Both the position numbers and the translations under genes were made by a program. Source: Xiphophorus maculatus (lineage: Eukaryota; Chordata; Actinopteri; Cyprinodontiformes; Poeciliidae). Taken from it: a DNA stretch of 64,000 nucleotides. Of the stretch, positions 1 through 64,000 are shown in pieces (position 1 is the stretch's first letter; every line of letters begins with the position of its first letter). The notes under the pieces are model-generated. The model saw only the letters and a list, made by a program, of their open reading frames with translations. It searched no databases and was not told where the DNA came from. Location: positions 5,719,463 through 5,783,462 of the forward strand of contig NC_036456.1 in assembly GCF_002775205.1 (NCBI RefSeq). The letters are read 5' to 3'.

Positions 1-795
1 GTTATGTGTAGTAATGTAAAATAGCACAGGTGAAAAGTATTGAAGACTCTTTCTGATATTTAGTTAATACTTTGACCTCCAAACTTCAGTGATGGGGTGA
101 TGTACCTCCAAACATGGTTTGTGTTTTATGGCAGCCAAAGAGTTCAACTTTACTGTCATCTGACTAAACTATGTCACAGGCTTGTCCAAATGTTGTGCGG
201 CAAACTTTCAAGGAGCGTCAACAAGCTTTTTCTTCAAAAATGGATACCAGCGTAGTGAGTAGGGCCGAGGCAGGAAAGGCAAATGCTAAAGGCGCCAGCA
301 AAGAGGGGCAAGACGAAAAATAAACTTTGGTAAGGAGGAAGGAGCCTGGAAGATGCTCGGGAGGATGAGGGTGGAGACGGGGAGGAGGTGGGTCCGCGGT
401 TGTTTGGCCTGTTGAAGGAGCTCTTGCGTGGTGATTGGCTGGAGCGGAGCGACAATCCGGTGCTGGTTGGCTGAGGCGGAGGCGTGGTAATTGATGATGC
501 CGGTAGGCTGAAGAGAGTCTCACAGCTTGAATTTACGCCTATAAGGCTACATAACAATGAACCGATTGTATTGTGCAATTATTCTGCATTATACCTTTGT
601 TGACTAAACTACACGTGGCTGAATGAAGCTAAAACAATCATCCATAAAACTTACTCAAAAATAGAACTGGGACACAAAATTTACATCAATTCATAAAATA
701 TAAACTTGCACACACAAAAAAAGCTTCTCCAAGTCCCAACATAGGTGGATGCAAATGTATATATTACTCAGTCTTTCTTTGTGTGCTTTCCATGC

Positions 796-1166
796 AGGGC
801 CGGCCCAAGCCTCCATGGGGCCCTAAGTGAAATGTAATTTTGGGGCCCTCTAGTTCTGCTAGCAAGGGGGACCGGCTGCAATCAGCAGTCCGATCACTAG
901 CTCATTCTCACACCTGCTATAAACTTATTGCATCTCAGGCAGTGCTGTTTACATTATATACATGTATAATAGGATACATTTATTGGCCAACTGATGTCTG
1001 AAACTGAAATTATTCATAGTGAAATTGTGTGTCTTTGATATTACAGTGACAGAAATTATTACTAAAAAACAAAACAAACAAAAACCTCAGCTCCACCGAG
1101 GGGGCCCCTTAGTGGCTCTTGGGCCCTAAGCGGCTGCTTAGTTTGCTTATGCCTTAGGCCGGCCCT
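796..1166. mobile_element. Short TIR element (MITE), copy 1
   Basis: A 371-bp element with perfect 10-bp terminal inverted repeats (AGGGCCGGCC / GGCCGGCCCT) is flanked by the direct repeat CTTTCCATGC at 786-795 and 1167-1176. The duplication contains the 8 bp expected of hAT insertion, so hAT is the likeliest superfamily. It has no coding capacity. Confidence 0.75.
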
Positions 1167-1360
1167 CTTTCCATGCACCCATGTGAAAACAAATACTTAA
1201 TCATTGCAGTTTCTAAACCTGCCACTATGAGCGCTATAATGCATGGGTATCATAACAGTAATATAATTTCCTAATATACAAAAAAAAAAAGTCTGTCCTA
1301 ATTAACATAAGACAATCCTTTGTTAGTCCTACAAAGGATAATCTTAGGAATTTGTCATAT

Positions 1361-1578
1361 ATATATTTTTTTTCTTCCTTTTTTTTTTTCTCCTTAATAG
1401 TTTTTGCGGTGCTAGTGGCTCGTATTTTTTCTACAGTAGGCAGACAGGAAGGAGGGTGAGGAGGAGCTGTGGGAAGACATGCGGTAAAGGTCGTCGGGAC
1501 CGGGAGTCGAACCCGCGACGTCCGCGTCGAGGACTAAGGCCTCCAAACGTGGGGCGTGCTAACCCCCTTGCGCCACCT
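1361..1578 (-). mobile_element. tRNA-derived SINE, copy 1
   Basis: On the minus strand this starts with a tRNA-like head: an A-box-like GGTGGCGCAAGGGGGTTAGC and a B-box-like GGTTCGACTCCC. An unrelated body follows, ending in an A-rich tail seen as a T run near 1,370-1,390. It is flanked by imperfect 14-bp direct repeats (GGAATTTGTCATAT at 1347-1360, GGAATTTGACATAT at 1579-1592), as expected of LINE-mediated insertion. Confidence 0.75.
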
Positions 1579-2352
1579 GGAATTTGACATATTAGGAAAT
1601 AATATTATTAGCTATAAGTTTTTAAAAGAACAGTTAGCTACTTTTTCTTGGCCCTCTTTATGTTGCCTTGTGGACGGCTGGCGCCCACTTAGCTGCATGG
1701 CATAAAAAATATCAAACACTACATTTAAAGATAATGATACTTTGCTGAACTCCACTCTTTCTGTACAAGTCGGTTTGTTCAGCTGTGATGCGCCTCCCCT
1801 TGCTGCGGCTCGTGCAGAGTGGCGGACAGCGCACGAGTGAGTGGGCTGAGTTTTGTAACACAAGTAACTTCCATGTCTAAAAACCTTAAATTGTCTGATG
1901 CTCAAGGCATAAAGAGAAGAGAAAGAAGGGAAACACGTGAGGAAAACAGAGGTACAGTAAAACTAATGTGATGAAATTACCTGTTTGCTTATCTCCTTAG
2001 CTGTAATGTAGCAGCGAGGAGCTAATCAGTAGCTTAGCCAATTTTTCTTCATTGCTGCCAACTCAAACTTCACATTTTTTACCCATTAGGAGTTTTTCCT
2101 TGTGGGACACCTTGGTAATAATAGACGTCTTTATAAGCTATGGGTTTTAATTGAAACAGCTGATATTCATTTGTACTGAGAAGGGGAAATACTTACTGTA
2201 TGGATAATTTGGGTTGTTACCAACACTTAATAGCACCTCTGGAAATCTGTCTACATGATTCAATACTTATTTTATCCACCATATGTAGAGAAAGTGCAAT
2301 GCTAGAGATAGAATAACAAGGATGGACCAAGTGTTTCCTTCAGAAATACATA

Positions 2353-3056
2353 TTTATTAAACCTTTGTACATATATGTAGACATACTATGATTAAAAATA
2401 CATAGTAAAATATGTATTAATGTTGTTACCTTCACCAACATATGGTACCATAATTAGTATCCGCCTTATATTGACACATCCATACACATCAGCCAGTAAA
2501 GACTTCATAATTCAGGAACAGCTAACAACGCCACCATAACAATAAAACAATATAATGTAAAAAGAAGTCAGATTAGAACTTTTTTAAATATGCACCAGTG
2601 AAATAGGCTTTAAAGGTAATCAGACCATGAAGCCCCAAAGCTGTTACGCATGATGATATGCTGGTAAAAATCACACAATCTTTCTTTGTAGCTCTTAAAA
2701 AGGTTTTTTTTTTTCTTCATTAAATTTCATTTTATGTTTAATTCATACGACAGAGCAGAATTGCAACAGTCCCGTGGGTAAATAATTTTATGCTAATAAA
2801 GAGAAGCATTTGACTTCATTTCGCTTTTAGTTTCAGAAACACAAACTTAAAACCCTTAAAACAAAGGGTTTTAAATTTATAACAGACTTGATTTTTTTTT
2901 TGTTCATTTCTTCAAATAATAACGACTCAGTACAAAATGAATCCTACTAAACTAAGAAAAACTGTGCACAGGACTTTGCGGCTTTCTTCGAGCACGGTGG
3001 ACATCAGTGGCTTCACCCTGCCGTGAAAGCCAGCAAACACATGGTGGCCAGCAGAA
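2353..3056 (-). pseudogene. Orphan last exon and 3' UTR of a DOMON/mucin gene
   Basis: 3013-3056 is a 44-nt terminal exon (acceptor CTACAG) encoding the hydrophobic tail VLLATMCLLAFTAG and a stop, identical to the last exon of gene B at 24888-24931. The 3' UTR continues to a polyadenylation signal (AATAAA on minus, 2353-2358). No DOMON or mucin exons lie upstream: the homologous block breaks off inside a hAT element at about 5,780. It is a duplicated 3' end without a gene body. Use as an alternative last exon by gene A is conceivable but unsupported. Confidence 0.75.
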
Positions 3057-3256
3057 CTGTAGGGGGACAACAAAGAAGAAATAAATACAATATCTTGTTA
3101 ATTTTAATGTCAGAGATCAGCAGATTTAGAGAACCACTAATGAAAACTGTGTGCTGCACGTGGCCTTGAGAACATATTTTATGGAGGAGCTTTGACACTT
3201 GGGAAAATTGTCCTGGGAAGAAACCAGGGAGGCCTTGGAGACATTCAGTTTCAAAT

Positions 3257-4335
3257 CAGTGACGTGCGGTCAGGGGAGGCAGGTGAGGCAGAGTCTCACC
3301 TGTCATCATGGAAAAATTATATATAATGATAAAATAATTTATATTGCTATTTTAGCCCCTGTGGTTTGTACTATAAAGTATCTAATTTTCATTTAGCTTC
3401 ACCAATTCTGATTATTTTTTCCTAAAAATCACTGAATTTTTGCATTTTCACCATTCAAATGCTCGCAATCAAAGGTGAGGCAGCAGTGAGCTGAGCCTCA
3501 CCTTTGATTGCGCAACCTCTCGCTAACTGCACCGGCTGCCATTCAATGAGAGCATGATCCTCCTGTCTGTACGTCGCCAATAAAAAGGCTAGAAAACATT
3601 TCATATATGAACTGATTTCCCCTAATTTGGCTTATTTATATAATGCACAGTGTTTTTTTGTCACCAACTGTGTGCAACGAGTTTCGTGTGCTGAGGAGCG
3701 AGAACAGATTCGAGGTGAGTCAGGCAGTTCTCTTGCCTCATGGCAGGGGGCGCTCACGATCCCAGACATTGTGACTCCACAACTGCAGAGTAAGAGACAG
3801 AAACAGCGAGCTAGCCATGGAGCTAGCAATACAGTAAAGTCAAGTGCAGCGATATATTTATAGTTTTCTCCTCTTACCACAGCAATCACTTATTAATAAT
3901 CGCAAAATAAACATTAAGTCTAAAACCATACTACTGCAACAGACTGAATGTTCTGCTCTTTGTGTGCGAAATATTTGAGTGGGTTTTTTGTGGCGTTGTT
4001 GTCAGTTGCTATGGCAACGAGTCTGCGCATAGCTTCGCTAATACACAGGGCGAGAAAGGCCATGTTGTACTTTAACGTTTTTTCCTTTGCTGTGAAGCAC
4101 AGCACGAAATTAATAATATCTACATGTCCAAGTTTGATTGAGTTAATGGATTTATTCTACGGCGGCAGCGCGGCTAAGCATGGCATGTTAAAGAATTGTC
4201 TTTTTGCCCTCCACTGTTGTCAGTATGTGCGAAATTTCCTTATGTAAACAATAACATGCAGGGGGTCTATATTTGTAAGTCTGATTTTGATTTAGTCAGT
4301 GCCTCACCAGCTATGAACCTCACCGCACGTCACTG
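3257..4335. mobile_element. hAT element with 8-bp TSD, copy 1
   Basis: The ends are inverted (CAGTGACGTGCGGT... / ...CCGCACGTCACTG) and the element is flanked by the perfect 8-bp target duplication TTTCAAAT at 3249-3256 and 4336-4343. It is 1,079 bp and carries an internal palindrome around 3,467-3,512 built on CAATCAAAGGTGAGGC. No transposase is encoded, so it is non-autonomous. It lies in what was the last intron of the duplicated gene B segment. Confidence 0.9.
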
Positions 4336-4542
4336 TTTCAAATAGAAGAGTAGATTTATTTACTGCTAAAGATAACTTGTGTAGTTTATTTTAAAAAAAT
4401 GGCATGTCATAATAGTTATTATGCTTTTCTGTATGTGTATTAGTGTAGTAGCTATCAACCCTCCCTTTTGACTGGTATTGCATTAGCACACACAACCCAA
4501 CTTTGGTGTGACAACAGGCATTCACAAAGTGGCATTCCTACA

Positions 4543-5780
4543 TAGGCCTGTCATGATAAACGATCAATCAATTAATCGTATGATAAATTAAAACTATCGA
4601 CGTCATTTTAATTATCGGCATCATCGTCTCTTCCGGCCTTTTTCTCTTTCTGTTGATGACACTGAATGAAAAAAGGCTCAACTCCGGTGCTCTCCACTGA
4701 CTCCTCATTTCCTTAGTGTAAAGCCCAGCGCACACTACACTGTCGGCCGATTGTCGGCTCATTTTCAAAACCTGACAAACCACACATGTACCGACAGAAA
4801 TCCTAGGTTTAACGGTTCGATCGGTTCGTTCCTGCCGTGTGGTGTCCAACAATGGGCACAAAATAATGGCTACAAGTTCAGTGAACTAATTTTAAAACCA
4901 GGCATTAATCAATGCTCTACTACAATCTACCTGCAATGCATGTGGCTAGTGTCAGTGTAAAGTCCTGACTGAATGAAAATCATTATAACCTATTTACGTC
5001 ACGTTAACGAAGAACAGCTGAAAAGTTACCGGTTTATAAACTGCGGTAGCAATTTCGCTCCAACTCCTCCTCTTGTCATTTCTATATTCTTTGCACAAAA
5101 TGTTGAATAAACATTAATGTTGTTTCCACATATCATCTCCAATGTCCGCTGGACTTGCCGTGTCAGCTGTTTGGGATTCCCCTCTGTAATTTCCCCTCAG
5201 AAAGCATAGAGGAGAATCCGCGCTTTCTGATTGGCTGCCTGTCACATTCAACAGGCTGCGTTAAAGCTGCCAGTCGGGAAAATCCCTGATTTGGATCTGA
5301 GCGGCAACAACGATCTACCATAACACACCAAACACTACAGGATGATCGGTTATGAAATCACAAGCGACAATCTTAGATTGTCATAAGGGGAAAAATAGGG
5401 GCAAAAAATCATGTAGTGTGAACTATTGCATCAGGTAGTCGGATGTGCCCATTTTCTCTATTTAAATCTAATTATTATCTAATTATTAAGGGCGACATAA
5501 TATACAGACTTCATAATCTGCACTCTTTTGGTTGAATGCAGTATTTATTTGGCTTTATGTTGTTTAGTTTTTATTCAAGTACATTTTTTGTTAATGGAGA
5601 CTGAGAATCCATTTTATTTTTGGTTGTTTTGTTTATTTTGTTTATCAGCTCCAGTGTTAAATATTCTTTTGAAAATAAAGTGTATCTATCTTTGGCAGAA
5701 AATTGCATGCATTATTACGTCATTTCCATTAAATCAGTGTAAAAAGGTCTTCAAACAATTTTATCGTAAGTTTATCGTAA
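4543..5780. mobile_element. hAT element, right end lost, copy 1
   Basis: It begins TAGGCCTGTCATGATAA after TTCCTACA (4535-4542), matching the complete element at 26418-27734. The right terminus is missing: homology stops after about 5,766, which marks the edge of the segmental duplication. Confidence 0.8.
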
Positions 5781-6865
5781 GTATCGAAGTGCCGCTCAAG
5801 GCGGTGTAACAGAGCCGCGATTAATGAAGAATTACTGAACTAGTTGCACACAATAACTAAAGAGCTATAATTATGAGACTTTTGTAGATAAATGAACAAG
5901 CCAGAGAAAAAACTACCACTGATCAGTTTTTGTCAAAGACGTGCGATGTGGATTTTTCTTGTTAGATCACTTGTCTTTGCCCTTAGTAACTTTCACGTGA
6001 GTGACTGGAAAAGTTTACTGCAGGCCGGTCGCACACATAATGCTGCTTTTCTTTTGGCTTTGGTCTGTGGCGTATCATACATGTTCAGTGAATCGGTAGC
6101 TGTACATAAAAGCCTATAAATTAGAGCCGCATGTCTTCAAATAAATCTATAATTGCTAATGTGTAACTGAAATTGGCAATGAAGAAATCGATTTGTAAAG
6201 TCACAACCTCAAACTTTAACGGGAATATTTTGTGACATTTAACTAGGCATAAAGAAATATTTTGGATGTTACTTTCCAGTTTATGGCAACATAACAAGTA
6301 TTATGTCACTTTTTTCTACACACACACACGCATGCATGCACACACACGCACACGTTAAACTTAAAATTTAGCTCCAGCTAATCCAAATATTTTAACCTCC
6401 TTAAGTGTTTTTGAGAAACATAATGGTATTTTCTCACTTGATAGTCCAGTAGACTTGATTTTATTGCTGGCCAAAATTGCAACCACTGTTACAATTTCAG
6501 CTGGCGCGGTTCGCTTTCGCAGTGCACCGTGACAAATGAACCAAACTCTTTGAAAAACCTGTTCACTCCCTGGCCTGTGGGGGCGCTGTACCAAGCACCA
6601 GGAAGGAAACGGCACGAAAAACCTCTGAAGAAGATACTGAAAAAGCGGAACTTTTTTCTTCACAAAATGTTTTAAAAATGGGGTGGCGTCAGATTTTAGA
6701 GGTCTAGGATTTTTTGTCTTGTCTTTGGTACAAGACCAGGATCCATTTCTCGTGCTCGCACTTGTACCAGAACCAGAACCAGAATACACCTCAGTTGAGC
6801 CTGAGGAGAAAACTAGCAACCTGCCAGCTGTCAGTCAACAGTACCAACTACTCAACATTTGTCAT

Positions 6866-6922
<57 letters not shown>

Positions 6923-7027
6923 AAAGCTTATATTTGAAGACAAGAAAGAACATTTGATTATTTTTAAAATCCAAAATTTGTAGAAACAAACAAACAAAAA
7001 AGACTGGACTGTTTGGATGAAAATATA
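5781..7027. other. Unassigned spacer with simple repeats
   Basis: No gene is recognised. The stretch holds a CA/GCA-rich simple repeat (about 6,318-6,355) and the TA microsatellite listed separately. ORFs here match nothing I know, and one runs through the TA repeat. Confidence 0.5.
6868..6920. repeat. (TA)n microsatellite
   Basis: About 53 bp of uninterrupted AT dinucleotides lie just downstream of the gene A polyadenylation signal. Confidence 0.95.
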
Positions 7028-7033
7028 TTTATT
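7028..7033 (-). terminator. Polyadenylation signal, gene A
   Basis: TTTATT on plus is AATAAA on minus, about 670 nt beyond the stop codon. Its setting resembles the signals downstream of genes B-E, giving all five genes long 3' UTRs. Confidence 0.6.
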
Positions 7034-7701
7034 CAACTACTGAAAAAATGTAAAAAAATCTGGTAATCTTAGCATAGGTCTAAATGATTAACTCACCAAT
7101 TTATGGCATATGGTACAGCATTTTGTTCATGCTGTTTGCACGTGACGAGCATACGTCAGCCAGTGAAGGCTTCATAATTTAACCACCTGTACGTTCTTAA
7201 TAACATAACATATATCATGACAACAAACGCAGTACTTTGATGGCATCGGCTTTAGCAATGCTGCAGGAATAAAACGTGTTGGAAAACATTTTGCAACACA
7301 AATGTTACGCGTAGGTTTACACGAGCTGTTTTTCAATTTAACAACAATTAAAAAAAATAATAATAATAAAATAAAACACAAAATTTTAACATAAACCACC
7401 AAGTTTTACAATGTAACCAGACCTCAAAACCCCAGCCCTGTTGCATAAATCAAAATCAAATCAAATCAAAGTTGGCTTATGCTGATTAAGAAAAAAAAAA
7501 ACAACACCCAAACAAAAAACATCACCACTTTTCTTGCAACTCTTTAAAAGTGTAACAGGACATGCTACTTAATTGTACTCCAGTGATCTAATGTCTTACA
7601 TTCACGTTTGAACTTTAAATAATAAATAAACATTAAACGGTCCAGTTTAGTCCTTTTTCTTTAGTTGCAGAAATCACAAGTCACTAGAGACGTTGGTTTC
7701 T

Positions 7702-8762
7702 TCACATTGCTGTGAAGGCCAGCATATACACGGTGACCAGCAGAGCTGCAAGGGAAGGGAGGAGAAAATAAGGCAAATACATTAGTTTAAATAAAAAAAA
7801 AAAACTCAATAAAAATCATGTTTAGCTTACCAGGAAAGAAAGAGGAAGCGTAATTGATTGGGGCATTGTTTATCAGGTTGGTGAGGTTAGCGGTAGGATC
7901 CGACAAGTTTGTACTACTTGTCAATAATCGGAACGTTGTTTTTCCCAGCTGTAAGGTCTCTGACAGAAAAAGGAAAACAAAATAACATTAATTGGAGTAT
8001 AAATTCATGTTTATGAGTGCTTAAAGTGATTGCTTACTGGCGTCGTAAGTTCCAGCTGAAACTGACAAAGCATAATTTGCTGTTCGGACAGAACTGTCTG
8101 GTAGATCAGCTGAAAATGTGCACTGGATTTTGTTGCCGTTGACTGTGCCCCGCTCATTGCTTGAGTTCTGCGACTGAAGAGAGAAACAGTTGGATTATTT
8201 AAATGTTCAGGGAGAACTTGGGTCATACAAACTGAAAAAACAATGGACCCTCGCCCATTTACCATTCCGACGTAAGCTTAACTTACCGATTTGAGATTTA
8301 TCACAAAATTGTCAATGGTGCCAGTGAAGAATCTGACATTGCCATTGTTGTTTGCACAAATGTAAGCCGTGTGAGTGCCATTCTGCCGAACCCAACAACG
8401 ATATGATCAGTTTCATCGATTTAGACAACACTGTACTTCAGTCTGAAAACATTAAAATCTGTACGTTTACATATGACATACCGCAATTTCATTGGTTGAG
8501 AGTCCAGCAGCAACATAGCCATCTGACTGTCCTGAGAGCTCAAAGTTGTATATTTGGCCACTTTGTTGCTTGACAGATAGGAAATAGCAACTAGTTCCGG
8601 TAGTGGGATCGCACTTTGAGGGTTCGGCTGCACAGAGCTTTTTGGTGCCACATTCTTGCCGGGTTATAGCTGTCTGCAACAGGGAAGGCAAATAATTAAA
8701 ATCTTGTACTTTGACACAAACCACTATGAAAGAGGAAAGCTGCATTATTCTTAAAGTTATGT

Positions 8763-8795
<33 letters not shown>

Positions 8796-11700
8796 TATTA
8801 TGAGACTGTGTAAACCTTTGCTTTTCTCACATATTTAAACATAAAGATATTTCACTATTTCTGGTGTTTAGTACTGCTGCCTTCAATTGCAGGATATTTA
8901 AAATGCAATTTAATCCTCAAAATGGACAATTTTAGGATGTCTCAAAAATCTTAAAATGTCATCACAGACCCTACAATAGCAAGGTTTCCCCCCAGAAAAC
9001 TTGCTAAGGCCGGTGGTTGGGTGCCAGGGCAGTAATTCATCCAGCGACCCGTCGTGTTTTTAAGTCAAAAAATGTTTAAAGTTGACAGGAAATTTTGAAA
9101 AAGAATCACTTGATAATTATGTGCTATTGAAATATTGGAAGATTAATACCTGAACACCAACTATAAAGTCTTAAAAAATGCAAACATTTTAGAAAGACTT
9201 AAACAATTAAGCAATGCTTAGCCTGCACAGGTTTTACAGCACCTGTCAGAGTTGCTGTAAAACCTGGCGGCCCGCCAGGCTTACAATACACTGGGGGAAA
9301 CGCTGAATAGCCTCATGCTACTGCTGACAAGAATGCATAAGCTCGTACAATTAGGAGGAAACTACATTAAGTTTAGCTTCAGTGGAAGGTGTGCTGGGAT
9401 GAAACCATCACCCCTTGAGAGAAAATATGAATGACAGGCCAGGTCTGAAACCAAAATATTTGTTTATATAAGAACAGAGGACATGTTTGGTATAAAAGCT
9501 GCAGTTGTCATGTTTTGGGACGAGCTCGCCATTTTAGAAGCCACTGTCAATTCTACTGTGTTTCTAGGTATGCTTGTGGAAACTGAGCTTTTCGTTCTTT
9601 TTCACAACGACTCTCTTTTCCATTTGGCGAGAATTCTCTGTACGCGTGCCTCCCTTACCGAAAGTTGGGGGATGAGAGTCCCTGTTGGTGCCACTGTGGT
9701 TGCACTGTTTCCGGTCGGTGCTGGGGTTGTTGTGTTGGCAATCTCGTTGGTTACGTTGTTATTGGGGTTTGCCAGATCTACCGCGCTGACCTTTATAACA
9801 GGGGCGGGAGTACCCAGGCCATCGTTAGCTGAAAGCAGAGAAAGCACATAGTTTTTAGTTAAATTTGAACATTTTCTGCTCTTGTTAAAATGTTGCATTT
9901 CCTTGTGAAGTCACTGTGTGATGTTGGCTTACTGTCGTTGTACTCTCCCGTTGAAACCGCAACGCCGAGGGTTGTTGCTCGAGTTTTTGGTTCTGGAACA
10001 GTGGCAAGGAATTTGCACTGAATTACCTTGCCCTTGATCTTGCCCTTCACTGAGTTCACATTGAGCTGCAGAGCAGAAAGTACAACAGAAGTTTTAGAAA
10101 GTTAAGCAGATGGGAATTTGCAGACAAGAGAAGCCAAAAAGCTATTCAACATGTTACCTAGTTGAAACTGACCTTTGATGGTTTGTTATCAATGTAACCT
10201 TAAGAGATAACTGTAAAACTCACCTCTGAAATATTCAGAACACCATTGTTGAGGACCGAACTAAAGAATTTGACTTTGCCCTTGCTGTTTGCACAGATAT
10301 AAGTCGGGTCTCCCTAAAGGAGGAAATTGGGTAAAGTAAATGGTACTGTCAGAACCAAAGTTACAGAAATACAAAATATAGCTTTAGTCCTTTTATCTTC
10401 CAGTGAGTTGATGACGGTAAATTACCTGCCCACCGCCATCTATCAGAGTTGCTGCAATGTATCCGTTTGATTCTCCTGAGAGATCGAAGTTAAAGTTTCG
10501 ACCACTTTCCTGCTTGGCAGCAAAGAAGAAGCAAGACCCTGTTGCAAAGGGGTCACACTTAGGGGGCTCAACTACACACAGCTGCTTGGATCCACACTCA
10601 GCATTAGTGACGTTGGCCTGCAAAAGACATAACAGCCATCTCAGTACATAGAATGATTTACAGTTTAACCATTAACAAAAAATATCTACAATGGCCCACT
10701 CTATTCTTTTGCATTTAAAAAAAATTTTTTTTTTCATTTACCTCAAGGGTCAGCACTGTGGTGTTTGTGGACACTGGGACAAATTGTGTTGATGCTGTCA
10801 TTGATACATTCGTCACGGTGACTGCTGTTGCTGTCATATTGCTGGCTGGGGTTGTTGTGTTGTCAATCTCGTTGGTTACGTTGTTATTGGGGTTTGCCAG
10901 ATCTACCGCGCTGACCTTTATAACAGGGGCGGGAGTACCCAGGCCATCGTTAGCTGAAAGCAGAGAAAGCACATAGTTTTTAGTTAAATTTGAACATTTT
11001 CTGCTCTTGTTAAAATGTTGCATTTCCTTGTGAAGTCACTGTGTGATGTTGGCTTACTGTCGTTGTACTCTCCCGTTGAAACCGCAACGCCGAGGGTTGT
11101 TGCTCGAGTTTTTGGTTCTGGAACAGTGGCAAGGAATTTGCACTGAATTACCTTGCCCTTGATCTTGCCCTTCACTGAGTTCACATTGAGCTGCAGAGCA
11201 GAAAGTACAACAGAAGTTTTAGAAAGTTAAGCAGATGGGAATTTGCAGACAAAAGAAGCCAAAAAGCTATTCAACATGTTACCTAGTTGAAACTGACCTT
11301 TGATGGTTTGTTATCAATGTAACCTTAAGAGATAACTGTAAAACTCACCTCTGAAATATTCAGAACACCATTGTTGAGGACCGAACTAAAGAATTTGACT
11401 TTGCCCTTGCTGTTTGCACAGATATAAGTCGGGTCTCCCTAAAGGAGGAAATTGGGTAAAGTAAATGGTACTGTCAGAACCAAAGTTACAGAAATACAAA
11501 ATATAGCTTTAGTCCTTTTATCTTCCAGTGAGTTGATGACGGTAAATTACCTGCCCACCGCCATCTATCAGAGTTGCTGCAATGTATCCGTTTGATTCTC
11601 CTGAGAGATCGAAGTTAAAGTTTCGACCACTTTCCTGCTTGGCAGCAAAGAAGAAGCAAGACCCTGTTGCAAAGGGGTCACACTTAGGGGGCTCAGCTAT

Positions 11701-13719
11701 GCACAGCTGCTTGGATCCACACTCAGCATTAGTGACGTTGGCCTGCAAAAGACATAACAGCCATCACAGTACATAGAATGATTTACAGTTTAACCATTAA
11801 CAAAAAATATCTACAATGGCCCACTCTATTCTTTTGCATTTAAAAAAATTTTTTTTTTTCATTTACCTCAAGGGTTAGCACTGTGGTGTTTGTGGACACT
11901 GGGACAAATTGTGTTGATGCTGTCATTGATACATTCGTCACGGTGACTGCTGTTGCTGTCATATTGCTGGCTGGGGTTGTTGTGTTGTCAATCTCGTTGG
12001 TTACGTTGTTATCGGGGTTTGCCAGATCTACAGCGCTGACCTTTAGAACAGAGGTTGGAGAACCGAGGCCATCGTTAGCTGAAAGCAGAGAAAGCACATA
12101 GTTTTTAGTTAAATTTGAACATTTTCTGCTCTTGTTAAAATGTTGCATTTCCTTGTGAAGTCACTGTGTGATGTTGGCTTACTGTCGTTGTACTCTCCCG
12201 TTGAAACCGCAACGCCGAGGGTTGTTGCTCGAGTTTTTGGTTCTGGAACAGTGGCAAGGAATCTGCACTGAATTACCTTGCCCTTGATCTTGCCCTTCAC
12301 TGAGTTCACATTGAGCTGCGGAGCAGAAAGTACAGAAGTTTTAGAAAGTTAAGCAGATGGGAATTTGCTTAAGACATTAAGCAAATTAATTATTATTTAT
12401 TAATAATAAATTATTATTAATAATAATAATATTTTATTATTAAATATAATAAAATTATTTATATAATAAATATAATAATTATATTTAATTATTAAATTAT
12501 TGTCAAATTGTTATTAATTTGACAAATTAATTATTTGTCAAATTCTTAATTCTTATAAATTAAGAAGCCAAAAAGCTAGTCAACATGTTACCTAGTTGAA
12601 ACTGACCTTTGATGGTTTGTTATCAATGTAACCTTAAGAGATAACTGTAAAACTCACCTCTGAAATATTCAGAACACCATTGTTGAGGACCGAACTAAAG
12701 AATTTGACTTTGCCCTTGCTGTTTGCACAGATATAAGTCGGGTCTCCCTAAAGGAGGAAATTGGGTAAAGTAAATGGTACTGTCAGAACCAAAGTTACAG
12801 AAATACAAAATATAGCTTTAGTCCTTTTATCTTCCAGTGAGTTGATGACGGTAAATTACCTGCCCAACGCCACCTGTCAGAGTTGCTGCAATGTATCCGT
12901 TTGATTCTCCTGAGAGATCGAAGTTAAAGTTTTGACCACTTTCCTGCTTGGCAGCAAAGAAGAAGCAAGACCCTGTTACAAAGGGGTCACACTTAGGGGG
13001 CTCAGCTATGCACAGCTGCTTGGATCCACACTCAGCATTAGTGATGTTGGCCTGCAAAAGACATAACAGCCATCACAGTACATAGAAGGATTTACAGTTT
13101 AACCATTAACAAAAAATATCTACAATGGCCCACTCTATTCTTTTGCATTTAAAAGAAAAAAAACTTTTTCACTTACCTCAAGTGTCAGCACTGTGGTGTT
13201 TGGGGACACTAGGACAAATTGTGTTGATGCTGCCATTGATACATTCGTCACGGGGACTGCTGTTGCTGTCATATTGCTGGCTGGGGTTGTCGACACGTTG
13301 GTGAGACTTGTCACCGAGTTTTCTGTTGTTGCTGTCATTTTGGTGGTTGGGGTTGTCGACACGCTGGTGAGACTTGTCACTGAGTTTTCTGTTGTTGCTG
13401 TCATTTTGGTGGTTGGGGTTGTCGACACGCTGGTGAGACTTGTCACTGAGTTTTCTGTTGTTGCTGTCATTTTGGTGGTTGGGGTTGTCGACACGCTGGT
13501 GAGACTTGTCACTGAGTTTTCTGTTGTTGCTGTCATTTTGGTGGTTGGGGTTGTCGACACGCTGGTGGGACTTGTCACTGAGCTTTCTGTTGTTGCTGTC
13601 ATTTTGGTGGTTGGGGTTGTCGACATATTGCTAGGTGGTGCTGTCGTAGTGTTTTCAGCGCCCACAAATCTCCCAGACAGCATCACCAACAGAACACAGA
13701 AGATAAGTCTTTTATCCAT
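7702..13719 (-). CDS. Gene A: secreted mucin-like protein with four DOMON domains, probable GPI anchor
   Basis: Spliced CDS of about 992 residues. Exons (minus): 13177-13719, 12860-13051, 12658-12747, 12183-12315, 11867-12078, 11551-11742, 11349-11438, 11058-11190, 10742-10953, 10426-10617, 10224-10313, 9933-10065, 9659-9828, 8482-8673, 8287-8382, 8038-8173, 7831-7959, 7702-7745. All introns are GT-AG and the frame is open throughout. The first coding exon gives a signal peptide (MDKRLIFCVLLVMLSG) and five 22-residue Thr/Ser repeats. Four DOMON domains follow, each with CG..(K)LC, CDP, a C-[YF]-F strand, SGxxxGYxAA, YICAN and QCxF. The first three come from a tandemly duplicated exon block; the fourth is divergent and resembles the single domain of the paralogues. 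The protein ends ALLVTVYMLAFTAM, a short hydrophobic tail typical of GPI signals. The Met expected of heme-binding DOMONs is not seen. Function is unknown; an extracellular adhesion or mucus role is inference. Intron 1 carries the Gypsy element. Confidence 0.85.
8763..8794. repeat. Poly-G tract
   Basis: About 32 consecutive G residues lie in the gene A intron between exons 8482-8673 and 9659-9828. On the transcribed RNA this is poly-C. It is prone to sequencing length errors. Confidence 0.9.
8980..9305. mobile_element. Short TIR element in a gene A intron
   Basis: Left end CAAGGTTTCCCCCCAG and right end CTGGGGGAAACGCTG form imperfect inverted repeats about 326 bp apart, with AATAG on both flanks. 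It resembles a non-autonomous hAT-type MITE, has no coding capacity, and lies in the intron before the last DOMON block. Confidence 0.55.
9729..13287 (-). repeat. Three tandem copies of a four-exon DOMON block
   Basis: Units are about 9729-10853, 10854-11978 and 11979-13287. The first two are 1,125 bp and nearly identical, with only scattered substitutions in exons and introns. The third is 184 bp longer because of an AT-rich insert. Break points fall inside the linker exon, so each copy brings a complete DOMON (three exons) plus linker and keeps phase (entry phase 1, exit phase 0). Confidence 0.9.
12369..12560. repeat. AT-rich low-complexity insertion in an intron
   Basis: About 185-190 bp, almost entirely A and T with local palindromes of TTATTATTAA and TTTGACAAATTAA type. 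It interrupts the intron where the other two blocks read directly from GGGAATTTGC to GAAGCCAAAAAGC. It is present only in the third block. Confidence 0.85.
13291..13620 (-). repeat. 66-bp coding minisatellite in gene A
   Basis: Five units of 66 bp encode a 22-residue repeat (core STTPTTKMTATTENSVTSLT). The central units are almost identical in DNA. This is the short mucin-like stalk before the first DOMON. Confidence 0.9.
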
Positions 13720-14285
13720 GCCTACAAGAAATAGCAAAATAGACAGAATCATTCCTGATGGGGAATTTTGATACACTTAGAGATGAGAACATAACTTTGA
13801 GAGTTTTCAATTCACCCAAATTTCCTCCAAAATATTATGAATATTTACTGTTAATTTAATCCTAACTCTAATATTTGTCAGTATCCAGATCAGTATTTAA
13901 CAGAGACTAGATGGACTATCTGCACACACTTAGACGTAAGACACATGTAGAGAAGAGCTTGGAAAACGTATCGTCCAGAACAGTGTCCAGACAATGTTAA
14001 CTGTCAATGTACTGTGTCAATGGACAGAAACCAGCCACAATGCATGTCCAATGTGGTTTTTATGATTTAACATACTATTGTGTGTTCTGTAGTTAGACTG
14101 TTTCTGTCGGGTTCTGGGGGTCTTGGTCCTTTTTTTTTCTCCTTTTGTTTTTCTTTTCCCCTCTTCCTGGTGTCAGTCTGTAGCATCACTGTGGCCCACT
14201 AGATGGAGCCAGAGGCTGTCTACCTGGGAGGCGCGCCCAGGGGTTTTACGCACCTGGCGGTCGTTATCTCATCATCCTCTGGAGG

Positions 14286-14325
14286 TTAAAGAAGCTGACT
14301 GCCAGCACTTCGACGCCGGAGTGTT
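14286..14325 (+). promoter_or_regulatory. LTR core promoter and inferred transcript start
   Basis: TTAAAG at 14286-14291 stands 24-29 bp before GCCGGAGTGTT (14315-14325), which is exactly complementary to the primer binding site just after the LTR. In self-priming Tf1/sushi elements the RNA 5' end pairs with that site, so transcription should begin at or near 14,315. The start is inferred from the pairing. Confidence 0.6.
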
Positions 14326-14833
14326 TTACCTACTTGGTACACTGAGCCCCTCGAGGTTAGTCCTCTGAGTTTGTTTTTCCTCTAAGTAACTCTTCGTTGT
14401 CCTCTGTGCTCTTCAGGAATCGTTTTCGCCTCGAGACCATTTGGATTCCCCAGAGTGACTTTCATCCTGGCTTTTTGGTTAAAGCCCTCCTCGTGACGCC
14501 GTGGACGTTACCCACTGGTTGCCCGAGTTCCGTCTTCACCTCTCCTGTCAGATCTCAAGAGTCTCAGTTGTCATCGGCTGGCAGTCGGACCCCGCCTCCA
14601 CCTCCGTCAAGACACCACTTACCTGCCCGCCCTCCACCGCAGCCTCCCTGCTTAGGAACCCACAGACTATCTCCCTGATTGTGATCATTCCTTCCCACGT
14701 AAGAACCGATCTGTTTCCATCATAACTCCCGTTTCCCAGTTGACCCGAACTCACCATCTCCTCCTGTTCGCAGTTTTCCGCTGTCTTCCAGACTCCACCC
14801 CAGGATCCCCACCACATCACATAACTTTGCCTC

Positions 14834-14839
14834 AATAAA
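14834..14839 (+). terminator. LTR polyadenylation signal
   Basis: AATAAA in the 5' LTR; the 3' LTR copy lies near 19,503. Transcripts should end shortly after it. Confidence 0.6.
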
Positions 14840-14902
14840 AATCCTTAACTGATTTCTGTTCCCTGTGGTGTTCTGCATGTGGGCAAAAGCTTTAACGCCA
14901 TC

Positions 14903-15898
14903 ATGACAGAACACTCCGGCCAGCAGGCAAGCCCCGCAGACGCCATCAGACGAACACTATCGGAACAACAGTCACAACTTCACACTCATGAGTCCGCCCT
15001 ACGAGAATTAAGTGCCCGTCAAGCCGAGACTAACCAGCGCCTAACTGATCTAATGAATTTCCTACAGAAATCTGTTCCGCAGGCTACGCCTCCAGACCCC
15101 GCGCCGGCTCCCGACCCGGCTCCGCCAGCGCGTCCTTCATACTCGGAGGTTCGACCTCCTACCCCGGAAAGATTCTCTGGAGACATATACAGGTGCAAGG
15201 GGTTCATTTTGCAATGCTCTTTAATTTTTAACCACTCTCCCCAGAGTTTCCCTCATGACGGCGCAAAGATCGCCTATGTTCTGTCTCTGCTGTCCGGTCG
15301 AGCGCTAGATTGGGCCGAGGCAAGGTTTCCATCTCCCACTGATTTCGGGTGTACGTTTGACGCTTTCCTGAAAGAGTTTAGGCAAGTTTTCAGTCAAGAC
15401 CAAGATAAAACATTTAACTCTCGTGAATTGTGGAAAATTAAACAGGGGCAGCGAACGGTAGCCGACTTTGCCGTCGATTTCAGGGTGAAGGCTGCAGCTT
15501 CTAATTGGAACTCGGCGGCACTAAAGAGTGTATATTTTCATGCACTAAATGAGCAGATCAAAGATGAACTAGCCACGCTAGATGAACCCGAGACATTAGA
15601 GGATCTCATAAGTTTGACCATTCGTCTCGATAACAGAATCCGGTCCCGCGCGAAAGAGAGAAATCGGAGAGAACCACCTATTAGAACTTTAACATCTGCT
15701 ACTCCCTCTCCCTCCGCTCTCAGTCTTCCATGTCCGCCAAGTCCCCCAGGTCCGGAACCGATGCAAATTGGTCATACTCGCCTCACCCCAGCTGAGCGTC
15801 ATAGGAGAATGACTTCCCGCCTGTGTTTATATTGTGGTTCACCTGATCACTTCATAGCTCATTGCCCAACTCGGTTAAACCCCCGGGTCCACCAGTAA
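14903..15898 (+). CDS. Gag of the Gypsy/sushi element
   Basis: 331 residues, starting at the ATG in CCATCATGACAG that spans the LTR end; the longer upstream open frame has only a GTG. The N-terminal quarter is Gln/Glu-rich and probably coiled coil, then comes a Pro-rich stretch. The central part (about residues 75-270) is a retrotransposon Gag domain with sushi-type signatures such as [16 protein letters not shown] and [11 protein letters not shown]. Near the C terminus is one zinc knuckle, C-x2-C-x4-H-x4-C (C308, C311, H316, C321). Gag packages element RNA into cytoplasmic particles. The frame is intact. It overlaps pol, which is read by -1 frameshift just before the Gag stop. Confidence 0.93.
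14910..14920 (+). other. Primer binding site, self-priming type
   Basis: AACACTCCGGC begins one base after the 5' LTR. It does not begin TGG as tRNA-primed sites do. It is exactly complementary to 14315-14325 in the LTR, and the preceding G could add a G-U pair. This matches the known self-priming mechanism of Tf1 and the related sushi group. Confidence 0.7.
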
Positions 15899-15919
15899 AG
15901 GCGAGGAAACTGGTGGACC
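15874..15919 (+). promoter_or_regulatory. -1 ribosomal frameshift signal at the gag-pol junction
   Basis: The heptamer G-TTA-AAC (15874-15880) is in the Gag zero frame. After a 5-nt spacer, a perfect 11-bp stem forms between GGTCCACCAGT (15886-15896) and ACTGGTGGACC (15909-15919). Shifting back one base rereads the final C and enters the pol frame as P-P-G-P-P-V-K. The Gag stop (15896-15898) lies at the foot of the loop. The layout is that of a classical -1 signal; a pseudoknot was not resolved. Confidence 0.85.
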
Positions 15920-18762
15920 GTTTAGAAAAGGGGGATTCACCTCGCTTGCTATTATCGGCAACATCAATCGACCGTGATCAGTCACTTCCGTTGTCTGTCT
16001 TTATAGATTCGGGCTGCGAACAGAATCTCATTGATTCAGCACTAGTTCAGCAGCTGTCCATAGAAACCACCCCATTAACCGTTCCCCTTTGTGTCTCAGC
16101 TTTGGATGGAAAACCCCTTCCTAAAATCACCCATCAGACCAAACCGTTGAAGTTAGTTATTTCTGGAAATCATAGTGAGATCATTTCGTTTTTTGTTTTT
16201 CCCACCGTAAGCTCCTCCGTAATCCTAGGGTTTAAATGGTTGCAACAGCATAATCCCCACATCAACTGGACAGACAGACATGTTGAATCCTGGTCCACTT
16301 TTTGTCATCAATCCTGTCTCCGCTCAGCAGTTCCACCAGGTCCTCCCACGGCTAAACCAAAGGAGGCAGACATGCCTGATCTCTCCACCATCCCACCCGA
16401 GTACCATGATTTAACCCCAGTTTTTAGTAAGTCTAAAGCACTCTCTCTACCACCACACCGTCCGTATGACTGCGCGATCGACCTTCTCCCCGGGGCGCCA
16501 CTTCCCTCTAGCCGGCTGTACAACATTTCTCGACCTGAACGGGAAACCATGGAGGGTTACATCAGAGACTCTTTAGCTGCCGGGATCATCCGCCCATCCT
16601 CCTCTCCCTTAGGGGCGGGGTTTTTTTTTGTAGGCAAGAAGGACGGTTCGCTGCGGCCATGCATAGACTACAGGGGCTTAAATCAAATTACAGTAAAAAA
16701 TAAATATCCTCTGCCCCTGTTATCTTCAGCTTTCGAGCCAGTGCATGACGCCACTATTTTCACCAAATTAGATCTAAGGAACGCCTATCATTTACTCCGT
16801 ATTCGTCACGGGGATGAATGGAAAACCGCGTTTAAAACACCTATCGGACACTTTGAATATTTGGTCATGCCGTTCGGCTTGTCTAATGCTCCCGCTTTCT
16901 TTCAAGCTCTTGTAAACGATGTTCTGAGAGACTTTCTGAATATCTTCGTTTTCGTCTACCTAGATGATATTTTAATCTACTCCAAGTCCCTCGAAGACCA
17001 CAAGCATCACGTTCGTCTAGTTTTACAACGGCTCCTAGAAAACAAGCTCTATGTAAAAGCTGAGAAATGCGAGTTCCACAAGCCATCCGTCTCTTTCCTG
17101 GGATTCATCCTTGAGGGTGGGCAGGTAAGGCCAACGGAGGAAAAGATCAAGGCTGTGCTGGAATGGCCAATCCCGGAAACACGCAAACAACTCCAAAGAT
17201 TCCTCGGATTTGCCAATTTCTATCGCCGCTTTATCCGCAACTATAGTCAGACAGCCTTACCGTTAACTGCCCTCACTTCGACCAAGATTCCGTTCAGTTG
17301 GACTCCCGAGGCGGATGCGGCTTTCATTAAGCTAAAGACTCTGTTTTCTAACGCACCCGTGCTAATCCAACCTGATCCTAAGAAACAGTTTGTCGTTGAA
17401 GTGGACGCATCTGAACCAGCCCCTGACTCCTGTCCTTCACATAAGATCTATGTTCCCTCCTCTGTCCGAGCCCGTTTTCTTAACTGGATCCACTCATCCA
17501 GGTTTTCCGGACACCCAGGCATCAGTCGCACTATTGCACTAATAAACCGCAAGTTTTGGTGGTCATCCATTCACAAAGATGTTAAGGAATTTGTGCTAGC
17601 TTGTCCTGTCTGTTCCAGAAATAAACCATCCCATCAGCCCCCTGCAGGTCTCCTGCAACCCTTACACATTCCGAAACGACCCTGGTCCCATATCGCTATC
17701 GATTTTGTAACAGGCTTACCTTCGTCTAAAGGCATGACCACCATTTTTACTGTTATCGACAGGTTCTCCAAAGCTTGCCATCTAATTCCGCTTAGGAAGC
17801 TCCCTTCTGCATTTCAGACAGCTCAACTCCTGGTCAAACATGTTTTCCGTTTACATGGTATTCCACAGGAAATATTATCTGATCGAGGTCCACAATTCAT
17901 ATCTCAGATCTGGAGGAACTTCTGCTCAGCGCTTGGCGCAAAGGTGTTGTTAACCTCTGGTTTTCATCCCCAGACTAACGGCCAGACGGAACGTTTGAAC
18001 CAGGAACTGGAGTCAACCCTCCGCTGCTTCACATCCACCAACCCCTCAGACTGGAATCAGTTTCTTCCTTGGGTGGAGTATGCTCATAATTCACATGTTT
18101 CTGCTGCCACCAGTTTGTCCCCTTTTGAAGCTTCCCTGGGTTATCAGCCTCCGTTGCTCTCCTCCGAAGAACGTGACTTAGCCGTTACCTCAGTGCAACA
18201 TCACATCCGCCGCTGTCAGAAGATCTGGAGAACCACTGTCACCACACTTAACAACACCGCCGAACAAAACAAACGCCTCGCTGACCGCAAACGGACTCCC
18301 GCTCCCTGTTACACCCTTGGACAAAAGGTTTGGTTATCTTCCCGGAACATTCCCCTTAAATCCATGTCTAGAAAGCTCTCTCCTAGGTTCATTGGTCCGT
18401 TTTGCATTGAACGCATCATCAGCCCGTCAGCAGTTCGTCTGCGTCTCCCGGCTTCCCTGCGAGTTCATCCCACGTTCCATGTCTCACAGATTAAACCTGT
18501 CCAGACCAGTGCGCTTTGCCCTCCTCCAGAGCCCCCTCCTCCCGCCCGTGTCATTGATGGCCATCCGGCTTATTCTGTCCGCCGGATCGTGGACTCCCGT
18601 CGGCGAGGTCGTGGGTGGCAGTACCTCGTCGACTGGGAGGGCTACGGTCCGGAGGATCGTTCTTGGGTCCCTCGATCTTTTATCCTTGATCCTTCTCTTA
18701 TTACTGATTATGTTTCGTCGCTTCCCTCCTGCTCTTCTCGGCCGCCGGGTGGCGACCGTTGA
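15880..18762 (+). CDS. Pol: protease, RT, integrase, chromodomain; RNase H deleted
   Basis: About 960 residues in the -1 frame, giving a Gag-Pol of roughly 1,286. Domains in order: aspartic protease ([12 protein letters not shown]); reverse transcriptase with FVYLDD (YLDD at 16957-16968); a connection region ending in VDAS (17401-17412); integrase zinc finger ([10 protein letters not shown] ... CPVC); integrase core with Asp in HIAIDFV, Asp in LSDRGPQF and Glu in [11 protein letters not shown]; and a C-terminal chromodomain ([17 protein letters not shown]). RNase H should follow VDAS, but the frame passes directly into the pre-integrase linker (EPAPDSCP). More than 100 residues are therefore missing without a frame break. 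This chain alone should be unable to degrade the RNA strand during reverse transcription. Otherwise the frame is intact. Confidence 0.93.
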
Positions 18763-18770
18763 GGGGGGGG
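18763..18770 (+). other. Polypurine tract
   Basis: GGGGGGGG directly follows the pol stop, three bases before the 3' LTR. This is the expected place for the plus-strand primer of an LTR retrotransposon. Confidence 0.7.
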
Positions 18771-18773
18771 TAC

Positions 18774-19578
18774 TGTCGGGTTCTGGGGGTCTTGGTCCTT
18801 TTTTTTTCTCCTTTTGTTTTTCTTTTCCCCTCTTCCTGGTGTCAGTCTGTAGCATCACTGTGGCCCACTAGATGGAGCCAGAGGCTGTCTACCTGGGAGG
18901 CGCGCCCAGGGGTTTTACGCACCTGGCGGTCGTTATCTCATCATCCTCTGGAGGTTAAAGAAGCTGACTGCCAGCACTTCGACGCCGGAGTGTTTTACCT
19001 ACTTGGTACACTGAGCCCCTCGAGGTTAGTCCTCTGAGTTTGTTTTTCCTCTAAGTAACTCTTCGTTGTCCTCTGTGCTCTTCAGGAATCGTTTTCGCCT
19101 CGAGACCATTTGGATTCCCCAGAGTGACTTTCATCCTGGCTTTTTGGTTAAAGCCCTCCTCGTGACGCCGTGGACGTTACCCACTGGTTGCCCGAGTTCC
19201 GTCTTCACCTCTCCTGTCAGATCTCAAGAGTCTCAGTTGTCATCGGCTGGCAGTCGGACCCCGCCTCCACCTCCGTCAAGACACCACTTACCTGCCCGCC
19301 CTCCACCGCAGCCTCCCTGCTTAGGAACCCACAGACTATCTCCCTGATTGTGATCATTCCTTCCCACGTAAGAACCGATCTGTTTCCATCATAACTCCCG
19401 TTTCCCAGTTGACCCGAACTCACCATCTCCTCCTGTTCGCAGTTTTCCGCTGTCTTCCAGACTCCACCCCAGGATCCCCACCACATCACATAACTTTGCC
19501 TCAATAAAAATCCTTTAACTGATTTCTGTTCCCTGTGGTGTTCTGCATGTGGGCAAAAGCTTTAACGCCATCATGACA
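18774..19578 (+). repeat. 3' LTR of the Gypsy element
   Basis: 805 bp with TGTCGGG...CATGACA ends, followed by the target duplication GTTTC. It is identical to the 5' LTR apart from one extra T near 19,515 in the comparison by eye. Confidence 0.95.
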
Positions 19579-19888
19579 GTTTCAATGGCGTTTCTATAGT
19601 CATTTGCTTGCTACAGCAGTTCTGTAGTTAGGTGTTCCTACGACAGTTTACGACATTTCCGTGGAGAGAAGGTTGCATAGGGAATTGTGAAAATAATCAC
19701 AACAGAGACTTTATAAAACATTCTGACTTTAACCAGATTCATCCTTGAGACTTTCTTTAAAATCAGGAATGTGCTATAAGATTACTATTCCTGTAGACAA
19801 TTCTGATGCCATGGCTTCGATAGATACGTCCCGCCATCTAAGTTAATTGGAGGCTGTTGATTTATTGTAGGCAACACTCAAACATATA

Positions 19889-20279
19889 CAGTACAGACCA
19901 AAAGTTTGGACACACCTTTTAATTCAATGAGTTTCCTTTATTTTCATGACTATTGACATTGTAGATTCACACTGAAGGCATCAAAACTATGAATAATACG
20001 TGGAAATATGCACTAAACAAAAAAGTGTAAAACAACTGAAAATACCCCTTATATTCTAGTTTCTTCAAAGTAGCAACCTTTTGCTGTGATTACTGCTTTG
20101 CACAAACTCTGCATTTTCTTGATGAGCTTCAAGAGGTCGTCACCTGAAATGGTTTTCACTTCATAGGTCAACCTGCCCTGTCAGGTTAATAAGTGGGATT
20201 TCTTGCCTTATAAATAGTCTTGAAAATAAAGAAAACCCATTGAGTTAGAAAGGTGTGTCCAAACTTTTGGTCTGTACTG
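19889..20279. mobile_element. Tc1-type non-autonomous element
   Basis: 391 bp with inverted repeats of about 31 bp beginning CAGTACAGACCAAAAGTTTG, flanked by TA on both sides. This terminal repeat is common in fish Tc1-like MITEs. No transposase is present. It lies in intron 1 of gene A. Confidence 0.88.
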
Positions 20280-20281
20280 TA

Positions 20282-21299
20282 CTTCCTTATGTGACATGCG
20301 ATTCTGCTCACCTGACCAAAATTTGTTTTAAGATTTTCATTTACTACATTTTAAGCTCTGCAAACACGGCAAGTGCATCCAGAATGAAATACATGACTCT
20401 CTTTAGCTGCGGCCAACAACAGCTCAAGACTTTTGTTGACCTCTGCTACGTCTGCTAAAATGCCGAACGGCGGGCTGAAGTGTCAGTGATGTTTGAGAGC
20501 AACTTACTAAAGTCAGTGAAACTCCTACATTGGCAACACTGAAGTCCCAAACCCAGACAACATAAGCTAATGTCCAGGAATTTCCACAGTGTGGAGCAAC
20601 AAAGGATGTTTCTGCTTTTTTATTCCGTTCAAAAAATTTGGTTTGTAGTTGCGAACCACGCAATGCTAAGTTCTCCTGCATTGCAAATTAACAGAATAAA
20701 AATGTTAATTTCAGTAAAGAAAAAAAAATTGAAATTAATTTCACCTATTTACATCCTTCTTAGGAATTAGGATTAGGACTACACTCCAGAAACAGAAAGC
20801 AGCTGCCACATGAGTTAGGAACAGAGTCAGGAGCAGAGCCCTGGGTGTTTCAGACTTGACTCAGACGCATTTCCTTAATTTACCACTAAAGCATTAAAAG
20901 GGATTCTATCATTTTTTGGTGCTGAAGTCTGAATTAATAATGAAAAAAAATTATTCTTTTTGCCTTACAAATGTACAATTTCATAACATCAAAGAAATAG
21001 TCATCATCCATAGGTGACACTAAATGCAACAAAATAAAAAAATAAAAAGTAGAAAAAAATTAATTATTCTGGGTTTTTTTAGCAACCAGAAATAATTTGA
21101 GTCGTCCTTACTGACATAACCATCATACAATAAAAGGTATGATGTAAAGTCAGAGAGAGAGAAAGAGAGAAGAAAATGCTTTCCTCTTTTCAATTAGTGG
21201 TTTGAATTGCAATTGAAATTAAAATACCTCTGAAGTACTGCAATTAGTCCAGTAAGGAGAAATATTTCACAATGGAGAGCGTTTTTTTTTTTTTTTTAC
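20282..21299. other. Remainder of gene A intron 1
   Basis: AT-rich intronic sequence with no recognised gene or repeat. A short poly-T lies at about 21,282-21,297, next to the exon 1 donor. Confidence 0.5.
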
Positions 21300-21452
21300 C
21301 TGTGAATCTTCTTGTCGTCAGTCTAATCGGTTGTTCCTCGGCTGTCAGAGTTACTGCCCCGAAATATGATCTGCAGGTGGAGTGTCTCTGATGCTTTCTG
21401 CAAACTCCCAAAGGAAGATGTGACACCTGTTTACTGTGTGTCACTATTTAAG
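21300..21452 (-). promoter_or_regulatory. Gene A promoter and non-coding first exon
   Basis: A TATA-like CTTAAATAG (21444-21452 on minus) is followed by an untranslated exon whose donor is TTCACAG|GTAAAA (exon end 21300). The block matches those of genes C, D and E: the TATA box lies between a gene-proximal motif (GTAAA-GTGTCAC type) and an upstream CTCCTCC-type purine/pyrimidine stretch. Splicing joins it to the acceptor at 13721, two bases before the start ATG. The exact start site is unknown. Confidence 0.65.
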
Positions 21453-21591
21453 ATTAGAAGGAGGAGTTAAAACAACTGAAACCTCAAGCAAAAATATTCG
21501 GTAGACTGCTTAGTGGCATTATCAGATCAGTTCCTATAAAACAGCTTGTTCAGAAGAATTTAATCAAAAGTATGTAGTGTATATGTGCCAG

Positions 21592-21595
<4 letters not shown>

Positions 21596-21664
<69 letters not shown>
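21596..21664. repeat. (TG)n microsatellite
   Basis: About 69 bp of TG dinucleotides roughly 150 bp upstream of the gene A promoter. Confidence 0.95.
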
Positions 21665-21667
<3 letters not shown>

Positions 21668-22674
21668 CGTGTGCACATGCTTAGCCATCCTGTTTAGGAC
21701 CATTTCTGGCACACTGCGGGTACAACAAGTCCTGAACGTATCACAATTGTTTTTATAGTAAACCTACATCTAAAGTTGCTATTGACATACATTTTTCACC
21801 AGGTGTTGACAACAACCCAAGTAACCTATACATAGAAATAAAGTAGAACAAATAAGTTGAGAAATTAAGTTATGTATAATAATGTAAAATAGCACAGGTG
21901 AAAAGTATTGAAGACTCTTTCTGATATTTAGTTAATACTTTGACCTCCAAACTTCAGTGATGGGATGATGTACCTCCAAACATGGTTTGTGTTTTATGGC
22001 AGCCAAAGAGTTCAACTTTACTGTCATCTGACTAAACTATGTCACAGGCTTGTCCAAATGTTGTGCGGCAAACTTTCAAGGAGCGTCAACAAGCTTTTTC
22101 TTCAAAAATGGATACCAGCGTAGTGAGTAGGGCCGAGGCAGGAAAGGCAAATGCTAAAGGCGCCAGCAAAGAGGGGCAAGACGAAAAATAAACTTTGGTA
22201 AGGAGGAAGGAGCCTGGAGGGAGCCTGGAAGATGCTCGGGAGGATGAGGGTGGAGACGGGGAGGAGGTGGGTCCGCGGTTGTTTGGCCTTTTGAAGGAGC
22301 TCTTGCGTGGTGATTGGCTGGAGCGGAGCGACAATCCGGTGCTGGTTGGCTGAGGCGGAGGCGTGGTAATTGATGATGCCGGTAGGCTGAAGAGAGTCTC
22401 ACAGCTTGAATTTACGCCTATAAGGCTACATAACAATGAACCGATTGTATTGTGCAATTATTCTGCATTATACCTTTGTTGACTAAGCTACACGTGGCTG
22501 AATGAAGCTAAAACAATCATCCATAAAACTTACTCAAAAATAGAACTGGGACACAAAAGTTACATCGATTCATAAAATATAAACTTGCACACACAAAAAA
22601 AGCTTCTCCAAGTCCCAACATAGGTGGATGCAAATGTATATATTACTCAGTCTTTCTTTGTGTGCTTTCCATGC

Positions 22675-23045
22675 AGGGCCGGCCCAAGCCTCCATGGGGC
22701 CCTAAGCGAAATGTAATTTTGGGGCCCTCTAGTTCTGCTAGCAAGGGGGACCGGCTGCAATCAGCAGTCCGATCACTAGCTCATTCTCACACCTGCTATA
22801 AACTTATTGCATCTCAGGCAGTGCTGTTTACATTATATACATGTATAATAGGATACATTTATTGGCCAACTGATGTCTGAAACTGAAATTATTCATAGTG
22901 AAATTGTGGGTCTTTGATATTACAGTGACAGAAATTATTACTAAAAAACAAAACAAACAAAAACCTCAGCTCCACCGAGGGGGCCCCGTAGTGGCTCTTG
23001 GGCCCTAAGCGGCTGCTTAGTTTGCTTATGCCTTAGGCCGGCCCT
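22675..23045. mobile_element. Short TIR element (MITE), copy 2
   Basis: Same 371-bp element as at 796-1166, with the same flanking CTTTCCATGC repeats; it was copied as part of the segmental duplication. Confidence 0.75.
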
Positions 23046-23239
23046 CTTTCCATGCACCCATGTGAAAACAAATACTTAATCATTGCAGTTTCTAAACCTG
23101 CCACTATGAGCGCTATAATGCATGGGTATCATAACAGTAATATAATTTCCTAATATACAAAAAAAAAAAGTCTGTCCTAATTAACATAAGACAATCCTTT
23201 GTTAGTCCTACAAAGGATAATCTTAGGAATTTGTCATAT

Positions 23240-23457
23240 ATATATTTTTTTTCTTCCTTTTTTTTTTTCTCCTTAATAGTTTTTGCGGTGCTAGTGGCTC
23301 GTATTTTTTCTACAGTAGGCAGACAGGAAGGAGGGTGAGGAGGAGCTGTGGGAAGACATGCGGTAAAGGTCGTCGGGACCGGGAGTCGAACCCGCGACGT
23401 CCGCGTCGAGGACTAAGGCCTCCAAACGTGGGGCGTGCTAACCCCCTTGCGCCACCT
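23240..23457 (-). mobile_element. tRNA-derived SINE, copy 2
   Basis: Same SINE as at 1361-1578 with the same imperfect 14-bp flanking repeats; it predates the segmental duplication. Confidence 0.75.
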
Positions 23458-24228
23458 GGAATTTGACATATTAGGAAATAATATTATTAGCTATAAGTTT
23501 TTAAAAGAACAGTTAGCTACTTTTTCTTGGCCCTCTTTATGTTGCCTTGTGGACGGCTGGCGCCCACTTAGCTGCATGGCATAAAAAATATCAAACACTA
23601 CATTTAAAGATAATGATACTTTGCTGAACTCCACTCTTTCTGTACAAGTCGGTTTGTTCAGCTGTGATGCGCCTCCCCTTGCTGCGGCTCGTGCAGAGTG
23701 GCGGACAGCGCACGAGTGAGTGGGCTGAGTTTTGTAACACAAGTAACTTCCATGTCTAAAAACCTTAAATTGTCTGATGCTAAAGGCATAAAGAGAAGAG
23801 AAAGAAGGGAAACACGTGACGAAAACAGAGGTACAGTAAAACTAATGTGATGAAATTACCTGTTTGCTTATCTCCTTAGCTGTAATGTAGCAGCGAGGAG
23901 CTAATCAGTAGCTTAGCCAATTTTTCTTCATTGCTGCCAACTCAAACTTCGCATTTTTACCCATTAGGAGTTTTTCCTTGTGGGACACCTTGGTAATAAT
24001 AGACGTCTTTATAAGTTATGGGTTTTAATTGAAACAGCTGATATTCATTTGTACTGAGAAGGGGAAATACTTACTGTATGGATTATTTGGGTTGTTACCA
24101 ACACTTAATAGCACCTCTGGAAATCTGTCTACGATTCAATACTTATTTTATCCACCATATGTGGAGAAAGTGCAATGCTAGAGATAGAATAACAAGGATG
24201 GACCAAGTGTTTCCTTCAGAAATACATA

Positions 24229-24234
24229 TTTATT
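24229..24234 (-). terminator. Polyadenylation signal, gene B
   Basis: AATAAA on minus in the context AGGTTTAATAAATATGTATTTCTGAAGG, about 655 nt after the stop codon. The context is conserved in genes C, D and E. Confidence 0.7.
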
Positions 24235-24887
24235 AAACCTTTGTACATATATGTAGACATACTATGATTAAAAATACATAGTAAAATATGTATTAATGTT
24301 GTTACCTTCACCAACATATGGTACCATAATTAGTATCTGCCTTATATTGACACATCCATACACATCAGCCAGTAAAGACTTCATAATTCAGGAACAGCTA
24401 ACAACGCCACCATAACAATAAAACAATATAATGTAAAAAGAAGTCAGATTAGAACTTTTTTTAATATGCACCAGTGAAATAGGCTTTAAAGGTAATCAGA
24501 CCATGAAGCCCCAAAGCTGTTACGCATGATGATATGCTGGTAAAAATCACACAATCTTTCTTTGTAGCTCTTAAAAAGGTATTTTTTTTTCTTCATTAAA
24601 TTTCATTTTATGTTTAATTCATACGACAGAGCAGAATTGCAACAGTCCCGTGGGTAAATAATTTTATGCTAATAAAGAGAAGCATTTGACTTCATTTCGC
24701 TTTTAGTTTCAGAAACACAAACTTAAAACCCTTAAAACAAAGGGTTTTAAATTTATAACAGACTTGATTTTTTTTTGTTCATTTCTTCAAATAATAACGA
24801 CTCAGTACAAAATGAATCCTACTAAACTAAGAACAACTGTGCACAGGACTTTGCGGCTTTCTTCGAGCACGGTGGACATCAGTGGCT

Positions 24888-27800
24888 TCACCCTGCCGTG
24901 AAAGCCAGCAAACACATGGTGGCCAGCAGAACTGTAGGGGGACAACAAAGAAGAAATAAATACAATATCTTGTTAATTTTAATGTCAGAGATCAGCAGAT
25001 TTAGAGAACCACTAATGAAAACTGTGTGCTGCACGTGGCCTTGAGAACATATTTTATGGAGGAGCTTTGACACTTGGGAAAATTGTCCTGGGAAGAAACC
25101 AGGGAGGCCTTGGAGACATTCAGTTTCAAATCAGTGACGTGCGGTCAGGGGAGGCAGGTGAGGCAGAGTCTCACCTGTCATCATGGAAAAATTATATATA
25201 ATGATAAAATAATTTATATTGCTATTTTAGCCCCTGTGGTTTGTACTATAAAGTATCTAATTTTCATTTAGCTTCACCAATTCTGATTATTTTTTCCTAA
25301 AAATCACTGAATTTTTGCATTTTCACCATTCAAATGCTCGCAATCAAAGGTGAGGCAGCAGTGAGCTGAGCCTCACCTTTGATTGCGCAACCTCTCGCTA
25401 ACTGCACCGGCTGCCATTCAATGAGAGCATGATCCTCCTGTCTGTACGTCGCCAATAAAAAGGCTAGAAAACATTTCATATATGAACTGATTTCCCCTAA
25501 TTTGGCTTATTTATATAATGCACAGTGTTTTTTTGTCACCAACTGTGTGCAACGAGTTTCGTGTGCTGAGGAGCGAGAACAGATTCGAGGTGAGTCAGGC
25601 AGTTCTCTTGCCTCATGGCAGGGGGCGCTCACGATCCCAGACATTGTGACTCCACAACTGCAGAGTAAGAGACAGAAACAGCGAGCTAGCCATGGAGCTA
25701 GCAATACAGTAAAGTCAAGTGCAGCGATATATTTATAGTTTTCTCCTCTTACCACAGCAATCACTTATTAATAATCGCAAACTAAACATTAAGTCTAAAA
25801 CCATACTACTGCAACAGACTGAATGTTCTGCTCTTTGTGTGCGAAATATTTGAGTGGGTTTTTTGTGGCGTTGTTGTCAGTTGCTATGGCAACGAGTCTG
25901 CGCATAGCTTCGCTAATACACAGGGCGAGAAAGGCCATGTTGTACTTTAACGTTTTTTCCTTTGCTGTGAAGCACAGCACGAAATTAATAATATCTACAT
26001 GTCCAAGTTTGATTGAGTTAATGGATTTATTCTACGGCGGCAGCGCGGCTAAGCATGGCATGTTAAAGAATTGTCTTTTTGCCCTCCACTGTTGTCAGTA
26101 TGTGCGAAATTTCCTTATGTAAACAATAACATGCAGGGGGTCTATATTTGTAAGTCTGATTTTGATTTAGTCAGTGCCTCACCAGCTATGAACCTCACCG
26201 CACGTCACTGTTTCAAATAGAAGAGTAGATTTATTTACTGCTAAAGATAACTTGTGTAGTTTATTTAAAAAAAATGGCACGTCATAATAGTTATTATGCT
26301 TTTCTGTATGTGTATTAGTGTAGTAGCTATCAACCCTCCCTTTTGACTGGTATTGCATTAGCACACACAACCCAACTTTGGTGTGACAACAGGCATTCAC
26401 AAAGTGGCATTCCTACATAGGCCTGTCATGATAAACGATCAATCAATTAATCGTATGATAAATTAAAACTATCGACGTCATTTTAATTATCGGCATCATC
26501 GTCTCTTCCGGCCTTTTTCTCTTTCTGTTGATGACACTGAACGAAAAAAGGCTCAACTCCGGTGCTCTCCACTGACTCCTCATTTCCTTAGTGTAAAGCC
26601 CAGCGCACACTACACTGTCGGCCGATTGTCGGCTCATTTTCAAAACCTGACAAACCACACATGTACCGACAGAAATCCTAGGTTTAACGGTTCCATCGGG
26701 TTCGTTCCTGCCGTGTGGTTTCCAACAATGGGCACAAAATAATGGCTACAAGTCCAGTTAACTAATTTTAAAACCAGGCATTAATTAATGCTTTACTACA
26801 ATCTACCTGCAATGCATGTGGCTAGTGTCAGTGTAAAGTCCTGACTGAATGAAAATCATTAGAACCTATTTACGTCACGTTAACGAAGAACAGCTGAAAA
26901 GTTACCGGTTTAAAAACTGCGGTAGCAATTTCGCTCCAACTCCTCCTCTTGTCATTTCTATATTCTTTGCACAAAAATGTTGAATAAACATTAATGTTGT
27001 TTCCACATATCATCTCCAATGTCCGCTGGACTTGCAGTGTCAGCTGTTTGGGATTCCCCTCTGTAATTTCCCCTCAGAAAGCATAGAGGAGAATCCGCGC
27101 TTTCTGATTGGCTGCCTGTCACATTCAACAGGAAGCGTTAAGATCCCAGTCGGGGAAAACCCCTGATTTAGATCAGAGCGGCAACAACGATCTACCATAA
27201 CACACCAAACACTACAGGATGATCGGTTATGAAATCACAAGCGACAATCTTAGAACAGCCGGACGTTCTAAGATTGTCATAAGGGGAGAAATAGGGGCAA
27301 AAAATCCATGTAGTGTGAACTATTGCATCAGGTAGTCGGATGTGCCCATTTTCTCTATTTAAATCTAATTATTACTAATTATTATCTAATTATTAAGGGC
27401 AACATAGTATACAGACTTCATAATCTGCAGTCTTTTGGTTGAATGCAGTATTTATTTCCACTTTGGCTTTATGTTGTTTAGTTTTTATTCAAGTACATTT
27501 TTTGTTAATGGAGACTGAGAATCCATTTTATTTTTGGTTGTTTTGTTTATCAGCTCCAGTGTTTAGTGTTCTTTTGAAAATAAAGTGTATCTATCTTTGG
27601 CAGGAAATCGCATGCATTATTACGTCATTTCCATTAAATCAGTGTAAAAAGGTCTTCAAACAATATTATCATTTATCGCAATCATTTCTGAGACAATTAA
27701 TCGCTCAGCAAAATTTGTTACCGTGACAGGCCTATTCCTACATCACACAGCCTTAGATTCATTAGCTTACCTGGTAAAAATGAATGTGTGTGTGTGACCG

Positions 27801-29010
27801 GATAAACAAAGGAAGCGCTGTTGCCAATCAAATTGGCGGTAGGGTCTGACAGGTCAACTACGACAGTCGTTTGAGTTTTGGATTTTGACACTCCCAGCTC
27901 CCCAGTACCTCAGCAAAGATGCAAAAACACAAAAAGATTTCAATGCATGTTACCAATGATTTTGACAAATATGCTTCTTCTCTGAGCAACAGTGAAATTA
28001 TGCAAGTGCTTAAAGTGCTTTCTTACTGGAATTGTAAGATCCAGTAAAAATACCAATAGCGTAACCTGCTGCTCGCTTTTTTGTGTCGGGTAGATCAGCT
28101 GTAAATGTACACCGGATTTTACTTGAGTTGACGGATCCGTGCTTTTCGGTTACGTTCAGCAACTGAAAAGAGAAACTGAATTAATTGAAAGTAAAAGCAT
28201 ACTGTGTCCATCTAAACTTCGGGTTGCAGATGCTGATAAATATTTCCCAACACCTACTAATGCTATAAAAGCTTTACTCACATCCGTCACATTTGGTACA
28301 AGATTATTGAAGAAGCCAGCAAAGAAACTCACACCACCGTTGTGGTTCGCACAGATGTAAGCTATCCCACTGTCATTCTGTTGAAAAATATACCATTATA
28401 TCACTTTTCATATTCCTCTTCAAAGTCATACTATAATCTAGAATCATAAAAAGTGTGCACTACCAGATATGCATCAGTTGACAGACCAGCAGAAATGTAG
28501 CCCTGTGCCTGTCCTGAGAGCTCAAAGGTGTACGTTTGGTTACTTTGTTTCTTGACAGAAAGGAAATAGCAGTCTCCAGAGGCAGGATCGCACTTTGAGG
28601 GTGTATCTACACAGAGCTTTGAGGTGCCACATTCTTGCCGAGAAATACTGGTCTGCATGGGTGGAGACATGCATTTTAAATATCACAACTTCATAAGCCA
28701 TCCAATAAATGTCATAATTGATTATTGTGTTTTCCTATTCAGCTAGTATTATTATTGTTGTTGCTATTATTTATTTTCCATCTCTTACCATAATTGCATG
28801 TATGATGCCTGATGCTGCTGTAGTGTTGATGTTGGTTGGTGCCACTGTAGTTGCGTTCTTAGCCGATGTTATATTGGTATTTGGTGCTTCTGTTCTGTTG
28901 TCTGTTGCAGTGCTATTTACTGTGACCGTATTGTTTGTCTCAGCATAAGTGGGCATAAATTCCCAGGACAGCACCAGCAACAGAACACTGAGGATAAGAC
29001 GTTTATCCAT
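24888..29010 (-). CDS. Gene B: short secreted DOMON protein, probable GPI anchor
   Basis: Spliced CDS of about 274 residues. Exons (minus): 28789-29010, 28464-28652, 28282-28377, 28027-28162, 27771-27908, 24888-24931; all GT-AG with an open frame. The first coding exon starts MDKRLILSVLLLVLSWEF (signal peptide), then a short Asn/Thr-rich stalk with several N-x-T sequons and no tandem repeat. One DOMON domain follows (CGTSKLC, CDP, CYF, SGQAQGYISAG, YICAN, IRCTF). The C-terminal exon encodes VLLATMCLLAFTAG, a GPI-type tail. The last intron is about 2.8 kb, against about 1 kb in genes C-E, because two hAT elements inserted in it. This is the repeat-poor member of the family. Function is unknown; a membrane-anchored extracellular DOMON protein is the supported description. 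Confidence 0.85.
25132..26210. mobile_element. hAT element with 8-bp TSD, copy 2
   Basis: Same element as 3257-4335, in the last intron of gene B, with TSD TTTCAAAT at 25124-25131 and 26211-26218. Confidence 0.9.
26418..27734. mobile_element. Complete hAT element, TAGGCCTGTCA family
   Basis: 1,317 bp with TAGGCCTGTCATGATAA and ...GTGACAGGCCTA ends and the perfect 8-bp TSD TTCCTACA (26410-26417, 27735-27742). It has no transposase. It contains a hairpin at about 27,242-27,278. The same family occurs at 4543 (truncated) and 38661-39960 (complete). Confidence 0.9.
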
Positions 29011-29340
29011 GCCTTCAGGAAAGAGTGAGACAATTTAGTTAAGCAATGTAAGGCGAAACGTAGCTTCAGTTAGATGTGAGATAAATAGTTCCTGTGAGAG
29101 AAAGAGGATAAAAGTTTTAGGTTTTATAAAATACTAAAACTGTTTGAAAAAAAAAAAAAAAAGATTTACGCCACTTCATATCCCTAAACAACTTATCAGC
29201 AGTTAAGTAAAATTCTTTACATAAATATGTGTATAACTATATTAGCTCTTCATATGGTTGAAAGAGTCTTTCTTTGCAATGTAGTTGAGTTATAATATGA
29301 AAATTATTTTAAAGTGGACAGAGGATGTTCTTGTGCCTAC

Positions 29341-29487
29341 CTTGAAAGAAAAGATAATTCCTTGGACAGAGTATCTCGTAAATGTTACGTTTAATCCCTA
29401 GGCATTACTCTCAGGTGGATTGCTCCTGATGTCCTCTGATTCCCAGGGGAATATGTGACACTTATTTACTCTGTGCCAGTATTGAGG
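29341..29487 (-). promoter_or_regulatory. Gene B promoter and first exon, degenerate TATA
   Basis: The donor TTTCAAG|GTAGGCAC ends the non-coding exon at 29341, and the block aligns with the paralogous promoters. The TATA position reads CCTCAATAC (29479-29487) instead of CTTAAATAG. Splicing joins to an acceptor two bases before the ATG. Confidence 0.55.
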
Positions 29488-29751
29488 ACCTAGGGGGAGG
29501 GAGGAGACAGGACAGTTGACACCGAAGGATAGGAAAGACGTTCATAGGGGTGGCAAGTTACTTAATGAGTTTACTTTTCTAAAGTCCTCCCTAAACACAC
29601 ATTAAATTATGTCAATGATTAGACCAAGGAAGTAAGGGTTTTTCCCCCCTCAGCTTCTCTGATTGCACAGAGAAGCTGGAGTAGTCCCACACTTTTGAGA
29701 AATTTCTTATTTACCTTTAATTGATAACAGATGGAGCAAACATATTCACCC

Positions 29752-29783
<32 letters not shown>

Positions 29784-30342
29784 TAATGGTAGAAAGCAAC
29801 AAAAAATAAAACATTGTCATTGAAAAATTAAACAGTGACAAATGACTTATGATGATCTTCTTATTATACACTGCAGTTTGTTTGTTTTTTTTCCAATGAG
29901 AAAAGTTTTCAGTTGTCAATGTTTGCCATGGTTAAACAAAACGCTACTTTATGGATCTTCGGTTTCTGTCATAAAATGTGGCGGATGAGTGGTGAGGTAG
30001 AACGCCAGGTAAGAGAGATGGTTGTTTTAATATTAAATAATTCTCCAAACAGTCCACAAGATTCTGGCGGCACGACTGAGCGGAAGCCAGGGCTCACACC
30101 GGTAGCAAACAGAATATATGCGTGGCAAATGAACAGGCAGACAGATTGACGCAACAGGCGACGAGGACCCGACAAGGAACAAAGGACACAATTGGGATAA
30201 AATACACAGAGGGTAATTACGGGGAGGAGAAACACCTGGGAACAATCAAGGGGAGACAGGACAACATGGAGACTCAGAGACACAGAAACTTGAAATAAAT
30301 ACACAGAAAAACATGGAACATGACAGAACCCTGTACATCTTC
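29488..30342. other. Intergenic, upstream of gene B
   Basis: No gene is recognised. It contains a short hairpin (CAGCTTCTCTG...CAGAGAAGCTG near 29,652-29,680) and a small CA repeat (about 29,758-29,782). Confidence 0.5.
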
Positions 30343-30822
30343 CTTGCTAGTATCCATATGGATTCTGGGAAATGAAGGAATCTGTCACGAGAAATGTCCA
30401 CAGTCAGTACGTGGAGAGTCTGCGCTGCTCAAAGAGTATAACCAGTACTTGTATTTGTGTACAAGCCTTTTTTAGACTGACATCGATAAGCGGAAAACGG
30501 GAGGCTCATGAAAATAAAATGACTGTAGTGGCACTGAAAGTTTGTCTCATTAAAAAACAAAATCTGCCGTGCAAGACAAGTATTGTCAAGTATTTCTATG
30601 TCAGTGTTTCTTTTTTCAGTGACAATGTTTTTTGATGACTTCTTATTTTTCAGTGATTCATTTTTCTATGTCAGTGTAAACTGACATCAAAAAAGATGTC
30701 GTACATACTCTGGTGTACTGGTTGTACTCTTTGAGCCGCGTGGACTCGTGCCGCATACTCTCTGTGAACATTAATCGTGACAGATACCTTCATTTCCCAC
30801 AATCCATATGGATACTAGCAAG
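30343..30822. mobile_element. Foldback element with long inverted arms
   Basis: The left arm begins CTTGCTAGTATCCATATGGAT and the right arm ends with its near-perfect complement. Complementarity continues with few mismatches for about 110 bp per arm (to about 30,455 and from about 30,712). The loop encodes nothing recognisable. The superfamily is unclear. Confidence 0.7.
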
Positions 30823-31339
30823 TCTGATGAGCTGGTTGGGTGCATAGTCCGGTTTCTTCTCTATCAGGGTAGCCACCACACAACTGTAAACACTGCACTG
30901 AAAGTGCCGACTGTGCTGCACATCCTCGCCACTTTGTGCCAACTCTCAACCTTAACAGCTCAGGGTTGGATACAATACAATTATAGGATTGTGTATACTG
31001 AAAAACCTTCTTTTCCCATTGTGAATTTAGATAATCAGATTAGTGCGTGTAATCCTACTCACCCTGCTACCACAGATTTGCACACTCCTTGACATCACTG
31101 TCCCCTGTTACCAATCTACAGAGGATTCCCCTCTATATGGTCTTGCGGTCAAAACAATCGCCGATAAAAGGACACAATCCATTCCTCTGCTTTTACATCA
31201 CAGATAATTAAAGTCAACTGAGGTCAGAATCTCTGAAGAGGATCAACCTAGAAACCACCTCTATCTAGTTCAACTTCAATCCCTGATTACGCAATACGTC
31301 CTGTTTACTCTGCCTGTCACTCATTGATGGTGGCGATTT
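30823..31339. other. Intergenic, nothing recognised
   Basis: Unique-looking sequence between the foldback element and a SINE. ORFs here are short and match nothing I know. Confidence 0.4.
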
Positions 31340-31606
31340 TGGCAATGCTCGTACGAGTTCGTCCCATAGTCAGTGGGTGGCTGGTTTGAACCCCACTCTA
31401 TCAGTCTCTGTTGTTGTGTCCTTGGGCAAAACATTTCACCCACCTTGCCTGCTGGCGGTGGTCAGAGGGCCTGGTAGTGCAGGTGCATGGCAGCCTTGCC
31501 TATATCAGACTGTCAGAGGGCAGCTGTGGCTACTATTCAGAGACTTGCCACCATCAGGGTATGAACATGTTTCTGAATGGGTGAATGACTGAATGTAGTG
31601 GGAAGT
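31340..31606 (+). mobile_element. tRNA-derived SINE, plus strand
   Basis: A degenerate tRNA-like head with B-box-like GGTTTGAACCCC (about 31,384) leads into the body beginning TGTGTCCTTGGGCAAAACATTTCACCCA, a conserved fish SINE body, and ends GAATGACTGAATGTAGTG. Sequence matching the hAT family of 41877-43057 follows at once. Confidence 0.7.
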
Positions 31607-32480
31607 AGGGCTGTTGTAAACTAATATTTTAGTAATCGAGTAATCTATCGATTATTCTTACCATTAGTCGAGTAATGGGAAAAAAATGTGTAAAATAAAA
31701 TATTGATAAATCTAACATAACACCAGTGTTTCTATCGCATATCAACATGAGTCCAGTTTTTCACATTTGAGCTTCCTAACAATAATTCTTCTGTAGTTTA
31801 GAGCATTAACCTGTAACAATAATTGCTCACTTTCTAAGTTAACCTGAAGAAAAGTTGTACAAAAATATGAAATTCTATTCAAGTTAATAATAAAGAGACA
31901 GGCTCACAAATACGCTTGTAAAAAATGTCTACTCTCCAGCTTTTGGTTTATGTATTCATCTTCAGTGAGTTTGATAGACGAACTCTCACCTTGCCCAACC
32001 ATTTATAGCATTTGTGTTCATGTTAGCGACAGGATTTCTCACCTTCGTTTGTCACATTCAGAAACTCATCTACCAGCTACGTGCCTCCACAAAGCACTCA
32101 GTCACCTATTTGTTGAGGCCGGGATGATATGAAATTTATTGTGCGGTTCGTCCGTAAAGCTACACTTACACTGTAAGCATCAACTACTCAGCCGCCCGCC
32201 GTGTTCAGTATTTATGCTTACCTGTATAAATACTCCTGCAGTGCTCTTCCCGCCGTTCGCCATCAACCAGCAGCTCCTGTAGGAGAAAGGCTGCCGGACT
32301 ACACACAAGTCATTTTAAGGATGCTTATTGGTCTCCGAAAACGATGAAAACCTGTGCATTATCATCAATCAATAAAATCCCCACGGGCCGAGCTTGAAAA
32401 TTGGACATTATGATGATAACACTTAGCTTTCGTCAACAACTCATAGAGCACTGCGCAAGGCAAATAATGTCCCGGCTCCT
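31607..32480. mobile_element. Truncated hAT element, inverted relative to 41877-43057
   Basis: It starts AGGGCTGTTGTAAACTAATATTTTAG, the reverse complement of the right end of the element at 41877-43057. Homology continues past the GTGCGGTTCGTCCGTAAAGC segment (about 32,140) and fades near 32,480. The other terminus is missing. Confidence 0.7.
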
Positions 32481-32652
32481 AAGAGACACCTGTAACCTGA
32501 CATGGATTGGATGATATGCCAGGCCAGGTTTAAATGTGTCCCGTTGTCCCAGGTAGCATGTAAAAATTCAACAGAAGTGAAAAATGTTTAAAGAAAGTGC
32601 AGTGTTGAAAACAGAATAACACTGGACCAAGTGATTCCTTAAGAAATACATA

Positions 32653-32658
32653 TTTATT
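32653..32658 (-). terminator. Polyadenylation signal, gene C
   Basis: AATAAA on minus about 410 nt after the stop of gene C, in the conserved 3' UTR context. Confidence 0.7.
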
Positions 32659-33065
32659 TACATTTTGTGCAAATACATTGATCAAGTATACTTATTTTAA
32701 AATATATATGCACTAAAAATATTTATTAATTTGTGCAAATGTTTAAATGACCTTCACCAACTGTTGGTACCACATTTAGCATTCGTTTGATCAACAAGCC
32801 CATTCACATCAGCCAGTAAAGACTTCATAATTTAGGAATAACATCACAATCACAACAAAGAATAATATTACATAAAGTCAAAAGAAGTCAGATAAGAAGT
32901 TTTCAACATGCACCAGTAAAATGGGCTTCAAAGGTAACCAGACCTTTCAACCCAAATACTGTTACGCATGATGAGATATGCTGGTGAAAATCATGGCAAC
33001 AGACGTTTTGGGACTCTTGAAAACGTCTATTTTTTCCTCTTGTGTAGTGGTGGAGGTCAGTTGCT

Positions 33066-36000
33066 TCATACTGCTGTGAAAGCCAGCATCGACACGGTGA
33101 CCAGCAGAACTGTAGAGGAGACGACAAAAGAACAAAGAAATACATTTTTTGGGATATTTTTTACATTGATAGCTAGCAGGTTTAGAAAACTACTAAAACA
33201 TATGTGCTGCTCAAAGCCTTGGAAACACAACTCATCGAGGGGATTTGACACCTGGGCATCGAGGGGATTTGACACCTGGGCACATAGTCGCTAGAAATAA
33301 TTAGGACACTCTACGACGTATTCAGTTTCAGAAAGCAGAGTGATTTATTTACAGGTAAACATAAAAAGAGACCATGTTTTATTCAATCAAGAGATTCTTA
33401 AAATGTGAATGTTGGGTCACTATGTCTTCCATTTGATGGTCTTTGGTGAGATGCTTATTGTAACCATCCACCGGTCTCTGACTCCGGTCTGAGCGAAGCT
33501 TGCCTTCTCTATCAGCTGTGAGGTGTTTAAAGAGGCTCTATTGTCTTCAGCTCAATTCAGGTCAACATCCTGCAGCTTAATGGGATCACGTTGCAGGCTA
33601 CAGTTCTGCTTCATCAATTAGTTATGTTTCCACCAAGTAGTTTGTCTCTAATAAGAAATGCGGCAAGCATCTTTCAGAATACGAACTCGTGTAAAACAGT
33701 GTCCTGTTTTTATGTCTATTTTAATTTCAGTTAACTTTTTATCAAATGATAAGTGAAATAGACCTAGTTATTTCTTATCTTTTTAAGAGATATTGTTTTT
33801 GTCTGGAGAATTGCACATAAATGTCCAATGTTGCAGTGACAATGAAAATTCTATTCTATTGACAAAACATATCATTGTATAAATCTGCCTAGTTTATACA
33901 AAACAAATGGTAAGTCAACTGGAGGTCACCATAGTTTTGCATGTTACCACAGGCACTTTGACGCCTTTGAGTTTGGAGAGCCTCTTTCTCATCACCCTAA
34001 TCTTTAGCTCTGTCTTTGTTTCTCTGATTGATTTAAGTCGGGCGTCTGGCTGAACCTCTGCATACCAAATACTTTTGGAAGTCGCATATCAAACATAAAC
34101 AACCTTACTTTAATGTGTCATCTGACACATCAAAGCCCTACTTTCCACTGCCATCAGCTTACCTGGCAAGAATGACTGTGTGTGTGTGACCGGGTAAGCA
34201 GACGAAGTGCTGTTAGTGCTGTTGCTCAGCAAATTGGTGACGTTGGCGGTAGGGTCGGAGAGGCTTACGACAGGCGTTAGTACTTTGAAGCTTGCTGTTC
34301 CTGGCTGCCCAGAACCTAAGATAATGTGAAAGAAGATTTCTAACGTTAATACCAATGATTCATCAAGTTCTCTCTGGGCGACAGGAAAATTGTTCGAGTG
34401 CTGAGAGTGATTCCTTACTAGCATTGTAAGGTCCAGTTGTAATAGACATGGAGTAGCCTGCTGCTCGTGTCGTGTCAGGAAGAACAGCTGAAAATGTACA
34501 CTGGATTTTGCCTGAGTTGACTGATCCCCGCTCATTGCTTGAGTCCAGTGTCTGAAGAGAGAAACAGTTTAATTATAGTAAAAACAATGATGTCCATGCA
34601 AACCTTGTGCCGCACAAATTGATAAATATATCCACACATCTACTAGTCCTACAAAAGCTTAATTCACCTGTGTGAGATTTAGAACCAGATTATTGATGAA
34701 GCCAGTGAAGAAACGGACAGCACCTTTGTGGTTAGCGCAGAAATAGGCTCTGAGACTGGCAGTCTGTTGAAAAACATTACATTATTTTATTTTCCATCTT
34801 TTCAAACTAGAATATTGCTCTGGGTTAGATTTCATGGCATTTTATTCTAGGTTCCTAAAATATGCATTACCTCAGATGCAGCATTTGACAGACCAGCAGC
34901 AATGTAGCCGTCTGTCTGTCCTGAGAGCTCAAAGTTGTACGTTTGGCCACTTTGTTGCTTGGCAGAAACGAAATAGCAGGTTGAGGAAGAGGGATCACAC
35001 TTTGAGGGTTCAGCTGCACAGAGCTTTGAGGAGCCACATTCTTGTCGAGAAATACTGGCCTACAAAGGTGAAGGCATGAATTTTAAATATTGCACTGTAA
35101 TAATCTTACAATAAATCTCATATGTGATGACTTTCTTTTTTTCAAGGAGGTTATTTCTATTTCTTACCACTGCCGGGAGTGTGTTTGATGCTACTGTGGT
35201 TGCATTATTAGCCGGTGCCATGGTGGTTGCGTTGCTAGCTGGTGCCACGGTGGTTGCGTTGCTAGCTGGTGCTACTGTAGTTGCGTTGTTGGCTGATGCT
35301 ACTGTAGTTGCATTGCTGGCTGGTGCTACTGTAGTTGCGTTTTTGACTGGTGCTACTGCTGTTGCGTTGTTGGCTGGTACTGCTGTAGTTGCGTTGCTTG
35401 CTGGTGCTACTTTGGTTGCGTTGTTGGCTAGTGGTACTGTAGTTGCGTTGTTAGCTGGTGCTACGGTGGTTACGTTTTTACCTGGTGCTACTGAAGTTGC
35501 GTTGTTGGCTGGTGCTACTGTAGTTGCGTTGTTGGCTGGTGCTACTGTAGTTGAGTTTTTGGCTGGTGCTACTGTAGTTGCGTTGTTGGCTGGTGCTACT
35601 GAAGTTGCGTTGTTGGCTGGTGCTACTGAAGTTGCGTTGTTGGCTGGTGCTACTTTGGTTGCGTTGTTGGCTAGTGGCATAGTAGTTGCGTTGTTAGCTG
35701 GTGCTACTGTAGTTGCGTTTTTGGCTGGTGCTACTGTAGTTGTGTTGTTGGCCGGTGCTACTGTAGTTGCATTGCTTGCTGGTGCTACTTTGGTTGCGTT
35801 GTTGGCTAGTGGTACTGTAGTTGCGTTTTTGGCTGGTGCTAGTGTAGTTGCGTTGTTGGCCGGTGCTACTGTAGTTGTGTTGTTGGCCGGTGCTACTGTA
35901 GTTGCGTTTTTGGCAGGTGCTACTGTAGTTGCGTTGTTGGCTGGTGCTACTGTAGTTGCATTGCTTGCTGGTGCAACTTTGGTTGCGTTGTTGGCTGGTG

Positions 36001-37630
36001 CTACTGTGGTTGTGTTTTTGGCTGATGCTACTGTAGTTGCATTGCTGGCTGGTGCTACTGTAGTTGCGTTGTTAGCTGGTCCTACTATTGTTGCGTTGTT
36101 GGCTGGCGCTACTGCGGTTGCGTTGTTGGCTGGCGCTACTGTGGTTGCGTTTTTGGCAGGTACTACTGTAGTTGCGTTGTTAGCTGGTGCTACTGTGGTT
36201 GCGTTTTTGGCTGGTCCTACTGTTGTTGCGTTGTTAGCTGGTGCTACTGTGGTTGCGTTTTTGGCTGGTCCTACTGTTGTTGCGTTGCTGGCCGGCGCTA
36301 CTGTGGTTGCGTTTTTGGCTGGCGCTACTGTCGTTGTGTTGCTGGCTGGTGCTATTGTTGTTGCGTTGCTGGCCGGTGCTACTGCGGTTACGTGGTTGGC
36401 TAGTGTTACTGTGGTTGCATTGCTGGCTGGTGTTACTGCGGTTGCGTTGTTGGCCGGTGTTACTGCGGTTGCGTGGTTGGCTAGTGTTACTGTGGTTGCG
36501 TTGCTGGCCGGTGTTACTACGGTTGCGTTGTTGGCCGGTGTTACTGCGGTTGCGTGGTTGGCTAGTGTTACTGTGGTTGCATTGCTGGCTGGTGTTACTG
36601 CGGTTGCGTGGTTGGCTGGTGTTACTGCGGTTGCGTTGTTAGCTGGTGTTACTGCAGTTGTGTGGTTGGCTAGTGTTACTGTAGTTGCGTTGTTGGCTGG
36701 TGTTACTGCGGTTGTGTGGTTGGCTAGTGTTACTGTAGTTGCGTTGTTGGCTGGTGTTACTGCGGTTGCGTGGTTGGCTAGTGTTACTGTGGTTGCATTG
36801 CTGGCTGGTGTTACTGCGGTTGCGTTGTTAGCTGGTGTTGCTGCGGTTGCGTGGTTGGCTAGTGTTACTGTAGTTGCGTTGTTGGCTGGTGTTACTGTGG
36901 TTGCATTGCTGGCTGCTGCCACGGTGGTTGCGTTGTTGGCCGGTGTTACTGTGGTTGCATTGCTGGCTGGTGTTACTGCAGTTGCGTTGTTAGCTGGTGT
37001 TACTGCGGTTGCGTGGTTGGCTAGTGTTACTGTAGTTGCGTTGTTGGCTGGTGTTACTGCGGTTGCGTTGTTAGCTGGTGTTACTGCGGTTGTGTGGTTG
37101 GCTAGTGTTACTGTAGTTGCGTTGTTGGCTGGTGTTACTGCGGTTGCGTGGTTGGCTAGTGTTACTGTGGTTACATTGCTGGCTGGTGTTACTGTGGTTG
37201 CATTGCTGGCTGCTGCCACGGTGGTTGCGTTGTTGGCCTGTGTTACTGTGGTTGCGTGGTTGGCTAGTGTTACTGTGGTTGCATTGTTAGCTGGTGTTAC
37301 TGCGGTTGCGTTGTTAGCTGGTGTTACTGCGGTTGCATGGTTGGCTAGTGTTACTGTGGTTGCATTGCTGGCTGGTGTTACTGCGGTTGCGTTGTTAGCT
37401 GGTGTTACTGCGGTTGCATGGTTGGCTAGTGTTACTGTGGTTGCATTGCTGGCTGGTGTTACTGCGGTTGCGTTGTTGGCTAGTGTTACTGTGGTTGCAT
37501 TACTGGCTGGTGTTACTGCGGTTGCATTGCTGGCTGGTGCTACTGTTGTTGTATTACTCTGAGCATAGGTGGCCATAAATTCCAAGGACAGTGTCACCAA
37601 CAAAAAACTGAGGAGCAGTCGTTTATCCAT
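33066..37630 (-). CDS. Gene C: giant Asn-Ala-Thr repeat mucin with DOMON domain, probable GPI anchor
   Basis: Spliced CDS of about 1,025 residues. Exons (minus): 35168-37630, 34871-35059, 34668-34763, 34419-34551, 34163-34315, 33066-33109; all GT-AG, open frame. A signal peptide (MDKRLLLSFLLVTLSLEF) is followed by about 88 units of a 9-residue repeat of the type ANNATTVAP. Nearly every unit carries an N-A-T sequon and Thr pairs, so dense N- and O-glycosylation is expected. One zone is dominated by TLANHATAVTP units and the C-terminal zone by VAPANNATT units. Then come one DOMON (CGSSKLC, CDP, CYF, SGQTDGYIAAG, YFCAN, QCTF), an Asn/Ser/Thr linker and the GPI-type tail VLLVTVSMLAFTAV. The first coding exon exceeds 2.4 kb. 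Outside the repeat it is very close to gene D. Function is unknown. Confidence 0.87.
35195..37560 (-). repeat. 27-bp coding minisatellite, about 88 units
   Basis: A continuous 27-bp period keeps the reading frame over about 2.37 kb. The reverse strand is also open by chance because of the repeat composition. Units sort into local families, suggesting successive rounds of local amplification. Confidence 0.95.
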
Positions 37631-38429
37631 GCCTTCAGGAAAGGGAAAATAATTTAATTAAGCAATGCAAATACAAAATTAGCTTCAGTTAGATGTGAAA
37701 TGAGATTTTCTTTCAAGGTAAAAGTGTTTTAAATGGGTTATTTTTTTTTTAAATAAATCATCTTACTGACAATGTAAATTAAAAAAAGTCTGTAATTACT
37801 TTGAATGTCATTCTTAAAATGCATTTCTAAAGGTAATACAAGAGTAGTTTTAATCTAATGAACTTTGGTATCTTATAATCTCACACAATACATTCAATAT
37901 GTATGTATATATTATATCACACAAGGATTTTCTTTTTACTTATGGTTGATGTTGAATGAAACCATATAGTGTCTAACTGTGCGTACTATTTGTAAATCAC
38001 GGTGACAACAGAAACGACCCAAATGAACATGATCATCATCAAACTCTGATCTAGCGTTCATGATATGCTAGACAGCAACAGTCAGGAAAAGGTTTCAGAA
38101 TTTAAAGAAAAACCCAGAAACAACTTTAGTTGAAATTCAGGCCTCTTTAAAAAAACAGAGCAACTTTTTTCTTTCTTTAAAGTTACTCTTTTTAATGAGT
38201 AACTATGTAATGGTAATGGTACCTCATTACCACTGCATAGTAACTGGGTACTTGACGAAGAACGAGCTGCCTTGTTGAAGGTTGGCATTAATAAGCAAAA
38301 GCCACCAAGCACCAATACGCCAAACAGGAATTTTTGGCCACATTCATAAACATTACCTTTAGAGAGGCATCAACAAGGCCTGTGACGAAAGGCACATCAT
38401 TCCTACTGCGAATCAGAGGAGCATCTCTG

Positions 38430-40106
38430 ATATTTTGAGGGTGTGTGAGCTCCAGAGGCACAGCAAACTTGGTCAAAATGAATTTCAGGATGAATGCAGC
38501 ATGTTATCAGAAAATACTGGAGGAAATTTTTCACTCATCAGCCTGGAAGCTGAACATGAGTTGTACCTGAACAATCCAACACAACAACGATCCAAAAAGC
38601 ACAAGGCCAAGTGGAGCTGTCATTGGCTGCAGCAGAACAAAATGAAGGTTCTGGAGTGGCTAGGCCTGTGCGATAAACGGTAAATCGATTAATCGTAAGA
38701 TAAATTAAAACTATCTATGTCATTTTAATTATCGGCATTATCGTCTCTTCCGGCCGATGACACCGAATGAAAAAAGGCTCAACTCCGGTGCTCTCCACTG
38801 ACCCCCCCCCATCCTCATTTTACTTAGTGTAAAGCCCAGCGCACACCACAAGATCTTAGAGCTGTCAGCTGATTGTCGGCCCATTTTCAAAACCTGACAG
38901 ATCACACATTAGCCGACAGAAATCCTAGGTATAACGGTTCTATCGGTTCGTTCCTGCCGTGTGGTGTCCAATAATGGGCACAAAATAATGGCTACAAGTC
39001 CAGTTAACTAATTTATAACCAGGCATTAATCAATGCTTTACTACAATCTACCTGCAATGCATGTGGCTAGTGTCAGCGTAAAGTCCTGACTGAATGAAAA
39101 TCATTAGAACCTATTTACCTCACGTTAACGAAGAACAGCTGAAAAGTTACCGGGTTTATCAACTGCAGCAGCAATTTTGCTCCAACTCCTCCTCTTGTCA
39201 TTTCTATATTCTTTGCATGTTGAATAAACATTAATGTTGTTTCCACATATCATCTCCATGTCCGCTGGACTTCGGGTTCCGCCGTGTCAGCTGTTTGGGA
39301 TTCCCCTCCGTAATTTCCCCTCAGAAAACAAGGAGGAGAATCCTCGCTTTCTGATTGGCTACCTGTCACATTCAACAGGCTGCGTTAAAGCTGCCAGTCG
39401 GGAAAATCCCTGATTTAGATCGGACGAGGATCTACCTCGTCCGAGGTAGATCCTCGGACGAGGAAGATTGTAACACACCACACAATCTTAGAAAGACCAA
39501 CGTTTTAAGATTGTCTAAGGGGAAAAATAGGAGCAAAAAATCATGTAGTGTGAACTATTGCATCAGGTAGTCGATGTGCCCATTTTCTCTATTTAAATCT
39601 AATTATTACTGAAGGGCAACATAATATACAGACTTCATAATCTGCACTCTTTTGGTTGAATGCAGTGTTTATTTCCAGTTTGGCTTTATGTTGTTTAGTT
39701 TTTTTTTTCCAAGTGAGTTTTTTGTTAATGGAGACTGAGAATCCATTTTATTTTTGTTTTTGGTTATTTTGTTTATCAGTTCCAGTGTTTAGTGTTCTTT
39801 TGAAAATAAAGTGTATCTATCTTTGGCAGGAAATCGCATGCATTATTACGTCATTTCCATTAAATCAGTGTAAAAAGATCTTCGAACAATATTATCGTTT
39901 ATCGCAATAATTTTTGAGACAATTAATCGCTGAGCAAAATTTGCTATCGTGACAGGCCTAGGAGTGGCTATCTCTGTTTAATGACTTCACTGTCATTGAG
40001 CCACTCTGGGGAAAGCTCAAACATTCAGCTCATGCCAGACAGTCCAGGAATTTACTGGAGCTGGAGGCTTTTTGCAAAGAACGAGCAATTTTAACATCAG
40101 AGTAAT
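38430..40106 (+). pseudogene. Degenerate Tc1 transposase, split by a hAT element
   Basis: Short frames keep the C-terminal part of a Tc1-family transposase: KMKVLEW, IEPLWGKLK and ARQSRNLLELEAFCKE. Frameshifts and substitutions break it, and the DNDPKH-like catalytic region is eroded (LNNPTQQRSKKHKAKW). A hAT element (38661-39960) splits it. It lies in intron 1 of gene C. The uninterrupted paralogue is at 48751-49118. Confidence 0.75.
38661..39960. mobile_element. hAT element inside the Tc1 remnant
   Basis: 1,300 bp with TAGGCCTGTGCGATAAAC and ...GTGACAGGCCTA ends and the perfect 8-bp TSD GGAGTGGC (38653-38660, 39961-39968). The paralogous segment at about 48,976-48,983 reads straight through as GGAGTGGC, an empty site. 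It has no transposase. A palindrome with GAGGATCTACCTCG arms lies near 39,426-39,455. Confidence 0.93.
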
Positions 40107-40371
40107 GGTTTTGTAGAATCTACCACAACAGATTCCAAGCAGTCATTGATGTTAAAGGAGGGAAAGCATGGTGTTAGGAATTGAGTTATGTTAACTTTTC
40201 ATCAAGGTCATATGGGTTGTTTCTGTTGAGTTTAGGATTTAATGTAGTAAACACAACTGTTTGACAGTAAACCTCACACCCATCCACTAACAACGAGTGA
40301 AAAGAAAGTTTTTGTGCCATATATAAAAAATCTATTCCATAAAATCTACCTGTCTTTATATACTATATATA

Positions 40372-40979
40372 CAGTGAACCCTCGTTTTTTGCGGGGGTTG
40401 CGTTCTGAAAAGAACCTGTGATAATTGAAATCTGTGAAGTAGTTACCTTTATTTTTTATAATTATTATACAGCATAATTAAATACTCTACATCGAAACCA
40501 AAGAACGAAACCTGTATTGAGGCCCAAGCAGGTTTTTTTTTTAACAAATATACCACTTTATTTCTAATAACTACAGTGAAATAATCATTTAATCACCAAT
40601 ATGAAGTACAGTAGGACAAATTGTCACTGGCGTATTTCACTGTTCCTCTGACTGTGACGCTGCGGCCTGACTCCCTTCTCTAGGGGCTTCCTCTTCTGAA
40701 GCTGGTGGTGCAGGTGTGTTTTTTCGAGAGAAGAACATAGTTATCGGTAGTTGTTGTCGCTCTTTATTTCTTCTGGGCAAAAACATTTACCAAAATTTGT
40801 CAAGCTGTTCTATGTATATTTTAATACCGTAATGTTATTGGGACACAGGTAGTGAAGAAGCGCGGAGACGGTTTAGAAAATAAGGACGCAGAACACAATG
40901 CACTGTGATAAACAACTGCACAAAAAAATCAGCGAAGCACCGAGGCCGTGGAAGGCCTCGCTATAGCGATGGTTCACTG
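40372..40979. mobile_element. Mariner/pogo-type MITE
   Basis: 608 bp, from CAGTGAACCCTCGTTTTTTGC to ...GCGATGGTTCACTG, flanked by TA. The terminal sequence is typical of Tigger/pogo-like elements. It has no transposase. The paralogous site near 49,370-49,436 lacks it. Confidence 0.8.
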
Positions 40980-41243
40980 TATTTATATGTATAGACACAC
41001 AAGATTAGTGCAACTCAGAAAACAATGTATGAAAAAGAAAATAAATAAGTTAATAAATAATGAATTCTTACTCTTTCATATGCCTTAAGAATTTCAAGTG
41101 ACCGGTTGAGTAAACGTCTTTATACATTTAAAAGTGTTTAACAGTTCTACCTCTTTATATGATTGAAAAAGTCTTTTTGTAAAATAATAATTGAGTAATA
41201 TGAAAACTCTTTCAAAACAGACAGTGGTTGCTCTTCTACCTAC

Positions 41244-41393
41244 CTGTAGACTTTATTCTCCTTAATTCAAAAGGTAAGTCCTTGAACAGATGTAGTTTTA
41301 TTCCCAGGTATGATTGGCAGGTGGCCTGTGTCCAATATCCTCTGATTTCCAGGTGAATATGTGATTCCTCTTTACTCTGGACCACTATTTAAG
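41244..41393 (-). promoter_or_regulatory. Gene C promoter and non-coding first exon
   Basis: TATA-like CTTAAATAG at 41385-41393 (minus); donor GTCTACAG|GTAGGTAG ends the exon at 41244. The block is nearly identical to the gene D promoter. Intron 1 runs to the acceptor before 37632. Confidence 0.65.
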
Positions 41394-41876
41394 TCTTGCA
41401 TAGAGGGAGGAGACACTACAATAAACCTTGAGGGGAGTGAAAGGAACTGTTACAGGTGTGGTAAGTTGCATGGTGAGTTTACTTGTTTAAAGGTCTTAAA
41501 GATAGGTTTATGTCAAAGATTTGACTAGGAAAACATGTAGTCTTTCTTTGTTCATGTATGATTACGCAGGCATGAGGATGTCTCATATTTCTAAAGCACA
41601 CCCTGTCTTTGTAGAATTCTAACCTCAAAAAAATCTATATTTCTTTCTTCTATTGTCTAAGCGTCATTCAAAGTATGCAGAGCAACACACCAGATTAGAT
41701 CATGGAAATGACAGTGAAGTCATTTGTTCAGCATAGATTAAGTGAACATTTAGGAACTCCCTCAAAACCATAGAGCTGCACAAAAGTATGTAACATCTTG
41801 GAATGTAAAGGGGACGTCACCTAAAAGATATGTGTATATCAAATTAGGAGTTGACGGAATATGGCTATATCAAGAC

Positions 41877-43057
41877 TAGGGCTGAAACGATTCCTCGAAT
41901 GATTTGAGTACCTCGATTATTAAAATTCCACGAGGGAAATTTACCTGCCTCGAAGCTTCGTTAATTTATGTTTGATTATTTAGCTCACCATGTTCCGGCC
42001 TGAACATTATTTGCGTTGCGCGTACCTCTGACTTCCGCCTCTGAGTTGTTGACGAATGTTAAGTGTTAGCGGCATAATGTCCAATTTTCAAGTTTGGCCC
42101 ATGGGGATTTTATTGTTTGATGATAATGCCCGGGTTTTCGTCATTTCTGGGGGACCAATGGACATCCTTAAAATGACTGGCGTGATGCCTGGAGCACGGC
42201 AGCCTTTCTCCTCCGGGAGCTGCTGGTTCAAAGCGAATGGCGGGAAGAGCGAGCGCTGCGGGAGGATTAATACAGGTGAGAGGATAGACTGAACACGGCG
42301 GACGGCTGAGTAGCTGATGCTTATAGTGTAAGTGTAGCTTTACGGATGAACCGCACAATAAATTTCATATCATCTCAACAAACGGGAGGCGGAAATCATC
42401 GTGGCGGTACATGGATGGTAGATGAGTTTCTGAGTGTGACGAACGAAGGTTCCGTAAATATCCCGTGTTGCTCCCCCCGTTCTTATGTTCGTCCCCTGGT
42501 CTACCGGTCGTCTTTCCCCCACTGACTTACGTTCGTCTGTTCCCTGGTCTATCTCCTCCCCTCCACCCCCATCTTACGTACATTCGCTCGCCTGCCCCCC
42601 ACAACCACAAGCCACCCCACTCCAGTCGACATTTCTCGTATTCTCAAAGCGTGACAGGTATGGGGCAAGGTGAGAGTTCATCTACTAAACTCACTGAAGA
42701 TGAATACATAAACCAAAAGTTGGAGTACAGACACTTTTTATAAGCATATTTGTGAGCCTGCCTCTTTATCATTAAATTGAATAGAATTTCAGATCTTTGT
42801 AAAACTTTTCTTCAGGTTAACTTAGAAAGTGAGCTATTATTGTTACAGGTTAGTTTTCTAAACTACAACAAAAGAAACTGCTAGGGAAGCTCAAAAACGA
42901 AAAACTGGACTGATATTGATATCCGATAGTAACACTGGTGTTATGCCAGATTTACCAATATTTGATTTTATAATTTTTTTTTTCCGATTACTCGATTAAT
43001 GGTAAGAATAATTGATAGATTACTCGATTAGTAAAATATTTGTTTACAACAGCCCTA
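41877..43057. mobile_element. hAT element, TAGGGCTG family
   Basis: 1,181 bp with TAGGGCTGAAACGATT and ...TTTACAACAGCCCTA ends and the 8-bp TSD ATCAAGAC / ATCAAGGC (one mismatch; 41869-41876, 43058-43065). No intact transposase. A truncated inverted relative lies at 31607-32480. Confidence 0.8.
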
Positions 43058-43065
43058 ATCAAGGC

Positions 43066-44127
43066 TCACTGCAGGAAAAAGACATCCAGAGCAGTCAGAC
43101 AGCAGGTGAAGCAACGCACAATTCCTAACACTCATCTGGATGAGCATCACTGTCAGAAAGCTAAGCAAAATAACGCGAAAAATAATTCAATTCATCGGGC
43201 TAGACACTGGGTTCTGCCGGTGGACCGCCGCGCTACTGAGACGTAATATTTCACAGATGTACCAACATTTGCGCTCAACCAGATAATGTTCTTTCACATC
43301 GGACGTCTCATTAAGGCTGCAGCATGTAAGTTTAAAAGAAAAAAGTTTTTACATATGTAGTAAAACATTCGCTATGTCCTATCATGAGATAGATAATCTG
43401 TGAAAGATAAATCAAGCTCCTTTGCCTCCTCAGTCCTTTTTAACTTGACATTATTTGTTTGAATGACATTTTTTATATTTTGGTAAACTTGTCAAATACA
43501 CTTAAAATAATGTACACAACCAAGTGCAGGCAAAATTAAACCTGCTAATAGATATACCTGCAGGCATCATTTAGTTAAGAAAATTAGGTGCTTTACCTAT
43601 AGCACAAGGTTAACTTAACCTGCTTTACAACTGAACCAGCTTCTTAGTATACCCTCCAGGACAGAAAATACAAAGTTTTTGTAAGCCTTAAGTTTTCCCT
43701 TCAAGTAAGGTCAGTGCTGAAAATGAGAAAAATAAATAGTACAGAAAATGCGGCCAACATGAAGAAAAAGAGCTGTTACGATTACTCTACTTCACAAATC
43801 AGTGAATCAGTCAATGCTACAGTCAGTAGGTGGTGCACACAACTGGTCATTATGCAAAAGAAAAAAGAATTGGGAGGGAAATGCAGCTTATTGGCATCTG
43901 TAAACCTGGTTTTGAACTTGCATGCCTTTCCTATATTCGTTAAATTTAGTCTAAATTGCTATCGCTATGGCTTCTGTCCCCCTTGAACAGAGGAGTCTAG
44001 GTCGCCTGCTACAGTCAACATTAAGCCTAAGCTAAATACACCACGTGTGGAACTGAAACAATGCCAAACAAAGTTCATTTATGGTCAACGTTTCACAATA
44101 CAATAGTGTCTAGTGACCAAGCTATAG
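43066..44127. other. Unassigned region left of the Tol2-like fragment
   Basis: No gene recognised. It may be the remnant interior of the Tol2-like element or unrelated DNA; a matching left terminus was not found. Confidence 0.4.
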
Positions 44128-44762
44128 TTACTGAAACAGGAGGATTATAACCATTTCATAAGACGTTACCTCGATGTGTTTCTTCAAGTTGGACGGGGAG
44201 TTTTTGTAAGATAGAATTTCCACATCTTCGGGCAGGAATAACATAAACTGCATGCGGTACGACGAATCTTTAACACCCACGAAAGAGTATATTGTGTTTA
44301 AATAAGGCCATGGGCTCTCATCACCAGCTGGTGGTTCCCCTGGAGCCGTGTCCGACGTAGTTGCAGTCGCTGTGGTCTCCGTCTCCTCCTCCATGTGGCT
44401 GCTGCCGATTGCGAGACTTGCTTTGTGTTTAATGGGAGAAGCGAAACAGGTGTATCCTATTGGTGGTGATTAACAAGCCCAGGCAAGCAGGCTACCGACT
44501 TTGTTCGGTAGCCTGCTTGTTGCTTGCTAATCAGTAGGTGGGATCAAAACACTTCGTTTCTCTCTCTCGCTTTTTTGTAACGAGTAACTAAACCACACAT
44601 TGAAAATGTATCGGAGTAAAAGTACGCAATTAAGTTCGGAAATATAGTGAAGTAAAAGTGAAAGTTATCAAAAATTTTCAGACTCGAGGAAAGTATGAAG
44701 TACTCCAAAATATACTTAAGTAAAGTAGTGAAGGATTTTTACTTCGTTACTATACAACGCTG
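44128..44762 (-). mobile_element. Tol2-like hAT fragment with transposase exon 1
   Basis: On minus it starts CAGCGTTGTATAGTAACGAAG followed by TACTTTACTTAAGTAT-type repeats, as in Tol2-like ends. One exon follows (44170-44394, donor CATCGAG|GTAACG) encoding 75 residues with SPWPYLNTIYSFVGV and SPSNLKKHIE, the N-terminal BED-type zinc finger of Tol2-like transposases. Both expected finger cysteines are Phe here (MQFMLFLP), and no later exons were found. A perfect 15-bp-arm hairpin (CAAGCAGGCTACCGA, 44484-44498 and 44505-44519) lies between the terminus and the exon. Confidence 0.75.
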
Positions 44763-44856
44763 GAAAATTCAATAGAAGTGGAAAATGTCTAAAGAAAGTG
44801 CTGGGCTACAAGTAGAATAAAAAGGCTGGACCAAGTGATTCCTTCAGGAAGATGTA

Positions 44857-44862
44857 TTTATT
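44857..44862 (-). terminator. Polyadenylation signal, gene D
   Basis: AATAAA on minus about 670 nt beyond the stop codon, in the same context as gene E. Confidence 0.7.
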
Positions 44863-45529
44863 TCAGTTTGAATAATTAAGTTGACAAAGTATTTTATTAA
44901 AAATATATATTAAAATATTCAATTTGTGCATATTTTTCAATCACCTTCAACATGTATTACCACATTTAACATCTTAATTGTTTTAACATTCATTCACATC
45001 AGCCATTAAAGACTTCATAATCAAGGAACTGCTAAAATAATTAACACCATTATTACAACAAAGAACAATGCAGTGTCAAAAGAAATAAGAATTGAAGATT
45101 TCAACATGCACCAGTAAAATAGACTTCTAAAGTATAACCAGACCTTGAAACACAAATGCGGTCAAGCATGATGACATATTTTTGACTCTTGAAAAAAATC
45201 AGTTTTTCCTTCATTTGTAGAAAAGTTTTACATCACAGAGCAGAATTCCAGAAGTGTTGTGGGTAAATAGTTTTATAGAACTAAAGAGGAAGCATTTGAC
45301 ATAATTTCTCTTTTGATTCAGAATCACAAAGGGTTGTAAACTTGTCACCAAGCAACGGAGCAGAGGCTTGAGGAGTTGTTCTTAAAATAAAAAAACTGAG
45401 TCAGCACAAAATGGATCCTACCAAAGTAGGAAAATCTGTCCAAGACCTGCTCCATTTTTGATCTTAGTCGTCTGTGTTCATTGATAGAGACGTTACGGCC
45501 TTTTTCTAACATGGTGGAGATAAGTTGCT

Positions 45530-47946
45530 TCATACTGCTGTGAAAGCCAGCAGAGACACGGTGACCAGCAGAACTGTAGGGGAGAAGACAGAAAAGAAGT
45601 GAGAAATTTGGTGCTTTGGTAATTTTTAATATGAAGAACCATCAGATTTAGAGAACATCTAAAAAATGCTTGATGCATAAAAGCCTTGAGAACGGTCTTC
45701 ATGTGAGACTTTGGCAAAAAGTAAAAGTAAAGATAAAAAGAGGAACAATGTTTTACTGACTAAACACAAATTTAATCACAATCAATTAAGTTAGGTCACT
45801 GTATCCCCTGTTTTATAGTAGAAATAATTTCAGTGAAATGCTTCTTGGAGCCAGTCAATGATACTGGTTTGAGAGAAGCTTGATCCATTCTTCTCTATCA
45901 GCTCAGTGATGAGTTTTCTTTTACCCCTTTTAAACCACCACCCTGAAACTCAGCCAGAATATGTTGGAGTTTAAGGTTCTGTTTTAACGATGAATTAAAC
46001 GGAAAATTTAAATTGTTAAGATAAGATAAGATGAGATAAGATTTATTTGTCATTGTCATCAACAGATTACAACGAGATTGAGATTTGCTCGACTCGAGTT
46101 AAAATGCAGGTTATGTGTATATACATAATATACAATATACAATATACATACATACATAGAAAAGATAAAGAAATAAATAGTACAAAATGAGAACTACTTG
46201 TATTCAGTTGAATAGTTTGTTTCTACCAGGAATGAGGTAGGCAGCTTTAAGAAACTAAAATAGGTGCAAAGGCTGTCCATTGAAAAAAGAGTAACTACTT
46301 TTTTTTAAAAAAATGGCATTTAAACAGAATATGAATATGTTTCTTTATCTATATTGGCTCTACAACAATCAAGTCTCTCTTATGACAAATCATAAATTGT
46401 TGTCATATTTCCACTAGTCTTATGACTAACCCTAAACCCAAATCTTAGCGGCTGGAAGGCCTGTTTCACGTCACACTAAGGTTTAGCTCCCATATTGTCT
46501 CCCCAGCTTTGGCGTCATTAGCTTACCTGGCAAGAATGACTGTGTGTGTGTGACCGGATAAGCAGAGGAGGTGCTGTTAGTGCTGTTGCTCAGCAAATTG
46601 GTGACGTTGGTGGTAGGGTCGGAGAGGTTCACAAGAGGTGTTAGGATTCTGAAGTTTGCATTTCCCAGTTCCCCGGAAGCTGAGAAAAGACGCAAAAACA
46701 TTTCAAACAGTGATACCAATGACTTTGGTGAATACCATAAGTGACATTGAAATTGTGTGAATGGTTAAAGTGGTTCCTTACTGGCATTGTAAGTTCCAGT
46801 TGTAACAGACACAGCATAACCTGCTGCTCGTGTCGTCGTGTCAGGTAGGTCAGCTGAAAATGTGCACTGGATTTTTCCTGAGTTGACTGATCCCTTCACA
46901 TTGCTTGAGTTAAGTGTCTGAAGAGAGAAAGAGTTTAATTAACTGAAAGTACATCAATGATGTCCATGCATTGTGTAACATAAATTGAGAAATACAGTAT
47001 ATCCCTACTACTGATGCTGTATAATCTTTGCTCACCTGTGTGAGATTTAGAACCAGATTATTGATGAAGCCAGTGAAGAAACGGACAGCACCTTTGTGGT
47101 TAGCGCAGAAATAGGCTCTGTGACTGGCAGTCTGTTGAAAAACATTACATTAATTTATTTTCAATCGTTTCAAACTAGAATATTGCTCTGGTTTAGAATT
47201 CATGGTATTTTAATCTAGGTTCATAAAATATGCATTACCTGAGATGCAGCATTTGACAGACCAGCAGCAATGTAGCCGTCTGTCTGTCCTGAGAGCTCAA
47301 AGTTGTACGTTTGGCCACTTTGTTGCTTGGCAGAAACAAAATAGCAGGTTGAGGAAGAGGGATCACACTTTGAGGGTTCAGCTGCACAGAGCTTTGAGGA
47401 GCCACATTCTTGTCGAGAAATACTGGCCTACAAAGGTGAAGGCATGAATTTTAAATATTGCACTGTAATAATCTTACAATAAATCTCATATGTGATGACT
47501 TTCATTTTTTCAATTAGGTTATTTCTATTTCTTACCACTGCCGGGAGTGTGTTTGATGCTACTGTGGTTGCATTATTAGCCGGTGCCATGGTGGTTGCGT
47601 TGCTAGCTGGTGCCACGGTGGTTGCGTTGCTAGCTGGCGCTACTGTAGTTGCGTTGTTGGCTGGTGCTACTGTAGTTGCGTTGTTGGCTGGTGGTACTGT
47701 AGTTGCGTTGTTGGCTGGTGGTACTGTAGTTGCGTTGTTGGCTGGTGGTACTGTAGTTGCATTATTAGCTGGCGCTACTGTAGTTGCGTTGTTGGCTGGT
47801 GCTACTGTAGTTGCGTTGTTGGCTGGTGGTACTGTAGTTGCGTTGTTGGCTGGTGGTACTGTTGTTGTATTACTCTGAGCATAGGTGGCCATAAATTCCA
47901 AGGACAGTGTCACCAACAAAAAACTGAGGAGCAGTCGTTTATCCAT
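45530..47946 (-). CDS. Gene D: short Asn-Ala-Thr repeat mucin with DOMON domain, probable GPI anchor
   Basis: Spliced CDS of about 342 residues. Exons (minus): 47536-47946, 47239-47427, 47036-47131, 46782-46917, 46527-46679, 45530-45573; all GT-AG, open frame. The signal peptide and first stalk residues match gene C (MDKRLLLSFLLVTLSLEF). The stalk has only about 12 units of the 9-residue repeat, of two alternating types (NATTVPPAN and NATTVAPAN). One DOMON follows with the same cysteine set and a YFCAN strand, then a linker with several N-x-S/T sites (SNSTNSTSS) and the tail VLLVTVSLLAFTAV. Apart from repeat number, gene D is the near twin of gene C at the front and of gene E at the back. Confidence 0.87.
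46018..46110 (-). mobile_element. Probable 3' end of a non-LTR retrotransposon
   Basis: On minus: CTCAATCTCGTTGTAATC, then GACAATGACAAATAAATCTTATC and a TTATC-type simple tail. This combination is typical of fish LINE/SINE 3' ends. The paralogous copy lies near 53283-53372. Confidence 0.45.
47565..47875 (-). repeat. 27-bp coding minisatellite, about 12 units
   Basis: Same 27-bp period as in gene C, far shorter and more uniform. All units keep the frame and a sequon. Confidence 0.93.
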
Positions 47947-48750
47947 GCCTTCAGGAAAGGGAAAATAATTTAATTAAGCAATGCAAATACAAAATTAGCT
48001 TCAGTTAGATGTGAAATGAGATTTTCTTTCAAGGTAAAAGTGTTTTATATGGGTTATTTTTTTTAAAAAATAAAGTATCTTACTGACAATGTAAATTAAA
48101 AAAAGTCTGTAATTACTTTGAGTGTCATTCTTAAAATGCATTCCTAAAAGTGTGTAATACAACACCAGTTTTAATCTAATGAACTTTGGTATCTTATAAT
48201 CTCACACAATACATTCAATATGTATGTATATATTATATCACACAAGGATTTTCTTTTTACTTATGGTTGATGTTGAATGAAACCATATAGTGTCTAACTG
48301 TGCGTACTATTTGTAAATCATGGTGACAACAGAAACGACCCAAATGAACATGATCATCATCAAACTCTGATCTAGCGTTCATGATATGCTAGACAGCAAC
48401 AGTCAGGAAAAGGTTTCAGAATTTAAAGAAAAACCCAGAAACAACTTTAGTTGAAATTCAGGCCTCTTTAAAAAAACAGAGCAACTTTTTTCTTTTTTTA
48501 AAGTTACTCTTTTTAATGAGTAACTATGCAATGGTAATGGTACCTCATTACCACTGCATAGTAACTGGGTACTTGACGAAGAACGAGCTGCATTGTTGAA
48601 GGTTGGCATTAATAAGCAAAAGCCACCAAGCACCAATACGCCAAACAGGAATTTTTGGCCACATTCATAAACATTACCTTTAGAGAGGCATCAACAAGGC
48701 CTGTGACGAAAGGCACATCATTCCTACTGCGAATCAGAGGAGCATCTCTG

Positions 48751-49118
48751 ATATTTTGAGGGTGTGTGAGCTCCAGAGGCACAGCAAACTTGGTCAAAAT
48801 GAATTTCAGGATGAATGCAGCATGTTATCAGAAAATACTGGAGGAAATTTTTCACTCATCAGCCTGGAAGCTGAACATGAGTTGTACCTGAACAATCCAA
48901 CACAACAACGATCCAAAAAGCACAAGGCCAAGTGGAGCTGTCATTGGCTGCAGCAGAACAAAATGAAGGTTCTGGAGTGGCCATCTCTGTTTAATGACTT
49001 CACTGTCATTGAGCCACTCTGGGGAAAGCTCAAACATTCAGCTCATGCCAGACAGTCCAGGAATTTACTGGAGCTGGAGGCTTTTTGCAAAGAACGAGCA
49101 ATTTTAACATCAGAGTAA
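48751..49118 (+). pseudogene. Degenerate Tc1 transposase, uninterrupted copy
   Basis: Paralogue of the remnant at 38430-40106 without the hAT insertion. It reads KMKVLEWPS...VIEPLWGKLK...ARQSRNLLELEAFCKE in one frame, with upstream frameshifts. It lies in intron 1 of gene D. Confidence 0.75.
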
Positions 49119-49374
49119 TGGTTTTGTAGAATCTACCACAACAGATTCCAAGCAGTCATTGATGTTAAAGGAGGGAAAGCATGGTGTTAGGAATTGAGTT
49201 ATGTTAATTTTTCATCAAGGTCATATGGGTTGTTTCTGTTGAGTTTAGGATTTAATGTAGTAAACACAACTGTTTGACAGTAAACCTCACACCCATCCAC
49301 TAACAACGAGTGAAAAGAAAGTTTTTGTGCCATATATAAAAAATCTATTCCATAAAATCTACCTGTCTGATAGC

Positions 49375-49436
49375 ATTTATATATATCTATATATATATAT
49401 ATATATATTTATATATTTATATATAGATATATATAA
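49375..49436. repeat. AT-rich microsatellite
   Basis: ATAT/TTATATATC tract in intron 1 of gene D, at the place where the paralogous intron of gene C carries the pogo-type MITE. Confidence 0.85.
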
Positions 49437-49674
49437 GATTAGTGCAACTCAGAAAACAATGTATGAAAAAAGAAAATATGTTAATAAATAATGAATTCTT
49501 ACTCTTTCATATGCCTTAAGAATTTCAAGTGACCGGTTGAGTAAACGTCTTTATACATTTAAAAGTGTTTAACAGTTCTACCTCTTTATATGATTGAAAA
49601 AGTCTTTTTGTAAAATAATAATTGAGTAATATGAAAACTCTTTCAAAACAGACAGTGGTTGCTCTTCTACCTAC

Positions 49675-49824
49675 CTGTAGACTTTATTCTCCTTAATTCA
49701 AAAGGTAAGTCCTTGAACAGATGTAGTTTTATTCCCAGGTATGATTGGCAGGTGGCCTGTGTCCAATATCCTCTGATTTCCAGGTGAATATGTGATTCCT
49801 CTTTACTCTGGACCACTATTTAAG
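49675..49824 (-). promoter_or_regulatory. Gene D promoter and non-coding first exon
   Basis: TATA-like CTTAAATAG at 49816-49824 (minus); donor GTCTACAG|GTAGGTAG ends the exon at 49675. It is nearly identical to the gene C block. Confidence 0.65.
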
Positions 49825-50266
49825 TCTTGCATAGAGGGAGGAGACACTACAATAAACCTTGAGGGGAGTGAAAGGAACTGTTACAGGTGTGGTAAGTTGC
49901 ATGGTGAGTTTACTTGTTTAAAGGTCTTAAAGATAGGTTTATGTCAAAGATTTGACTAAGAAAACATGTAGTCTTTCTTTGTTCGTATATGATTACGTAG
50001 GCATGAGGATGTCTCATACTTCTAAAGCACACCCTGTCTTTGTAGAATTCTAACCTCCTTAAAAAAATCTATATTTCTTTCTTCTATTGTCTAAGCGTCA
50101 TTCAAAGTATGCAGAGCAACACACCGGATTAGATCATGGAAATATTTGTTCAGCATAGATAAAGTGAACATTTAGGGACTCCCTCAAAACCATAGAGCTG
50201 CACAAAAGTATGTAACATCTTGGAATGTAAAGGGGACGTCACCTAAAATATATGTGTATATGAAGC

Positions 50267-50819
50267 TGTTGGATAAATTGTATTTTTAGTAATTATCAAA
50301 TATTCGTTGTATCATGTAGCCATGTAGTTACATTTAGATAATGTTTAATTATATGCTTTTTCTCTTTTTCTTTTATTTTAAGTAATGTTTCTGTGTGTTA
50401 AATAACTTTGATTCCTTCCTGTGACCTCCTTGGGAAAGAGAGCAGTGAAGCGGAGACAACTCTGCTCTCCTGTGTGATATACAACTTGTTTTACTCAACG
50501 CCGGCCGTGTCTGGAACTCGACTGGAGCAGAAGGATTTAGAGTGTAGATAACATGTGTCTAAATAGTGAATGTCATTAGCGCTGCAACTAGTGATGAATT
50601 GTTTTCCCCCTCCCTTTGAGAAGTTGCAAAGCGCCCGATGTACGAGGGTTTCTGAAAGTAATAAAAAGAGAGGAGCGGTCAGATGTGTTTCAGAGCGTTT
50701 GGAGATTTGTAACTGAAAGCACATCTCTGTCTGCTCTCCTCGCGAGAAACAAAGAATCCAACTCTCTTGTCTTTCCTGTGTTTGTTTAAATTGTCTCTCA
50801 TAGGTATTTAGACCTGACA
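50267..50819. repeat. Probable solo LTR
   Basis: 553 bp starting TGTTGG and ending CTGACA, flanked by the 5-bp direct repeat GAAGC (50262-50266, 50820-50824). It contains an AATAAA-like site near 50,660. No internal retroelement sequence lies next to it. The family is unknown. Confidence 0.5.
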
Positions 50820-50824
50820 GAAGC

Positions 50825-51385
50825 CAATTCACATCAGAAATAATGGTGGAAACATCGCCAGAAAAACTAGATTATATTAGTTTGTTTCACCAAAGCAAGA
50901 TTACAGCTGGAACAGCCTTTATTTTCCCACTTCCCCCACATGTAATGTCATTTATATTTAGCTTGACTGAAGTCTGTTCCACCTCAGCCTAGTAACTCTT
51001 TAATTCCTGAGAACACAGTATTTTCTCCATTTTCTCTTTATTCTGCTTATAATTCATCTCCTTCACGAAGTCTGACAACAAAAGCCGTTCCGAAGATGTA
51101 TCTGTTGTCCACCTTGCACTTGTGACTCATGTGCTGCAGATTTTTTTTTTTTTTTTGTTGCCTGTAAACTTGAACCAGGTGCTGAAGAACTAAACCACTG
51201 CCGTGGTGTCAGCCCAACGCTCAGGAGGAGCGCAGCAAATATCACAGTTGGAAAAGTGAGGCGGGGTTGTCCCGTCAGACTGCTGGTTTCTGAAAACACA
51301 CACATAAAGCCACGTAAAGGCGCACGCAGGGTATGTGCAACTCGGCCGGGCCGCGCAGAGTTAAAGGTCGTGTCTGAAGTGTCTC
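50825..51385. other. Unassigned intergenic stretch
   Basis: No recognised gene. A poly-T tract lies at about 51,140-51,157. A minus-strand ORF here starts MCVFSETSSL and contains a hydrophobic stretch, but it has no family resemblance and runs through the poly-T. Confidence 0.4.
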
Positions 51386-51866
51386 TTAGTGTCTGAAGAG
51401 AGATAGAGTTTAATTAGCTGAGAGTAAAACAATGATGTCCAGGCAAACATTGTGTCGCATAAATTGAGAAATATATCCCTACTACTGATGCTGTATAATC
51501 TTTGCTCACCTGTGTGAGATTTAGAACCAGATTATTGATGAAGCCAGTGAAGAAACGGACAGCACCTTTGTGGTTAATGCAGAAATAGGCTCTGTGATTG
51601 GCAGTCTGTACACACAACATTAACATTATTCAATTTCCATCTTTTCTGGCTAGAGTATTGCTCAGGTTTAGATTTCATGGTATTTTAATCTAGGTTCCTA
51701 AAATATGCATTACCTCAGATGCAGCATTTGACAGACCAGCAGCAATGTAGCCGTCTGTCTGTCCTGAGAGCTCAAAGTTGTACGTTTGGCCACTTTGTTG
51801 CTTGGCAGAAACGACATAGTAGCTGCTGCTGCAGTGGTCGTAGTAGCTGCAAGGATCTTGCATGTT
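51386..51866 (-). pseudogene. Broken DOMON gene copy between genes D and E
   Basis: One complete DOMON exon remains (51510-51605, frame open, C-I-N in place of C-A-N). The 3' part of the preceding exon also remains (51714 to about 51,860), but its CG..K-LC half is replaced by sequence containing GCTACTACGACCACTGCAGC, similar to the gene E repeat. The following exon keeps only its acceptor, and no terminal exon, signal peptide or promoter is present. It is a fragment left by unequal recombination. Confidence 0.75.
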
Positions 51867-52032
51867 TGTTTTTTTTGTTTTGTTTTGTCTAAATTAGGTG
51901 ATTTTATTACCAGATAATTTTTTCCATTTTGCCAGATCACATAGTAACGTTTATACCTGTAGTGAAAAATTTATCCAGGAGATCGGTTTCGCAATCGGTA
52001 GCAAAAAACACAATCTGATTGGAGCTTCGCTA

Positions 52033-54760
52033 GAAAATTTCATAGAAGTGGAAAATGTTTAAAGAAAGTGCTGGGTTACAAGTAGAATAAAAAGGCTGGA
52101 CCAAGTGATTCCTTCAGGAAGATGTATTTATTTCAGTTTGAATAAATAAGATGACAAAGTATTTTATTAAATATATATATTAAAATATTCAATTTGTGCA
52201 AATTTTAAAATGACCTTCAACATGTACTACCACATTTAACATCTTAATTGTTTTAACATTCATTCACATCAGCCATTAAAGACTTCATAATCAAGGAACT
52301 GCTAAATAATTAACGCCATTATTACAACAAAGATCAATGCAGTGTCAAAAGAAATAAGAATTGAAGATTTCAACATGCACCAGTAAAATAGACTTCTAAA
52401 GTATAACCAGACCTTGAAACACAAATGCGGTCAAGCATGATGACATATTTTTGACTCTTGAAAAAAATCAGTTTTTCCTTCATTTGTAGAAAAGTTTTAC
52501 ATCACAGAGCAGAATTCCAGAAGTGTTGTGGGTAAATAGTTTTATAGAACTAAAGAGGAAGCATTTGACATAATTTCTCTTTTGATTCAGAATCACAAAG
52601 GGTTGTAAACTTGTCACCAAGCAACGGAGCAGAGGCTTGAGGAGTTGTTCTTAAAATAAAAAAACTGAGTCAGCACAAAATGGATCCTACCAAAGTAGGA
52701 AAATCTGTCCAAGACCTGCTCCATTTTTGATCTTAGTCGTCTGTGTTCATTGATAGAGACGTTACGGCCTTTTTCTAACATGGTGGAGATAAGTTGCTTC
52801 ATACTGCTGTGAAAGCCAGCAGAGACACGGTGACCAGCAGAACTGTAGGGGAGAAGACAGAAAAGAAGTGAGAAATTTGGTGCTTTGGTAATTTTTAATA
52901 TGAAGAACCATCAGGTTTAGAGAACATCTAAAAAATGCTTGATGCATAAAAGCCTTGAGAACGGTCTTCATGTGAGACTTTGGCAAAAAGTAAAAGTAAA
53001 GATAAAAAGAGGAACAATGTTTTACTGACTAAACACAAATTTAGTCACAATCAATTAAGTTAGGTCACTGTATCCCCTGTTTTATAGTAGAAATAATTTC
53101 AGTGAAATGCTTCTTGGAGCCAGTCAATGATACTGGTTTGAGAGAAGCTTGATCCATTCTTCTCTATCAGCTCAGTGATGAGTTTCCTTTTACCCCTTTT
53201 AAACCACCACCCTGAAACTCAGCCAGAATATGTTGGAGTTTAAGGTTCTATTTTAACGATGAATTAAACGGAAAATTTAAATTGTTAAGATAAGATAAGA
53301 TGAGATAAGATTTATTTGTCATTGTCATCAACAGATTACAACGAGATTGAGATTTGCTCGACTCGAGTTAAAATGCAGGTTATGTGTATATACATAATAT
53401 ACAATATACATATACATACATACATAGAAAAGATAAAGAAATAAATAGTACAAAATGAGAACTACTTGTATTCAGTTGAATAGTTTGTTTCTACCAGGAA
53501 TGAGGTAGGCAGCTTTAAGAAACTAAAATAGGTGCAAAGGCTGTCCATTGAAAAAAGAGTAACTACTTTTTTTTAAAAATGGCATTTAAACAGAATATGA
53601 ATATGTTTCTTTATCTATATTGGCTCTACAACAATCAAGTCTCTCTTATGACAAATCATAAATTGTTGTCATATTTCCACTAGTCTTATGACTAACCCTA
53701 AACCCAAATCTTAGCGGCTGGAAGGCCTGTTTCACGTCACACTAAGGTTTAGCTCCCATATTGTCTCCCCAGCTTTGGCGTCATTAGCTTACCTGGCAAG
53801 AATGACTGTGTGTGTGTGACCGGATAAGCAGAGGAGGTGCTGTTAGTGCTGTTGCTCAGCAAATTGGTGACGTTGGTGGTAGGGTCGGAGAGGTTCACAA
53901 GAGGTGTTAGGATTCTGAAGTTTGCATTTCCCAGTTCCCCGGAAGCTGAGAAAAGACGCAAAAACATTTCAAACAGTGATACCAATGACTTTGGTGAATA
54001 CCATAAGTGACATTGAAATTGTGTGAATGGTTCAAGTGGTTCCTTACTGGCATTGTAAGTTCCAGTTGTAACAGACACAGCATAACCTGCTGCTCGTGTC
54101 GTCGTGTCAGGTAGGTCAGCTGAAAATGTGCACTGGATTTTTCCTGAGTTGACTGATCCCTTCACATTGCTTGTTGTTAGTGTCTGAAGAGAGAAAGAGT
54201 TTAATTAACTGAAAGTACATCAATGATGTCCATGCATTGTGTAACATAAATTGAGAAATACAGTATATCCCTACTACTGATGCTGTATAATCTTTGCTCA
54301 CCTGTGTGAGATTTAGAACCAGATTATTGATGAAGCCAGTGAAGAAACGGACAGCACCTTTGTGGTTAGCGCAGAAATAGGCTCTGTGACTGGCAGTCTG
54401 TTGAAAAACATTACATTATTTTATTTTCAATCGTTTCAAACTAGAATATTGCTCTGGTTTAGAATTCATGGTATTTTAATCTAGGTTCATAAGATATGCA
54501 TTACCTGAGATGCAGCATTTGACAGACCAGCAGCAATGTAGCCGTCTGTCTGTCCTGAGAGCTCAAAGTTGTACGTTTGGCCACTTTGTTGCTTGGCAGA
54601 AACGAAATAGCAGGTTGAGGAAGAGGGATCACACTTTGAGGGTTCAGCTGCACAGAGCTTTGAGGAGCCACATTCTTGTCGAGAAATACTGGCCTACAAA
54701 GGTGAAGGCATGAATTTTAAATATCCCACTGTAGAAACCTATTAATAAACCTCATAGGTG
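52033..54760. repeat. Duplicated unit, gene E copy
   Basis: Partner of 44765-47520. Exons, introns, the LINE-like tail and the 3' UTR correspond almost base for base. Confidence 0.85.
52127..52132 (-). terminator. Polyadenylation signal, gene E
   Basis: AATAAA on minus about 670 nt beyond the stop codon, in the conserved context. Confidence 0.7.
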
Positions 54761-57700
54761 ATAATTTTCTTGTTTTCTTTCCAGCAATCTATTATTATTT
54801 TTTATTTTGTATGACTTACCACTGCAGGTATGATGGTTGTTGCTGCTGCAGTCGCATTGGTAACTGGTGCTACGGTGGTCACAGTATCTGTTGCTGCAGT
54901 GATCATAGTTGCTGCTGCTGAAGTGTTTGAAGTATCTGTTGCTGCAGTGATCATAGTTGCTGCTGCTGAAGTGTTTGTAGAAGCAGTTGCTGCAGTGATC
55001 ATAGTTGCTGCTGCTGAAGTGTTTGTAGAAGCAGTTGCTGCAGTGATCATAGTTGCTGCTGCTGAAGTGTTTGTAGAAGCAGTTGCTGCAGTGATCATAG
55101 TTGCTGCTGCTGAAGTGTTTGTAGAAGCAGTTGCTGCAGTGATCATAGTTGCTGCTGCTGAAGTGTTTGTAGAAGCTGTTGCTGCAGTGATCATAGTTGC
55201 TGCTGCTGAAGTGTTTGTAGAAGCAGTTGCTGCAGTGATCATAGTTGCTGCTGCTGAAGTGTTTGTAGAAGCAGTTGCTGCAGTGATCATAGTTGCTGCT
55301 GCTGAAGTGTTTGTAGAAGCTGTTGCTGCAGTGATCATAGTTGCTGCTGCTGAAGTGTTTGTAGTATCTGTTGCTGCAGTGATCATAGTTGCTGCTGCTG
55401 AAGTGTTTGTAGAAGCTGTTGCTGCAGTGTTTGAAGTAGCTGTTGCTGCAGTGATCATAGTAGCTGTTGCTGCAGTGTTTGTAGTAGCTGTTGCTGCAGT
55501 GTGTGTAGTAGCTGTTGCTGCAGTGTGTGTAGTAGCTGTTGCTGCAGTGGTTGTAGTAGCTGTTGCTGCAGTTGTCATAGAAGCTGTTGCTGCAGTGTTT
55601 GTAGAAGCTGTTGCTGCAGTGTTTGTAGAAGCTGTTGCTGCAGTGGTTGTAGTAGCTGTTGCTGCAGTTGTCATAGAAGCTGTTGCTGCAGTGTTTGTAG
55701 AAGCTGTTGCTGCAGTGGTTGTAGTAGCTGTTGCTGCAGTTGTTATAGAAGCTGTTGCTGCAGTGTTTGTAGAAGCTGTTGCTGCAGTGTTTGTAGAAGC
55801 TGTTGCTGCAGTGGTTGTAGTAGCTGTTGCTGCAGTTGTCATAGAAGCTGTTGCTGCAGTGTTTGTAGAAGCTGTTGCTGCAGTGGTTGTAGTAGCTGTT
55901 GCTGCAGTTGTCATAGAAGCTGTTGCTGCAGTGTTTGTAGAAGCTGTTGCTGCAGTTGTCAGAGAAGCTGTTGCTGCAGTGGTTGTGGTAGTTGATGCTG
56001 CTGTGGTCGTAGTAGTTGTTGCTGTCATGGTTGTAGTAGTTGGTGCTGCAGTGGTTTTAGTAGTTGGTGCTTCTGTGGTCGTGGTAGTTGGTGCTGCAGT
56101 GGTTGTAGTAGTTGGTGCTGTCGTGGTCGTAGTAGTTGTTGCTGCAGTGGTCGTAGTAGTTGTTGCTGCAGTGGTTGTAGTAGTTGTTGCTGCAGTGGTT
56201 GTGGTAGTTGGTGCTTCTGTGGTCGTGGTAGTTGGTGCTTCTGTGGTTGTAGTAGTTGGTGCTGCAGTGGTTGTAGTAGTTTGTGCTGTCGTGGTTGTAG
56301 TAGTTGGTGCTTCTGTGGTTGTAGTAGTTGGTGCTGTCGTGGTTGTAGTAGTTGGTGCTGCAGTGGTTGTAGTAGTTTGTGCTGCCGTGGTTGTAGTAGT
56401 TGGTGCTGCAGTGGTTGTAGTAGTTGGTGCTGCAGTGGTTGTAGTAGTTTGTGCTGTCGTGGTTGTAGTAGTTGGTGCTGCAGTGGATGTAGTAGTTTGT
56501 GCTGTCGTGGTTGTAGTAGTTGTTGCTGCAGTGGTTGTGGTAGTTGGTGCTTCTGTGGTCGTGGTAGTTGGTGCTTCTGTGGTTGTAGTAGTTGGTGCTG
56601 CAGTGGTTGTAGTAGTTTGTGCTGTCGTGGTTGTAGTAGTTGGTGCTTCTGTGGTTGTAGTAGTTGGTGCTGTCGTGGTTGTAGTAGTTGGTGCTGCAGT
56701 GGTTGTAGTAGTTTGTGCTGCCGTGGTTGTAGTAGTTGGTGCTGCAGTGGTTGTAGTAGTTGGTGCTGTCGTGGTTGTAGTAGTTGGTGCTGTAGTGGTT
56801 GTAGTAGTTTGTGCTGCCGTGGTTGTAGTAGTTGGTGCTGCAGTGGTTGTAGTAGTTGGTGCTGCAGTGGTTGTAGTAGTTTGTGCTGTCGTGGTTGTAG
56901 TAGTTGGTGCTGCAGTGGATGTAGTAGTTTGTGCTGTCGTGGTTGTAGTAGTTGGTGCTTCTGTGGTTGTAGTAGTTGGTGCTGTCATGGTTGTAGTAGT
57001 TGGTGCTGCAGTGGTTGTAGTAGTTTGTGCTGTCGTGGTTGTAGTAGTTGGTGCTTCTGTGGTTGTAGTCGTTGGTGCTGTCGTGGTTGTAGTAGTTGGT
57101 GTTGTCGTGGTTGTAGTAGTTGGTGCTGCAGTGGTTGTAGAAGTTGGTGCTGCAGTGGTTGTAGTAGTTGGTGCTTCTGTGGTCGTAGTAGTTGGTGCTG
57201 CAGTGGTTGTAGTAGTTGGTGTTGTCGTGGTTGTAGAAGTTGGTGCTGCAGTGGTTGTAGTAGTTGGTGCTTCCGTGGTCGTAGTAGTTGGTGCTTCTGT
57301 GGTTGTAGTCGTTGGTGCTGCAGTGGTTGTAGTAGTTGGTGCTTCCGTGGTCGTAGTAGTTGGTGTTGTCGTGGTTGTAGTCGTTGGTGCTGTCGTGGTT
57401 GTAGTAGTTGGTGCTGCAGTGGTTGTAGAAGTTGGTGCTGCAGTGGTTGTAGTAGTTGGTGCTTCCGTGGTCGTAGTAGTTGTTGCTGCAGTGGTTGTAG
57501 TAGTTGGTGCTGTTGTGGTTGTAGTAGTTGGTGCTGTCGTGGTTGTAGTAGTTGGTGCTGCAGTGGTTGTAGTAGTTGGTGCTTCCGTGGTCGTAGTAGT
57601 TGTTGCTGCAGTGGTTGTGGTAGTTGGTGCTTCCGTGGTCGTAGTAGTTGGTGCTGTCGTGGTCGTAGTAGTTGTTGCTGTAGTGGTTGTGGTAGTTGGT

Positions 57701-58362
57701 GCTTCCGTGGTCGTAGTAGTTGTTGCTGCAGTGGTTGTGGTAGTTGGTGCTTCCGTGGTCGTAGTAGTTGGTGCTGCAGTGGTTGTAGTAGTCGGTGCTG
57801 TCGTGGTTGTAGTAGTTGGTGCTGCAGTGGTTGTAGTAGTTGTTGCTTTCGTGGTCGTGGTAGTTGGTGCTGCAGTGGTTGTAGTAGTTGTTGCTTCCGT
57901 GGTCGTAGTAGTTGTTGCTGCAGTGGTTGTGGTAGTTGGTGCTTCCGTGGTTGTAGTAGTCGGTGCTGCAGTGGTTGTAGTAGTCGGTGCTGTCGTGGTC
58001 GTAGTAGTTGGTGCTGCAGTGGTTGTAGTAGTTGTTGCTTCCGTGGTCGTAGTAGTTGGTGCTGCAGTGGTTGTAGTAGTTGGTGCTACAGTGGTCGTAG
58101 TAGTTGGTGCTGCAGTGGTCGTAGTAGTTGTTGCTGCACTTGTCGTAGTAGTTGTTGCTGCACTTGTCGTAGTAGTTTTTGCTGCACTTGTCGTAGTAGT
58201 TGGTGCTATCGTGATTGTAGTAGTTGGTGCTATCGTGATTGTAGTAGTTGGTGCTGTTGTGGTCGTAGTAGTTGGTGCTGCTGTGGTCGTCTGAGCATTT
58301 GTGGCCATAAATGCCCAGGATAGCATCACCAACATAACGCTGAGGATCAGTAGTTTATCCAT
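52799..58362 (-). CDS. Gene E: giant poly-Thr/Ala octad mucin with DOMON domain, probable GPI anchor
   Basis: Spliced CDS of about 1,386 residues. Exons (minus): 54820-58362, 54505-54693, 54302-54397, 54048-54183, 53793-53945, 52799-52842; all GT-AG, open frame. A signal peptide (MDKLLILSVMLVMLSWAF) leads into about 1,130 residues of Thr-rich repeat in three zones: Pro-containing octads (AAPTTTTT type), Pro-free octads (AATASTNT, AATATTTT) and a 16-residue repeat (SAAATMITAATASTNT). N-x-S/T sites are rare, so O-glycosylation should dominate, unlike genes C and D. One DOMON follows, nearly identical to that of gene D (CGSSKLC, YFCAN, QCTF), then the NSTNSTSS linker and the tail VLLVTVSLLAFTAV. 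The first coding exon is 3.5 kb. Function is unknown; the gel- or brush-forming character is inferred from composition. Confidence 0.87.
54880..58290 (-). repeat. 24/48-bp coding minisatellite in three zones
   Basis: About 56,000-58,290 has 24-bp units encoding xAPTTTTT octads. About 55,400-56,000 has 24-bp units encoding AATASxxT. About 54,880-55,400 has about eleven 48-bp units encoding SAAATMITAATxxxxT. All share the 24-bp base period, so the 48-bp unit is a higher-order dimer. Confidence 0.93.
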
Positions 58363-58745
58363 CCTGTCTGAAAAATGTACGATAGCATAAGGGCTTAGCT
58401 TCAGTTATATGAGTTCTTCAAAAAGAAAATCAACTTGCCAAATTTTCTAAAATTAAAAAATTCAAATAAATAAGTTTTGCTTTATATTCCTAATAAAACA
58501 TTTTATACATATAATGAAATATTTTTATAAGCGTAACAAAATATTTTAAGAAATGTCTAAATAGGGAGTTATTTCATATGGCTAAAGAATTTCTAATTAG
58601 CAGTTATCTAATCTTATTTATATAATTACTACTTAACACTCCTCAGATGGTTAAAACAGCCATTTTTTGTATAATACAGTAGCTGCTGCCGTCATAAAAG
58701 AATATAATAGAAAAAAAGAAAATTTAAATTGGTTGTTGTACCTAC

Positions 58746-58901
58746 CCGTAAATTGTTTTTGTCCTTAGGGCAAAAGATAATTCCTTAGAATGTCTTGTAT
58801 AGGTGATGTTCCCAGGTATGATTTGCAGGTGGATTGTTTCTGATGTCTTCTGACGCCCAGGTGAATCTGTGACACCCGTTTACTCCGTCTTGCTATTTAT
58901 C
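58746..58901 (-). promoter_or_regulatory. Gene E promoter and non-coding first exon
   Basis: TATA-like GATAAATAG at 58893-58901 (minus); donor TTTACGG|GTAGGTAC ends the exon at 58746. Splicing joins to acceptor TTTTTCAG before 58367. Confidence 0.65.
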
Positions 58902-59260
58902 TCCTAGAGGGAGGGAGGATACAGATCAATCACACCTGAGGGAGATGAAAAAGAACGGTGATAGGTGTGGTATGTTCCTTTGAGGGCCACCCAAAACACA
59001 GATTTGATCGTGACAGAGATTAGATGAAAGAAGCAAGTAGTTTTTTCCTAATTTTATCTACTTACACAGGCATGAGGTAAGAACATTATTTTGAAGTGAC
59101 TTTGAAAATGTCTCAGTGTACCTCATACATTTAACTTGGACATGTTAAAAGTCTAAGAACAGCATAAGAGCAGATCTTGGAAAATGGCAAGATTAAAGTG
59201 AACAAAGTTACAATTGAATAGGTGGAAACGTATTCAACTCACAAGATGGGAAAAACTGAT
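58902..59260. other. Upstream region of gene E
   Basis: The CTCCCTCC-type stretch upstream of the TATA box is shared with the other promoters; beyond it nothing is recognised. Confidence 0.4.
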
Positions 59261-59922
59261 TACCGTATTTTCTGCACTATAAGGCGCACCACATTATAAG
59301 GCGCACCTTCAATGAATGGTCTATTTTAAAACTTTTTTCATATATAAGGCGCATAGAATAGACGCTACAGTAGAGGCTGGGTTTACGTTATGCATCCATT
59401 AGATGGAACTGCGATAAAGGGAATGTCAACAAAATAGTCAGATAGGTCAGTCAAACTTTATTAATAGATTACAAACCAGCGTTCTGACAACTCCGTTCAT
59501 TCCCAGGAACTTTTCCTCGATTCAATAAACACGTAAAAAACAGTCTGATACTGTTACGGTAAATCAAACGTTAGTTAAATCACAATATATATCCACTTCC
59601 GCACCATTGATTCGTTCATGTTAAATTCTCTCTCTGCTGCTCTATTCCCATGTTCTACTGTGTGACTGATGACCTTGAGTTTAAACTCTGCGTCGTAAAC
59701 GTGTCTCTTAATAGGAGCCATTTTGGGGTCTTTACACAAAACCCAGCATGCACCGCGCGCTTCTTCTTCTACGGGGAAAATGAAGTCGGCGGCTGCTTTC
59801 TGTAGTTGCGAGACCTGTTGTGGCTCAATATTAGTCCATATATAAGGCGTACCGGATTATAAGGCGCACTGTTGGCTTTTGAGAAAATTGAAGGTTTTTA
59901 GGTGCGCCTTAAATAGCAAATA
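59261..59922. mobile_element. TIR element with ACTATAAGGCGCACC ends
   Basis: The left end TACCGTATTTTCTGCACTATAAGGCGCACC and the right end GGTGCGCCTTAAATAGCAAATA are imperfect inverted repeats about 660 bp apart, and the TATAAGGCGCACC motif repeats inside both ends. It resembles a non-autonomous DNA transposon common in vertebrate genomes. The superfamily is not settled here. Confidence 0.65.
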
Positions 59923-61410
59923 CAATAGCATTTTGTGTGGAGACAATGTTTGAGCTCTGACATTTTTTTTCTACATTTTTACCTGTAGCTGAAATGACAT
60001 TAAAACTTTATGAGATCAAACTACTTTTGGAATAAAATAAAAAGCAATTTGAAATTAATGGACTAGTTCAGATGTTTTTGAGACTTTCTTGCAGCAGCTG
60101 GCCATCCTTGACAGCCTTCACTTTCCAATGAATCTAGCTGCTATGGACTCGACATTTCTGGTTCCCAAGCTCTATCATCAGTTCTATTCTGACCAAGTGA
60201 AAATTGAGATGAGTCTTACGCTGTTAGTCTTAGACTACTCTTGTTGTGATGCAAGAGGTTTTAATACTGAACTCTGGTATTATGCTACACCTTTTGGATG
60301 CCACTCTTTCAACCAAATAGAGAAGGTTTTTCCTGACAGGTCAAAACACTCTAAATATGTCTTTTTTTGCCCCAGGATGTGATAACAAAATAAAGCAATG
60401 TACAAGTGTATTAGTTGACATTCAAAACGAAACACAACAATGCAGAAAACTGGTTTGTCAGTGGCAGTGCAAGATACGTTTGTGTTCCTTGGTTTCTAAT
60501 TAACACCTCCCTAAAACAGACAAGCCTAGACGTCTTTGGACCACACCTTAATGCAAAGGTGGAGTTTAGTTGGTCATCACCAACGTTTGCATTGTTCTTC
60601 TTAGATTTTAGAACAGTTTGTATGTCTTCTTGCTGGGTTTAGTATTTCTGGTATTTCTGGTCGGCTTATTTTCGGCATGCTCTGTTTGGTTGTTTGGCTT
60701 ATTTCTGTTTAGATCTTGTCACCATCACCTTCTCCATGTATTTGTCTGTACTTAGTCATTACTCCTAATCACCCTTCCTCAGTTGGCTCCGGACTCTGAT
60801 TCCTGACAGGTGTTCAGCATCGGCTCGGTTCGACCCTACTAGCCAACTTTGCTGAATTTTTTGTCATACCTTTCTGTCCAGTTCCTGTTAGCTTCCAGTA
60901 ATCCCTAATGACCATATTTTAATTCGATTAAGACATGATGATCTGCTGATCATCTTGTATTTGTATTCAGCAGTAGCCAGTAGACTGGTGACGTAGATGC
61001 TGAGACTTGAACTCAGACTTGAGAACAAGAGTCCCCAGTCTGCCATTCTGCACCTCTGCACCTGCTGCTATCGCAATCATTTTCACATAGCTGAATCATT
61101 AGACTTTCTAATACTTGGGTTACGCCTTTACATCAAACCTGAATACCAGCATGTACAACCTAGCCCACATTCCTATGCCCTGTCATTTGACCAACAGTCA
61201 TTAGAATAACAATTTAGATGCTGCTAATCAGCCCGATAATATTCCCAGAGTTCCCAGAAAGGATTAAGGAAAATTAGGTTTCCATGTTCCTCTGTTTCCC
61301 AGGGGCTCTGAGAATTACAAGCCTCTCATAGATTCTCTGTCTTCAGAGTCCGATGATGTGCCTCTCCAACCTCAGACTGTAGGCTGAGGTTTTCTCAAAC
61401 TGGTTCTAGA
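59923..61410. other. Unassigned region
   Basis: No gene recognised. Open frames up to 97 codons (60089-60382) lack a family signature and splice context. Confidence 0.4.
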
Positions 61411-61500
61411 CAATATTTAATATAATATAATAATTCCTTTATTTAATCAACCCATTGAGATCTAGATCTCATTTTCAAGAGGGACCTGAAACAAACTTCA
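61411..61500 (-). mobile_element. Retroposon tail next to the tRNA
   Basis: On minus, the sequence following the tRNA reads CAGGTCCCTCTTGAAAATGAGATC, then AAATAAAGGAATTATTATATTATA. This is the kind of tail shared by fish LINEs and SINEs, so the tRNA may be the head of a retroposed unit. Confidence 0.5.
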
Positions 61501-61572
61501 CTCCCCGTCGGGGAATCGAACCCCGGTCTCCCGCGTGACAGGCAGGGATACTCACCACTATACTAACGAGGA
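61501..61572 (-). tRNA. tRNA-Asp(GUC) or tRNA-Asp-headed retroposon
   Basis: 72 nt on minus, TCCTCGTTAGTATAGTGG ... GGTTCGATTCCCCGACGGGGAG, with anticodon GTC in the loop CTGTCAC. The acceptor, D, anticodon and T stems form, with one G-U pair in the anticodon stem. A and B boxes are intact. No CCA is encoded, as expected in a eukaryote. No T4 terminator follows directly (TTTGTTT only), and a LINE-like tail adjoins. It is a good structural match to tRNA-Asp, but the setting allows a SINE head. Confidence 0.7.
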
Positions 61573-64000
61573 GATTTTTGATAGATATTTGGGCACTTCT
61601 CCATTGTTCAGCCTCACTCTAACTGGTTAATGTCTGGTTTGGTTCTACCCCAGTTTGGAGCATCTCCATTATGGCCTATTCCTTAATCTTGTGGCCGTGA
61701 ATATAGCCAGGAACCTGGGCGAGGCGTGACTGTGCAAAAATACTCTCTAATAAGGTTTTCAGCAAGACTGAGCAATGCAGAACCTTGAGGTTGTGGTTTT
61801 GATGGACTCAAGTACATTTGCATCGTTCGGATTGGTACGTCTCTCTTTGCTAGTGTGGTAACACTGGTAGGCTTGCAGTAATTTTAGAAAGGGCTTAGAG
61901 TAGCGAAGGAAGATTTGACAGGTTTACTTTCTTCTTTTCTTGCTGTTGTTCTTCTTATGTTACAACAAAAAGAAAAAACTTTTCATTCCACAATGAGAAA
62001 AATAATCACATTATTATGTGGCTAAGCCATGAGAGGAAACTAGTCAAAAGGATCAGGTTTAACTGATCCACACACAGCATGCATGTTCACGACTAGAGCT
62101 TTCCGCTCGGCAGTATTGTTCTGCCAGCTTACGGTGCCGAAATGCACGAAGACAACTTTTTTACTTAAGCCTTCATACATGGGTGCTTCAGGGCTTTAAA
62201 ACTTAAGTCACATGCGGTTTTCCACAAAATACTAATTTATGATATTTCTTAGATTTTTTTTTTTTCTCAAAAGCTGATTTTTTTGCTGCGACTGTGTGAT
62301 TGCTTTAAACATTCCTCCTTCTGCCGATGTTGCTTTATCTCTCAATCGTGATTAAAAGAATATTAAATAAAATGACAATTTCTTCTTGGCATTCACTTGC
62401 AGCCGAGCACTTAAGCAACGAAACACATGTAAATATTTCCATTGACACTTATTCAGGCGGAAACAGAGCGGACTGACAGGATGTCTGACTCCACCACACC
62501 GCACATACTTCCTCCTACAAATGCTCTGTATTTACCGTCTGCTCACCGGCAATGCCAGGGTGTCGTCGCTTCAGCTGCCCATCAAGGCTGGTGTGGCAGC
62601 AAAACCTACCTTAAGTGTTTTCATACTTTGTACCACGTTAGGCTTCGGAAGTAAACAACTTTTATAACCCAGCTCAAAAGCAGGGCCTTGTTGCACACGT
62701 CAGTTGGAGAGGACAGTTGCAAAAGAGTTTAAGGAAATAACTTTCTTTTCTAAAAAATATTTATGTTTGTTAATACAAATATTGGTGCTGACTGATTGTC
62801 ATAGTCGACAGAACATCTGTGTTTCTCAGCCTTTCCACTCTCGCATAGACCAGACTCATACTCTGCCCTTTAAGTCTTTCCAGTTTTCCACAAACTATGG
62901 CATCCAGTTATTTCAAATGATGCTAATTTTAGCTTTGTACTTTTATTTCTTCATTTGATTTCTTCTTCTGTTTTCTCGTAATGAACGTTTACGAAAAACT
63001 TTGATCACGCTAACGCCAACATTTTCTACTCCAAATAAGCATTCTTAAGCTAGCTAAGCTTTATTACCAGAAATGTTGTACATTTTTGGTAAAATTTGAG
63101 GCATTTAAGAGTATTGTCAACTAGTACAGTTTTGTCAATTCTGTAAGATTTCAGTTTATCCTATTTCCCACAGCTGATTTGAACTCATCCCATTGAGACC
63201 ACACTCATGCTCGCACTGGAGAACGAGTTATGAGAAGTTTCATGTACACCTGTTTTTTTTTCAGCTGGATTGCTCGCACTCATTCTTAAACTCGATCTAG
63301 AATCATCATTTAACCCAGTGCTTCTCAATTATTTTCTGTCATGCCCCCCCCAGGAAGAAGAAAACATCTCATATTATATTTTAATATTTTTGATTTTCAG
63401 TTTTGGGCCTTTAGTTTAGCCAAACTTAGCTGTACTGTTATTTGTTTTTGTGTTATTTGTAATTGTATTCTGTTTATTTACCCCTATTGTGTCTTAATTG
63501 GACTGATCAGCCAGTATATAAACCCCTGTGTGTCATTTCTTTGTTAGGTCAGTTATGTTTGTTTGTGCAGCCAGTTTGTTTACATGTTTTGCCTGAGTTC
63601 AGTTTTGTTTCTTTGACCTCATTTATGAGCTCAGTTTATCTTTTGTTATTTATAATCTTTGGGTTAAAATAAAAAACCCTATTTTTCTAATATGTCCCGT
63701 GGCTCCTCCTGTTTTTAACTCGGTCCATCACAGAGAGAATAAAAAAAGAAAGAAATATGGACCAACCTACAACAAAGAACAGCTTTATTAACTGTAGCAG
63801 AAAAGATTTAAAGTGCATCTGAAATTCAAAAATAAAATGAAATCCTTAATTAAACTATTAACATTTTTTGACTGACCATGTCAAACCACATGATACTGAA
63901 AAATAAAAGGACATGAAATCAATAAATAATAATGCATTCAAACCGATCACCAACATTAACTCAGGAGCACAATATTTTAAAAAAAAACTTTAACCTGCAA
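61573..64000. other. Unassigned right flank
   Basis: No gene recognised on either strand. A sequence starting CAGTGCTTCTCAATTATTTTCTGTCATGCCCCCCC (about 63,319) looks like the end of a dispersed repeat. AATAAA on minus near 63,785 (TTTATT in AGCTTTATTAACTG) could belong to the 3' UTR of a further gene beyond the window. Confidence 0.35.

Follow-up and report, generated by a model that had tools for sequence, protein, structure and literature searches.

A tandem cluster of mucin-tract genes with DOMON-like domains and GPI-type tails in Xiphophorus maculatus

The closest relative of the domain described here is presumably the CYBDOM/FRRS1 (SDR2) family, which likewise has an extracellular DOMON. 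Unlike that family, the genes of the present cluster carry a mucin tract and a GPI-type tail and lack the heme-ligand Met and His, and neither cytochrome b561 nor reeler was found in full-length A, B and D. FRRS1L shares with the cluster genes a DOMON without cytochrome b561. Membrane mucins of the MUC1 type run in the same order as the cluster genes, from a signal through a variable tandem-repeat tract and a folded module near the membrane to an anchor; the cluster has a DOMON instead of SEA, and a GPI-type tail instead of a transmembrane segment and cytoplasmic tail. Neither FRRS1L nor plant AIR12 is known to have a mucin tract. FRRS1L is an AMPA-receptor partner, and AIR12 combines a DOMON as its only folded domain with a GPI anchor; AIR12 is, however, a b-type cytochrome, whereas the cluster domains are without heme ligands. 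Insect Knickkopf is an extracellular GPI-anchored DOMON protein, and Tribolium Knk binds colloidal chitin strongly; it differs from the cluster proteins in its pair of DM13 domains and in a C-terminal region that is conserved, and DM13 gave no Pfam match in full-length A, B or D.

The initial annotation of this DNA knew of no described role for such proteins, which overstates the case for the class of architecture (AIR12 and the GPI-anchored DM13-DOMON protein Knickkopf are described) but stands for the family itself: literature searches on DOMON, FRRS1/ferric-chelate reductase, fish/teleost, mucin and GPI returned no description of it among the matches listed. DOMON with mucin and fish yielded nothing on such genes, judging by titles and the start of abstracts; DOMON domain with teleost, and tandem DOMON domains in vertebrates, gave no matches; DOMON domain with GPI anchor led to insects and plants.

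We analysed a 64,000-nt window of X. maculatus contig NC_036456.1 and found five complete genes, all on the minus strand, in a tandem cluster.

7702..13719, minus strand: gene A, 992 aa in 18 coding exons, with signal peptide, mucin tract of 66-bp repeats, four DOMON units and GPI-type tail; called from GT..AG junctions, phases and open frame
24888..29010, minus strand: gene B, 274 aa, short non-repetitive tract; exons 29010-28789, 28652-28464, 28377-28282, 28162-28027, 27908-27771, 24931-24888
33066..37630, minus strand: gene C, 1025 aa, 27-bp sequon repeats; exons 37630-35168, 35059-34871, 34763-34668, 34551-34419, 34315-34163, 33109-33066
45530..47946, minus strand: gene D, 342 aa, C-like head and E-like body; exons 47946-47536, 47427-47239, 47131-47036, 46917-46782, 46679-46527, 45573-45530
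52799..58362, minus strand: gene E, 1386 aa, Thr/Ala tract; exons 58362-54820, 54693-54505, 54397-54302, 54183-54048, 53945-53793, 52842-52799

All 37 coding introns (17 in gene A, 5 each in genes B-E) are GT..AG, intron phases are consistent, and each reading frame has its final stop and none premature, bearing out the earlier claim of five complete paralogues; gene B has weak splice signals at the exon 2 donor (GTAGTG) and the exon 5 acceptor. As read from the DNA, the five are intact multi-exon genes for a signal-like segment, an S/T-rich tract, one or four divergent DOMON-like domains and, after an N/S/T linker, a C-terminus that is short, hydrophobic and free of charge. These parts follow the exon order: an ATG/signal exon that includes the tract, DOMON exons in threes, the linker, and a 44-nt terminal exon encoding the hydrophobic tail. 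The proposed fixed exon plan of six exons holds for genes B-E and fails for gene A, which has 18 coding exons and strings four DOMON units together. Overall, the annotation's picture is supported: a DOMON-like family in tandem, of recent expansion, whose members combine mucin tracts with GPI-type tails.

The domain units of gene A are laid out as follows.

13177..13719, minus strand: exon 1, signal peptide and mucin tract, with 66-bp units at 13257-13625
11867..13051, minus strand: DOMON unit A1, exons 2-5 (13051-12860, 12747-12658, 12315-12183, 12078-11867); exon 5, 212 nt long, fuses linker and mucin sequence
10742..11742, minus strand: DOMON unit A2, exons 6-9 (11742-11551, 11438-11349, 11190-11058, 10953-10742); exon 9 is fused, 212 nt
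9659..10617, minus strand: DOMON unit A3, exons 10-13 (10617-10426, 10313-10224, 10065-9933, 9828-9659); exon 13 is fused, 170 nt
7702..8673, minus strand: DOMON unit A4 and tail, exons 14-18 (8673-8482, 8382-8287, 8173-8038, 7959-7831, 7745-7702)

The three internal linker exons are linker/mucin fusions, because their lengths (212, 212 and 170 nt) leave a remainder of 2 on division by 3, against 0 for ordinary linkers of 129-153 nt, and because they share an 11-nt junction, ACAACCCCAGC, with exon 1. In gene A, linker exons are thus joined in frame to mucin-exon sequence, giving a multi-DOMON frame. A reading of gene A as several separate paralogues was ruled out, since the 18 exons form a single continuous frame in which we found just one signal exon and one tail exon.

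A tandem-repeat S/T-rich tract, as in mucins, is present in four of the five genes (A, C, D and E). As the annotation held, its chemistry diverges from gene to gene, with units of 66 bp in A, of 27 bp in both C and D and of a 24/48-bp family in E, while B is without an array. Ser and Thr together make up 51% of the tract in A, 28% in C, 27% in D and 61% in E; the gene C tract holds 79 N-glycosylation sequons in 804 residues, and that of gene E 706 S/T among 1164 residues. The order is MUC1-like, tract N-terminal and DOMON nearer the C-terminal tail. Given a C-terminal anchor, the tract would therefore be membrane-distal and the DOMON membrane-proximal, so the earlier term 'stalk' is misleading for what would be the outermost part.

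The folded domain is probably a DOMON, although the match is weak. The Pfam profile PF03351 matches six of the eight domains at E<=10, with no match for B or for one of A1/A3; among four domains scanned singly, A4 scored 7e-6, D 1.7e-5, C 4e-5 and A2 0.22, the best match (26.7 bits) lying below the curated cut-off of 32.7 bits. Full-length D matched DOMON at 6.1e-5, and full-length A and B had no DOMON match at E<=1. Six Cys are invariant across the DOMON-like domains. Other matches were set aside: Ferritin_2 in A (E 0.0007, 20.2 against a cut-off of 24.7 bits, no single stretch passing); MUCL1 in B (0.14), EGF_Tme5 and SRCR_2; MINT_RAM7 in three of eight domains (best 0.0076), LXG and GLEYA, all below their Pfam cut-offs; and one weak NCBIfam match (0.44). 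A sequence search of PDB found no solved DOMON, and its matches to ATXR5/6 and PieF (E 0.27 or worse) were attributed to chance. The absence of reeler and cytochrome b561 was confirmed inasmuch as neither had a Pfam match in full-length A, B or D (three of five proteins scanned). Ahead of the first DOMON there is nothing but signal and S/T-rich tract, and all five frames end in the 44-nt tail exon, with no cytochrome b561 after the DOMON within the gene models.

Sequence similarity revealed an upstream promoter-like element at all five genes.

58730..58976, minus strand: promoter-like element of gene E, matching C and D at 70.8%, and B at 68.3% over the longer stretch 58772-59048
49631..49911, minus strand: element of gene D, matching the gene C element exactly over 281 bp
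41200..41480, minus strand: element of gene C, identical over 281 bp to the gene D element
29349..29645, minus strand: element of gene B, 68.3% to E
21365..21452, minus strand: short upstream-element match for gene A, at 76.7% with the element of gene E over 86 bp (E=8.7e-13) and at 69-75% with those of B, C and D

The elements of B, C, D and E contain a GTAGG donor-like site. Between 47459 and 47241, in exon 2, gene D switches from resembling C to resembling E; it is a recombinant that places a C-like head, with upstream element and mucin tract, on an E-like DOMON body. The coding sequence of the locus bears marks of recombination. An LTR retrotransposon, recently inserted, separates the gene A match from the gene A coding exons.

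Two partial copies named in the annotation are also real.

3013..3056, minus strand: orphan 44-nt tail exon (3056-3013), by-product of a 5.8-kb segmental duplication
51386..51822, minus strand: broken copy, a short E-type tract (origin judged by eye) joined into mid exon 2 and followed by exon 3 and the opening few bases of exon 4

The duplication pairs 1-5765 with 21869-27670 at 98.0% identity and contains the orphan exon.

With slightly more confidence than doubt, we favour as the best explanation of the cluster as a whole that it encodes GPI-anchored, heme-less, mucin-like surface glycoproteins. The products would stand at the cell surface in a MUC1-like layout of outer variable glycan canopy, membrane-proximal folded module and anchor, the heme-less DOMON sitting where MUC1 has its SEA module. 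We infer GPI anchoring, glycan binding and a barrier role: the DOMON would most likely bind glycans, a partner or a neighbouring molecule rather than act as a redox cytochrome, and the canopy may be part of an epithelial surface barrier or a decoy coat. The glycan-binding proposal is drawn from the absence of heme ligands rather than from a positive motif. Redox DOMONs, either GPI-anchored b-type cytochromes or ferric-reductase partners like AIR12 or the FRRS1/CYBDOM DOMON, would suit the profile match and the precedent of AIR12, a GPI-anchored single-DOMON protein with spectroscopic heme evidence (PMC10784544). We regard them as extremely unlikely here, because the heme-ligand (axial) Met of CYBDOM is missing in all eight domains, no His is conserved among them, and A1-A3 have no Met or His at all. 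The sole Met in any domain, residue 130 of C, lies outside the ligand loop, which reads STDAYLNDS in B, STNEIANGT in A4, SNAASETAS in C and SNAASQTAS in D and E, and is shorter in A1-A3. All animal CYBDOMs examined in one study are reported to have the ligand Met (in SxDxxMGxD) and His, and sugar-binding DOMONs and DBH are there without either (PMC10691727). The proteins might instead be secreted as components of a gel or of mucus, with the hydrophobic C-terminus either not processed to a GPI anchor or trimmed so that they are released; mucin tracts, many sequons and a hydrophobic end short for a transmembrane helix speak for this. It is nevertheless improbable, since all five genes retain the 44-nt tail exon with its uncharged hydrophobic end, as expected of a GPI signal: the last 25 residues hold no charge and the last 15 average a hydropathy of 1.83-2.31, GPI attachment being judged from hydropathy only.

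How far the coding sequence is constrained bears on two further readings. DOMON conservation, claimed earlier, is not uniform: A1-A3 are only 38-40% identical to B, and dN/dS reaches 0.73 in diverged pairs. The ratio is below 1 in 26 of 28 domain pairs, at 0.23-0.73 in the 25 other than those among A1-A3 (dS >1.4, near saturation, for A1-A3 against other domains) and at 0.63-1.16, from 3-17 differences, among A1-A3. Third-codon-position excess is significant in two of seven pairs tested, and exons 3-4 of B match C or E at 71-74%, hardly better than introns 3-4 (64-74%); constraint is therefore modest. That modesty, one broken copy, one orphan exon and the recent LTR insertion between the gene A upstream element and coding exons would suit a decaying pseudogene cluster, open by chance or recent duplication. 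Five open frames and the dN/dS values argue against decay, as do neutral simulations of the D DOMON core (crude, 2000 runs per distance, indels ignored), in which 2.4% of runs stayed stop-free at an A4-like, 6.6% at a B-like, 0.15% at an A1-like and 25.5% at a C-like distance, and we hold decay very unlikely. A fast-evolving gamete-surface or immunity recognition family, in which turnover of tracts and DOMON number is itself selected, would account for the different tract chemistry on the near-identical DOMONs of D and E, the exon fusion and head exchange, and dN/dS up to 0.73. Yet no diverged domain pair exceeds 1, and mucins commonly turn over their tracts without any special selection, leaving this reading rather doubtful.

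We tentatively suggest, as a possibility well short of even, a vertebrate family of surface mucins in which S/T-rich coding exons serve as in-frame recombination hinges chaining DOMON units, and exchange in the conserved exon 2 moves promoters and mucin canopies from one DOMON body to another. The locus would then be a combinatorial generator of surface coats, with a heme-less, possibly lectin-like DOMON membrane-proximal. If true, the cluster would place vertebrate DOMON proteins outside redox and synaptic biology, supply a DOMON counterpart to MUC1-type mucins, and offer a readable case of repeat-coding exons fusing and swapping protein modules with the frame intact. Such genes, when named 'ferric reductase-like' by similarity, may be without redox chemistry.

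The 98% identical 5.8-kb duplication could be an allelic (false) duplication. The same origin for D and E was judged unlikely because the D head matches C and the E tract is unrelated.

Splicing the five predicted tandem genes leaves the final stop as the only one in each frame, with consistent intron phases across all junctions and GT..AG at 37/37 coding introns (17 in A; 5 each in B, C, D and E), bearing out the five complete paralogues proposed in the initial annotation. The orphan 3' end and the single broken copy claimed there were also found.

Family members in the window:
13719-7702, minus strand, gene A, 992 aa
29010-24888, minus strand, gene B, 274 aa
37630-33066, minus strand, gene C, 1025 aa
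47946-45530, minus strand, gene D, 342 aa
58362-52799, minus strand, gene E, 1386 aa
3056-3013, minus strand, orphan tail exon inside a 5.8-kb segmental duplication
51386-51822, minus strand, broken copy, a short E-type tract piece (by eye) fused to mid-exon 2

The duplication (1-5765 = 21869-27670, 98.0%) terminates ~100 bp before reaching B exon 5, and the broken copy ends a few bases inside exon 4. As proposed, the terminal coding exon measures 44 nt in 5/5 genes, but the exon plan is not fixed across the family: gene A has 18 exons and four DOMON units (A1-A4).

The claim of a DOMON domain is probably right. The Pfam profile matches 6/8 domains at E<=10 (single-domain scans: A4, 7e-6; D, 1.7e-5; C, 4e-5; A2, 0.22), but the B domain has no match and every match scores below the curated cut-off, so we regard this domain, with its six invariant cysteines, as a probable divergent DOMON. 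All animal CYBDOMs examined in one study are reported to carry Met and His heme ligands (motif SxDxxMGxD), and sugar-binding DOMONs and DBH to be without them (PMC10691727). The corresponding loop reads STDAYLNDS in B, STNEIANGT in A4, SNAASETAS in C and SNAASQTAS in D and E, and is shorter in A1-A3. Methionine is absent from 7/8 domain cores, histidine is absent from the A1-A3 cores, and no His column is common to all 8 domains. On these grounds, CYBDOM-type heme chemistry is very unlikely.

Constraint on the domains is likely but modest, judging from sequence comparison. dN/dS spans 0.23-0.73 across the 25 domain pairs other than those within A1-A3, with D-E based on 5 differences and dS between A1-A3 and other domains >1.4, close to saturation; within A1-A3 it is 0.63, 1.03 and 1.16, from only 3, 17 and 14 differences. 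Between C and E, exons are more conserved than introns (exon 3, 95/96 vs intron 3, 83/112; exon 4, 112/133 vs intron 4, 65/102); when B is compared with either of these two, the figures for exons 3-4 (71-74%) hardly exceed those for introns 3-4 (64-74%). In neutral simulations from the D core (2000 runs per distance, indels ignored), the share of runs that stayed stop-free was 2.4% for an A4-like distance, 6.6% for a B-like one, 25.5% for a C-like one and 0.15% for an A1-like one. Third-position excess was significant in 2/7 pairs.

Most likely, the products sit on the surface as mucin-like, GPI-anchored proteins whose DOMON is non-redox. The S/T-rich tract, termed a stalk in the initial annotation, is better called a canopy, since it lies N-terminal to the DOMON: if the C-terminus is lipid-anchored, the tract would be outermost and the DOMON close to the membrane. 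MUC1 likewise has its VNTR outermost. The C tract has 804 residues with 79 sequons, and the E tract 1164, of which 706 are S/T. Comparable GPI plus DOMON architectures are AIR12, with EPR evidence for heme (PMC10784544), and Knickkopf, which differs in also carrying DM13 and whose Tribolium protein bound colloidal chitin (PMC4140639). Possible relatives are zebrafish frrs1c (induced in nose, gill and weakly liver, basal in gut; PMC3201981), salmon frrs1a, up on infection where frrs1b is not (PMC8758579), and gill frrs1, up on food deprivation (PMC12716027).

Gene A runs from a signal and mucin exon through four sets of three DOMON exons plus linker to the tail. A1, A2 and A3 are near copies (dS 0.027 for A1-A2, 0.009 for A2-A3) with 38-40% identity to the B domain; A4, at 53%, groups nearer the B-E type by identity and tree. 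Ordinary linker exons (129, 138 or 153 nt; mod 3 = 0) run from phase 1 to phase 1; A's three internal linkers (212, 212 and 170 nt; mod 3 = 2) enter in phase 1 and leave in phase 0, like the mucin exon. The repeated unit, ~1.1 kb (first copy 1.3 kb), starts and stops at ACAACCCCAGC, found in exon 1 and the A3 linker and reading ..TTPA.. at both sites. Past it, fused exons 5 and 9 run on like exon 1, and fused exon 13, judged by eye, closes with GCAACCACAGTGGCACCAAC, much as mucin exons of the B/C/E type do. A neighbour fusion may have put a type-1 DOMON onto a type-2 gene, with two duplications of the type-1 cassette following.

Gene D is recombinant. At base sites where C differs from E (gap sites uncounted), D equals C at 59/59 around the start of the signal exon. 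Between the end of the tract and 47459, across intron 1, it matches C at 42, E at 1 and neither at 1; from 47241 onward, E at 148, C at 5 and neither at 1. The switch falls within exon 2, where C and E agree at 188/189 bases. Since the C and D upstream elements are identical over 281 bp and D and E share 97% in body and downstream flank, D unites one gene's upstream element, signal and mucin tract with another's DOMON and tail. Exon 2 itself (34871-35059, 47239-47427, 54505-54693) may have undergone local gene conversion between C and E, given an intron 3 identity of only 74%.

Four of the genes, B to E, have a promoter-like upstream element of ~240-300 bp (68-71% identity, with the C and D versions exactly alike), and there is a shorter match at A (21365-21452; 75-88 bp, 69-77%). 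A GTAGG donor-like site within those of B-E, together with an AG 1-2 bases 5' of the ATG in 5/5 genes, makes a non-coding first exon plausible. A recent LTR retrotransposon (14105-19578) separates A's upstream element from its coding (ATG) exons. It is of gypsy type (by eye), with ~806-bp LTRs 99.9% identical, a 5-bp target duplication (GTTTC) and gag-like and pol-like frames; the pol frame seems to pass straight into integrase-like sequence just where an RNase H-like motif begins, which suggests an internal deletion.

The window's transposon content fits fish. A 1.3-kb element, presumably hAT-like, has copies at 38661-39960, 26418-27734 and 4543-5767, termini TAGGCCTG..CAGGCCTA and target duplications of 8 bp, which read GGAGTGGC for the copy at C and TTCCTACA for the one at 26.4-27.7 kb; the 5.8-kb duplication ends within its first copy. 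An inverted repeat pair (31606-32446 / 42039-43057; ~0.4 + 0.4 kb, 81-87% identical) probably represents dispersed repeats, and an open frame at 59575-59856 looks, by eye, like the helix-turn-helix with which a pogo/Tc-type transposase begins.
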